Positions 1 through 64,000 of a stretch of DNA of 64,000 nucleotides are shown piece after piece. The stretch is from Allolobophora icterica (taxonomy: Eukaryota; Annelida; Clitellata; Crassiclitellata; Lumbricidae), in the NCBI GenBank assembly GCA_963556255.1, contig OY744604.1, positions 94,097,875-94,161,874 on the forward strand, read 5' to 3'. The position numbers were made by a program, and so were the translations under genes. The notes beneath the pieces are model-generated. The model saw only the letters and a program-made list of their open reading frames with translations, did not search any database and was not told the DNA's origin. Each line of letters opens with the position of its first letter. Position 1 is the first letter of the stretch.

Positions 1-520
1 TCTGTGGTTATTCCAGCCTTTACTGTGTTCCAAGCAAAAGAGTTCTAGGTTTCCGTTCTCTTTTCAGTCGCTGGTCCAAAGCTCTCGATATCGCGGTTTC
101 CGACCGCTTTCTAGTTAGGTCAGGACTTAGTTCTCATCTGTTTCGAATAGTCGTAAACGTGCATGTTTAATTGACAACATAAACTATTTTAGTCGTCATC
201 GATACTGCCTGTAAAATGTGGTCCTATTTAACTGGGATTATCGTCCTTTCTGGGTCTGCCTTTTGTTCCCCAACATTATGCTAATATCTCATGTTTAACT
301 GTATTTCCTTTTGTCGATTTTTTTAAATAAACCAAGATTGGTAATATCTTTCCAACTGCCTGTGCGAATTCAGGTTTTCTTGGTTTAGCCAAACAAGGTT
401 CTGTACTCCGCAGTGAAGATCGCAGTACCTATGATGGCATCTGAGACAAGATTGATGAGTCGCACGCATAGATGGATTACGACTAGTAAATCTACAAACG
501 CCATGGAACCTAGAAAGCGC

Positions 521-552
<32 letters not shown>

Positions 553-563
553 GTATATATATA
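1..563. other. No gene recognised; AT microsatellite at end
   Basis: No exon, repeat family or RNA gene was recognised here. A TA-rich tract at about 520-563 ends in the target duplication of the following MITE. The same holds for its mirror at 41129-41691. Confidence 0.5.
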
Positions 564-832
564 CAGTGCTTTTTTCAGCCGGAAAGCGCAGAAACGGCGT
601 TCCGGCACCTTTTTTCGGCTACTAAAAAATAATTTATTTATTTTAATAATAAAACAATAATTTAGTTGTTTTAATTTAATTTCAGTGTTGTGTTGTGAAT
701 TGTTTTCAGTGTTTATTGAGACCCCTCCCAACCCCAATACCGTTTTTTTCTGGATTTTCGCCCATCCACAACTGTTCAGTTCCGGAACCTATTGTTCAGT
801 TCCGGAACCGTTTTTTTCTAGAAAAAGCACTG
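564..832 (+). mobile_element. hAT-like MITE, left arm
   Basis: The element is 269 bp. It begins CAGTGCTTTTTTC and ends GAAAAAGCACTG, an inverted terminal repeat of about 12 bp. The 8-bp word TATATATA flanks both sides (556-563 and 833-840), the size hAT transposases produce, although the AT-rich surroundings make this duplication weaker proof than a complex word would be. Inside are GGTTCCGGAACTG-type repeats and an AT-rich half. It has no coding capacity. The mirror copy is at 40860-41128. Confidence 0.75.
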
Positions 833-840
833 TATATATA

Positions 841-3300
841 GAAGAGAAGAAATCCAGTAACAGTGAAGGCGCTACAGAAGGATACGAGACAAAAGACAAA
901 AGAACTACGAAACGCAGCTGACTTCAGTCAGTGGTCAGTTACGAACGACAGAGAAGTCAAAGTTAAGAGTTTCTGCTGCAGGATGCCAGTCAAATGACAC
1001 AACAGAGCATCCACACTTAGGAGTCTCTTTATATGGCCGAGAAAGTTTGCAGAACAATATTTGGTCACTAGTTTCAGGAGATCACATTTTAACTAGATAG
1101 CGTAATCTCCTGAGGTTAATGTAAATAAACTTGGTAACACAGTTCTCTAGAAACTTCTCAGGTCCCACAGTCGATGGATCATTGAACCCAACCAAAGTCC
1201 TGTGGTGGATTGAAACATGCATACCTTCTGTCACTTCTCGTCTTCGATGCAACGCGGTTTAGGTCATCCTTAGAGCTGTGCAGCTCTTGAAATTGAAGGT
1301 CGAGATCTTAGGATAGCATTTTAATAAGATATGGGTTTGAGACAACGTTTTGACTGCTTATTATTTATAATATCAGAGTTTAACTAGATATCCAGGTAAT
1401 AGGATTTATTCATTATGTGATAAATATAATGTTGTAGACCATACATCGTGAAACATTTTTCTAATGCATCACTTGCTGGCCATAGATAAGTATTATCATA
1501 AACTACTGTCAGACTGTGTAAGCGGTAGAAAACCAATTATGAGACGTGCAATATAAGAGGCTCAAATGTACTACCCGGAGTCAGTCGCTAAGGAGTTACC
1601 GACTGACTTGATGAGTTAGCGACTAACTTAGCGACTCAATCGACTAAGTCGCATGCCTATCGGCTGATTAAGTCGTTTAGACTTATCGACTGACTTAGCG
1701 ACTTGCTATCGACTTCACAAGCCCTAACTAATCTTAAACGTAACCCGATATAATGCATTTAACCGCATACTGTACTGACCGTGCCATCATTTCCGTGGGA
1801 ATTCGATGGGACCCATAATAGACTTTATACGGGTCCAATATGGGAATATGGGTTCAGCTCCATGTGGGCATGCTAACAGAGGACAGACCTATGGCGGTAA
1901 AAAATAATACTAATGAAGACAAAATTGTGAATTCGTGAAATTGAGCGCTTGATGAATCGAATGAAGCGGAGGATTTAGAGCAGTACAATAAACTGATCTT
2001 ACTGATTGGCAGAGCCGTTTTAAGGAGTTTGGGGGCTCTAGGTACAATCCGCACAAAGTCCACAAGCCCTAACTAACCTTAAACGTTACCCGATTTTCGC
2101 CTAAGTCTCAGATATGTGGCTGTCCATTAACTATGGTAAAAAATAGGGGAGGGGGTTTGAAAAAGTTGAACAATTCATGACAAGGGGGAGGGGGAGTTCA
2201 AGGCAAATTGACGTCAACAATAATTAATTTTTATCAAAAAGCAACCATAGATTCGGAACGTCTTTATGAGTGATTTATTTCTGTTTTGTTTTTAATTTAA
2301 TCAACGCGATATTTTCTTCGTTTCAAATTATCTTGTTTATTGTTCCCAGATTAAATGAGAAAATATGCTACAAATCTCTTAAATGAAATATCCTGGGTTC
2401 TTTTAGATATCTATGTTCGAAATCTAATATTTTGAGCTTATCTTCAGTGAAAGAACATTTTTCTTTGAATAAGTGGTTAATATTAAACGGTGAAAAACTG
2501 TGCAGGCTTATTTTAAAATTGTCGATTGAACATATTTATAGTAAATATAATATTCGAGATAACAAATTTGGTCGTTATTGGTTAAGCTGATCTTTGGGGT
2601 GGGTGGTTGCACTATATATACGCTTGGCACAAGGATGTTTCAATGTGACTTCGTTTCTTGGTTACTTAGGGGACCCTCTGAGGCTCTAACTCCGGAATGA
2701 AACATTAAATGCGTCCTCTTTTTTTCCATCTTTCCGTGTCCTTTTATGAAGAGGAAGTGAGTATGGAAAAAGATATTGATACAATCTGCCACGACTTCTG
2801 ATCAAGTCGGACCACTTGAGATCTCCAGCTGAATTATGCCTACAAGAACTTTTCTTTCCAGTGTATTCAAAATCAACCAAGCGATAAAACCGACAGCAAC
2901 TGCTATATTTTAATATGATTAGTGAGCTGAATGCAGGTCTTTAAGACTAATCGGCTCAAAACCTTGAGACAATGAGTTCGCCCTCGTTTTCTCTAATCTT
3001 TTGTAGAGTGTGGCGGAGTGGCATAAAGACACTTTGAGTCAGGGTTTTCGAGATGAGGATATTGCGTCTGATAACCAACGTGCATGTAAGGAATTGTAGT
3101 ATCTCTATTTCAGCGGTCAACACCAATACTTATGGGACGTTACATTATATCGCATCTGCGCAGTTCGTTCTAATGGACTTGACCTACAAAGAATACGGAT
3201 AAAATGTCATAAAAGGCCATGAAGCGTTCTCATTTGAGAGTGCATAACTTAACATCAATCACTGGCGTAAACTTGTCCAATATATTTGGGGGGGATGGGT
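841..3300. other. Long non-coding stretch with small repeats
   Basis: No exon was recognised. At 1578-1713 lies a degenerate array built on GACT/AGTCG words. A near-identical 30-bp segment beginning ACAAGCCCTAACTAA occurs at about 1717 and again at about 2060 in direct orientation, framing 310 bp of unassigned sequence. The mirror region is about 38390-40850. Confidence 0.45.
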
Positions 3301-3314
3301 CTGGTCTTCTGGAC

Positions 3315-3641
3315 CAGAGGTGTAAAAAAGCAAGTTTTTCAAGATGAAATCTTTTGTGTTTTTGTTGTTTTTTTTCGTTTTTTTGTTTTCATGGTTTTTA
3401 TCGTTTTGGTTATTTGTTTTTAAGATTTTCGGGTCATAAAAATCATGAAAAATGGCATGAACAAGAGCTCCAACTCTGTTTAATTCAGTTGCGATTTCCA
3501 AAAATAAAATCATTAAATCAACGTTATCAAAATAACTTCTACAAGAAGAAAGTTATTTAAAAAAAACAACAACAAATTTTGTGCTTTCTCTTTCTTGTGT
3601 TTTTTAAGCCAAAAACCGAAAAAACACTTTTTTCACCTCTG
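3315..3641 (+). mobile_element. hAT-like MITE with T-rich body, left arm
   Basis: The element is 327 bp and starts CAGAGGTGTAAAAAAGC and ends in the matching inverted sequence (reading CAGAGGTGAAAAAAGTG on the other strand). It is flanked by TTCTGGAC (3307-3314) and GTCTGGAC (3642-3649), a 7-of-8 match to an 8-bp target duplication. The body is T-rich with no credible coding. The TIR form and 8-bp duplication fit the hAT superfamily. The mirror copy is at 38052-38378. Confidence 0.7.
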
Positions 3642-3649
3642 GTCTGGAC

Positions 3650-4939
3650 AATCAGCGAGCCTCAGAGACTTCCAGTGTTTCGTAATGCGTAGGCCTATTA
3701 AATGGGTGAGTTTTGTTTACTGTAGGGATAAATTTGTTTCATATTGAAGATATTAAAAATAAAAATAAATCTTTGTTTTCATTATGAATTTCTTATAGTA
3801 TTTCAGTTTTGTGTCTCTGTTTTTCTTTTTCTGAAGAGATCTGTCTATATTGAAACATAATATAGGCCTAATTATTAATATTTGAAGAAATTCTCCTCTC
3901 GATTTTGGGGGCATTGCCCTTGCTCAATTTTGGGGGCACGTACCCCCCCCCCCCCCAGAGACTACGCCTATGACATCAATTGTGTCGGACAGCTGCTGGA
4001 TTTTTTGTTCTATTGCATTTATGGAATTTTATCGTATTCAGTTGATCTGGCGAGGTCCTTCGCCACCGCCTCCCGTTTGAATGGGTGCCACGCCATTTAA
4101 GGTCCCCGTGTATGGACCATGACCAGACTAAATGCACGGCTATCTGTTTTCATTTAACACTATAGAACAATACTGCTTCCAACGACAGATAGAGAAAGTC
4201 GTCATAAGAGTGTCTGCGAAGAAGCTTAAATCGACAGGGTTGTTCATTTATTTACATAATATGTGAACAATGATTTTGCAGCAAATTTAAGCTTCACATT
4301 GTTTCTGTATCGCTCGGGTTCAAAGATTTTTAAACCTGGCCAAAATTGTAGGAAAGTAAGAGAAACTTGTTGATTTTATTCTTTTTTGACTACAAAACAA
4401 TTTTGCTTGATTAAAAGGGTTAAGGTGGGAGAAGAAGTACACTCATACACAAAGTGGGGTCGAGTATGCTCAACGTGCAAAAATCGATGAAGATGTATGG
4501 ATAAGCCCCAGTACTGGTAGTTGAAGACTAAATTAAAATATCGCAGAATGTATGTCCGTTGCATGTTAGGTGCCATTTAATATCGCTCAAGATCTTTTAT
4601 GGACAGACTCCTTGACTAATTAAACACTCTTAGATTTACATCAGGTGAAGTAATCGATTTCAAATTCTTCAAATGTTTCGCCGTTTGTACATTGGCTGCA
4701 TCTTCAATTCTTCATGTGGTCAGGTCTGCACTGAATTGAGCTCTGACATGTCGATAACCTCGTAGAATTGAGATAAGCCATTGAATGATCCTTCGTTCAC
4801 GGCGGTGTAATACAGACTATGACGCATATTGGAACAAGAGTGTACCAGTAAGCAGTGTTTATACAGTATCGCTCATTCAAAACTGAGTTGGAATGTATGT
4901 CTATTGAGTGATGCATAGTATTAAGGCAATCCCGACAAA
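3650..4939. other. No gene recognised; poly-C run
   Basis: I see no exon or known repeat. A poly-C run near 3941-3957 differs in length between the two arms (longer on the left). The mirror region is about 36760-38050. Confidence 0.4.
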
Positions 4940-5190
4940 AGAAATGACTGAAAAGTGCCCACTGGATATATTTGCACATCCCTCTGAATTCCAGGTATTT
5001 TCAGTTCCTTCATCAATACCGCCACTCACTCAGCGTAATCTGCTTCAGGCTCCTTTTCTTATTACCCCACAAACTTTCCATTCCAAAATCAAGTCTCACC
5101 TCTTCAAGAATTCCTACCCCAGTCCATCTGATCCTCAGCCTATTAAACTTTCACGTTCTCAAAGAACCCCCTCCCCCATAACAGCTGCTC
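4940..5190 (+). mobile_element. L2/CR1-like LINE 3' fragment, left arm
   Basis: The sequence resembles the 3' end of the LINE family seen near 63100-63250: both contain a stretch reading, in sense, CAAGTCTCACCTCTTCAAG / GAAGTCTCATCTTTTCAAG followed by CTACC and CATCTGATCCTC. Only a short, non-coding remnant remains. It abuts the truncated MITE at 5196. The mirror copy is at about 36508-36758. Confidence 0.55.
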
Positions 5191-5195
5191 TACAG

Positions 5196-5506
5196 CAGTG
5201 CTTTTTTCTAGAATAAAAATGTTCCGGAACTCAGCAGTAATGGAAGGGATAAATCGAGGGCGAAGTCCGGAGAAAACGGGGTTTCGGGTTTGGGTGTATA
5301 CATCAGTATATCCCCATCTTGTAGGCTACTTTACGTCATTAATTTTATCAGCAACATCTGCGCATAACATGGCTCATTAGGTCAGCTTTATCCGGTTTGG
5401 GGAGGGTCACCGTAAGACCATCCCAACAAAATTGTTGACGTCACATTAAACTAAAATAACTAAACTGTTCTTTTATTAAAATAATTAAATTATTTTTAAT
5501 AGCATA
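5196..5506 (+). mobile_element. Truncated MITE related to 564-832, left arm
   Basis: It opens with CAGTGCTTTTTTCTAGAA and GTTCCGGAACT, and ends with an AT-rich TTAAAATAATTAAATTATT block, as does the 269-bp MITE read on its other strand. The second terminal inverted repeat is missing, so it is a 5'-complete, 3'-truncated copy. The mirror copy is at about 36192-36502. Confidence 0.55.
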
Positions 5507-6026
5507 TAAGTAGAACTTCAGAAATTCCGACAATATGCGATTATGATTAAGATAACCGTGTACATTCATTCTTGACCGGCGAAGTTTTGTTACATTAACC
5601 CGTGATATATCTGAAGAGTGTAAAGTACAAAGTGTACAGAGACTTCTATCTCATGATCCTCAGTTACTTCGGTAGGACCTATCTCCATTGTCATAACACA
5701 TCGTACAATAATTATAACAGAAATAGATCAAACGTTTCTCACCTTCCGGAAAGAGATAGAATTAAAGCATGTTTACTGCGTTTCATGTGCACAACAAAAA
5801 GACCCGTGACATCAAGTTTTTGAGCATAAGAGTCTAACAGACTAGCCTATAGCCATATGCTACTCTCATTAGGAGTTCATTAAGAGTTATTTGCAAGACT
5901 TATTACTCTTATAATTACCCTACATTAATGTCAAGCTATTCCACTGTCGCAGTTGTATCCTGTTTTTTAAGAGGCATACACTGAACTACAAATTGGACCC
6001 AATGATGAATGTTTGATGTTCTGTAG

Positions 6027-8014
6027 GGATGACTCCAGGTGCCATTGTGGGCATTGCATTCGGTTCAGTCGTCATATTTGCTATAATCGTATTTGGTCTT
6101 TATGGCACTTTTAGGTGAGATGGAAATCATCTTCGTGGTTCTATCTGTGATTATTTAAAGGTTTGAGTTGAATATTGCATTACAACTGTACGTATTTGAA
6201 GTAATTGAAATTATTGCTGGAACGGATGTTTGATAACGGTAAAATTAAATTAATTTTTTGTTTTTCGAGTTTGATTTTTGATGTATAGGCCACTTCTTTG
6301 AATTTCCATCTAAAACTGTGAGAATATTTTAATTATTTTAGAAAGACACATTACTTAGGCTAATTATTTGGTTTATTTCTCCCGGCTTCTGTTTTAAGAG
6401 AGCATTTTTCAGTCACTGGCTATAATACAAGTGAGCTATAGTTTTTGCTATGACATTTTCAGCATATTTATAATGCAAATTAACTTCTAACACAACCTGG
6501 CTAGAGTTAACTTCTGAGTCGCCAAAGCAGGTTAGGTTATTCTACTCTAAGGTTATTTGCCTGGCAAAGGCCATCTTAAGTCATTTTGAGTAAGCAAACA
6601 CTGCGAAACTCATTAAGTCATCGTCACTGTTGACCTGAGATACATTGACTGAAGGGATAGGCATATAACTCCAGTTTGAAAGTGGAGTTCTGTGATTACT
6701 GAGCACTACGAATTGTTGTGATTTATTTCCAGATATTGCAACAAATGTAAGAAAAGATTAACTCGAGGCGTGGAGGATGTTATACCAAATAGTGTTTCTG
6801 TGCAAAGGGTGAGTGACATTGTATCTAGTGATATTCAGTTGTTTTTTTGTTACCTTTGAGGTTTGAACACAATGGCATTGCACAGATTTTCCAGATAGTT
6901 GAGAAAGCCGTAGACTTGCCTGTGCATCTAGGAGTTCCAATCCATGTGCAGCTTAGTTTGGAATGTTCTTTTTGGTGGTTGGATAGCTGTTGTTGCATCT
7001 GTGTTGCATCAAAGCTCGTACGTTGACTGTGCGTCTGTGTGAACTCTGATTCATATACTCTGTGATATGCTCTTGTACTTACGTTTAGATGCCTATTGTG
7101 ACGAACACCAAGAATTTGCTATATCTGGATGGAAACACTGTTATTACTGTAATTTTCTGTCACCTCTTATTCTGCATTCAACTCTGACTATTCCCAGATT
7201 TGTACTGGACTTTGTAAAACTCAAGTTTGAAAATGTTGTTTGTAATTTCCAGACTGCAAAGACAAGTGCATCAAGTGAAGCACAGATTCTTTATAGCAGC
7301 GTGAGTTCTAGATTTATTTTTCTGACGGTTGTATATATTATGCCCTAAACATTTGTAAAGCAGCTTTAAGGACTTCCCAAAAGCACCACGAATATGGCTA
7401 CCTGAGGGATCTAAATAACTGTGGGTAGCAATTGGAAGAGAATACAACTAGAGATGAGTTGGGGAACAGTAGGCCCCTACAGTTGAACAATCAGAGGAAG
7501 AATGTAGCTTCTTATGACAGTTCGCCGTCTGTTTTAGTTGAAGCTACCAAGGGGAAAGACTAGAAGATCTCTACTGGCAGAACAAATTTAATCTTTAGCA
7601 GTCACTTGTATTTTTGCTTCCTTCACAAATTTGTCTTTCTGTATTACATAGGCACCGACTCCTTGGGAGCCTTGGGTGCGACTGCACCCAGAGAGATAGT
7701 TCAGTGGGTGCCTGGCAGCCAGAAGAATTCGAACCTTAAATTCCAATTTTTACAACTAGGTACTCTCACAACTCTTTGTGATGGAAACATTTGGTTTTCA
7801 CCGAGGTTTTCAGCACCTTTAGCTCAACACAGTGCAATGGTAGACCATGTTTTCATTTTCTTAATCTTTTGAGGGGTTTTCTCAGACATGGTCAGTGGTC
7901 ACAAATGTGTTTATTATTCACATTGAAGCCCAATTTTGTTAGTATTTATTTAATTGATGTGTTTTTTTTTATTTGAATGGGAAGCACTGAAAATATCTGA
8001 AACAGAAATATTAT

Positions 8015-8046
<32 letters not shown>

Positions 8047-8628
8047 TATATATATATATATATATTATATATATGAATGAATTGTTACGTTACATTGACA
8101 GTGGAATATGTTATGGCTGACTGTTTTTATGTTTGTGTTTCAAATCTGCGTTGCTTGCATGTGCCTTATCTTGATTTGATCTGCGAGGATAGGTTGGGCT
8201 GTTGCTAAAACCGTGGTTTTTGTTCACATATCAGTGTAAAACCATGGCCAAAACATTTAGCTCTGAAGGCAGATCATTAATACTTTAACAACGAGAGTGT
8301 ACTAAAAGCGACTGCGAACGCAATGCAGCTCATCGTTAAAGTGTTAAATATTAAATGTTAAATGTTGAACCATAAACATGCCATACCCTATGTTGTTGTT
8401 GTTTTGCAGTATCCCAGTGGTTACAGTCGTCAAGGTTGCGATATGAGCACTTTGTCTAGTGACAGTGGTCGGTTTAGTCTCACCCAGCCATCTTTATCAG
8501 CTTCAATGGTTCCTCAGAAGCCGTCACCAATTATGGAATCGAATGGAACATTAGCTGCATCAACAATCACTCCACTGATTTATCGACATCATCGACATCA
8601 TCATCATCATGGAGGGTCCATAGAGTAG
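6027..8628 (+). CDS. Single-pass membrane protein gene, last four exons (left arm)
   Basis: Four phase-compatible exons with good splice sites are 6027-6114, 6733-6808, 7253-7300 and 8410-8628. The first encodes MTPGAIVGIAFGSVVIFAII followed by VFGLYGTF, a classic transmembrane helix. The second is a basic, Cys-containing juxtamembrane stretch (YCNKCKKRLTRG). The third (TAKTSASSEAQILYSS) and fourth (Ser/Thr/Pro-rich, starting YPSGYSRQG) form a cytoplasmic tail. Donors are GTGAGA, GTGAGT and GTGAGT; all acceptors end in AG. The signal peptide and ectodomain exons were not found upstream in the arm. In the left arm the tail runs into a CAT repeat and the reading frame stops inside a SINE (TAG at 8626). 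The protein family is unknown. The mirror copy is at 33035-35671. Confidence 0.7.
8012..8074. repeat. (AT)n microsatellite in intron, left arm
   Basis: An alternating TA tract with ACATATAC interruptions in the last intron of the membrane-protein gene. Its mirror at about 33624-33687 differs by a small length change. Confidence 0.8.
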
Positions 8629-8902
8629 TGGTAACATCACTGGCGTGAAGTGCAAGAGGTAGCTGGATCGCTTCCAGAAACCTCCCCAAATTTAGGTCCA
8701 CTCAGCCTTTCATTTGCGAGATGGCGCGTTGTTAAAACGAGATGTAGAACGTGATGGGCGCCTTGCATGGCTGCCGTATACAGTTAAAATTCGACTCCTG
8801 TAATAACTTGTGATCATCCGTTCATACTGCTTTGTAATCATATTGCGTAATTGTCAGTTTGAAAATATTAAACGAAGATTATTGTTATTATTATTATTAT
8901 CC
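8613..8902 (+). mobile_element. tRNA-derived SINE, left arm (SINE family 1)
   Basis: The head starts GGGTCCATAGAGTAGTGGTAAC, read over 22 bases here as two halves: GGGTCCATAGA and GTAGTGGTAAC, which act as a Pol III A-box-like region. A degenerate B-box (GGATCGCTTCC) follows. The body contains CTCAGCCTTTCATTTGCGAG and ATGGCTGCCGTATACAG, and the tail is an ATT repeat. Related copies lie at 32800-33052, 48212-48512 and, much decayed, 62110-62312. Its first bases supply the in-frame stop of the upstream exon. Confidence 0.7.
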
Positions 8903-9138
8903 AGATATGCAGCAGCAATTACGTTAAGACAACTGTCATTGACTACCAAGAAGGACGAATCGGACTATAAATTATTAAATTCATTCTTATCAACTTGACA
9001 GCAATGTGTTTGACCGCACTGTGCCAGAAATCAGTATTAAAAGCCAGCAACTGTGTATTGTGTCAGCTCTGCAAAACCTAACACCCTATCCTCGCAAGGT
9101 GTAAGCTTTTATTCGAGACCTGACATTCTTATTTGTTA

Positions 9139-9200
9139 TTATTATTATTTTTATTATTATTATTATTATTATTATTTTTTTTTTTTATTATTATTATTAA
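9139..9200. repeat. (ATT)n microsatellite, LINE tail
   Basis: An ATT repeat with T-runs sits at the 3' end of the minus-strand CR1-like LINE that follows, so it is probably the expanded tail of that element. In the right arm the equivalent AAT tract (about 32505-32565) follows a different retrotransposon. Confidence 0.75.
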
Positions 9201-10310
9201 AGTAGTTTTAAATAGCGCCCCTTTAAGATTGCCTTCTCAGGAGCACTCCCAGCCCAACCACGGTCAAATAATGCAGTTTTGAGGACATTAAGAAACAGGG
9301 TGAAATGAATAATCGGTAGGCCTAATTGACGGAGCTTGGTAGGAAGCCCATTCCAGGTCATGGGGGCAGCCACAGAGAAGGCGCGGCGCTGCCGTATGGC
9401 TGTCCGCGCAAGGGGAACAATAAGTTCAGCTTGCGCAGCTGAGCGGAGAGAGCAACGGCGCTGCGAGCATGAGGTGGGACAGCAGAGCTCCCGCAGGTAT
9501 GGAGGGGCCAAACCTTCAAAGTACCGTCGGACAAAGGCAGAGATTCGGTAAGTAGGTAGGGGAGCCAGTGGAGGACATCCCTCATATACGCAGACACTCT
9601 GCCAAACTTAGGGATGCGGCCTACATGGCGGGCAGCAGTACGCAGGATGCTATTCAGAGGCTCAATCCGGCAGGCCGGGAGTCCGTCATATATGGCACTG
9701 CAGTAGTCCAATCGAGAAACAACAAAAGCATGGAAAAGCGTGGAAGCTGCACCGGGAGACAAAAAGACAAAGAACGGGAGATCACCTTGAGTTGCCGGAG
9801 CTTACCAGCTCCGGCAACTCAAGGTGATCTCCCGAGAGAGAGAAGATTTATGTGTCGCGTGAATGCAAGTTCTTGGTCCAGGATGACTCCCAAGTCCCGG
9901 ACCCAGGTCGAGAAAGAAAGGTGTGGGAATTGCAAGGCAAGAGAAGACAGATCTATTTTAGAGAGCTGCTGGGGAGTGCCAAGCCATATAAACTGCGTCT
10001 TGGCGGGGTTTAGCCGCAGGCGGTTTGAGGACATCCAAGCCTGCAGGGACTCCATGACATGGGTCATGGTTTGCACCGCTGCAACAGCGCGGACAGCCGG
10101 GCAGTGTATATAGGCTTGCAGGTCGTCAGCATAGGACTTGCTAAGGACCGACCAAGCCGCCAGCAGGGACCCCAGGTCGGCAGTGTAGATTATGTAAAGA
10201 AGGGGGCCAAGGACAGAGCCCTGAGACAGGTCAAATGTAGCAGGGACCCAAGGAGACCTAGTGGATGTTTACCACCATGAAGGAGCGGTCGTGCAGAAAG
10301 GAGGTAAGCC
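9197..10310 (-). mobile_element. CR1/L2-like LINE 3' portion, left arm
   Basis: Read on the minus strand, about 10290-9819 encodes the end of a reverse transcriptase: QGSVLGPLLY (motif B), SYADDLQAY (motif C, catalytic YADD) and NRLRLNPAKTQFIWLG. After a 60-bp hairpin, 9762-9197 encodes the typical LINE C-terminus (FHAFVVSRLDYCSAIYDGLP, then CSLRSAAQAELIVP, RRAFSVAAP, TWNGLP and FDRGWAGS). Several frameshifts make it non-functional. The 5' part, including the endonuclease, is missing. The right arm keeps only the upstream part, to 29180. Confidence 0.85.
9775..9834. repeat. Perfect 60-bp hairpin inside the LINE
   Basis: Stems 9775-9802 and 9807-9834 (28 bp each, starting CGGGAGATCACC) are exact reverse complements around the 4-base loop TACC. 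The right-hand LINE copy contains one stem plus the loop and two further bases, then breaks into a different retrotransposon at 29180/29181. The LINE reading frame predicts only the stem at 9775-9802, so the stem at 9807-9834 looks like a small inverted duplication of the type left by template switching. Confidence 0.9.
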
Positions 10311-10535
10311 AATCAAGAACACTGCCAGAGAACATTTGTGCTACAGGTCATCCAATGGCGCCTACATTCAACATCCATCTGAAGGAGAAGACTTCCATCC
10401 ACGTATCATGTGAATGGAGTGAATCGGCTGGAGATGAATGGAAGGAAGGGTAAAAATTATGACAGAATGTTCCGAGAGCGTCGGAGGTAGTACCTTGAGG
10501 TCGTCTACTTGATCATCCTCACTTGTGATGACAGT

Positions 10536-10744
10536 ATGATGCATCTATTGTCAATGCTGTTGGTTGTGATGTCGATTGAATCATCTGATGTTTTCACATG
10601 CTACACTTGCAGTTACATGAACAATACAAAACTTTACCCATCCAGTGTCGATGACTTGCAAGGATCCATTTTATCCAACTGGACCCTCGACCTGCTGGGA
10701 AGTATTTTTTCTCTTCACAATATTAAAGTATATCAACAAAACTG
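10536..10744 (+). CDS. Candidate first coding exon of a secreted Ly6/uPAR-like protein (left arm)
   Basis: An open exon starts with MMHLLSMLLVVMSIESSDVF, a plausible signal peptide, followed directly by TCYTCSYMNNTK. A mature N-terminus with CxxC in this position is how three-finger Ly6/uPAR domains begin. The frame is open to a strong donor (ACTG|GTAAGC at 10744/10745). No later exon was identified; downstream the LTR element intervenes. The right-arm copy (28237-28445) has Ile in place of Thr in SNWTLDLLG and keeps the donor. The family assignment rests on the signal peptide and one Cys pair only. Confidence 0.4.
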
Positions 10745-10933
10745 GTAAGCAAACTTAAAGCAAATGTGGGGCATATGGCTTGGTGAGACAATTCAATTAC
10801 AAATATCTGGGGCATACTTGTTTGCATGCATACTATGCTTACTCGAGCAGTGAATGGTCTATTTAGTCGGAGTTTAAGAGACATTTTCAGTCTATCTTAA
10901 GTCACCCCTTGAACACCTGCTACATATATCTAC

Positions 10934-11230
10934 AGGGATCGGTTGGGACCGGAACGGCGTTCCGGTTCTTTTTTGACGACCTGTATGTTTTAGACAGGTT
11001 TCACAGGAACATTTCTAGATTAACATGGCGTCTGACGCCGGCGTTCCGGTTTTTTTTTGCTTAGGACGGGTTCCCTGCAGATATAGCTATGACCCTTTGC
11101 GAAGTTCTGCAAAGGCGGTATATAAATAGCCAGACACACGCATACTTGTCTACATGCATAGATACATACACACACATGCGTACACACTTACATACGTAAA
11201 TGCTTACATACATACATACATACATATGTT
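10934..11230 (+). repeat. Palindrome-rich repeat with (ACAT)n tail, left arm
   Basis: About 10948-10965 reads CCGGAACGGCGTTCCGG, palindromic except for its central base, and GGCGTTCCGG recurs at 11040. CAGGGA-type ends near 10936 and 11088 suggest a small inverted-repeat element, but no convincing target duplication was found. A TATAAATAG word (11119) and an ACAT microsatellite (11158-11226) follow, a pattern common at LINE/SINE 3' ends. The mirror is at about 25310-25610. Confidence 0.4.
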
Positions 11231-11968
11231 TTTGATGACGGATGTCTAGTTCTTTTGTCTCATGTCACATTAATTGTCACGTGTCACATGTGCTTCAGAT
11301 AGTGCAGATGTTCAGGTATTACTGTTATTCTCTGATTGTTACATGCACTCAATATCATCTTGTATATGTACACGTTTTTGGCTCTCGCAGGCTGTAACTA
11401 GAGGTGCGTGGTTTTATAACTCTAATTGAGAGTGATAGGCCTACGCCTTGTTTCAATTTATTCCACTGATTATAGGAGAGACTTTCAATTATCGTTCTCC
11501 TGAACAGTTACTGTTTGATGCTAGAGAGTATTTGAGTCACTGCTTGTTTATATAGCTGTACGAATATTTTACATAGATGTACGAACATTCTATACATGGC
11601 CCATACTTGCTTGAGTATACACTGATCATTGCTATGGTCATTTGTGATACAAAGCCAATATTATATGTTTCCAATAGACACTGAGGCCCAGTCTCATGAC
11701 CTATTATCTCTATATCTAATTGATTGTTGTCGCGGCTGTGCGTTTCGCTCCTGTGATTTCATTACCAAAGGATTTGTCAACTCAACTGTAGAGTTTGTAC
11801 ATACTTAGTTAAGGATTTACCTAGAATAGTCGATAAATTCAATGTACGATAATGGATCCCAATGGAACTATTGTAAAGTGAATACTTCGAACATGCCTAG
11901 CACCCGGGGCGACTACTCCATAGAAATCTTGGAGTAAATGCTCCATCCAAAAACTAGAGGGGGAGACC
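11231..11968. other. Unassigned; ends in polypurine tract before LTR
   Basis: No coding signal was found. The last bases (about 11956-11968, AGAGGGGGAGACC) form a purine-rich tract immediately upstream of the LTR start. In LTR elements this is where the polypurine tract of the upstream internal region lies, so part of this stretch may be 3' untranslated sequence of a Gmr1-like element. The mirror is at about 24574-25310. Confidence 0.35.
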
Positions 11969-13118
11969 TGTCAGTGTGTCACGAGTTGACCTTAAGACAG
12001 GTAAACTTGCATAAGAGTGGATATAGTTAAAATACTTGTATATATATATAATATAGATGTTGTTTGATTGTACGTCTGTATAAGCATAGGCGTATAGGCG
12101 TATAGGACTATAGGATAGAATGTACAAAGGGTATAGTATATATACATAGTATAGAATTGTATGTATATATAGATGTATCGTTTGTAACGAACTTAGGAAC
12201 AGTAGAGTTATAAATATATTAGTAAGGCAGCGATGGTCGGCGATGGCCGTGGGGTCCAAAAGGGATGGGCGGTTTGACGGACCTAGACGACAGGTGGGAT
12301 CTAGAGAAAGACAGGGATTCGGGCAAGGAACGCCGATGAAGAGAGTCGCACTCGAAGTCGACAGAAGAGAGAAACGTTGGGCGGCGACAGTCAACGGACA
12401 GTCAAGGTCGTGAACGTGTTCTTCGACGGAGATGTCGAATCGAGGCCGTGAATGAACGGTCGCAGACGTTTTCCTGGTCACTACGGACGGACGGTCGAAG
12501 CCAGTCGGCTGTCTCGGCGGTGTCAGCACCAACTGGCGTCTTTGCGTCCGACGTTGGAAGTCGAACGTGGACCTTGGTCGTTTTCAACGGACGGGCAGAA
12601 GGTCAGTCAACAGAACCGGAGTTCGTCGTTGTCAGCACCAACGGGTGCCTTCAATCCTCCAGTACAGAAACTGCAACCCCGTCGACACGTCGGGGGTCGT
12701 GAGTCTCTTGTAAAGTTTGTTCTGTGGGGGGGGGGGGCCTGTGGGTGGGAAACGGCCATCGTTTAATGCTTTAGAGTTGAATAAGATTATATAGACTAAA
12801 TACACGTTGTAACCCGTTAGGCCAAACTTTTAGATATGTTAAACGTATGAACGTTTATAGGCCCTACGTATAAGAGAGATATTCATGTAGACAATATAGG
12901 CCTAATGCTCTAAATAGATACACCATAGTTTTGAACATGTAAATATTCGTATGGACATATAGAATCAGCTGTAAATTGATACTAAAGTTGAGTTTCTTTT
13001 GGCTTAAGACTATTTTCTTTTGGAAAACTAATGCTGTGTTTTCGTTGACCCGACAATGCTTATAAACACCATGTCTATTACACCAGGCATAACTTACCAT
13101 CTCTGTCAATCCTTGACA
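11969..13118 (+). repeat. LTR of Gmr1-like element, left arm
   Basis: This 1,150-bp segment starts TGTCAGTGTG and ends CCTTGACA, giving the TG...CA ends with a 5-bp inverted match (TGTCA/TGACA). A primer-binding site begins 5 bp after its end. It contains TATATA-rich sequence, a GC-rich middle and a poly-G run (12 G; 13 C on the mirrored copy at 23423-24573). A second LTR was not found on either side of the pol frame, so the boundaries rest on end motifs, the PBS and the mirror copy. Confidence 0.65.
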
Positions 13119-13123
13119 ATGTT

Positions 13124-13141
13124 TGGTGTCAGAAGTGGGAT
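13124..13141 (+). other. Primer-binding site (tRNA-Leu type), left arm
   Basis: TGGTGTCAGAAGTGGGAT is complementary to a tRNA 3' end terminating in CCA. The wording resembles the acceptor and T-arm of eukaryotic tRNA-Leu. It lies 5 bp downstream of the LTR end, the normal location for priming minus-strand DNA synthesis. Confidence 0.65.
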
Positions 13142-13527
13142 GGTGAGCTTGTGTTGAGCTTTGTCGGTGCATTGAATGTGCACATTGGTTTGATATAGGT
13201 AGACATAGGCTGTGCTTTAGTCGCTAATAGAGAAATAGGCCTATTGAGAATTTTTCTCTGAATTTAAGAAGACATTAACAATCTGTAGTTCAGATTAGAT
13301 GCAGGTCTTGTGGGTAGAATATTCTAGTTGAAAGAATATAATATTTGGGCAGTAAACTTAGTTAGGCTGCATGAGTTGTATTAGTGAACTATAGCTGGTA
13401 CTTAGTGTACATCTAGTATCACTCTCTGAACTATATAGGTTAGTTTAACTTGCCTGTCGCTTAGTGTATATAATAAAGCTAAGTTGCTCTACTTTGCATT
13501 TATACACGGCGCTAACTGTTTTTCATC

Positions 13528-16500
13528 ATGGAGGAATGGATAAGTCTTGCTGAGCGAAGTGGCTTGAAAGGTCCAGAGCTACTTCAGTTCGTTACTAAAT
13601 GTCAAACTGAAGAGGATGAGCGGCAAAAGAGAATTCTAGATAGAGATGAGAGAGCAGCGGTCAGAGAAGACAAAGCTGCAGAACGAGAACTTCAGAAATT
13701 GGAATTCGAGAAGCGAGCCGAAGCTGAGCAGAGAAAACTGGAGAGAGAGGCTAAGGCCGAAAGCGAGGCAAACGCACTAAAAAAATTGGAAGTGGAAAAA
13801 CGAGCCGAGTTCGAAGAAAGAGAAAAAGCTGCAGAAAGAGAAGAAAAAGCTGCAGAACGAGAACTCAAGAAATTGGAGTTGGAGAAAACGATGAAGGCAG
13901 AAGTGCATGCTCAGGCTCTGGAATTACAGAAGGAACAGCATGAGCAGGCCTTGGCTTTGGGAAAGGCTAGACTCGAAGGGCAGATGATTCGACAGACCAG
14001 TAGTAGGGGCTCAAGTGTAGTGAATGCATCTGAAGAGGAAGACGAAGATGATCATGAAGAGATGCGGATATCCGAAAGGACAATCGACGCTAGAAAAGGG
14101 CCAAACCTTCCACCATTTGAGGATGGAAAAGATAATATGGATGCCTATTTACGAGGATTTGAGAAATATGCGACTATGCGAAGATGGAATAGGCAGGAAT
14201 GGGCCGTATATTTGGCCGCACTTCTCAAAGGGCGCGCTTTAGATGTGTATGCACGTATGCCTCCGGATCAGTACGATGACTACGACGCATTGAAAGACGC
14301 TCTGCTGAAGCGTTACCAGCTGACAGAAGAGGGTTTTCGTAAGCGGTTCAACAGCTGTAAACCGGAAGTGGGTGAATCGCCTCAGCAATTCATCACTAGG
14401 TTGGACAGTTACTTGAGCCGATGGATTGAACTCGCCGGGATCACTCAAGACTTCGAGGGACTGAAGAGTTTGCTGGTAAAGGAGCAGTATCTTGCTGTGG
14501 TTAGTCGGGAGTTGTCGCTTTTCTTGAGAGAGAGAGCGCCAAAAGATCTGCAGGAAGTTGCTAAGTTAGCTGAAACATACATCGAGGCACACGAAGGAAA
14601 AATAAAGCAAGCATATCAGCCACACGCTGGGGAAGAAACTTGGAAAACGGAAAAGAAGTTTCCGAAACCGCAGTTTACTAAAGGAACTGACCAGCAGATG
14701 AAAGGTCAAAATAGGAATTGGATGAGTGACAGAGTGTGCTATGTTTGTGGAAAACCTGGGCATTCCTATCGAAATTGCAGGTTTGGAAATATTCCTACAC
14801 AGAAAGTGGCAGGAATGCAGACTACCTGGAAACCTCGATATGGAAACCAGAAAAAGAAATCCAAAACAGGGAGAGAAGAAAACTCGAAGTCGGCGGGAGC
14901 GGAGAAAGAATCCTGTGAAGCGACAACAACTTCTACAGAGTCTGAAGTTACCAGAGTTAAGGAAGGATGCAGTGGAAATGCGTGTCAAGCATTGCAAAAC
15001 CTGTCAGATGGTGGAGAGGTTGAATTCAGATGTGGATGCAAAGCACAAGTGATAGCAGAGGCCTGCGGAACTGGAAAATTCGGAGCGGATATGAAAACAA
15101 CGAGGGGTTACGTGGGGAACCAGAACGTGGAGGTACTTCGTGATACGGGATGTTCGTCAGTGGTTGTAGCCAGGAAGTTGGTGAACCAAGATCAGATGAC
15201 TGGAGAGCATGAGGTGTGTATTCTGATTGATCGGACCATCAGAAAAGTGCCTACTGCTATCATTGACATCCGGACGGAATACTTCACAGGAAGGGTGAAG
15301 GCACTCTGCATGAAGGAAACCTTGTACGACCTAGTAATTGGGAACATTCCAGGGGCCAAATTACGACCCAGACACTCCGATAAGAGCACTGAGGTGCATG
15401 AAGAAGATTTGCCAATGAAGATGGAGAATGAAGTAACAAAATCTGAAGGGCAGTTGAATGTAGCGTCAGCTATCGAAACTCGAGGGATGAAAGAAAAAGC
15501 GAAAGCACTGCCAAAGCCGTTACGTGTTCCGGAGTTTCAGAATGACAATATAACCTTAGAAATGCTGAAGAAGGAACAAGCTGAGGACAGTTCGTTGAAG
15601 AAAAGCTGGGAGTTTGCGGCACAGAAAGAAAGGCCAGTTACAAGCACTGCTGATCGCACTGTAAGTTTTGACGTGGAACGGGGACTACTATATCGCAGAT
15701 TTAGGTCAACACATCATAACTTTGGCGATGAAGTGAAGCAGCTGGTAGTTCTAGCAAAACTAAGAATTAGAGTGATGGAAGTCGCCCATGGGTCTATTCT
15801 TGGAGGACACATAGGCATTCACAAGACACAGGAGAGAATTCTATCGCAATTCTTTTGGCCAGGATGCTACAGTGATATTGCGAGATACTGTCGGTCATGT
15901 GATATTTGTCAGAAGACGTTGCCAAAAGGACGCGTTCAGAAAGTGCCTTTGGTTAAGATGCCAGTGATTGATACGGTGTTTAAGAGGTGTGTGGTCGATC
16001 TGATCGGACCATTACCATGCTCAGAGCGAGGACACCGATACATTTTAACGTTGGTGGATTGTGCCAGTCGTTATCCAGAGTGTATTGCGCTGAAGCAGAT
16101 CGACACCTGTTCGGTTGCCGAAGCCTTACTTAGCATTTTCTCAAGAATGGGAGTGCCTTTGGAGATATTATCTGATAACGGATCGCAGTTTACAAGTGAA
16201 ATGATGAAGGAAGTAGGTCGCCTTCTGTCGATAAAACAGTTGACGAGCACACCATATCATAGCCAGAACTGTGGATTGGTAGAAAGATACAACGGAGTCA
16301 TCAAACAAATGCTTCGAAAGATGTGTGCGGAGAGAGTTCGAGATTGGGATCGTTATCTGGATCCGCTGATGTTCGCTTACCGAGAAGTGAAGAATGAAAG
16401 TACGGGATTTAGTCCGTTTGAAATAATTTACGCTAGGCCTGTAAGAGGATCTATGGCTATCTTGAAAGAGCTGTGGACTAAGGAAATTGCTGAGCCAGAA

Positions 16501-18159
16501 GCGAAATCGACCTACGAATATGTGATCGACCTTAAGAGTCGTCTACAGGAGACCTGTCGTTTGGCTCAGGAGAATCTGCAAACAGCAGCGGACAAATACA
16601 AGCGAAGCTTTGATAAGCACGCTAAACCTCGAAAGTTTGAGCCAGGCGATAAAGTTTTGCTATTGTTGCCAACGGACAGCAATGAACTTCGAATGCAGTG
16701 GAAAGGACCGTTTGAAGTGTTGAAACGCTTTGGAGAGGTTGATTATGTAATTCAGCTTCCTCATCGAGCAAAGACTTTCCATGCCAACATGCTAAAACGC
16801 TATTACGAGCGTCAAGCAGATGTCGAGAATAGTATGAGCGATGACCGGGTGATCGATCAAGCGCAGGTACTTGGAGCAGCAGTCGTGGTTGAACAGCTAT
16901 CGGATGCTGAAATGAAGATAACCGGAGAAGGCCATTTGCCACTCTTCAATCATCTACAGACGGAAACGTATAAAGACGTGGAAATAGGCCTAGATCTTAC
17001 AGCAGATCAAAAGAAGGAGGTCGAAAGTCTATTGGAAGAATTCCAAGACATCTTCAGTGATGTACCAGGAAGGACCAACCTGGTGCAACATCGGATCAGT
17101 CTTACATCGACTGTACCAGTAAGAAAGAGGCCTTATCCTGTGCCGTATGCAATGAGGCAGGAGATGGACAATGAAATTGATAACATGATCAAGTTAGGAG
17201 TGATAGAACCATCGACGTCAGCTTACGCAGCTCCTATGTTGCTAGTAAGGAAGTCTGATGGAACCAACCGACCTTGTGTGGACTTCAGAGATCTTAATCG
17301 AATCACGGTATTTGATGCCGAGCCAATACCCCAGGCTGAGGAGATTTTCGCGAAGCTGGCGAAGAGCAAATTCTTCTCAAAGTTTGACTTGTCGAAAGGT
17401 TACTGGGGCATAGAAGTCGAACCAGAATCCAGAGACTGCACGTCGTTTATAACACATCGAGGACTATACCGATTCGTTACGATGCCGTTTGGGCTTGTCT
17501 CGGCACCGGCAACTTTCTCCAGAGCTATGCGAAAACTCCTGGATGGAAGCCAGGATCTGGACAACTACCTCGATGACGTACTATGCCATACAGTTGAATG
17601 GGTGAGGCATCTCCGCAGTCTGAGGGATTTCTTTTTGCGAGTACGCAGGGCTGGCTTAACACTTAGGCCAAGCAAGTGTAAAATTGGAGAGGAAAGCGTC
17701 GTTTTCCTGGGTCATAAAGTAGGTGACGGAGTGATCCAGCCAAACGCAGAGAAAATCATAAAGATTTCCGAAGCTTCAAGGCCTGAAACCAAGAAGCAGG
17801 TGCGCTCGTATCTGGGTTTGGTGGGCTATTATCGGAAATTCATCCCAGATTTCGCTAGTCTTGCCGCTCCATTAACGGATTTGACACGGAAGAATCAGCC
17901 GAACAAAGTTGGCTGGGATGAAACTCAAGAGATAGCTTTTCAGCAGTTAAAGAAGCATCTGATGAATTATCCAATTCTGCGATTGCCGGACTGGAACTCG
18001 GAGTTCATCTTGCAAACGGATGCCTCAAATTATGGCGCCGGCGCAGTGCTGATACAGGAAGTAGAGGGCGTGAAGCATCCTGTAGCCTACGCTAGTAGAA
18101 AGTTCCTGCCAAGGAACAAAAAAAACACGATTGACCTTAGTTCGAAACTACATGCTTAG
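13528..18159 (+). pseudogene. gag-pol: Gmr1-like gag-pol, C-terminally truncated at palindrome centre (left copy)
   Basis: One uninterrupted frame encodes Gag and Pol. Residues about 30-150 are a charged coiled coil. Residues about 190-330 are a capsid region (YLRGFEKYATMRRW, LLKRYQLTEEGFRKRF) resembling the SCAN fold. A CCHC knuckle is at 404-417 (CYVCGKPGHSYRNC), protease DTG at 539-541, integrase HHCC from about 755-795, integrase catalytic D824, D883 and E919 (35 residues between the last two), reverse transcriptase with YLDD at 1347-1350, and the start of RNase H with TDASNYGAG (D1498). Integrase precedes reverse transcriptase, the Gmr1 order. From 18114 (about residue 1529) the sequence leaves the element and the frame ends after 15 foreign codons. 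Most of RNase H is lost. Confidence 0.9.
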
Positions 18160-18427
18160 GTTAATTCTTATTTACATATGGCGACTTAAAAAATCCGCCC
18201 CAACATTGTCACATCCTTTTATCGAGCGTATTGTGAAATTATACTGCTGCAATATCAAGGCCCAACGCATCAACCTTCCATTGACTGGATTGGCTCGTTG
18301 CAGATGAATTAACGGCTGATGATCCGTCTCCAACCAAAAGTGCTTTCCATATAGGTACACTTGGAATTTCTGTAGTGCCCATACTATGGCTAGTCCCTCT
18401 CTTTCGATAGTTGAATATCTGGTCTCT
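18114..18427. other. Unpaired centre of the palindrome
   Basis: Pairing stops at 18113 on the left and 18428 on the right. The 314 bases between are single copy. Bases 18172-18427 are the last part of the right-hand gag-pol frame (RNase H end), which the left copy lacks. Bases 18114-18171 are 58 bp of unrecognised sequence directly after that stop codon, including a run of A (minus-strand T). At the breakpoint the two versions share only one or two bases of homology. No 3' LTR is present for either element copy. Confidence 0.85.
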
Positions 18428-21400
18428 CTTGGCAGGAACTTTCTACTAGCGTAGGCTACAGGATGCTTCACGCCCTCTACTTCCTGTATCAGCACTGCGC
18501 CGGCGCCATAATTTGAGGCATCCGTTTGCAAGATGAACTCCGAGTTCCAGTCCGGCAATCGCAGAATTGGATAATTCATCAGATGCTTCTTTAACTGCTG
18601 AAAAGCTATCTCTTGAGTTTCATCCCAGCCAACTTTGTTCGGCTGATTCTTCCGTGTCAAATCCGTTAATGGAGCGGCAAGACTAGCGAAATCTGGGATG
18701 AATTTCCGATAATAGCCCACCAAACCCAGATACGAGCGCACCTGCTTCTTGGTTTCAGGCCTTGAAGCTTCGGCAATCTTTATGATTTTCTCTGCGTTTG
18801 GCTGGATCACTCCGTCACCTACTTTATGACCCAGGAAAACGACGCTTTCCTCTCCAATTTTACACTTGCTTGGCCTAAGTGTTAAGCCAGCCCTGCGTAC
18901 TCGCAAAAAGAAATCCCTCAGACTGCGGAGATGCCTCACCCATTCAACTGTATGGCATAGTACGTCATCGAGGTAGTTGTCCAGATCCTGGCTTCCATCC
19001 AGGAGTTTTCGCATAGCTCTGGAGAAAGTTGCCGGTGCCGAGACAAGCCCAAACGGCATCGTAACGAATCGGTATAGTCCTCGATGTGTTATAAACGACG
19101 TGCAGTCTCTGGATTCTGGTTCGACTTCTATGCCCCAGTAACCTTTCGACAAGTCAAACTTTGAGAAGAATTTGCTCTTCGCCAGCTTCGCGAAAATCTC
19201 CTCAGCCTGGGGTATTGGCTCGGCATCAAATACCGTGATTCGATTAAGATCTCTGAAGTCCACACAAGGTCGGTTGGTTCCATCAGACTTCCTTACTAGC
19301 AACATAGGAGCTGCGTAAGCTGACGTCGATGGTTCTATCACTCCTAACTTGATCATGTTATCAATTTCATTGTCCATCTCCTGCCTCATTGCATACGGCA
19401 CAGGATAAGGCCTCTTTCTTACTGGTACAGTCGATGTAAGACTGATCCGATGTTGCACCAGGTTGGTCCTTCCTGGTACATCACTGAAGATGTCTTGGAA
19501 TTCTTCCAATAGACTTTCGACCTCCTTCTTTTGATCTGCTGTAAGATCTAGGCCTATTTCCACGTCTTTATACGTTTCCGTCTGTAGATGATTGAAGAGT
19601 GGCAAATGGCCTTCTCCGGTTATCTTCATTTCAGCATCCGATAGCTGTTCAACCACGACTGCTGCTCCAAGTACCTGCGCTTGATCGATCACCCGGTCAT
19701 CGCTCATACTATTCTCGACATCTGCTTGACGCTCGTAATAGCGTTTTAGCATGTTGGCATGGAAAGTCTTTGCTCGATGAGGAAGCTGAATTACATAATC
19801 AACCTCTCCAAAGCGTTTCAACACTTCAAACGGTCCTTTCCACTGCATTCGAAGTTCATTGCTGTCCGTTGGCAACAATAGCAAAACTTTATCGCCTGGC
19901 TCAAACTTTCGAGGTTTAGCGTGCTTATCAAAGCTTCGCTTGTATTTGTCCGCTGCTGTTTGCAGATTCTCCTGAGCCAAACGACAGGTCTCCTGTAGAC
20001 GACTCTTAAGGTCGATCACATATTCGTAGGTCGATTTCGCTTCTGGCTCAGCAATTTCCTTAGTCCACAGCTCTTTCAAGATAGCCATAGATCCTCTTAC
20101 AGGCCTAGCGTAAATTATTTCAAACGGACTAAATCCCGTACTTTCATTCTTCACTTCTCGGTAAGCGAACATCAGCGGATCCAGATAACGATCCCAATCT
20201 CGAACTCTCTCCGCACACATCTTTCGAAGCATTTGTTTGATGACTCCGTTGTATCTTTCTACCAATCCACAGTTCTGGCTATGATATGGTGTGCTCGTCA
20301 ACTGTTTTATCGACAGAAGGCGACCTACTTCCTTCATCATTTCACTTGTAAACTGCGATCCGTTATCAGATAATATCTCCAAAGGCACTCCCATTCTTGA
20401 GAAAATGCTAAGTAAGGCTTCGGCAACCGAACAGGTGTCGATCTGCTTCAGCGCAATACACTCTGGATAACGACTGGCACAATCCACCAACGTTAAAATG
20501 TATCGGTGTCCTCGCTCTGAGCATGGTAATGGTCCGATCAGATCGACCACACACCTCTTAAACACCGTATCAATCACTGGCATCTTAACCAAAGGCACTT
20601 TCTGAACGCGTCCTTTTGGCAACGTCTTCTGACAAATATCACATGACCGACAGTATCTCGCAATATCACTGTAGCATCCTGGCCAAAAGAATTGCGATAG
20701 AATTCTCTCCTGTGTCTTGTGAATGCCTATGTGTCCTCCAAGAATAGACCCATGGGCGACTTCCATCACTCTAATTCTTAGTTTTGCTAGAACTACCAGC
20801 TGCTTCACTTCATCGCCAAAGTTATGATGTGTTGACCTAAATCTGCGATATAGTAGTCCCCGTTCCACGTCAAAACTTACAGTGCGATCAGCAGTGCTTG
20901 TAACTGGCCTTTCTTTCTGTGCCGCAAACTCCCAGCTTTTCTTCAACGAACTGTCCTCAGCTTGTTCCTTCTTCAGCATTTCTAAGGTTATATTGTCATT
21001 CTGAAACTCCGGAACACGTAACGGCTTTGGCAGTGCTTTCGCTTTTTCTTTCATCCCTCGAGTTTCGATAGCTGACGCTACATTCAACTGCCCTTCAGAT
21101 TTTGTTACTTCATTCTCCATCTTCATTGGCAAATCTTCTTCATGCACCTCAGTGCTCTTATCGGAGTGTCTGGGTCGTAATTTGGCCCCTGGAATGTTCC
21201 CAATTACTAGGTCGTACAAGGTTTCCTTCATGCAGAGTGCCTTCACCCTTCCTGTGAAGTATTCCGTCCGGATGTCAATGATAGCAGTAGGCACTTTTCT
21301 GATGGTCCGATCAATCAGAATACACACCTCATGCTCTCCAGTCATCTGATCTTGGTTCACCAACTTCCTGGCTACAACCACTGACGAACATCCCGTATCA

Positions 21401-23013
21401 CGAAGTACCTCCACGTTCTGGTTCCCCACGTAACCCCTCGTTGTTTTCATATCCGCTCCGAATTTTCCAGTTCCGCAGGCCTCTGCTATCACTTGTGCTT
21501 TGCATCCACATCTGAATTCAACCTCTCCACCATCTGACAGGTTTTGCAATGCTTGACACGCATTTCCACTGCATCCTTCCTTAACTCTGGTAACTTCAGA
21601 CTCTGTAGAAGTTGTTGTCGCTTCACAGGATTCTTTCTCCGCTCCCGCCGACTTCGAGTTTTCTTCTCTCCCTGTTTTGGATTTCTTTTTCTGGTTTCCA
21701 TATCGAGGTTTCCAGGTAGTCTGCATTCCTGCCACTTTCTGTGTAGGAATATTTCCAAACCTGCAATTTCGATAGGAATGCCCAGGTTTTCCACAAACAT
21801 AGCACACTCTGTCACTCATCCAATTCCTATTTTGACCTTTCATCTGCTGGTCAGTTCCTTTAGTAAACTGCGGTTTCGGAAACTTCTTTTCCGTTTTCCA
21901 AGTTTCTTCCCCAGCGTGTGGCTGATATGCTTGCTTTATTTTTCCTTCGTGTGCCTCGATGTATGTTTCAGCTAACTTAGCAACTTCCTGCAGATCTTTT
22001 GGCGCTCTCTCTCTCAAGAAAAGCGACAACTCCCGACTAACCACAGCAAGATACTGCTCCTTTACCAGCAAACTCTTCAGTCCCTCGAAGTCTTGAGTGA
22101 TCCCGGCGAGTTCAATCCATCGGCTCAAGTAACTGTCCAACCTAGTGATGAATTGCTGAGGCGATTCACCCACTTCCGGTTTACAGCTGTTGAACCGCTT
22201 ACGAAAACCCTCTTCTGTCAGCTGGTAACGCTTCAGCAGAGCGTCTTTCAATGCGTCGTAGTCATCGTACTGATCCGGAGGCATACGTGCATACACATCT
22301 AAAGCGCGCCCTTTGAGAAGTGCGGCCAAATATACGGCCCATTCCTGCCTATTCCATCTTCGCATAGTCGCATATTTCTCAAATCCTCGTAAATAGGCAT
22401 CCATATTATCTTTTCCATCCTCAAATGGTGGAAGGTTTGGCCCTTTTCTAGCGTCGATTGTCCTTTCGGATATCCGCATCTCTTCATGATCATCTTCGTC
22501 TTCCTCTTCAGATGCATTCACTACACTTGAGCCCCTACTACTGGTCTGTCGAATCATCTGCCCTTCGAGTCTAGCCTTTCCCAAAGCCAAGGCCTGCTCA
22601 TGCTGTTCCTTCTGTAATTCCAGAGCCTGAGCATGCACTTCTGCCTTCATCGTTTTCTCCAACTCCAATTTCTTGAGTTCTCGTTCTGCAGCTTTTTCTT
22701 CTCTTTCTGCAGCTTTTTCTCTTTCTTCGAACTCGGCTCGTTTTTCCACTTCCAATTTTTTTAGTGCGTTTGCCTCGCTTTCGGCCTTAGCCTCTCTCTC
22801 CAGTTTTCTCTGCTCAGCTTCGGCTCGCTTCTCGAATTCCAATTTCTGAAGTTCTCGTTCTGCAGCTTTGTCTTCTCTGACCGCTGCTCTCTCATCTCTA
22901 TCTAGAATTCTCTTTTGCCGCTCATCCTCTTCAGTTTGACATTTAGTAACGAACTGAAGTAGCTCTGGACCTTTCAAGCCACTTCGCTCAGCAAGACTTA
23001 TCCATTCCTCCAT
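18172..23013 (-). CDS. gag-pol: Gmr1-like gag-pol polyprotein, full-length frame (right copy)
   Basis: This is a 1,613-residue frame on the minus strand, identical to the left copy except for one residue (KIAEAS versus KISEAS) as far as both extend. The domain order is coiled coil, SCAN-like capsid, CCHC knuckle, DTG protease, HHCC-DD35E integrase, reverse transcriptase (FVTMPFGLVSAPATF, YLDD), and RNase H with catalytic acids in TDASNYG, TIEREGLAIVWAL and LETDHQPL. It ends in ADFLSRHM. Gag and Pol are fused without a frameshift or internal stop. The start codon follows a 386-bp leader after the PBS. Frame integrity implies recent activity, but the 3' LTR is missing (the palindrome centre begins 58 bp after the stop), so this copy cannot be complete. 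Confidence 0.93.
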   Translation of the reverse strand: MEEWISLAERSGLKGPELLQFVTKCQTEEDERQKRILDRDERAAVREDKAAERELQKLEFEKRAEAEQRKLEREAKAESEANALKKLEVEKRAEFEEREKAAEREEKAAERELKKLELEKTMKAEVHAQALELQKEQHEQALALGKARLEGQMIRQTSSRGSSVVNASEEEDEDDHEEMRISERTIDARKGPNLPPFEDGKDNMDAYLRGFEKYATMRRWNRQEWAVYLAALLKGRALDVYARMPPDQYDDYDALKDALLKRYQLTEEGFRKRFNSCKPEVGESPQQFITRLDSYLSRWIELAGITQDFEGLKSLLVKEQYLAVVSRELSLFLRERAPKDLQEVAKLAETYIEAHEGKIKQAYQPHAGEETWKTEKKFPKPQFTKGTDQQMKGQNRNWMSDRVCYVCGKPGHSYRNCRFGNIPTQKVAGMQTTWKPRYGNQKKKSKTGREENSKSAGAEKESCEATTTSTESEVTRVKEGCSGNACQALQNLSDGGEVEFRCGCKAQVIAEACGTGKFGADMKTTRGYVGNQNVEVLRDTGCSSVVVARKLVNQDQMTGEHEVCILIDRTIRKVPTAIIDIRTEYFTGRVKALCMKETLYDLVIGNIPGAKLRPRHSDKSTEVHEEDLPMKMENEVTKSEGQLNVASAIETRGMKEKAKALPKPLRVPEFQNDNITLEMLKKEQAEDSSLKKSWEFAAQKERPVTSTADRTVSFDVERGLLYRRFRSTHHNFGDEVKQLVVLAKLRIRVMEVAHGSILGGHIGIHKTQERILSQFFWPGCYSDIARYCRSCDICQKTLPKGRVQKVPLVKMPVIDTVFKRCVVDLIGPLPCSERGHRYILTLVDCASRYPECIALKQIDTCSVAEALLSIFSRMGVPLEILSDNGSQFTSEMMKEVGRLLSIKQLTSTPYHSQNCGLVERYNGVIKQMLRKMCAERVRDWDRYLDPLMFAYREVKNESTGFSPFEIIYARPVRGSMAILKELWTKEIAEPEAKSTYEYVIDLKSRLQETCRLAQENLQTAADKYKRSFDKHAKPRKFEPGDKVLLLLPTDSNELRMQWKGPFEVLKRFGEVDYVIQLPHRAKTFHANMLKRYYERQADVENSMSDDRVIDQAQVLGAAVVVEQLSDAEMKITGEGHLPLFNHLQTETYKDVEIGLDLTADQKKEVESLLEEFQDIFSDVPGRTNLVQHRISLTSTVPVRKRPYPVPYAMRQEMDNEIDNMIKLGVIEPSTSAYAAPMLLVRKSDGTNRPCVDFRDLNRITVFDAEPIPQAEEIFAKLAKSKFFSKFDLSKGYWGIEVEPESRDCTSFITHRGLYRFVTMPFGLVSAPATFSRAMRKLLDGSQDLDNYLDDVLCHTVEWVRHLRSLRDFFLRVRRAGLTLRPSKCKIGEESVVFLGHKVGDGVIQPNAEKIIKIAEASRPETKKQVRSYLGLVGYYRKFIPDFASLAAPLTDLTRKNQPNKVGWDETQEIAFQQLKKHLMNYPILRLPDWNSEFILQTDASNYGAGAVLIQEVEGVKHPVAYASRKFLPRETRYSTIEREGLAIVWALQKFQVYLYGKHFWLETDHQPLIHLQRANPVNGRLMRWALILQQYNFTIRSIKGCDNVGADFLSRHM

Positions 23014-23399
23014 GATGAAAAACAGTTAGCGCCGTGTATAAATGCAAAGTAGAGCAACTTAGCTTTATTATATACACTAAGCGACAGGCAAGTTAAACTA
23101 ACCTATATAGTTCAGAGAGTGATACTAGATGTACACTAAGTACCAGCTATAGTTCACTAATACAACTCATGCAGCCTAACTAAGTTTACTGCCCAAATAT
23201 TATATTCTTTCAACTAGAATATTCTACCCACAAGACCTGCATCTAATCTGAACTACAGATTGTTAATGTCTTCTTAAATTCAGAGAAAAATTCTCAATAG
23301 GCCTATTTCTCTATTAGCGACTAAAGCACAGCCTATGTCTACCTATATCAAACCAATGTGCACATTCAATGCACCGACAAAGCTCAACACAAGCTCACC

Positions 23400-23417
23400 A
23401 TCCCACTTCTGACACCA
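23400..23417 (-). other. Primer-binding site (tRNA-Leu type), right arm
   Basis: Exact mirror of the site at 13124-13141, lying between the LTR (23423-24573) and the gag-pol start at 23013. Confidence 0.65.
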
Positions 23418-23422
23418 AACAT

Positions 23423-24573
23423 TGTCAAGGATTGACAGAGATGGTAAGTTATGCCTGGTGTAATAGACATGGTGTTTATAAGCATTGTCGGGTCAACGAA
23501 AACACAGCATTAGTTTTCCAAAAGAAAATAGTCTTAAGCCAAAAGAAACTCAACTTTAGTATCAATTTACAGCTGATTCTATATGTCCATACGAATATTT
23601 ACATGTTCAAAACTATGGTGTATCTATTTAGAGCATTAGGCCTATATTGTCTACATGAATATCTCTCTTATACGTAGGGCCTATAAACGTTCATACGTTT
23701 AACATATCTAAAAGTTTGGCCTAACGGGTTACAACGTGTATTTAGTCTATATAATCTTATTCAACTCTAAAGCATTAAACGATGGCCGTTTCCCACCCAC
23801 AGGCCCCCCCCCCCCCACAGAACAAACTTTACAAGAGACTCACGACCCCCGACGTGTCGACGGGGTTGCAGTTTCTGTACTGGAGGATTGAAGGCACCCG
23901 TTGGTGCTGACAACGACGAACTCCGGTTCTGTTGACTGACCTTCTGCCCGTCCGTTGAAAACGACCAAGGTCCACGTTCGACTTCCAACGTCGGACGCAA
24001 AGACGCCAGTTGGTGCTGACACCGCCGAGACAGCCGACTGGCTTCGACCGTCCGTCCGTAGTGACCAGGAAAACGTCTGCGACCGTTCATTCACGGCCTC
24101 GATTCGACATCTCCGTCGAAGAACACGTTCACGACCTTGACTGTCCGTTGACTGTCGCCGCCCAACGTTTCTCTCTTCTGTCGACTTCGAGTGCGACTCT
24201 CTTCATCGGCGTTCCTTGCCCGAATCCCTGTCTTTCTCTAGATCCCACCTGTCGTCTAGGTCCGTCAAACCGCCCATCCCTTTTGGACCCCACGGCCATC
24301 GCCGACCATCGCTGCCTTACTAATATATTTATAACTCTACTGTTCCTAAGTTCGTTACAAACGATACATCTATATATACATACAATTCTATACTATGTAT
24401 ATATACTATACCCTTTGTACATTCTATCCTATAGTCCTATACGCCTATACGCCTATGCTTATACAGACGTACAATCAAACAACATCTATATTATATATAT
24501 ATACAAGTATTTTAACTATATCCACTCTTATGCAAGTTTACCTGTCTTAAGGTCAACTCGTGACACACTGACA
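23423..24573 (-). repeat. LTR of Gmr1-like element, right arm
   Basis: Reverse complement of 11969-13118, with one extra base in the poly-C run (13 versus 12). Ends are TGTCA/TGACA. A polypurine-like tract (CT-rich on the plus strand, 24574-24586) sits just outside it, as in the left arm. Confidence 0.65.
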
Positions 24574-25615
24574 GGTCTCCCCCTCTAGTTTTTGGATGGA
24601 GCATTTACTCCAAGATTTCTATGGAGTAGTCGCCCCGGGTGCTAGGCATGTTCGAAGTATTCACTTTACAATAGTTCCATTGGGATCCATTATCGTACAT
24701 TGAATTTATCGACTATTCTAGGTAAATCCTTAACTAAGTATGTACAAACTCTACAGTTGAGTTGACAAATCCTTTGGTAATGAAATCACAGGAGCGAAAC
24801 GCACAGCCGCGACAACAATCAATTAGATATAGAGATAATAGGTCATGAGACTGGGCCTCAGTGTCTATTGGAAACATATAATATTGGCTTTGTATCACAA
24901 ATGACCATAGCAATGATCAGTGTATACTCAAGCAAGTATGGGCCATGTATAGAATGTTCGTACATCTATGTAAAATATTCGTACAGCTATATAAACAAGC
25001 AGTGACTCAAATACTCTCTAGCATCAAACAGTAACTGTTCAGGAGAACGATAATTGAAAGTCTCTCCTATAATCAGTGGAATAAATTGAAACAAGGCGTA
25101 GGCCTATCACTCTCAATTAGAGTTATAAAACCACGCACCTCTAGTTACAGCCTGCGAGAGCCAAAAACGTGTACATATACAAGATAATATTGAGTGCATG
25201 TAACAATCAGAGAATAACAGTAATACCTGAACATCTGCACTATCTGAAGCACATGTGACACGTGACAATTAATGTGACATGAGACAAAAGAACTAGACAT
25301 CCGTCATCAAAAACATATGTATGTATGTATGTATGTAAGCATTTACGTATGTAAGTGTGTACGCATGTGTGTGTATGTATCTATGCATGTAGACAAGTAT
25401 GCGTGTGTCTGGCTATTTATATACCGCCTTTGCAGAACTTCGCAAAGGGTCATAGCTATATCTGCAGGGAACCCGTCCTAAGCAAAAAAAGAACCGGAAC
25501 GCCGGCGTCAGACGCCATGTTAATCTAGAAATGTTCCTGTGAAACCTGTCTAAAACATACAGGTCGTCAAAAAAGAACCGGAACGCCGTTCCGGTCCCAA
25601 CCGATCCCTGTAGAT

Positions 25616-28045
25616 TAGGGTGGAGTGAGAAAAAAAATTCTTTCCTTTTAATAAGCTAGACTATTAAAAATGTGTCAAATGTCCATAGTAACAATCCTGC
25701 CAAATGATATTATTTTCTGACAACTGCTTGATCGCCCTTCGCCCAATTGAAATAATTGGCATTGTAACCATTTAAGTGGGCGTTTAAATGCAAGTGCTCT
25801 GACATGGTGTCCAACTGCAAATGCTCAAAAGAATGGAAAGTTCCGGCAAAGGAACGCCAGTTCCTTCAAGACCAGAGAGGACCAAGAAAGATGATAATCG
25901 GCGGTATAGATCAAGAGGAGACGTCAAAATTAAAGAGGAAATCCGAGCGAGAAGAAGCCAATCTCAAACGAATGAAGAAGCATAAGGCTGGTGAGAAAAA
26001 AAGTCAAGCCAATTCTGCCGAAGACGACACGGACTCGTCGGACACTGACAGTGACAGTGCCACTGTCGATGAGATTGAGTACATTCCAGAATCAGTTAAA
26101 ACTAAGCCAAAGCAGAATCGCCAATGTCAAAGAATGACAATGTCGCTACCTTCACTCGCTAAAGCTTGCGATCGGACCGGAGTCTCGGATAGATCGGCTG
26201 CTGTATTAGCAACATCAGTTCTGCATGATCTTGGTCTCGTGTCGCCGATCGACCGATCTAAAGTAATCGATCGAAGCAAGATCCGCCGAGAACGCAGCAA
26301 AACTCGTAAGGAACTTCAGCAGAATGATTATCAGTTCGACCACACTCACACTGGCATGGAGGGAGTATTCTTTGATGGCCGCAAGGATCAAACTTTGACA
26401 CAAGTTCTCGGCGACGACAACAAGTACCACAAAAAAACCCTCACGGAAGAACACATAAGCATCATCGCAGAGCCGGGTTCTTCATACTTCAGCCACACGA
26501 CTGCGCCATCAGGCTCCAGCAAAGACATAGCTGAGTCATTAGTCGCTAGTTTGAAAGAGCGGAATGCGAAGACAGAGTACATTAAAGTTGTAGGGTGTGA
26601 CGGCACAAAATGTGAACACGGGACACATAGCGGGCGTTATTCGGCGACTGGAAGAAACCTTCCAGCATCCTCTGCAGTGGCTGGTATGTCTGCTCCATGC
26701 CAATGAGCTGCCCCTGCGCCATCTATTTCAGGCACTCGACGGCGAGACTACAGGCCCGCGCGGATTCTCTGGACCTATCGGAAAGAGGCTAGTGACGTGT
26801 AGCGAACAGCCTGTCTCTTCATTTGCACCAGTACAACTGACCGAGCAACTGTCCAGTGTCGACCCGAAGGAGTTGAGCACAGATCAGCGCTATCTATTGG
26901 AAATGTGCAATAGTATCAGCAAAGGTGAATGTAGCATCGATCTGGCAATGCGAAACCCTGGTTGCCTGAATCACTCACGATGGCTAACGACAGCCAATAG
27001 AATCCTCCGATTATATGTCAGCGACATGGAACCGTCACAGAATCTGAAAACGGTGGTGACGTTCATCATTCGCGTATATGCTCCAACGTGGTTCGCCATA
27101 AAAGCCCAGTCGTCATGCAAAGATGGAGCTAGGCACCTTCACCAGATCCTCGTCAAGTCACGATACCTCAGCCCTAAGCACAAGAAGATCGTCGACCCCG
27201 TCATTCATCGCAACGCATACTTCGCTCACCCGGAGAATCTCCTCTTAGCCAAGATGACGGACCATCGACCACACATACGTGAGCTGGGCCTGCGACGAGT
27301 GATGAATGCCAGAGCTGAAGCAGATCCCAATGGACAAATACGGAGGTTCAAGGTTCCCGCAAAACTCAACTTCAACGCTGTGGAATACTTCGACATGATC
27401 GACTGGGCAGTCTGCCCTATCTCGGAGCCTCCCGTAATCAAGGCAATGACAGACACTGAGCTAAGGGATCTCATCACGATGGAGGTGACTCCAACAGTCA
27501 CCTTCCCAAAATTCCCCAGCCACACGCAAGCTGTGGAAAGACACGTGAAGCTGGTGACCGAGGCGGCGATAGCTGTTTGTGGACAGAAATCGCGAGATGG
27601 CTTCATCCGTGCACGCGTCGCTTCTCGACAGCTAATGCCCACGTTCGAGTCAAAACGTGACTTCTTTCACTTCACCTTGTAACTGTTTGTGACTTTGAAA
27701 TCAAAGATACTGTAATAATCAAGGCATCTGATTGCATTAAGATGACTATTGACTGGTTGACTACCTTACCTAGACTGTGGAGCTGAGTGGACTCTAGTGT
27801 AGACTAGAGTGTAGAGTAGACTGTAGAGTGTAGACTAGAGTGTAGAGTGTAGACACTAATCTACCTATATCGTTCTGATGTCGCTTAGTATTGCAAAATA
27901 AAAAGTTGCGAAGGGCGATCAAAACATTAATCAAAATTCTTTTAATTTTTACACAGTGTTCTATTGATCTATTGGCACCTTTTGACATATGTAGCTAATT
28001 GAAATTCAGAAAAATTTTTTTTTTTGCCATTTTCACTCCACCCTA
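25616..28045 (+). mobile_element. hAT DNA transposon, right arm only
   Basis: The 2,430-bp element has terminal inverted repeats starting TAGGGTGGAGTGA. It is flanked by the perfect 8-bp target duplication CTGTAGAT (25608-25615 and 28046-28053). The left arm has the empty site with a single copy of that word (near 10930), so the insertion is younger than, or polymorphic between, the two arms. The interior carries a transposase gene with a single frameshift. 27690-27870 contains a short tandem repeat of TAGAGTGTAGAC-like words. Confidence 0.93.
25804..27682 (+). pseudogene. hAT-family transposase, broken by one frameshift
   Basis: The first frame (25804-26706) starts MVSNCKCSKEW, passes through a lysine-rich, acidic linker, and contains FFDGRKD (probable first catalytic Asp) and VVGCDGT (second Asp). 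Just after this, in the run of A at 26607-26610, one extra base shifts the frame. The rest continues in the next frame to 27682: NVNTGHIAGVIRRLEE, WLVCLLHANELPLRHLF (the CxxH motif of hAT transposases), NHSRWLTTANRIL (RW motif) and a helical C-terminus probably holding the last acidic residue. Total length is about 625 codons. It would cut and paste its own TIR-flanked DNA in the nucleus. As it stands the product is truncated before CxxH, so it should be inactive unless another copy supplies transposase. Confidence 0.85.
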
Positions 28046-28236
28046 CTGTAGATATATGTAGCAGGTGTTCAAGGGGTGACTTAAGATAGACTGAAAATGT
28101 CTCTTAAACTCCGACTAAATAGACCATTCACTGCTCGAGTAAGCATAGTATGCATGCAAACAAGTATGCCCCAGATATTTGTAATTGAATTGTCTCACCA
28201 AGCCATATGCCCCACATTTGCTTTAAGTTTGCTTAC

Positions 28237-28445
28237 CAGTTTTGTTGATATACTTTAATATTGTGAAGAGAAAAAATACTTCCCAGCAGGTCGAGGATCC
28301 AGTTGGATAAAATGGATCCTTGCAAGTCATCGACACTGGATGGGTAAAGTTTTGTATTGTTCATGTAACTGCAAGTGTAGCATGTGAAAACATCAGATGA
28401 TTCAATCGACATCACAACCAACAGCATTGACAATAGATGCATCAT
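28237..28445 (-). CDS. Candidate Ly6/uPAR-like first exon (right arm)
   Basis: Mirror of 10536-10744: signal peptide MMHLLSMLLVVMSIESSDVF then TCYTCSYMNN, open to a GTAAGC donor. It differs from the left copy at one residue (SNWILDLLG versus SNWTLDLLG). The same uncertainty applies to its family. Confidence 0.4.
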
Positions 28446-28679
28446 ACTGTCATCACAAGTGAGGATGATCAAGTAGACGACCTCAAGGTACTACCTCCGA
28501 CGCTCTCGGAACATTCTGTCATAATTTTTACCCTTCCTTCCATTCATCTCCAGCCGATTCACTCCATTCACATGATACGTGGATGGAAGTCTTCTCCTTC
28601 AGATGGATGTTGAATGTAGGCGCCATTGGATGACCTGTAGCACAAATGTTCTCTGGCAGTGTTCTTGATTGGCTTACCT

Positions 28680-29180
28680 CCTTTCTGCACGACCGCTCCT
28701 TCATGGTGGTAAACATCCACTAGGTCTCCTTGGGTCCCTGCTACATTTGACCTGTCTCAGGGCTCTGTCCTTGGCCCCCTTCTTTACATAATCTACACTG
28801 CCGACCTGGGGTCCCTGCTGGCGGCTTGGTCGGTCCTTAGCAAGTCCTATGCTGACGACCTGCAAGCCTATATACACTGCCCGGCTGTCCGCGCTGTTGC
28901 AGCGGTGCAAACCATGACCCATGTCATGGAGTCCCTGCAGGCTTGGATGTCCTCAAACCGCCTGCGGCTAAACCCCGCCAAGACGCAGTTTATATGGCTT
29001 GGCACTCCCCAGCAGCTCTCTAAAATAGATCTGTCTTCTCTTGCCTTGCAATTCCCACACCTTTCTTTCTCGACCTGGGTCCGGGACTTGGGAGTCATCC
29101 TGGACCAAGAACTTGCATTCACGCGACACATAAATCTTCTCTCTCTCGGGAGATCACCTTGAGTTGCCGGAGCTGGTAAG
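28680..29180 (+). mobile_element. CR1/L2-like LINE fragment, right arm
   Basis: Plus-strand mirror of 9801-10310: encodes QGSVLGPLLY, SYADDLQAY and NRLRLNPAKTQFIWLG in more than one frame. The match to the left arm ends at 29180, inside the loop-proximal part of the hairpin. The LINE's C-terminal half present in the left arm is absent here, replaced by the endonuclease-type retrotransposon. Confidence 0.85.
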
Positions 29181-32100
29181 AATAATGACGTCATCAGCGG
29201 ACAGTATAGGTTGGAAAATGTTAAGTCTTCCTAATTTTACAATCGTTTTGCGGATTCGGCAATCGTTAGATCTGGATTTTTACACCATCTCATCGACCTA
29301 CGACTCGTGACTCAGAGGATCTTATTAGTTGAGGACGATCCGCCCAGAACACGACACGTCTGGTTCGACAAACTTTCTTTATATCATCAACGATAATCCG
29401 CCTTTCAAAATATCGGTCTGCCATGTTTAAAGGCCTAGGACGTCACAGTCGCCAATGGCAACGTATTGTCATTTTAAATGGCGGCGTAACGGTAAACAAT
29501 CTGATCTGATTTAGAACACGATAAACGACGCTATTAGTATATCTCCCAAATGAGTCAAAAACCTTGCAAGGGGCAGGGCGTTTGCGGGGTGTGTTGGTCG
29601 TCATTTAAGACACATGCCTCAGATGGAACTATCCATCGGCACGGACCTCGATCTGCCCCGTGTCCGGGCTCTGACCAGCCACCGGCGGACGGCCCTGCAA
29701 ACCCTTTGACCGCAACGCAATCGTTTTCCACCATGAACCAACAGATCGCCTCTTCACAGGGTTTGTCAGCGGATGAAGACCTTCCGCCAAACGCTTCGCG
29801 CCTCTCACACCCTATTTTACCTGGTGTTCTCATTAAGAGAATCCCAAGAGCCGCAAGACCATCTTGTGCTGCTCTCCTGGGAGACCTAATACAAGCTATC
29901 GTGCAAGAACCTAATTGCATTGGCAAATGGTCTGATTTGCTGGCTTTCGGAGGAACCGTGCTGGCGAAACCTAAAAGAGGAGGGCGAAAGCACAACGTGA
30001 CGAAGACGATTCTGTCCCGCATTGCCGATTGGAAATCGAGGGGGTCAAACTATTCAACCAATGTTGGACTGAATTCGACGGATAAACCCAAGGCAACAAA
30101 ATACGACTCCACCAAGTATTTGGCGACGGCAGTTGCCAGGAAGCTGGAAGAAGGCAACTTCAAAGCAGCCATACGTCTCGTCTGCAGTGAGGATAAGCCG
30201 GCGCTGGAAACACCGGAAACTCTGGCCGCACTTAAGCATAAACACCCGCTCGCACCAGTGGACAGGAGAACACCTTGTGATCCAGACAGCTCAGAGCGCT
30301 TCATCGCGTTGCAGGTTTCCAAAGAAGAAGTCACTAGGGCAATCTCCTCTTTCCCATCGGGTTCTGCAGGCGGCCCCGACGGCATCACCCCACAGCACCT
30401 TAAGGATCTCGTGGCATTTGGAGTGGATGACAACATCTGCCAACATCTATCCGACCTTGTCAATATGCTTTTAAAAGGAGGTTTACCTGAAGAGGCGAAT
30501 GAGGTCATTTATGGAGCAAACCTTTTAGCCCTAAGCAAGAAGGACGGAGGCATCAGACCAATCGCGGTGGGCTACACCTGGCGCCGCCTGGCGGCAAAGT
30601 GCGCCAATTCATACGCGGTGACAAGACTGTCTCAGCTGCTCGCCCCCATTCAGCTTGGGGTAGGCATTCCAGGAGGTGCTGAGGCAGCTGTTCATGCAAC
30701 ACGTCGTTGGGTTACCACGATGCCTGAAGACAGCGTCCTAGTGAAGCTTGACTTCACTAACGCTTTTAACACTCTGCGCAGAGATTCGCTTCTAGAGGCA
30801 GTGGCTAGAGATATCCCAGAGCTCTATCGTTTTGCTCACGCCGCCTACTCCAACCGTCCACTGTTGCGTTATGGCTCGAATATCATACGATCTGAAGAAG
30901 GGACTCAGCAAGGCGATCCACTGGGCCCTCTGGAGTTCTGCCTTGTCTTACAACCGGTTCTGATAAAGCTGAGTTCGGATCTGCGCATTGGATACTTGGA
31001 TGACCTGACATTGGGGGGTAGCAAGGAGTCAGTGGCCGCCGATGTTCACCTTATTGCGCAAGAATCAAAGACGCTGGGTTTGCTATTACACCGCAGCAAA
31101 TGTGAGATCGCCTGCCAGAACATCCAAACGCCGATCGATGACCCGGCGTTTCAAGACTTTACAAAAATGGCCTTCGAACAGATGACCTTGTTGGGTGCAC
31201 CCCTGATACAAGGTCCAGCTGTGGATAAGGTTTTAGAAACGAAAGCTAACGATCTTGAGAGAGCAATCGCAAGACTATCCTTACTTCATACACATGATGC
31301 TCTGGTTCTGCTGAGAAACAGTTTAAGTATACCGAAGCTGTTATACAGTATGCGCACAGCCGTCTGTGCTGATTGCCCGGGCTTGGCTCGGTTCGACAAA
31401 TTGTTGAGAGAAGGTCTATCGACCATCCTGAATGTAAACCTTGACGATGACCGGTGGCTCCAGGCTTCTTTGCCGGTGAGAGACGGTGGTCTGGGAGTTC
31501 GTTGTGCATCTACGCTGGCACTTTCAGCCTTTCTGGCTTCTGCTGCTAGCACAACCGAACTGCAGACATGCATCTTACCAACAGAGTCGACTGAGATACC
31601 ATACGAACTGGTCAATTCAGCACTCACCGCGTGGAAGACCCTGACAGATGCAGAACCACCAACAGGAACAGCAACTCATCGCCAAAAGGAGTGGGATATC
31701 CGATACACAGACAAGGCGCGGACAGGCCTGCTCGAGTCCACCAGCTGTCCTCGCGATCGTGCTCGCCTGCTAGCTTCACAAGCACCTCATTCTGGTGACT
31801 GGATGCTAGCTCCTCCGGTGACTGCTTTGGGCCTTCGCCTCTCAGACGAGGAGATACGGATCGCAGTCGGGGTGAGGCTAGGCACGGCACTCTGTGAGCC
31901 GCACTTGTGCCACCACTGCCGAGAAAATGTCGACGCAAGAGGGCTTCATGGTCTGGTGTGTAGAGGAGGAGGAGGGAAACAACAGCGGCACGCTATGCTC
32001 AACGATGTGATCTGGAGAGCGCTGAGCAGAGCGAAAATCCCTGCTCAGAAAGAGCCTCTCGGCCTCTCAAGAGGAAATGGAAAACGACCAGACGGTGTCA

Positions 32101-32514
32101 CGCTGATTCCTTGGTCACGCGGACGATGCCTGACATGGGACGTGACAGTGCCCGATACCTACGCCACCTCCCACCTTGCCCACACATCCATCGGAGCTGG
32201 CGAAGCCGCGGAACATGCAGTTCTGATCAAGAGGGCGAAATACGCAACCATCACTAACACCCATACCTTTGTGGCGATCGCTTTGGAGACGGGCGGATCT
32301 TGGAGCGGTGAAGGCCTACAGTTCGTCGTGGAGCTGGGAAGCCGGATATCGGACTCAACGCACGATCCACTGGAGACATCATATTTGTTCCAACGGATTT
32401 CAGTGGCCCTGCAACGTGGAAATGCCATTTGCCTTTCCAGGACACTGCCACCTCTGTCTGAGTGACGCTAAGATGGCGCTTCAGATAATTAAATCATCAT
32501 TGTTAAATACAATA

Positions 32515-32545
<31 letters not shown>
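29181..32545 (+). mobile_element. Non-LTR retrotransposon with restriction-like endonuclease, right arm only
   Basis: It starts abruptly at 29181, has about 370 bp of 5' leader, one long frame (29550-32465), a very short 3' UTR of about 50 bp, then an (AAT)n tract that merges with the microsatellite shared by both arms. No clean target duplication is visible. The left arm has 0.6 kb of LINE 3' end in its place, so this is an insertion with replacement rather than a simple insertion. The intact frame suggests recent mobility. Confidence 0.85.
29550..32465 (+). CDS. Reverse transcriptase/endonuclease of an R2/R4/NeSL-like LINE
   Basis: The 971-residue single ORF has an N-terminal Cys/His cluster (CGVCWSSF...HRH...CPGS), probably a zinc finger. 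The reverse transcriptase has ALSKKDGGIRPIAVG, motif A with D401 (KLDFTNAFN), EEGTQQGDPLGP and YLDD at 482-485. The C-terminal part has a CCHC knuckle (C787, C790, H800, C804) followed by a PD-(D/E)xK restriction-like endonuclease (KRPDG with D848, then WDVTV with D864). This layout (RT, CCHC, RLE, no APE endonuclease) is that of the early-branching, often site-specific LINEs (R2, R4, NeSL, Hero, Utopia). The exact clade needs a phylogeny. The start at 29550 is the first ATG in frame and precedes the zinc finger. Confidence 0.9.
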   Translation: MSQKPCKGQGVCGVCWSSFKTHASDGTIHRHGPRSAPCPGSDQPPADGPANPLTATQSFSTMNQQIASSQGLSADEDLPPNASRLSHPILPGVLIKRIPRAARPSCAALLGDLIQAIVQEPNCIGKWSDLLAFGGTVLAKPKRGGRKHNVTKTILSRIADWKSRGSNYSTNVGLNSTDKPKATKYDSTKYLATAVARKLEEGNFKAAIRLVCSEDKPALETPETLAALKHKHPLAPVDRRTPCDPDSSERFIALQVSKEEVTRAISSFPSGSAGGPDGITPQHLKDLVAFGVDDNICQHLSDLVNMLLKGGLPEEANEVIYGANLLALSKKDGGIRPIAVGYTWRRLAAKCANSYAVTRLSQLLAPIQLGVGIPGGAEAAVHATRRWVTTMPEDSVLVKLDFTNAFNTLRRDSLLEAVARDIPELYRFAHAAYSNRPLLRYGSNIIRSEEGTQQGDPLGPLEFCLVLQPVLIKLSSDLRIGYLDDLTLGGSKESVAADVHLIAQESKTLGLLLHRSKCEIACQNIQTPIDDPAFQDFTKMAFEQMTLLGAPLIQGPAVDKVLETKANDLERAIARLSLLHTHDALVLLRNSLSIPKLLYSMRTAVCADCPGLARFDKLLREGLSTILNVNLDDDRWLQASLPVRDGGLGVRCASTLALSAFLASAASTTELQTCILPTESTEIPYELVNSALTAWKTLTDAEPPTGTATHRQKEWDIRYTDKARTGLLESTSCPRDRARLLASQAPHSGDWMLAPPVTALGLRLSDEEIRIAVGVRLGTALCEPHLCHHCRENVDARGLHGLVCRGGGGKQQRHAMLNDVIWRALSRAKIPAQKEPLGLSRGNGKRPDGVTLIPWSRGRCLTWDVTVPDTYATSHLAHTSIGAGEAAEHAVLIKRAKYATITNTHTFVAIALETGGSWSGEGLQFVVELGSRISDSTHDPLETSYLFQRISVALQRGNAICLSRTLPPLSE

Positions 32546-32565
32546 TAAAAATAATAATAATAACA
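32505..32565. repeat. (AAT)n tract at retrotransposon 3' end
   Basis: AAT repeats with an internal AAAA. The distal part pairs with the ATT tract of the left arm; the proximal part belongs to the right-arm retrotransposon tail. Confidence 0.75.
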
Positions 32566-32799
32566 AATAAGAATGTCAGGTCTCGAATAAAAGCTTACAC
32601 TTTGCGAGGATAGGGTGTTAGGTTTTGCAGAGCTGACACAATACACAGTTGCTGGCTTTTAATACTGATTTCTGGCACAGTGCGGTCAAACACATTGCTG
32701 TCAAGTTGATAAGAATGAATTTAATAATTTATAGTCCGATTCGTCCTTCTTGGTAGTCAATGACAGTTGTCTTAACGTAATTGCTGCTGCATATCTGGA

Positions 32800-33052
32800 T
32801 AATAATAATAATAACAATAATCTTCGTTTAATATTTTCAAACTGACAATTACGCAATATGATTACAAAGCAGTATGAACGGATGATCACAAGTTATTACA
32901 GGAGTCGAATTTTAACTGTATACGGCAGCCATGCAAGCCACAAGGCGCCCATCACGTCAGGCTGAGTGGACCTTTGGGAGGGTTGTGGGAAGCGATCCCA
33001 CTACCTACTGCTCTTCGCGCCAGTGGTGTTACCACTACTCTATGGACCCCCC
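32800..33052 (-). mobile_element. tRNA-derived SINE, right arm (SINE family 1)
   Basis: Mirror of 8613-8902, but its front half differs strongly. It reads CACCACTGGCGCGAAGAGC where the left has CATCACTGGCGTGAAGTGC, its B-box region is GGGATCGCTTCCCAC, and about 45 bp between CTCAGCC and GTGATGGGCG are missing. The 3' half matches the left arm closely. Confidence 0.7.
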
Positions 33053-33651
33053 ATATATATACTGTATGCACCCTCCCCCAACATAGGCGTCATCTGCATT
33101 GCCATCTTCCTGTATGCCGATCAGTGGAGTGATTGTTGATGCAGCTAATGTTCCATTCGATTCCATAATTGGTGACGGCTTCTGAGGAACCATTGAAGCT
33201 GATAAAGATGGCTGGGTGAGACTAAACCGACCACTGTCACTAGACAAAGTGCTCATATCGCAACCTTGACGACTGTAACCACTGGGATACTGCAAAACAA
33301 CAACAACATAGGGTATGGCATGTTTATGGTTCAACATTTAACATTTAATATTTAACACTTTAACGATGAGCTGCATTGCGTTCGCAGTCGCTTTTAGTAC
33401 ACTCTCGTTGTTAAAGTATTAATGATCTGCCTTCAGAGCTAAATGTTTTGGCCATGGTTTTACACTGATATGTGAACAAAAACCACGGTTTTAGCAACAG
33501 CCCAACCTATCCTCGCAGATCAAATCAAGATAAGGCACATGCAAGCAACGCAGATTTGAAACACAAACATAAAAACAGTCAGCCATAACATATTCCACTG
33601 TCAATGTAACGTAACAATTCATTCATATATATAATATATATATATATATAA

Positions 33652-33683
<32 letters not shown>

Positions 33684-35671
33684 ATAATATTTCTGTTTCA
33701 GATATTTTCAGTGCTTCCCATTCAAATAAAAAAAAACACATCAATTAAATAAATACTAACAAAATTGGGCTTCAATGTGAATAATAAACACATTTGTGAC
33801 CACTGACCATGTCTGAGAAAACCCCTCAAAAGATTAAGAAAATGAAAACATGGTCTACCATTGCACTGTGTTGAGCTAAAGGTGCTGAAAACCTCGGTGA
33901 AAACCAAATGTTTCCATCACAAAGAGTTGTGAGAGTACCTAGTTGTAAAAATTGGAATTTAAGGTTCGAATTCTTCTGGCTGCCAGGCACCCACTGAACT
34001 ATCTCTCTGGGTGCAGTCGCACCCAAGGCTCCCAAGGAGTCGGTGCCTATGTAATACAGAAAGACAAATTTGTGAAGGAAGCAAAAATACAAGTGACTGC
34101 TAAAGATTAAATTTGTTCTGCCAGTAGAGATCTTCTAGTCTTTCCCCTTGGTAGCTTCAACTAAAACAGACGGCGAACTGTCATAAGAAGCTACATTCTT
34201 CCTCTGATTGTTCAACTGTAGGGGCCTACTGTTCCCCAAATCATCTCTAGTTGTATTCTCTTCCAATTGCTACCCACAGTTATTTAGATCCCTCAGGTAG
34301 CCATATTCGTGGTGCTTTTGGGAAGTCCTTAAAGCTGCTTTACAAATGTTTAGGGCATAATATATACAACCGTCAGAAAAATAAATCTAGAACTCACGCT
34401 GCTATAAAGAATCTGTGCTTCACTTGATGCACTTGTCTTTGCAGTCTGGAAATTACAAACAACATTTTCAAACTTGAGTTTTACAAAGTCCAGTACAAAT
34501 CTGGGAATAGTCAGAGTTGAATGCAGAATAAGAGGTGACAGAAAATTACAGTAATAACAGTGTTTCCATCCAGATATAGCAAATTCTTGGTGTTCGTCAC
34601 AATAGGCATCTAAACGTAAGTACAAGAGCATATCACAGAGTATATGAATCAGAGTTCACACAGACGCACAGTCAACGTACGAGCTTTGATGCAACACAGA
34701 TGCAACAACAGCTATCCAACCACCAAAAAGAACATTCCAAACTAAGCTGCACATGGATTGGAACTCCTAGATGCACAGGCAAGTCTACGGCTTTCTCAAC
34801 TATCTGGAAAATCTGTGCAATGCCATTGTGTTCAAACCTCAAAGGTAACAAAAAAACAACTGAATATCACTAGATACAATGTCACTCACCCTTTGCACAG
34901 AAACACTATTTGGTATAACATCCTCCACGCCTCGAGTTAATCTTTTCTTACATTTGTTGCAATATCTGGAAATAAATCACAACAATTCGTAGTGCTCAGT
35001 AATCACAGAACTCCACTTTCAAACTGGAGTTATATGCCTATCCCTTCAGTCAATGTATCTCAGGTCAACAGTGACGATGACTTAATGAGTTTCGCAGTGT
35101 TTGCTTACTCAAAATGACTTAAGATGGCCTTTGCCAGGCAAATAACCTTAGAGTAGAATAACCTAACCTGCTTTGGCGACTCAGAAGTTAACTCTAGCCA
35201 GGTTGTGTTAGAAGTTAATTTGCATTATAAATATGCTGAAAATGTCATAGCAAAAACTATAGCTCACTTGTATTATAGCCAGTGACTGAAAAATGCTCTC
35301 TTAAAACAGAAGCCGGGAGAAATAAACCAAATAATTAGCCTAAGTAATGTGTCTTTCTAAAATAATTAAAATATTCTCACAGTTTTAGATGGAAATTCAA
35401 AGAAGTGGCCTATACATCAAAAATCAAACTCGAAAAACAAAAAATTAATTTAATTTTACCGTTATCAAACATCCGTTCCAGCAATAATTTCAATTACTTC
35501 AAATACGTACAGTTGTAATGCAATATTCAACTCAAACCTTTAAATAATCACAGATAGAACCACGAAGATGATTTCCATCTCACCTAAAAGTGCCATAAAG
35601 ACCAAATACGATGATAGCAAATATGACGACTGAACCGAATGCAATGCCCACAATGGCACCTGGAGTCATCC
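33035..35671 (-). CDS. Single-pass membrane protein gene, last four exons (right arm)
   Basis: Mirror of the left-arm gene with exons 35584-35671, 34890-34965, 34398-34445 and 33035-33289, all splice sites intact. The transmembrane and juxtamembrane exons match the left arm. The last exon reads beyond TITPLI into GIQEDGNADDAYVGGGC before stopping in the SINE, where the left arm has a short His-rich run from a CAT repeat instead. The right arm probably keeps the older form of the C-terminus. No homologous family was recognised; the tail is Ser/Thr/Pro-rich with no obvious catalytic domain. Confidence 0.7.
33624..33687. repeat. (AT)n microsatellite in intron, right arm
   Basis: Mirror of 8012-8074 with a one-base length difference. 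Confidence 0.8.
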
Positions 35672-36191
35672 CTACAGAACATCAAACATTCATCATTGGG
35701 TCCAATTTGTAGTTCAGTGTATGCCTCTTAAAAAACAGGATACAACTGCGACAGTGGAATAGCTTGACATTAATGTAGGGTAATTATAAGAGTAATAAGT
35801 CTTGCAAATAACTCTTAATGAACTCCTAATGAGAGTAGCATATGGCTATAGGCTAGTCTGTTAGACTCTTATGCTCAAAAACTTGATGTCACGGGTCTTT
35901 TTGTTGTGCACATGAAACGCAGTAAACATGCTTTAATTCTATCTCTTTCCGGAAGGTGAGAAACGTTTGATCTATTTCTGTTATAATTATTGTACGATGT
36001 GTTATGACAATGGAGATAGGTCCTACCGAAGTAACTGAGGATCATGAGATAGAAGTCTCTGTACACTTTGTACTTTACACTCTTCAGATATATCACGGGT
36101 TAATGTAACAAAACTTCGCCGGTCAAGAATGAATGTACACGGTTATCTTAATCATAATCGCATATTGTCGGAATTTCTGAAGTTCTACTTA

Positions 36192-36502
36192 TATGCTATT
36201 AAAAATAATTTAATTATTTTAATAAAAGAACAGTTTAGTTATTTTAGTTTAATGTGACGTCAACAATTTTGTTGGGATGGTCTTACGGTGACCCTCCCCA
36301 AACCGGATAAAGCTGACCTAATGAGCCATGTTATGCGCAGATGTTGCTGATAAAATTAATGACGTAAAGTAGCCTACAAGATGGGGATATACTGATGTAT
36401 ACACCCAAACCCGAAACCCCGTTTTCTCCGGACTTCGCCCTCGATTTATCCCTTCCATTACTGCTGAGTTCCGGAACATTTTTATTCTAGAAAAAAGCAC
36501 TG
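36192..36502 (-). mobile_element. Truncated MITE, right arm
   Basis: Mirror of 5196-5506, one terminal inverted repeat only (CAGTGCTTTTTTCTAG on the minus strand). Confidence 0.55.
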
Positions 36503-36507
36503 CTGTA

Positions 36508-36758
36508 GAGCAGCTGTTATGGGGGAGGGGGTTCTTTGAGAACGTGAAAGTTTAATAGGCTGAGGATCAGATGGACTGGGGTAGGAATTCTTGAAGAGGT
36601 GAGACTTGATTTTGGAATGGAAAGTTTGTGGGGTAATAAGAAAAGGAGCCTGAAGCAGATTACGCTGAGTGAGTGGCGGTATTGATGAAGGAACTGAAAA
36701 TACCTGGAATTCAGAGGGATGTGCAAATATATCCAGTGGGCACTTTTCAGTCATTTCT
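36508..36758 (-). mobile_element. L2/CR1-like LINE 3' fragment, right arm
   Basis: Mirror of 4940-5190; non-coding remnant. Confidence 0.55.
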
Positions 36759-38051
36759 TTTGTCGGGATTGCCTTAATACTATGCATCACTCAATAGACA
36801 TACATTCCAACTCAGTTTTGAATGAGCGATACTGTATAAACACTGCTTACTGGTACACTCTTGTTCCAATATGCGTCATAGTCTGTATTACACCGCCGTG
36901 AACGAAGGATCATTCAATGGCTTATCTCAATTCTACGAGGTTATCGACATGTCAGAGCTCAATTCAGTGCAGACCTGACCACATGAAGAATTGAAGATGC
37001 AGCCAATGTACAAACGGCGAAACATTTGAAGAATTTGAAATCGATTACTTCACCTGATGTAAATCTAAGAGTGTTTAATTAGTCAAGGAGTCTGTCCATA
37101 AAAGATCTTGAGCGATATTAAATGGCACCTAACATGCAACGGACATACATTCTGCGATATTTTAATTTAGTCTTCAACTACCAGTACTGGGGCTTATCCA
37201 TACATCTTCATCGATTTTTGCACGTTGAGCATACTCGACCCCACTTTGTGTATGAGTGTACTTCTTCTCCCACCTTAACCCTTTTAATCAAGCAAAATTG
37301 TTTTGTAGTCAAAAAAGAATAAAATCAACAAGTTTCTCTTACTTTCCTACAATTTTGGCCAGGTTTAAAAATCTTTGAACCCGAGCGATACAGAAACAAT
37401 GTGAAGCTTAAATTTGCTGCAAAATCATTGTTCACATATTATGTAAATAAATGAACAACCCTGTCGATTTAAGCTTCTTCGCAGACACTCTTATGACGAC
37501 TTTCTCTATCTGTCGTTGGAAGCAGTATTGTTCTATAGTGTTAAATGAAAACAGATAGCCGTGCATTTAGTCTGGTCATGGTCCATACACGGGGACCTTA
37601 AATGGCGTGGCACCCATTCAAACGGGAGGCGGTGGCGAAGGACCTCGCCAGATCAACTGAATACGATAAAATTCCATAAATGCAATAGAACAAAAAATCC
37701 AGCAGCTGTCCGACACAATTGATGTCATAGGCGTAGTCTCTGGGGGGGGGTACGTGCCCCCAAAATTGAGCAAGGGCAATGCCCCCAAAATCGAGAGGAG
37801 AATTTCTTCAAATATTAATAATTAGGCCTATATTATGTTTCAATATAGACAGATCTCTTCAGAAAAAGAAAAACAGAGACACAAAACTGAAATACTATAA
37901 GAAATTCATAATGAAAACAAAGATTTATTTTTATTTTTAATATCTTCAATATGAAACAAATTTATCCCTACAGTAAACAAAACTCACCCATTTAATAGGC
38001 CTACGCATTACGAAACACTGGAAGTCTCTGAGGCTCGCTGATTGTCCAGAC

Positions 38052-38378
38052 CAGAGGTGAAAAAAGTGTTTTTTCGGTTTTTGGCTTAAAAAACACAAGA
38101 AAGAGAAAGCACAAAATTTGTTGTTGTTTTTTTTAAATAACTTTCTTCTTGTAGAAGTTATTTTGATAACGTTGATTTAATGATTTTATTTTTGGAAATC
38201 GCAACTGAATTAAACAGAGTTGGAGCTCTTGTTCATGCCATTTTTCATGATTTTTATGACCCGAAAATCTTAAAAACAAATAACCAAAACGATAAAAACC
38301 ATGAAAACAAAAAAACGAAAAAAAACAACAAAAACACAAAAGATTTCATCTTGAAAAACTTGCTTTTTTACACCTCTG
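38052..38378 (-). mobile_element. hAT-like MITE with A-rich body, right arm
   Basis: Mirror of 3315-3641 with the same 327-bp length and CAGAGGTG ends. Confidence 0.7.
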
Positions 38379-40859
38379 GTCCAGAAGACCAGACCCATCC
38401 CCCCCAAATATATTGGACAAGTTTACGCCAGTGATTGATGTTAAGTTATGCACTCTCAAATGAGAACGCTTCATGGCCTTTTATGACATTTTATCCGTAT
38501 TCTTTGTAGGTCAAGTCCATTAGAACGAACTGCGCAGATGCGATATAATGTAACGTCCCATAAGTATTGGTGTTGACCGCTGAAATAGAGATACTACAAT
38601 TCCTTACATGCACGTTGGTTATCAGACGCAATATCCTCATCTCGAAAACCCTGACTCAAAGTGTCTTATGCCACTCCGCCACACTCTACAAAAGATTAGA
38701 GAAAACGAGGGCGAACTCATTGTCTCAAGGTTTTGAGCCGATTAGTCTTAAAGACCTGCATTCAGCTCACTAATCATATTAAAATATAGCGGTTGCTGTC
38801 GGTTTTATCGCTTGGTTGATTTCGAATACACTGGAAAGAAAAGTTCTTGTAGGCATAATTCAGCTGGAGATCTCAAGTGGTCCGACTTGATCAGAAGTCG
38901 TGGCAGATTGTATCAATATCTTTTTCCATACTCACTTCCTCTTCATAAAAGGACACGGAAAGATGGAAAAAAAGAGGACGCATTTAATGTTTCATTCCGG
39001 AGTTAGAGCCTCAGAGGGTCCCCTAAGTAACCAAGAAACGAAGTCACATTGAAACATCCTTGTGCCAAGCGTATATATAGTGCAACCACCCACCCCAAAG
39101 ATCAGCTTAACCAATAACGACCAAATTTGTTATCTCGAATATTATATTTACTATAAATATGTTCAATCGACAATTTTAAAATAAGCCTGCACAGTTTTTC
39201 ACCGTTTAATATTAACCACTTATTCAAAGAAAAATGTTCTTTCACTGAAGATAAGCTCAAAATATTAGATTTCGAACATAGATATCTAAAAGAACCCAGG
39301 ATATTTCATTTAAGAGATTTGTAGCATATTTTCTCATTTAATCTGGGAACAATAAACAAGATAATTTGAAACGAAGAAAATATCGCGTTGATTAAATTAA
39401 AAACAAAACAGAAATAAATCACTCATAAAGACGTTCCGAATCTATGGTTGCTTTTTGATAAAAATTAATTATTGTTGACGTCAATTTGCCTTGAACTCCC
39501 CCTCCCCCTTGTCATGAATTGTTCAACTTTTTCAAACCCCCTCCCCTATTTTTTACCATAGTTAATGGACAGCCACATATCTGAGACTTAGGCGAAAATC
39601 GGGTAACGTTTAAGGTTAGTTAGGGCTTGTGGACTTTGTGCGGATTGTACCTAGAGCCCCCAAACTCCTTAAAACGGCTCTGCCAATCAGTAAGATCAGT
39701 TTATTGTACTGCTCTAAATCCTCCGCTTCATTCGATTCATCAAGCGCTCAATTTCACGAATTCACAATTTTGTCTTCATTAGTATTATTTTTTACCGCCA
39801 TAGGTCTGTCCTCTGTTAGCATGCCCACATGGAGCTGAACCCATATTCCCATATTGGACCCGTATAAAGTCTATTATGGGTCCCATCGAATTCCCACGGA
39901 AATGATGGCACGGTCAGTACAGTATGCGGTTAAATGCATTATATCGGGTTACGTTTAAGATTAGTTAGGGCTTGTGAAGTCGATAGCAAGTCGCTAAGTC
40001 AGTCGATAAGTCTAAACGACTTAATCAGCCGATAGGCATGCGACTTAGTCGATTGAGTCGCTAAGTTAGTCGCTAACTCATCAAGTCAGTCGGTAACTCC
40101 TTAGCGACTGACTCCGGGTAGTACATTTGAGCCTCTTATATTGCACGTCTCATAATTGGTTTTCTACCGCTTACACAGTCTGACAGTAGTTTATGATAAT
40201 ACTTATCTATGGCCAGCAAGTGATGCATTAGAAAAATGTTTCACGATGTATGGTCTACAACATTATATTTATCACATAATGAATAAATCCTATTACCTGG
40301 ATATCTAGTTAAACTCTGATATTATAAATAATAAGCAGTCAAAACGTTGTCTCAAACCCATATCTTATTAAAATGCTATCCTAAGATCTCGACCTTCAAT
40401 TTCAAGAGCTGCACAGCTCTAAGGATGACCTAAACCGCGTTGCATCGAAGACGAGAAGTGACAGAAGGTATGCATGTTTCAATCCACCACAGGACTTTGG
40501 TTGGGTTCAATGATCCATCGACTGTGGGACCTGAGAAGTTTCTAGAGAACTGTGTTACCAAGTTTATTTACATTAACCTCAGGAGATTACGCTATCTAGT
40601 TAAAATGTGATCTCCTGAAACTAGTGACCAAATATTGTTCTGCAAACTTTCTCGGCCATATAAAGAGACTCCTAAGTGTGGATGCTCTGTTGTGTCATTT
40701 GACTGGCATCCTGCAGCAGAAACTCTTAACTTTGACTTCTCTGTCGTTCGTAACTGACCACTGACTGAAGTCAGCTGCGTTTCGTAGTTCTTTTGTCTTT
40801 TGTCTCGTATCCTTCTGTAGCGCCTTCACTGTTACTGGATTTCTTCTCTTCTATATATA

Positions 40860-41128
40860 CAGTGCTTTTTCTAGAAAAAAACGGTTCCGGAACTGAACAA
40901 TAGGTTCCGGAACTGAACAGTTGTGGATGGGCGAAAATCCAGAAAAAAACGGTATTGGGGTTGGGAGGGGTCTCAATAAACACTGAAAACAATTCACAAC
41001 ACAACACTGAAATTAAATTAAAACAACTAAATTATTGTTTTATTATTAAAATAAATAAATTATTTTTTAGTAGCCGAAAAAAGGTGCCGGAACGCCGTTT
41101 CTGCGCTTTCCGGCTGAAAAAAGCACTG
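40860..41128 (-). mobile_element. hAT-like MITE, right arm
   Basis: Mirror of 564-832, same 269-bp length, CAGTGCTTTTT ends and TATATATA flanks. Confidence 0.75.
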
Positions 41129-41139
41129 TATATATATAC

Positions 41140-41171
<32 letters not shown>

Positions 41172-41759
41172 GCGCTTTCTAGGTTCCATGGCGTTTGTAG
41201 ATTTACTAGTCGTAATCCATCTATGCGTGCGACTCATCAATCTTGTCTCAGATGCCATCATAGGTACTGCGATCTTCACTGCGGAGTACAGAACCTTGTT
41301 TGGCTAAACCAAGAAAACCTGAATTCGCACAGGCAGTTGGAAAGATATTACCAATCTTGGTTTATTTAAAAAAATCGACAAAAGGAAATACAGTTAAACA
41401 TGAGATATTAGCATAATGTTGGGGAACAAAAGGCAGACCCAGAAAGGACGATAATCCCAGTTAAATAGGACCACATTTTACAGGCAGTATCGATGACGAC
41501 TAAAATAGTTCATGTTGTCAATTAAACATGCACGTTTACGACTATTCGAAACAGATGAGAACTAAGTCCTGACCTAACTAGAAAGCGGTCGGAAACCGCG
41601 ATATCGAGAGCTTTGGACCAGCGACTGAAAAGAGAACGGAAACCTAGAACTCTTTTGCTTGGAACACAGTAAAGGCTGGAATAACCACAGAGCAAATGTA
41701 TTTTCTTAATACCATTTTAAAATGAGTGTCAGATCAAGATAACTAGGTAGTCGCTTGAT

Positions 41760-43379
<1,620 letters not shown>

Positions 43380-43419
43380 TGCAAGTATGAATATGTATTT
43401 ATTTATTTTAGTGGTTTTA

Positions 43420-43775
43420 TAGAGCGCCCCTTCAAGAATATCTACTCAGCAGCACTCCCAGCCCAACCACGGTCAAACACAACAGTTTTGAGGCTAGGAA
43501 TAAACAAGGCAGGGTGACCTATTGGCGTTAATCGTATTGCTAAATGGAGCCCATTCCAGGTCGCTGGGCCAGCCACCAAGAATGCACGACGCTGCCGGAC
43601 CTCAGTCCGCGCACGATGAACGAGGAGCTCCGCTTGAACAGCCCAGCGAAGCGAGCCACGGCGCAGAACGGCCACAGTGGAGCAGCAAAGCTCCCGCAGA
43701 TAATGAGGTGCTAGGCCCTCCATACATCGCCGGACCAGGGCCGAGACACGGTAGGCAATGCGCTGCGGGTAGAGG
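43420..43775 (-). mobile_element. CR1/L2-like LINE 3' end
   Basis: The minus strand encodes PQRIAYRVSALVRRCMEGLA, PHYLRELCC, RRAFLVAGPATWNGL and FDRGWAGSAAE, the same C-terminal domain as the LINE at 9197-9762 in the palindrome. Only the last part of the element is present. Confidence 0.8.
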
Positions 43776-43779
43776 AGTA

Positions 43780-44180
43780 TAAATACAAAAACACGTACGT
43801 GCATTTGCATATACTATACATACATGAGCGTATGCATCTAGTGTGCTGGTAACGGGCTGCACTGAAATGAAAATTCCTCATACATGAATATACAGCCGAG
43901 CTTTGAACCGCGCCGTGATTAGTCGATCTCTCTCTTACTTCAGCATGCGACATCGATAGGCCCATGCTGTTCCAGATAAACTGCGCAGTTGTATGTACAA
44001 TATTGGATCATTTAATCTGAGCAAAAAAGCGGCATTTTTCTGAGTAACTTACAATCAATGCGGACTACATTGCGAGTATGATGATGTCTGAAGACGTAGG
44101 TGCTATGAATCTTGAACTTTCATGGAGAGACAATGCGAGATTGGTTTGTGAATTCGTTGTATACAGTAATAATCCATACT
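43780..44180. other. No feature recognised
   Basis: A short run of mixed-composition sequence with no exon or repeat I can name. Confidence 0.4.
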
Positions 44181-44186
44181 AAGGAA

Positions 44187-44480
44187 TGCTTGGTAGTGTA
44201 ATGGTTAGAATGCCAGACTGTTAATCATGAGGTTGGGGTTCAATCCCGATTGGCAGAATTTTTCCACCTGCACCACCTAGCCAACTTAGCTATAATGAGA
44301 ACACTGCACAGTGACCGTACACTGTCGTTGGGAAGATAAGGCGGCGAGGGAAAGGACTGCCCATCCGCCCTCGTGATGCAGATGGCGTCGACGTCATTGA
44401 TGATTATGGTAATGATTATGATGACAATGGTGATGGTTATGACGATGGCGATGGCGATGACGATGACGATGACGATGACG
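44187..44480 (+). mobile_element. tRNA-derived SINE (family 2), tRNA-Asn-like head
   Basis: The head carries TAGTGTAATGGTTAGAATGC (A-box region), CTGTTAAT where a GTT anticodon would lie, and GGTTCAATCCC (B-box), as in a tRNA-Asn-derived promoter. A body with GGGAAGATAAGGCGGCGAGG and CTGCCCATCCGCCCTC follows. The 3' end is an ATGATGATG-type tail merging into the GATG array. It is not a functional tRNA, because the acceptor stem does not pair. Confidence 0.65.
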
Positions 44481-44513
44481 ATGAAGATGATGATGCCAGA
44501 TGGACGAAGGGAC

Positions 44514-45042
44514 AGATGGATGGATGGATGGATGGATGGATGGATGGATGGATGGATGGATGGATGGATGGATGGATGGATGGATGGATGGATGGATGGA
44601 TGGATGGATGGATGGATGGATGGACGGATGGATGGGCGAACGTATAGATTGATTGATGGATGATGGATGGACAATCGAAAGGATGGATGGATGATGGATG
44701 TGCGAACGGATAGATGGATGGATGGATGGATGGATGGATGGATGGATGGATGGATCGATGGATCGATGGATCGATGGATCGATGGATGGATCGATGGATC
44801 GATGGATCGATGGATCAATGGGCGAACGGATAGATGGATGGATGGATGAATGAATGGATGGATGGATGGATGGACACAACGGATAGATGGATGGATGGAT
44901 GGACACAACGGATAGATGGATGGATGAGCGAACGGATAGATGGACGGATGTATGAGTGAACGGATAGATGGATGGATATATGAGTGAACGGATAGATGGA
45001 TGGACGGATGGATGGATGAGCGGGCGGATAGATGGATGGATG
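44514..45042. repeat. (GATG)n-derived satellite array
   Basis: About 110 bp of pure GATG, then 420 bp of higher-order variants: GATCGATG blocks at 44751-44815 and recurring GAACGGATAGATG units. Very long spurious frames (IHPS repeats) on the minus strand come from this. Confidence 0.95.
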
Positions 45043-45499
45043 CATAATGTACTATATTGAATAAACGGCGTTGAATGCAATTACTATGTTTTCCATCAAC
45101 AGGCAAGGTTAGTTGGACTCCGCACTGTCGCTGCTGGAATCGATAACATACCTGAAACTGACAGATGGCTGTGTTTATATACGTGCTGATCTAACGCGCA
45201 CATAAAGGGTGGTTCAAAAATGTATTGCGAAAAGTTTCTAGAGTTTGCTCAATTGCCTCAAAGTTGTATATATTTATGTGAAATGTATACCTGTTGCAAG
45301 AGTCTGCAATAGAGCAATTACAACAACCACGAAACAATGTAAAATATTGCGTGTTTTCATTATTCGATTGTCGAACTGTTTTTCAGCCCGAAACTGAAAT
45401 ATTTTTTGGACTACCCTAACATCTGCATGGTTATTTGCTCTGAAGATTCTGAGCGGTGCTCAAAGTCAACAGTACGAGCGAATATCCGCTAAAACGATT

Positions 45500-45690
45500 T
45501 ATTTCGTAATCTCGAAATTTCTACAGCGCCCACAAAAGCGAAGTCGCGGGAACCAGCTTATTCACAGGCACTCAATCAAATCACAATCGGTAGGCGCGGG
45601 TGGGTGGGTGAAATCGGATCCAAAGTGTTCAATCAGGCAGACAGTCAGACGGCTAAGGAGGGTGGTGTTTCGGGTTGAAACGGCTTGGTT
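45500..45690 (-). mobile_element. L2/CR1-like LINE 3' end fragment
   Basis: The reverse complement matches the 3' end at about 43180-43360 (GGGCGCTGTAGAAA, the CCGCGACTTCGC region, and the upstream TTTCAACCCGAAACACCACC). It is non-coding. Confidence 0.65.
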
Positions 45691-45699
45691 ATGGTTATG

Positions 45700-46330
45700 T
45701 ATGTGTCTATGGTTCTGTCTGTGCATGTATGTGTATGTTCGAGTCTCTGTTGCTTCCTGTGTATGGAACTATTTTTCTGTCTTTGTATATAATGTGTCTT
45801 CATTGGGTATACAATGGACGTTGCCTTGTTGAGTCAGTGTTCTGGTTTTTTCTGGTTTTAAAAACACATCAAGGCTATTTCTTCAAACATGTTACTTTTA
45901 AAAGATCCTAATACAAGAGATATACATAACCATAACTATAAATTTTATTACTTCGCATATATACAGTAACAGAAATGATGTCATTCAGTGTAAAATTTTA
46001 ACAGAAAACAGATCAATTAATATCAATTAGTATTCAATAGAAGTAAAGGGAGAGAAACCCTTAAGGGACCTAGGTCCCGCTATCAGGGTTACCCTTGTAC
46101 ATGAAAAATAGTGCCAACTGGCTTAACATTGTAATTGATAGACTATAAAATTTTATGGACTTAACTAGTTAACTAAACATCAAAGTAATGTCACATCAGG
46201 TGTCAGCATCACAACCTAGTACAAGAGTAATATAAGAAAGAATACCCAATTTATGTAGCATCAGGGCGAATGTTAACCGGCTATTTGCGTCCGGTGGAAT
46301 GCAAACGGGACAAGTAGACCCCTACGTATG
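45700..46330. other. No gene recognised
   Basis: AT-rich sequence with no credible exon. It includes the perfect 14-bp palindrome GGGACCTAGGTCCC at about 46065. Confidence 0.4.
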
Positions 46331-46334
46331 TAAG

Positions 46335-46376
<42 letters not shown>

Positions 46377-46408
46377 TATATATATATATAATTATATATA
46401 AATATATT
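46335..46408. repeat. (AT)n microsatellite
   Basis: Alternating TA tract with short TTAATA and AATTAT interruptions. Confidence 0.9.
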
Positions 46409-46751
46409 GTTAGAAGGTCCCCTTTGATGTATCTACTATGACTAGAAAGGCTCACTAGAGCATGATAAAATATTTTCATATATACAAGTCAGTGTGCAGT
46501 TATACCTGCTCGAAGCCACAGCGAACAAAACCAACACCGCCAGTCTCCAACAGACTCAGTGAAAACTCGTCAAGCAGAACTAAACGAGAATGTTCCATAT
46601 AAACACTCCTACAGAGTACAATGTTCTACATCGTCCAGCAAACCTTAACTACAGAAATCTAACAATAATTATGTATAGTAATGCATGCATGTATGTGTGT
46701 ATGTATATGTGTATGTCTGTGTGTACATGCGTGTGTTTATGTCTGTATTTG

Positions 46752-47093
<342 letters not shown>

Positions 47094-47309
47094 ATGTAGG
47101 TACGTCTTTTATCTACGGTGGATGATTGGGTGCTCCATATAGCATAAGAATATCGTTGAGTCTTTCTGGCTGTCTGTTTGTCCATCTATCTGTCTTTTTG
47201 TCTGTCTGTCTTTTTATTTGTTACACTAGTCTATCTCTCTCTATCTACCGATGACGATAATCGCCATGGGCTGTAATGGTGGTGTATTTTTTAATTGCAG
47301 TGAATGCCA

Positions 47310-47990
47310 GTGATGTTGGCTCTGGGTGATCCGAGGTGGTTGTTGCCACCCCCTTATAAAAATAAGGAGTGCGGCTTCTGTAGTGCCAAGAGTGAATTGC
47401 AGTGTCTTATAAAGGATTGTTTCAGCTCACTCATTTTAAATCTACTACCTGATCTTCCGGAGCTTGACCCAGGCCGGTTATCCCTCCACAAAGGAGCCCG
47501 CGGGTCTTGTGAGGACGGACGGCAGACCAGACGGCCTCACCCTTGTCCCTCAGCGCGTTGGGCGATGCCTTGTTTGGGACGCGACAGCTGCTTCCAATCT
47601 GCCCAAAACCTCCCATACTGTCGACGCGGCCGCCGAGAGAGCATCGGCCCGCAAAATCCCAAATAACACCGAATTAGCCTCAACACAGCTTTTCATTCCC
47701 GTGCCTTTAGTATATTATCTGTATAAACATGTCTAACGCTGCTGTACACCAAAATGCGGTTTGCAATTGGTTCCAATAAAGAATATTCTATTCTATTCTA
47801 TTCTATTCTATTCTTTAGAAACCCTTGGCCCGATCAACAATGAAAGCTTCACTTTCCTTTCGGATCTGGGACAACACTTTGCTTCGTCATGGGAGACCCA
47901 CGGGAAACTACTTTCCTATTCCAACGCTTCTCGCTAGCAATACAACGTTTTAATGCGCTAGCTTTCAGAGGCCCTTTCGCCAGCCAGGAA
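47310..47990 (+). pseudogene. Decayed endonuclease-type LINE fragment
   Basis: In shifting frames it encodes the same C-terminal module as the ORF at 29550: STKEPAGLVRTDGRPDGLTL, GRCLVWDAT, then LSDLGQ and RETTFLFQRFSLAIQRFNAL. The RPDG and WDAT motifs mark the restriction-like endonuclease. Wording differs enough (LVPQ versus LIPW) to suggest another subfamily. It is split by a small insertion at about 47707-47815 and has frameshifts. Confidence 0.75.
47707..47815 (+). mobile_element. Short LINE/SINE 3' end with (TATTC)n tail
   Basis: Contains TGTACACCAAAATGCGGTTT, GCAATTGGTT and an AATAAAG signal followed by TATTC repeats. It interrupts the endonuclease LINE, with a probable short target duplication TTTAG on both sides. 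The same 3' end occurs at 53445-53697. Confidence 0.65.
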
Positions 47991-48029
47991 TTAGATGAAT
48001 TCCAGACTTTTATTTGTTACACTAGCAAA

Positions 48030-48118
48030 ATCCCTGAGGATCCTTTATACCTCGGAACATCCCTGAGGATCTTGTATACCTCGGAACATCCCTGAGGATC
48101 CTCCATACCTTGGAGAAT
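48030..48118. repeat. Three-unit tandem repeat, about 29 bp
   Basis: The unit CCCTGAGGATCCTTTATACC plus TCGGAACAT is repeated three times with small changes. Confidence 0.8.
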
Positions 48119-48211
48119 TACCAAAATTTAAAAAATAATAAAAACAACAACAGTTACAATATCCTGAATATGAGGACGATGGGAATTCATGATGACGGTG
48201 ATGCTGATGAT

Positions 48212-48512
48212 GAATATAATGATTATGATTTAGATAATAATAATCTTCGTTTTTTATATCTTCAAACTGACACAACGCAGTATGATTACAAATCAGTATG
48301 AACGGATGATCACAAGTTATTACAGGAGTCGAATTTAACTGTACACGGCAGCCATGCAAGGCGCCCATCACGTCGTACATCTCCTTTTAACAACGCGCCA
48401 TCTCGCGAATGAAAGGCTGAGTTGACCTAAATTTGGGAGAGTTGCGGGAGTTGATCCCGCTACCGCTTGCTCTTCACGCCAGTGATGTTACCACTACTCT
48501 ATGGACCCCCCA
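48212..48512 (-). mobile_element. tRNA-derived SINE (family 1), unique region
   Basis: On the minus strand it starts GGGGGGTCCATAGAGTAG, has TGGTAACATCACTGGCGTGA, a B-box GCGGGATCAACTCCCGC, CTCAGCCTTTCATTCGCGAG, and ends with AATAATAAT-rich tail near 48240. It is the most complete copy in the window and serves as reference for the arm copies. Confidence 0.75.
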
Positions 48513-48758
48513 GATGATAATTACAATGTTGATAGTGATGATAGTGAGATAGGAATGGTATCAATAGTAATGCTAATATTATTACTGTACGTATGTGTGT
48601 ATGTGCATGGCCATTTATATAGTGCCATTTATATAGCGCCTTACAAGGATGAAGGAAGTATGATGATAATGACGACGATGGTGCTAATGACGACGACGAC
48701 GAGGAGGAGAAAGGGGCTGAGGAGTGCATCAGCTATAGTTATATGTTTTTCATTTAAG

Positions 48759-51479
48759 ATGACGAACTACGAGGGTAAATCGGACGAAGAGATGGTATCC
48801 CGGATCATCAAAAGCACGTGCCAATTAATTCCAAAGTCGTTTTCTGGTGATTATGATCACGTGCATAACTTAGTTATGTCCTGCGAACCTGCACAAAAAG
48901 CATATTCGATTATGTCTGGTAGTATAGCTGAGTTCTATATCCGACCACTGAATACATGCATCACCGACACTGATTACTTAATCTGCAGAGCTGATGAGCT
49001 GGCTTTCTATGGCGACTTTCCAGTGTTGCCAATTGATATGAGTGGCCTACCAGATACGATCAAGTGCTACAGAATTGAATCAAACCGGAAGTATCGAGGT
49101 TTTGTTCGACTACAAATTATCGGAGGAATGACCTATAATTGGACATACAAAAAATACGAATTTTACCATGAAACTCGTCCAAACAGGTATGTTACGCTAG
49201 ATATGGCTGCCGCTTTAGCTAAAGCTGCCTATATTACCCCAAACACCGTTAGTGGTCCAGCAATAACACATATAGGACGTGATCTTGGAACCGATGCCGT
49301 CAGAAGCGTCAGGTGTCCTCAGTGGCCAGGAGAAGCTCAAACTTGGCCCATTCGACCAAGAAATCACGGATGGCCAACCACTGATACAATCTCCGAGGTT
49401 GTGCAAAATGGGTGTAATATTGTTTATGTCCAGCATCGTTCCTGCAGAGACGTTAAAGAAATGTGGAGGTTGTCATTCTCAATCGCGGAAGTGATCTTAC
49501 TTCAGAGTTGGACTCAAATACAACAGATTGTCTATCACTTACTTAGATTCTTCGCCAAGAGAGAGTTAATACAAAAGGATTGTCCAAAGGATGATGAGGT
49601 TCTCTGTCCGTATCATTTAAAGACGCTGATGTTGTGGACTTGTGAAAAGATGTCGCCGGAATGGTGGAATTCCTCTTCTGTTATTGCGATCTGTTATGAG
49701 TTGTTGCAAAAGCTTTCCAAATGGCTAAAGACGAGATTCTGTTCGAACTATTTCATTCCTGAAGCAAACTTATTTCATGAGCAATGGAGCTCTACAATGA
49801 TTGATAAGGTTGAACAACGACTAAATGCATTCTCTAATTCTGGAATTCTTTGTCAATGGTTCACGGAGAATTACATACTGCCATTCACACGAAAATATTC
49901 TAACGTTGAATGCACAACAAAAATAACGCTAGATTGTGTCATACCTCTGTTTGAATTTAGGAAAGCCAATGAGTCCAGATATTTGGATAGGATGTTTTCT
50001 GCCAAATTGATATCTTCACATGAATCGTGTCGTAAAATAATTAACTCTAACATATCTACTTCAGGAATACACAAGAGCTTAGAATATTCTTTTCTTGCAA
50101 AACATTTATATTCGAATACACTTAGCAGACTGTCTATTCACATGCGTCTTCCAAAAATAGCAAACATCTCATTTTTCAAGTACTATGACAATCTACTGCA
50201 TATTTTGCCTGTTGCATTTGGTTTGGGTTGTGGAGACATTCCATGGGATAGCAGTCTCTTTTTTGAACTTGTCAAAGCAATTTCGACGCTACCTAAAGTT
50301 ATAAGGTCTAAGTATCATAACTTTCCAAAAATGTACACTGAACAAAGTAATCGGTTACAATTCCTGCGTGCTCAGGATCTCATGCAAAATTTAAATGGAT
50401 CAAATAGCCCTTCAGAATTTCAACTTGTGGCTCTCATGTCAAAAGAGTTTCTTAGAAAAGCTCTAGAATATGACTGCCCTGAATGTAAGAGCATTGCTCC
50501 AGCAGCGTTGGCCTATCTGGCTGCTCTCCATTTTGCCACATCCGATTATCAGCAAGCAATGAGTTTCTGCCTGGACGTCTTCAAGGATGAGACTTTTCAA
50601 AAGGAAAAGGAAACACTGAATGCAGGTTGTTTGTTCTTTATTGACGATGTAGCAAGTATCGTTGGATTCTTTGCGCTTCACAAGAAGATGACTGACAATA
50701 ATCTTCATTACATCAACGGGCGGCTTTATCTTGATCTGCGTCTTTCACCACAGGTGTTTGCTCGTTATCTAGCTGAAAGGATGTCCAAACATGTCGATTA
50801 TCGCAGAACAGATTCACTGACAGAAACTGACTCTAGAATATTGAATCCATCGATATTTAAAAAGATCTTAAATGATGCCCTAACGGAGTATGCATTGGAA
50901 AATATGACATCATTCTACAGTGCGATTCGCAAAGATTTCGTCATCCAGTGCAACACAGCTGACTGCTATCGAGCTTCATACCTTTACAAGTGTCGCCAAT
51001 ACGATGAAGTTTTGAATTTATGTGAACGAATTCTTCACGAGCCTGATCTGCAGAGCGATTTGCAGGTGTTTGCATTTGCGAATGTTTTATTGTTGCCACC
51101 GCTTGATTCGTTTTTCGATAGAGACGTACAATCTTTACTTGGATTTCACACGTTGTTTTATTATTTGTCACCTATGAACGATGAATTGAAGAAATATGAT
51201 TTAACTGACGAATCAACATTTGCACATTGGTTTGCCCGAGAGGTGTACTTTCAAGAGAACAGACCATCTGGATCTCTTCTAAAGCATTACTCCATTAAGT
51301 GTAATTATTTTCTTGGAAGACATTTTCTTGCAAGGTATTTGAAAGTCAGATGTTTTATCGACAGTAATCTTCCATATAAGGAAACACTGACTGAATTTGC
51401 AGCTACACAAAGTAACCTTCCGTTTGAACACATCATTCACAAGTTTCTTCTAGAAACGCTTCGTATTGTGAAAAAATAA
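48759..51479 (+). CDS. Mab-21/cGAS-like nucleotidyltransferase-fold protein with TPR-like C-terminus
   Basis: This is a 906-residue single-exon gene. The frame extends 86 codons further upstream, but that part is low-complexity sequence and SINE, so I take the ATG at 48759. Residues 53-55 (SGS) and D70/D72 in ITDTDYLI match the GS and hDh positions of the cGAS/Mab-21 fold; a third metal-binding acid was not located. Residues about 180-350 form the helical Mab-21 C-lobe (GWPTTDTISEVVQNGC, WRLSFSIAEVILLQSW, YHLKTLMLWTCEKM, EWWN). About 580-780 has paired helices like TPRs (YLAALHFATSDYQQAMSF, YKCRQYDEVLNLC). Relatives are expanded, largely uncharacterised proteins of marine invertebrates; some Mab-21-type proteins (cGLRs) sense nucleic acids and make cyclic dinucleotides. 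Whether this one is catalytic is open. Confidence 0.85.
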   Translation: MTNYEGKSDEEMVSRIIKSTCQLIPKSFSGDYDHVHNLVMSCEPAQKAYSIMSGSIAEFYIRPLNTCITDTDYLICRADELAFYGDFPVLPIDMSGLPDTIKCYRIESNRKYRGFVRLQIIGGMTYNWTYKKYEFYHETRPNRYVTLDMAAALAKAAYITPNTVSGPAITHIGRDLGTDAVRSVRCPQWPGEAQTWPIRPRNHGWPTTDTISEVVQNGCNIVYVQHRSCRDVKEMWRLSFSIAEVILLQSWTQIQQIVYHLLRFFAKRELIQKDCPKDDEVLCPYHLKTLMLWTCEKMSPEWWNSSSVIAICYELLQKLSKWLKTRFCSNYFIPEANLFHEQWSSTMIDKVEQRLNAFSNSGILCQWFTENYILPFTRKYSNVECTTKITLDCVIPLFEFRKANESRYLDRMFSAKLISSHESCRKIINSNISTSGIHKSLEYSFLAKHLYSNTLSRLSIHMRLPKIANISFFKYYDNLLHILPVAFGLGCGDIPWDSSLFFELVKAISTLPKVIRSKYHNFPKMYTEQSNRLQFLRAQDLMQNLNGSNSPSEFQLVALMSKEFLRKALEYDCPECKSIAPAALAYLAALHFATSDYQQAMSFCLDVFKDETFQKEKETLNAGCLFFIDDVASIVGFFALHKKMTDNNLHYINGRLYLDLRLSPQVFARYLAERMSKHVDYRRTDSLTETDSRILNPSIFKKILNDALTEYALENMTSFYSAIRKDFVIQCNTADCYRASYLYKCRQYDEVLNLCERILHEPDLQSDLQVFAFANVLLLPPLDSFFDRDVQSLLGFHTLFYYLSPMNDELKKYDLTDESTFAHWFAREVYFQENRPSGSLLKHYSIKCNYFLGRHFLARYLKVRCFIDSNLPYKETLTEFAATQSNLPFEHIIHKFLLETLRIVKK

Positions 51480-51970
51480 ATCAAAAGTTAGCAGGGACCA
51501 CTAAGGTTTGTTTTCTTGTGATATCTGCTTTCCTGATATGTGATGCTCAAAAGAGACAACCACTTTTAAGGTATTGTCGCGTGACTGAGCTTAGGATACC
51601 TCCGTTCTTGTGAATACTAGGGCGGTGGTGAAGTTGTAAAAACTCTGAATCTTCCTTGTCCCTCGGAAATTTCAAACTCGGCTGGTATGAACTTAGCTGT
51701 AAGCGAGGAGGTCGTACCTTCAACAATGCGCCACAAGGAAGGAGAGAGGCATTGCGGACGATGAACTCAGCGGTACAGCACCTTCGTCGTACTTTCCGGC
51801 TTCTAACGTGTGTGTAATTAACCACTTCTAATCTTCTGTTTTAAAAACCATTTATCCTGAGATTTCTTCAATAAAAGCTTCGTAGTATCAAAAAATAAAC
51901 AAAGTGTTGCATTGCATCAATGACTAAATTCTGTTTTCGTCTGAGAGGAAAGTGAAAGCGTTACAACACC
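51480..51970. other. 3' flank of Mab-21-like gene; nothing recognised
   Basis: An AATAAA word lies at the stop codon (AAAAATAAATC), followed by more than 400 bp without recognised genes or repeats; AATAAAAGC occurs near 51870. Confidence 0.4.
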
Positions 51971-51974
51971 ACCA

Positions 51975-52345
51975 AGTGACCATTTTGTCGCCGCAGATCC
52001 AAGTTGTCGAGAGGGTGAGATCTATGAGGTTCCTTGGAGTAACTGTCTAGGATAACCTGCGCTCATCCCTACACGTCGCGGGGGTATTACGTGCATGCTC
52101 CAGCTCGCTATATGCGCTGAGAATCTTGGGCTCTCAAGACCTGCCACCAGCGGCCCAACATGTCGTCCCACACAGCAACTAGTGCGGCTCGCCTCATGTA
52201 TGCTGCCCCGGCCTGGTTGGGCTATACAACAGCGGAAGATAGGTCGAGGTGGACGGCTTACTGCGTCGACTAAGGCGTTTGGGATACAAACGCAGCAGAA
52301 TTACGCATCGCTACGCCATCTATCTTACAACGCGATCAACGAATT
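51975..52345 (+). mobile_element. Decayed non-LTR retrotransposon fragment
   Basis: Translates, with stops and frame changes, as RSMRFLGVTV, then NLRSSLHVAGVLRACSSSLY, ALRILRSQDLPP and MYAAPAWLGYTTAEDRSRW, a typical LINE region after the RT palm and thumb. It is dead. Confidence 0.7.
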
Positions 52346-52349
52346 ATGT

Positions 52350-53440
52350 AGCAGAGTCTAATCTGCCGCAAGAGTTATAAGGCATACTTACCATTGTTGA
52401 ATTATAATCCGTATAAATCCGTACGAGAGGTGTGTAAATCCATAGAGATGCAGATAGTATATATGGGGAAAGGAAGCCTGCAGGTATTGCTCTTAGGGAG
52501 GCTGGACCGAGTCGGACGGTGACTTCTGATTGGATGAGAGTCGCGTCGTCTGCTGCATGCATAAGGTATGTGGTGATGAAAAGTATTTAAAGGAACAGTT
52601 TTCCTACACTCGAGAGGAGGCGTTGCAGACGTTCTTACACACACGAGAGGTCACGTCACGGACGCGGAAGATACCTGACGAGCAGAGGATGTACGGAAGA
52701 AACCGAAGTCGATGTAAACTCCCGATCGTTGCTGCCTAGTGGAGAAGTCCTAGTTGAAAACCCGGGATCGGATATACGCGTCGAAGTCACACCGCGAGTA
52801 GCAGTCATCGCGAGAAATGGAATATTACTCCAAATTCCCCCTCGAGCGAAAGTTATCGAACCCCGTAGATCGAGTCTTATAGCAACTTGCGAGTGAAAAG
52901 GCTGTAGTAAGACTGCGTGAGCGAAGTCTTCCTACATTACTGGATTTTTTACGAGAAGATTCGTTCCTCCCCATCCCGATAACGATCGAACGACGTGTTT
53001 GATTCATGAAGCAGGAGTTTTATAATTCGATCTGAGCATCTGGTTCCTGTGGATTTATTCTGAGCGCGGATGCTCACCTATCTGTTCTCTGCTAATTGCC
53101 TCAGGCAAGGAACCTAATTAAATTTCGTGTAACGTTATCGAGTAGAGGAAAGAATCAGCTCCGTCCCCATAACGTGGAAGAGGAAACGCCAGCGCCGAAA
53201 CAAAGTGGTCGTATATTCTTATTGATTAGCCTCGAGTCCTATTTTAGAAGCCCCTGGCCCGTCCCGTTAAATTAGCAAGAGAGGAGTTTTACGGTTTGCA
53301 TGAATGACTCATCTTTTATTAGAAGTGAACTTTCTAATGCATATTAAATGTTGTAATCGACCTAATTGTAATCTGTAACTTGTAATTGGCTGTTTGTGAA
53401 GACAATACTAGACTTCTAAACGACAATGTAAAGGTTACCG
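52350..53440. other. No gene recognised
   Basis: GC-balanced sequence unlike the AT-rich surroundings, without splice-supported exons. It could be LTR or leader sequence of a retroelement linked to the gag-like frame at 53796, but I could not show LTR ends. Confidence 0.35.
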
Positions 53441-53444
53441 GATA

Positions 53445-53697
53445 TGCACTCCGACCCCGAGCCCATGACCGAGCCATTCCTTCGGCTGACAGTCTCATGA
53501 GAAAAACATTCTTAACTAGGATGCTGTACTTATAACTTGATGAATAACTGTCTTCTTAATCACTATTTACATGTATATAGGTTTGGCCACCGCTAGCTTT
53601 GCAGGGCTATGTATGTGCGAATGTTTTTATATGTTTATGTACACCAAAATGCGGTTCGCAATTGGTTTAACAAAGAATATTCTATTCTATTCTATGT
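53445..53697 (+). mobile_element. LINE 3' end with (TATTC)n tail
   Basis: CGGCTGACAGTCTCATGAGA, then AACATTCTTAACTAGGATGC resembles the sense strand of 58685-58970 (AAGCTGATAGCTTAATGAG, ACTTTCTTGGTTAGGATG). The end is TGTACACCAAAATGCGGTTC then TATTC repeats, matching 47735-47813. Confidence 0.65.
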
Positions 53698-53795
53698 CTT
53701 TATCTACTTTACGAAATCTAGAAATTGAGGAAATAATGAGTGAGGAAGAGAAGTAAGTAAGTAAGTCAGTCCCAGCGTCCCCTACCGATCCCCAG

Positions 53796-54107
53796 ATGGC
53801 CCGTATGAATGTCATGTTGGAATGTATGAAGCGAAGTATGGAGCAGTTGGCTTCCGGCCAGACTGTTTTAATGGATCGTCAGACTGACTTACAATCAGAC
53901 GTGACAAACATACTGAAAGACATTTCTGTAAGATTGGACACGATTGAAGAATTACCTGTAGACCATCACCTGAACTCGGACTATCAGCCCACGATAGTTG
54001 TCCCCAGACCGGCGACCGTAGCCTACCCTCGGCAATTGCCAGCATCAGAGGAGGCTAGAAACACCTGGCCGTTACGTGGGTTCCTTGATGAAGCTCCGGC
54101 TTTATGA
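53796..54107 (+). pseudogene. Gag-like coiled-coil fragment
   Basis: A short frame of 103 codons starts MARMNVMLECMKRSMEQLAS. It has the heptad pattern of a coiled coil (LMDRQTDLQSDVTNILKDIS) followed by a Pro-rich linker, and is followed in another frame by basic, Ser-rich sequence. The style resembles the N-terminus of retrotransposon Gag proteins. No zinc knuckle or pol follows. Confidence 0.35.
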
Positions 54108-54699
54108 CGAAGTCAGAGAATAAGAGAGAAATCTTCTAGAGCTAAAACAGTAACATCATCCTCCCTCGTTCCTTCCATTGTGGCTATAACATCTGAGCCT
54201 ACCAGTGCTACCACTGACCATCTGGTAGGGAGGTTCACTTCCACGGACCTACAGAAGCTTCGACCTCTGGTTCATACCAAACGAGCGGGATAGCATTCGA
54301 CTCGGGGGAGCGAACGTAACAATTACTCCGTCGACGCTAGCAAATTGATACGACATGCCGTGTAGCTTCTAACGATACATGATAGTAATACCTGCATAGA
54401 ACAAGATTTATTTCAATGGACTGAGTCGGCTGGTGGCATCGGTATATCTATGGCGACATTATCTAATGCATGAAGCATTAACCGACGGCTAACCAGAATG
54501 AAGCCACAATCAGGTCAATACTTGAGTCATTTTACGGTAACATGTCACATTCATTAATTGAAGAAGCAAACAATTTTTTTCAAATTGCATTGATTTTTGT
54601 TTGGAGCAAATCTTGAATATTTCTATTTCGCAAATATATATTTGGTTTTGCACTTATATGTAAAATTATGAAGTTTTTACCAGAAAAAAATAGCCCTAT

Positions 54700-55870
54700 T
54701 AAAATATGTGTCCACTCCGTTACTCCTCCGTTACCAAACACATATGAGCTATGTATATATAGTAAACAGCTTCTGTTGCGTAGTTTGACATGCCAATATG
54801 TTTTAGTATTAATATTTATAAAATAAATATAAAAGAAATTACAATACAAATGAGTATTGAATTCCATCACATTTTTAATTTTATAAAGAAATTCCATTCC
54901 GTTACGGAAATAGAAATAGGGGACCTAATCAATGTAAAGTTGAATGTATTTTTTTGCGAAATAACCAAATAAAAATTACTTGAGCCAATCGTTCCCAGTG
55001 ATCAAATAAACAGAAAACATTAATATATTTATGATGTTGTCTTAAAAATCTGCTCATAACATAAAAATTACATTAAAAAATTACCATACAATAAGTCCGC
55101 TTCGTTACTACCTATTCGAGAATTGAGCACAGAATGTGAAAAGTGAACTTAAAAAACAGTCTGCTGAAACAAAAATTATTTAAGATGTCATATAATTTAT
55201 TGTTAAATAAATTGTATTAGAAATGATAATTTAAGTAGACGACTTATCCTGACAGTGGAATAAATATTAATACCTCAAGGTAACATTTATAAAAACGGAG
55301 TGGACAGTTAACGGAGTGGACAAATTGTATCAGCCCGATAAATATCATATTATCTCTCATGCGTACACATTAATCGTCAGTACACTCATTACATAGCTTA
55401 TAAATTTTATATTACAAATATTATTTTAATAAAATTTATTCATAATCACTGCAAAAATGCAGTAACGGAGTGGATGTATAATAAAAAAAACACTAGGTAC
55501 GAAATAAATGAAAATTAGTAAGAAATTTGTCTTAGCATTCAGATCCAGTATTAAGACATACTTGCTTACATAGATCTTCACAGAAGCGATGCGTTAAGTT
55601 GCGAGACCAAAGAAATGAAAGGGTTGTGAGATACGAGATAATTTTTACATTTTAACCGAGCGGGTATAATTTTCCGGGGACAAGTTAAAATATATTTTAA
55701 AAATGTATACTGAATATCCGGTTCATCAAGTTGTATGTAGAAACATACAATTTTATATTTAATATAAAAGAAACATACAAATTTTTTGGCTTCATGCAAA
55801 TAATTTTGAAATTGTAGACGAAAGCAATAAGTACTATAGCCTAGGGACAGTAACGGAGTGGAACATTTAA
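54700..55870. repeat. AT-rich block with inverted clusters of a 13-bp motif
   Basis: TCCACTCCGTTAC-like words occur at about 54711, 54724, 54887 and 55095. The reverse complement GTAACGGAGTGGA occurs at about 55294, 55309, 55463 and 55850. Orientation switches once, between 55095 and 55294. The surrounding DNA is very AT-rich. Such inverted subterminal arrays are typical of DNA transposon transposase-binding sites, but no terminal repeat or target duplication was found. Confidence 0.55.
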
Positions 55871-55899
55871 AATTCAAAATACATTTTAATAAATTATTT

Positions 55900-57900
55900 T
55901 ATTGCTTTGAATTAATTTCAAAGGTCTTAAATTGTTGACTGATCAATAATGTTTTATTCCAATCACTTAGCATGTTCAGACTAGGTATTGTTTTCTGAGA
56001 AATGACGGGGGACAGCCGTATTTCCAATTTAGCCAAATACCGGAAAATTACTCACTTACAAGGTCAGTTCTTTGAAACGAAGAGACAGTCTTTGATGGGT
56101 AAGCCAGGTGAAGAGATGGGCCTTAAGTTGAGATGAAAACCACACAAAAGAACCAACAGATGCATGAAAATAATTTAACTCGTCACGTCACCTCTCTCAG
56201 ACTCTTCTTCAAAATGGTCAGACTTTTCTCAGAGGCATCAAAACTCCTAAACATAATTTGTAAAATATTTAGAATTTGTATCAGTTGTTAATACCTACAA
56301 ACTTTAGGCTGTACGCTATAGAACTCTAAAATAGAACTCTAACAAATGCCGCCTTAAAATGCTCTATATTAAGTGTACTCATACATACATACATATCGGT
56401 TTTTGCTACAACCTGTAGACACGTGGTCAGTCAGTAGCAAACAGAACATTAGGCCTAAGCACCAGATACGCATCCCGATTATAATTTAAGCCATTCTGTC
56501 ATTGAATAAGTTACGGTTCTTCACTGCGGCAGATGTGTTAGAAACGATAAATATGATAACGACATCGTGTTTAGGTTCTGGGCAGGATTGGTTAATTGGC
56601 GGTTGAACCTTGGACCATAGTTAGTCTCCTTACACTGCTCGCCTTCCTAGATTCAACAGAGAGGCCAGGTTTCTATGTCTATAGTTCAAATTGTCTGCAC
56701 CATTTCTGTTTAGTCCAATGCTGATCATTTTTATGTAACTGTCGTTGAAAACTATAATGCATTTATTGAGCGCTATACAGCAATTAGACTGTTTGCTCCT
56801 ATAATCTGTGGGTTTATTGTAAGTATATATTATATATTCTTAGTTTATTGAATGATAATACAAAAATCGAATTTATGTTAAGAAAAAAGCAAATATGAAT
56901 GCAAATCAACTTGCTTAAGTTAAAATTGAGGAAATAATTAAATATATCCAAATCTAACAGTTCTAGTTATTCAGTACATATCTTTTCATCCTTTTCATGT
57001 TTTTTAACATGCATTTATTCATAATATGTTTATTGTACATTATTTTAAAGCTTAGTAGGCCTACTCTTGCTTAACGAAACTTTCAGTAGTATCGTTTTAA
57101 TGCTCTGTTTAGTGTCAGTCGCAGCGTTTCTAGTTAAGCGTACTCTAGTCATGTATTTGATTAATTATGTTAATTAGTATGTGACTGTTAGTGCTTGCAC
57201 TGATAACTATCATTGTAAACCACCCTCGTAACTGACGATACTACATTAATTGTCATAAATACAAATTAAATTACACAGTTTGGTTTGTTGTGCATTACTT
57301 TCAATTTTATCGTTTTCGAGAGTTTTTGATAGGCCCTACTGATGAAATTTTCCCGTAGTCGTTCTCTAGCTTTCTATTACCTTAAATTTCCATAGATTCT
57401 GATGACCGTTTTAGGTTACACTCTATGTGTATTATAAAGGACTCTTTCCCTGGTCTCTCCTGGAAGCAAAATTTCTCCAGGTTGCGGAATACGTCCTCCG
57501 AATATAGGTTGCAGCACGAGGGTTATAAACATATTTGAGAACTGGAAAGTATCCTGTTCTGCATTGTGACAGTTAGTTTAATTAGTTCATTTGTTAGTCT
57601 TTGCACTAGTGCAGAATAAGCTGCCATTTTATTTCCGTTGCTATATATAAGCATTTACATTTATTGGTGAGAACATACTAGTTTCAAGACGGAGGATTCA
57701 CCATATCCTTATCAACAGTAATAGTCGCCAATCAACATTTTCAATCATCATTATCATTAATTACTGTTAATGTTTAATCTTCCTAATCACTGCGGTTTCC
57801 TAAGCGTCTTACGTAATTTAAGTTGTATAGTTAATTTTAAACTAAAATAAATCACAATAGAAAAGAGTAGCTTCATAACAATTGATCTAATTTACAAGAC
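55900..57900. other. Gene-free AT-rich stretch
   Basis: No exon, repeat family or RNA gene recognised. On the minus strand this lies downstream of the calpain-like gene; a possible poly(A) signal (TTTATT on the plus strand) is at 57660-57665. Confidence 0.45.
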
Positions 57901-57941
57901 CAAGGATTTCTTCAGTCGAAAACGGCCGTGTGGTGCAACCT

Positions 57942-60900
57942 TCATTTTGGTCCTGTAAAGCGTATTTTCGACTGCGCTTTGGCGGCTATCACAAGAGCAA
58001 ATTTCTTCTCATCCGTTGGTTTATCGGCGTAGACAACAACAAGATATCGACCAGGAGGCAACATGTAGTGACCACTCGCTTCGGAATAGCGCACAAAAGG
58101 ATGTGTTTTGCCATCAATGGTTTTCACCTGTGCATTTTTGCGAAGTACACCACGACCCACAGGTAAATACTGATCTTCGTCTATCTGTTCAGAAACAAAT
58201 ACATATTATGAATTAGTAACTTCTGTTGCGTCGGTATCTAATGCACAAGGCATCAACCGATGGCAATTTTAAACCAAGCCACAATCAGGTCAACATCCAT
58301 AAGGTCACTCCTTAAGACAAAGAGGCAGCCTCCTCGTTCCCCGTTTCAGGACTTCACTGGCGCAATCTAGGTCTTTTGCGTCCATTGGCCCTGCTCTTTG
58401 GAATGAGCTTCCTCCGTCCGTTCGTTCTTCTATTCTCTCAGGTAACGTCTCTCCCTCTTTTATCTTTCTTAAAACTTGCTTTTTCTCTCGGGGTCTCTCG
58501 CACTGGGGGCGCTTCTGAATGGCCATCCCGTTAGAAGCGCTTTATAAATATCCGAATACAATACAATACAATGGTGGATATGCAATTCGAAAGAGGCAAG
58601 TCCTATGTTGAGAACGAAATGATATAGTCACTTAGCAGAATAGACAGGCACAGGGAGAGAGTTCCAAAAGTAAGTAAGTAAGTATATTCTTTATTTTAAA
58701 CAGTTGACAAAACGCACTATGGTGTACGTTACAAGTAAATTAGCAGTTTGCAAGTTACAGTTTCCGGTTGAATTCAAATACAACATCCTAACCAAGAAAG
58801 TCTTTCTCATTAAGCTATCAGCTTTGGGTAAAATCCGGTCTCGTGTTCTTGGCCGAAGGGTATAATTATAAAGTTTTCTTTCTAGGTAAGAACCCATGCA
58901 AAACATGCCCTGGATAGCCCAAGACATCGAAAAAAGCTAGGTTCAGCAACTGAAAAAGCTCGTTCCATTTTGACTGCATCAAAGGCTATGTGATGTGAGA
59001 TTTTTCCAAATAAAACAAAGCCGTAACTCAAAATACGCTATATAGTTGAAAATGGTAGATCGACGTTTAATGTCTGTCATTAAGTATAATTAATCCTTCC
59101 TCTTTGAACCTATTTGCTTAAAATAATGTGCTTAAGAGCACAGTGACGTTGACGCTATAAATAGCACCGAGCGGCCAAATACATTCGCCTTTTTTGTAGT
59201 CAGTTGAATGAAATGACACTTATCAAAGTCCTTTGCTTCATCAAAATCATTTAGTCTTATCGATGAGTAGTAATCAGAGTAATCGATACGCCGTTATCTA
59301 GAGCGCAGTGCTACAAGGTGTGAAACAGCTAAATTGAGAGTGCACGCGTCTTTCATAATACCTGAAATACTGAGCGTAATGTAATTTCTAAATGTAATTT
59401 AGAAATTCATAATTATCTTAATAATTGTAGCACAATACTCAGGAGTAGGTATTGGCGCTAAACAAGTTCTCTAAATGAATGGAAGGGTATTATTAGATCA
59501 AAATCAAATCAAATATTCGTTTATTGAAAGATTCCCGTCGGCACAGACGCGATGGGATTACACTGTGTTACAAAATTAAAGACATTAATTGCAAGTGAAA
59601 ACAAATCAGATAACAGTTAATTATAGGGACTAAATATATTAATGAGAGTTTAAAATAAGGTAAACATAAAAAAAGAAAAACAGCATAGTGTTAAAATAGT
59701 TAATTGTTAATAAGTGTTTCATAGAGCATACAGTATATAAAGTTTTGTCATTTTTTATCAGGTAATACGAAATTATGACCCCGCAGACTATGAAGGATAT
59801 TGCTATCAGGTGGAAAATAGGGTCATAGAACATGATCTGGGTTTGTAACGGCTGCCTTAAAGAGGAATTCATCTGACAGTTTTCAGAAACGCTTTGAATA
59901 GATGGGGAAAGTAAGCCAGAACATTGCATTTTCCTCAGCAGTTTGTCAACCCTCTCTCTGACTCCTACTTGGGTGAGATTTCCCCTTGAAATGGCAAAGC
60001 CTTGCCGATGATATCCAAATAAAAAACACGCAATACTCAGATCTTGGCCCTACAATAACATTGTAATCGACTTACTTGAATTATATGACATCCAATTGCG
60101 TGGATTGGTTCCACTCTTTCTTGCAGTAAATCAATCAAAACTGGTTGAGGGTCGTTACCTGTAGTAAATGTACAGAGCTCATACTTTGCTTAATTGTCAA
60201 GTTAATTTCCTATAGCCGAAGTTTAAGATGTGACGCTGGTTGATTCGTGCTGCATGAATAACATAAAATATCGCTAAAATCAGTGACCTTTAATAACCAA
60301 ATTCTAGAAAGTAGCTGCATTCAGGAAACTCTTTTAAGAAATGTAGAAATAGTTCATTAACAGGAAACCTATTATAGTATACTGTATTGCAGACTAGGAC
60401 TGAGTGCAGAAAACTATTGACTGGTGATCTTTCATGAACAGGGTGGTATTTTTGCAACACATTAAATAATATTATTAGGCTATTATAGGCTGCTCATAGC
60501 GCTAGGACAGAAATTATCAGCGTTATGTTACAGGCCGAATGTTGGATCCTGCACGCACAACTCAGACGAGTGTGCACTGCACTCAATTGCAAAACAAGAA
60601 AGAACAAATTCTATTATTTTTCTTACACTGACAGTGAGTCTATCTAATAATAGACGCGGGAAGCGGGATCAATGACTAAAATATAGTCTATCTAATAATA
60701 GACGCACTGTCGTTGACATTTTAAAATATCCATTAGTATAACACTTTGTAATTAAGAAAGTAATAACTGATGCTACGGTTGCTACATGACTTTGTATTTG
60801 GGCGACTCTACATAGCGCGACCCGGTATACATCAATAAGGTCGCGCACATAAGGTCGCGCACAAAAGGTCGCGCACAAAAGGTCGCGACACAAAAGATCG

Positions 60901-61878
60901 CAGCGTCATAAGATCGCGACACAAAAGATCGCAGGGTAGGCGAAAGTCAGCATCCCGCTTCTAGTTTAATTTATATTTTAGTCACTGATTCCGCTTATAG
61001 TTTAATTTATATTTTAATTGATCCCGCTTCTAATTTTAGCTATATTTTAGTCATTGATCCCGCTTCTAGTTTATTTTATATTTTAATCGTTTAGTTCTTG
61101 AATGTGTCCCGCTTATCCCGCTTCTAGTTTAATTTATATTTTAATTGATCCCGCTTCTAATTTCAGTTATATTTTAGTCATTGATCCCGCTTCTAGTTTA
61201 TTTTATATTTTAATCGTTTAGTTCTTGAATGTGTACCCTGCGATCTTTTGTGTTGCGATCTTATAACTCTGCGATCTTTTGTGTCGCGACCTTTTGTGCG
61301 CGACCTTTTGTGCGCGATCTTTTGTGCGCGATCTTATTGACCTAAACCGCGCGACCCATATGGTTCCTATTGAGTTCACCCTATGACGGCTATTGATGTT
61401 AACAGGATTTTGTGTAAAATTTGTAAGCTTTTGGTGATAATAAAGTGACTACTACTACCTCCACTACTACCACTACTACTACGATCACTACTACTACTGC
61501 CACTACCATTACTATAACGACATAATCACGATATCATTTGTAAACGCTGGGCAGTTTAATATCTGAGCGCTGATTGCTTATTTGTTGTTGGTCATTATAA
61601 GGCTATAATCTAGCATAGATAGCAACTTTGATTAGCTTTTCTTGAAAGGCGAGCTTTATGCAAATTTATCCTGTAATTGCAGTAATCATAACAGTTCTTC
61701 AACATACATAAAGGCATTAATATGAACTACAAGTTCTACACACATTTTCTCCACTATGTTAAACACTCACCTGTAATCGACAGTTCATACTGTGGATTTC
61801 TGTTGAACGAGGTGCTACTAAGGCGACCACCAGCTGTCACATTCAGCACCCACTCTCCAAACGCGAAATCTATCTTTT
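57942..61878 (-). CDS. Calpain-type C2-like (domain III) gene, last three exons
   Basis: Three minus-strand exons join in frame: 61771-61878 (phase 2 to 1), 60076-60158 (83 bp) and 57942-58184 (81 codons including stop). All have AG acceptors and GTGAGT or GTAAGT donors. The protein reads GEWVLNVTAGGRLSSTSFNR then NPQYELSIT, GNDPQPVLIDLLQERVEPIH then AIGCHIIQ, and VRYSEASGHYMLPPGRYLVV. The GxW...AGG...NPQ, VLI.L.Q and LPPG.Y.V signatures, in this order, match the C2-like beta-sandwich (domain III) of calpains. The cysteine protease core would lie upstream, beyond 64000. The chain ends with this domain (IRFTGPK), as in non-classical calpains lacking penta-EF hands. The subfamily is uncertain. 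Confidence 0.75.
58305..58575 (+). mobile_element. L2/CR1-like LINE 3' end with (AATAC)n tail
   Basis: Encodes RSFASIGPALWNELPPSVRS and FFSRGLSHWG, the C-terminal motif of this LINE group, then GCGCTTTATAAATATCCG and AATAC repeats. It lies in an intron of the calpain-like gene, antisense to it. Confidence 0.75.
58667..58975 (-). mobile_element. LINE 3' end with (TTAC)n tail
   Basis: The minus strand encodes RTRDRILPKADSLMRKTFLV, then TACACCATAGTGCGTTTTGT and AATAAAG followed by TTAC repeats. It is homologous to 53445-53697, but the tail unit differs (TTAC versus TATTC). Confidence 0.65.
59493..59985 (-). mobile_element. LINE 3' end with (ATTTG)n-type tail
   Basis: The minus strand ends CTGTGCCGACGGGAATCTTT, CAATAAACG, then TTTGATTTGATTTTGATC, a common LINE tail pattern. 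A 97-codon frame with a hydrophobic stretch upstream is probably non-coding. It sits in an intron of the calpain-like gene. Confidence 0.6.
60637..60705. repeat. Duplicated 21-mer around an inverted copy of the foldback core
   Basis: AGTCTATCTAATAATAGACG plus C occurs at 60637 and again at 60685; each is itself palindromic (GTCTAT...ATAGAC). The bases between contain GCGGGATCAATGACTAAAAT, the reverse complement of the repeat unit inside the neighbouring foldback element. Confidence 0.7.
60824..61348. mobile_element. Foldback/MULE-like element with tandemly built TIRs
   Basis: The 525-bp element has terminal inverted repeats of about 115 bp (GGTATACATCAATAAGG... and its counterpart GGTTTAGGTCAATAAGA...). 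Each TIR is made of 14-bp units (AAGGTCGCGCACAA), four good and three degenerate. The core is a tandem repeat of GATCCCGCTTCTAGTTTA-type units, with a roughly 118-bp block present twice. GCGCGACCC flanks both ends (60815-60823, 61349-61357), a candidate 9-bp target duplication as made by Mutator-like elements. That word resembles the TIR unit's reverse complement, so caution applies. There is no coding capacity. Confidence 0.7.
61447..61508. repeat. (ACT)n-like microsatellite
   Basis: Imperfect CTACTA/CCACTACC triplet repeat. Confidence 0.8.
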
Positions 61879-62109
61879 CTGAATTGCCAATAAAAACGGT
61901 GTCAAAATTAGTTTTCCAGAGTTTTCAGAGGTGATCCAAGTGATAAATTAATAAGTGGTAATGAGGTGCATCCCGTATGTATGCTTCCAGGCTTTTACAT
62001 AGCGCCATTATTTACCTCTCAAAAGAACTAAAACACATTTTATCTAGCAAGTGGAAACATGTACGAATTAAGATAACTTTGAAATATTTCAAAGTTTTAA
62101 AGAAAATAA

Positions 62110-62312
62110 TAATGATTGTTTTTAAAATTTAAGCTGACAAGAACGCAGTAAGATTACATGATGTAGAAGTAACAGATGATAACAAGTTTACCAGTCGCCC
62201 CCTAGGGAGTGTACGGAGTGAAAGGCTGAGTCAAACTTTATAAAGCTAGCGGGTATCGAAACCGCGTCCTTCTGATCTTCGTGCCAGTGTGTTACCATTC
62301 AACCATCGATAA
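62110..62312 (-). mobile_element. Old SINE (family 1-like)
   Basis: The minus strand reads ATGGTTGAATGGTAACACAC, TGGCACGAAGATCAG and a good B-box GGTTTCGATACCC, then GACTCAGCCTTTCA and an ATTATT tail. It has the same architecture as 48212-48512 with much divergence. Confidence 0.6.
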
Positions 62313-62837
62313 ATATTAACGTTTGAAACTATAAAACCGCTTAAATATGAAACGACTCTTTATACATTCTGCTTGTGAGAAACAATTATTTACCGAGGCT
62401 TACGTTAAAGCTCTTGAAATGTTCTGCTCTGCACATTAATAGTTTTAAATTGGACTCACCTAACTTGAAACGTTGGTTTTCATATTCCAAAACGTGTTCA
62501 GCTTCTCGTTTAAATATAACAAGATTTTCTGTTTGGGGTCTACAAAGAACAAATGTTTTGTATTCAAATTCCTACGCATGAGTGTGCTACTATTCAATCT
62601 AAATATCAGTTCTTAATATAAATTATCGCCTTTCAGATACTCCAGAGCAGCGATGCACACTATCCTACTGACCTGTTAAAGTATCTTTTAAATAACTTTG
62701 ACAATGTTTGCGGAAAAGAATCAAATATAACAGCTTCAAACGGCAAAGCATTCGCATTTCCTCTTCCTGATTACCAGTTGTGCTGCACCGATCTTCAGAT
62801 TTTGCTTGTGACAATAACACAGTCATTTAAAAACCCT
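62313..62837. other. Intronic or intergenic sequence; nothing recognised
   Basis: AT-rich; no splice-supported exon of the calpain-like gene was found here. Confidence 0.4.
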
Positions 62838-62907
62838 TAATCTCGAGATTTCTACAGCACCCAGAAAGCTAAGTGGCTAGAACCAGCTTATTCAGTGCAC
62901 ATATGTA
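62838..62907 (-). mobile_element. L2-like LINE 3' terminal scrap
   Basis: Reverse complement resembles the 3' end at about 43300-43360 (GAATAAGCTGGTTC, GGGTGCTGTAGAAATCTCGAG). Confidence 0.6.
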
Positions 62908-64000
62908 AGCGTAATCGTAATCGTGACCTCCAAAATTCTAGAGCGCCACTCGAAGGCCAAGCGCTGGGCATCATCCTATTGACGAACGCTACGTCAAATC
63001 AGAGGGGGTTTTCCAGACAGTAGTCCAGAGAGGTCCGAGTCCGGTTTCCAGGCGACCAGATGAAGAGAAGAGGCAGAGCATCAGCTGCTGTTAAGGCGGG
63101 TGTCGTTTAGGGCTAGAAGAATTTGAAGGCGGAGGATCAGATGAGCCCTGGTAGGAGTACTTGAAAAGATGAGACTTCAGTTTTCAGTGGAAAGCCCGGA
63201 GATGAGAGGAAATTAGGAGGAGGATGAAGGACGGGTTGCAATGATGATGGAGAAACCGAGAATCTGCGGAATTCAGGGGAGAGGTCATTCCAGAGTCGTG
63301 GTGCTGTGTTGGATATGGCTCGGTTGGAGAACTTGAGATGAGTAGTGACTAGGGGTCGAGAAAGACTGAGCTAGGCGGATGATCGGGTGGAGCGGATTGC
63401 CTGGATGGTGAAGACATCACGGAGATACATGGGCCGTAGGGAGTTGCAGGTTAAGGGTAGGACTTTCAAGTGGATTCCTTCTGGAATTTTTAGCCAATGA
63501 AGTGATTTGATGATGGAAGTGATATAATGATGTTTGGGCGTTCTAGTGACATCCCAGGCTAATGAGTTGGATAAGTTGCAGACGCTTGATTTGGGTGGAC
63601 TCAATGTTGAGGAAGTGGGAATTGCAGTAATCGAGCTTCTAATGAACAATGGAGTTAGCAATGATGGCGACTGTTTTAAAGTCGAGCATACGCCGGATGC
63701 GGCGGAGGTCACGAATGTGCACAAAGCAGAAGCGCGAGAGGTTGTAGAATCAGTTAAAGGAAAGGTGTGGATCAAAAGTAATACCAAGATTGCGGAGAGG
63801 TAAAGGTAGAGACGACGACTTAGTCGAGAGGTTTATGGAAGGATCAGGGATTTTCTTGATTTGATCAGGAAGGCCTAGGATGATGAATTCAGTTTTGCAA
63901 GGGTTAAGGCAGAGGAGATTGCATGACATCCACTGTGAGATCAGGTTAACCAAGTTGTATAATTGTGTGATGGAGGTGGATAAGAGCTTGGGGAGAAGGA
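62908..64000 (-). mobile_element. L2/CR1-like LINE, 3' kilobase, running off the window
   Basis: The minus strand encodes WMSCNLLCLNPCKTEFIILG, LRNLGITFDPHLSFN (after the RT catalytic region), then SLHWLKIPEGIHLKVLPLTC and AIRSTRSSA. Its 3' end has a GATTACGATTACG tail at about 62908-62922. Several frames are used, so it is dead. Together with the copies at 4940, 41760 and 45500 it shows an abundant family. Confidence 0.8.

Follow-up and report, generated by a model that had tools for sequence, protein, structure and literature searches.

The described systems closest to the locus considered here are palindromes of mammals and invertebrates and fold-back inverted duplications. For 12 palindromes of the primate X chromosome the median arm identity was 99.953% and the median arm length 37 kb (PMC8981503). 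In the chromosome-scale assembly of Botryllus, palindromes of gene order were recognized by synteny and, following depth and error checks, were judged by their authors to be likely real (PMC12448946). The palindromes of the 2013 Adineta vaga assembly consist of homologous blocks placed head to head on one scaffold (PMC7953838, PMC5916493). Lastly, in ODIRA and other fold-back inverted duplications, inverted arms lie around a short spacer (PMC10766186).

The window analysed in this work is a stretch of 64,000 nucleotides from Allolobophora icterica, which corresponds to C3:94097875–94161874 in its own assembly (1.118 Gb, 328 contigs; C3 is 97.7 Mb). The assembled locus contains a gap-free mirror that is bounded at both edges, a step in divergence along its arms, genes in both arms and a second palindrome nearby, and its best explanation, to which we assign a probability of roughly 60%, is a true and young inverted duplication of 191.5 kb on one chromosome. 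That this duplication exists in the chromosome, how the events followed one another and whether gene conversion acted are matters of our reading of the assembled sequence. The locus resembles the palindromes of mammalian sex chromosomes (PMC8981503) in having more than 99.9% identity over most of the arm, genes in both arms and two palindromes close together, but its arms of 91–100 kb are longer than the median there and conversion is only suggested. It shares with the Botryllus case an invertebrate host and a chromosome-scale assembly, whereas it is a mirror of sequence known from the assembly alone. The blocks of A. vaga raise the same doubt about assembly error, although the arms at our locus are far more alike. 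A later A. vaga assembly is reportedly without the 2013 palindromes.

The window lies wholly inside the palindrome and is divided as follows (coordinates without a prefix are those of the window):

1–18113, plus strand: part of the left arm within the window; the arm continues to C3:94024675 (about window position -73199) and measures 91.3 kb in total
18114–18427, no strand: hinge spacer of 314 bp, comprising the minus-strand end of RNase H, the stop codon and the start of the 3' untranslated region of the right Gmr1-like copy
18428–64000, minus strand: part of the right arm within the window; the arm continues to C3:94216207 (about window position 118333) and measures 99.9 kb in total

Positions 1–18113 are the reverse complement of 18428–41691 in the form of four collinear blocks, in which 1–8579 pairs with 33120–41691 (99.86% identity), 8762–9176 with 32523–32937 (99.5%), 9801–10935 with 28046–29180 (99.9%) and 10928–18113 with 18428–25615 (99.94%). 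Together these blocks comprise about 17,308 aligned bases with 10 mismatches and five short indels; three of the latter affect runs of C, of G and of AT, one is a C within a T run and one is an A2/A3 difference. A chance origin of the mirror is ruled out, since the longest inverted BLAST match in 20 shuffles was of 44 bases. A preliminary description of this window had proposed a near-perfect palindrome of more than 41 kb, which is confirmed in the sequence and proves to be far larger than claimed; the lengths that it gave for the arms, its two large differences and its single divergent patch also agree with the block alignment. However, the position that it gave as the end, 41691, is the mirror partner of window base 1 and not the end of an arm, and the mirror goes far beyond it. 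Similarly, the region from 48 to 64 kb, which it had taken for a unique flank, belongs to the right arm; as this region is duplicated too, it is unfit as a single-copy depth control.

The complete palindrome (C3:94024675–94216207) has two inverted arms of more than 10 kb that are more than 99% identical, a short spacer and defined outer edges, as is characteristic of large palindromes. No N bases occur across C3:94001000–94237000, which includes the hinge and both outer edges. The outer edge sits in an (AAT)n tract, which is short at the left and consists of 107 units at the right. The 23.7 kb to the left of the outer edge contain no match of more than 95% and at least 300 bases to the right arm or to the 20.8 kb beyond it, and four further probes (L026, L027, L029, L030), compared with the retrieved flanking sequence only, gave no near-full mirror match there; the left edge probe L024 (C3:94010000) fell in a young repeat and was uninformative on the edge. 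The mirror thus does not continue into the flanks, as it should in an inverted haplotype misjoin, and there is no scaffold gap at the join, where a filled gap is possible.

Outside tandem repeats, 49 substitutions distinguish the arms in 81,856 aligned bases. The outermost ~1 kb contains 22 of these and the next ~5 kb two, with the outer 991 bases being 97.6% identical and the adjoining 4.3 kb 99.93%; the remaining parts of the arms together have 27 substitutions in ~76.5 kb. The outermost kilobase therefore diverges by ~2.3% and the rest of the arms by ~0.035%, and the clustering of 22 of the 49 substitutions in the outermost 5.3 kb is highly significant (P = 7e-14). Near the internal heterologies of the window no significant clustering was observed (4 of 10 SNPs within 1 kb, P = 0.13). 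In the sequence retrieved around the palindrome, the outer kilobase is present only in the two arms. The step in divergence suggests either gene conversion that ends before the end of the arm or the joining of two copies of the outer kilobase that had already diverged; both would leave such a step.

The hinge of the palindrome is located within a retrotransposon, of which the following parts are recognized:

11977–13118, plus strand: 5' LTR belonging to the left copy of the element, with its mirror copy at 23423–24565
13516–18159, plus strand: left Gmr1-like ORF copy (stop to stop), with element sequence up to 18113, where it breaks off within RNase H
18172–23025, minus strand: right Gmr1-like copy with a complete Gag-integrase-RT-RNase H ORF of 1617 aa, integrase before RT

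Over 4598 bases the two element copies differ by one base and one residue. Within the 1617-aa ORF, the integrase lies between residues 748 and 1096, RT at 1244–1402 and RNase H up to 1595, and there is a SCAN match in Gag. The encoding of integrase before RT-RNase H is the order reported for Gmr elements and it is shared with Gmr1-like Ty3/gypsy elements (PMC4131045), to which the element is assigned by domain order and not by a tree; unlike those, both copies here are truncated at the hinge. Three close copies of the element (one on C13 near 33.29 Mb and two on C3 near 12.88 Mb) continue past the hinge edge with a purine tract followed by the LTR. As these three copies, among which the parent copy is not included, have no short inverted repeat or complement of the arm end at the join, the ends seem to have been joined bluntly, with roughly one base added. 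In ODIRA (PMC10766186) a short inverted repeat is found at the join, and hence a primary event of this kind at such a repeat is unsupported here; the spacer of 314 bp falls between the primary spacings (40–80) and the later ones (1.1–34.9 kb) described for that process.

Among the 40 of 108 candidates that were scored, copies of the 1142-bp LTR with 100% identity occur only in the two arms and no third copy exceeds 97%, the next best matches being two pieces at 97% on C9 followed by others of at most 92%. Additionally, the 3' end or LTR of the element was not found at the outer flanks examined, where a single simple-repeat match was obtained. Loss of the distal side would account for the lack of a third LTR copy above 97% and of the 3' end, whereas a misjoin should leave the 3' end assembled elsewhere; it may also be, however, that the 3' LTR was not assembled or does not resemble the 5' LTR. 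C9:3811011–3812015 holds a short derivative of this element, in which parts of the LTR at 97% surround a piece of the 3' untranslated region; it is probably the result of a large internal deletion.

The segments by which the arms differ within the window are listed below:

25616–28045, plus strand: DNA transposon of the right arm only, with 13-bp terminal repeats and an 8-bp target duplication
29181–32522, plus strand: segment of the right arm only, with an R2-like RT ORF of 975 aa, ending in (AAT)n
9177–9800, minus strand: 3' part of another LINE (624 bp), left arm only, in whose place the right arm has the R2-like segment
9775–9834, no strand: hairpin of the left arm with a 28-bp stem and the loop GGTA; the right arm diverges 2 bases past the loop
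8580–8761, no strand: divergent SINE patch, left version (182 bp)
32938–33119, no strand: divergent SINE patch, right version (182 bp), with another SINE 5' half and ~65 bp of different flank
53465–57222, no strand: third large segment of the right arm only (3758 bp), CCC being common to its flanks

The transposon at 25616–28045 is hAT-like by its terminal signs only, viz. the 8-bp target duplication and the short terminal inverted repeats, as neither of its ORFs matched a Pfam family, including a hAT transposase domain, at E 0.001. These two ORFs, which are in different frames, overlap close to an A run (26594–26706); decay or a consensus error may be responsible. The 975-aa ORF resembles the R2 RT in three PDB matches, the best two of which are named R2 (E 1.4e-6 and 2.3e-6). 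This R2-like element does not reside in 28S rDNA; it sits in a LINE and an (AAT)n tract, and no Rfam family reached the gathering score in the window. It starts at the tip of the hairpin that is retained by the left arm. Both of the large insertions noted in the preliminary description do exist as differences, but 29181–32522 and 9177–9800 replace one another and are not a plain insertion. The SINE patch measures exactly 182 bp in each arm with an ungapped identity of 26%. The segment at 53465–57222 may have been deleted from the left arm through 3-bp microhomology, or else inserted with duplication of 3 bp. Beyond the window, two further segments are present only in the left arm (396 bp at C3:94030898–94031293 and 70 bp at C3:94064184–94064253).

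A second near-perfect palindrome, with arms of at least 23 kb, is located 43 kb to the left of the first (C3:93933909–93980608). A probe from its one end (C3:93980000–93980608) matches its other end (C3:93933909–93934517) in inverted orientation with 100% identity; its hinge spacer is of 585 bp (C3:93956972–93957556) and the flanking arms are 99.94% identical over 4672 bases. Stretches of N, which may be gaps or withheld sequence, occur at C3:93749000–93750700, and a probe at C4:30000000 likewise consisted of N only. Of the four control probes searched out of ten, L037, L042 and L046 are repeats and uninformative on palindromes (the closest copies of L046 share its chromosome, and one of these is in inverse orientation), and the sole informative control, L045, is single-copy and has no near-identical partner. 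Probe L037 (C1:20000000) belongs to a repeat family in which all 40 scored copies are 100% identical, and the family of the left edge probe L024 has 27 rows at 100%, in both cases over 701 bases. These families indicate that mobile elements have been very active recently in this genome. Given families with so many copies at 100%, a scarcity of SNPs next to large insertions could also arise if the duplication is simply young, which weakens the argument that this combination needs homogenization.

The main alternative to a true duplication is an assembly artefact, in which one locus, represented by two haplotypes or by one, was assembled twice and joined head to head in the retrotransposon; a further false exit would then lie at the (AAT)n tract. 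A long retrotransposon and a microsatellite, in which the hinge and the edge respectively lie, are places prone to assembly error, and two palindromes in one region, with stretches of N ~0.27 Mb off, may mark poor assembly. Published lists of palindromes are described as including misassembly false positives (PMC7953838), and one account gives 23 palindromes for the 2013 A. vaga assembly and reports none detected in A. ricciae (PMC5916493). Palindromic reads are stated to form 40–50% of the total in amplified Arabidopsis as compared to 0.5% in the unamplified control (PMC6218980), and fold-back reads to recur at fixed sites and to be capable of tangling assembly graphs; the latter source, however, also describes such artefacts as seldom recurrent with newer pores, and the 200-bp step that its tool uses to define them is smaller than the 314-bp spacer (PMC12870357). 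A single molecule read twice is ruled out as the whole story by the multi-kb differences between the arms. A simple inverted join of haplotypes would mirror past the edge, and an artefact thus needs two misjoins, both of them seamless in view of the N-free hinge and edges. Moreover, it would be odd for alleles to diverge by 0.035% over the inner part and by 2.3% in the last kilobase.

A true inverted duplication is favoured over double assembly because the mirror is bounded on both sides and free of gaps, a neighbouring palindrome is present and the divergence jumps only in the outermost kilobase. Arm identity close to that of the primate X palindromes (PMC8981503), and the lack of an assembled continuation of the element among the candidates scored, also speak for it. 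Of the two readings offered in the preliminary description, a true palindrome with conversion and two haplotypes joined in inverse orientation, the first is accordingly preferred, while the artefact, although rather unlikely, retains real weight. It is very improbable that the assembler wrongly brought together two real copies that are nearly identical but situated at separate places in the genome; low divergence together with private segments would fit such copies, but a duplication and two misjoins would be needed and the arm probes that were searched revealed no third near-identical copy.

If the inverted duplication is real, two broken or switched ends would have met within the Gmr1-like retrotransposon and been joined, apparently without a common short inverted repeat, giving rise to the 314-bp hinge, and the new arm would have been joined at its outer end to other sequence at the (AAT)n microsatellite. 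Mobile elements would later have been gained by the right arm, and either arm-to-arm gene conversion did not reach the arm end or the junction lay between two diverged copies of the last kilobase. We tentatively propose a fuller account, in which at least two natural palindromes occur near the chromosome end, the 191-kb one was born by end joining in a retrotransposon, its arms stay nearly identical through arm-to-arm conversion that stops ~1 kb short of the arm end and mobile elements continue to land in one arm. A real palindrome would provide a sharp test of the reach of conversion along an arm, with 2.3% and 0.035% divergence meeting within one kilobase, and it would add a further animal to those with large palindromes that carry intact genes, with a retrotransposon as the birthplace. 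If it is artificial, ~91 kb of genes and elements are counted twice in a chromosome-scale assembly with no visible gap.

The following gene is present in both arms:

48486–51479, plus strand: Mab-21 family gene with 997 open codons; the left copy lies at about -9675 to -6685

Mab-21 proteins form a cGAS-like family. The left ORF differs from the right copy (48486–51476) by two base changes and one residue and has no stop, and the protein has 101 protein relatives, the best with 57% identity. Two short ORFs on the minus strand (57942–58205 and 61754–61924) match Calpain_III, one scoring above and one below the Pfam cut-off; they are identical in the left arm and are probably exons of one gene. 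The preliminary description had placed host exons in both arms, and this holds for the Mab-21 and calpain-like sequences, which lie outside its own arm limits; between 33120 and 41760, none of the 28 ORFs scanned, out of 70 listed ORFs of at least 45 aa, gave a convincing match to a host family. In the same part of the right arm as the calpain-like ORFs, a local inverted repeat (107–116 bp, 92–94%) flanks tandem arrays at 60823–61349.
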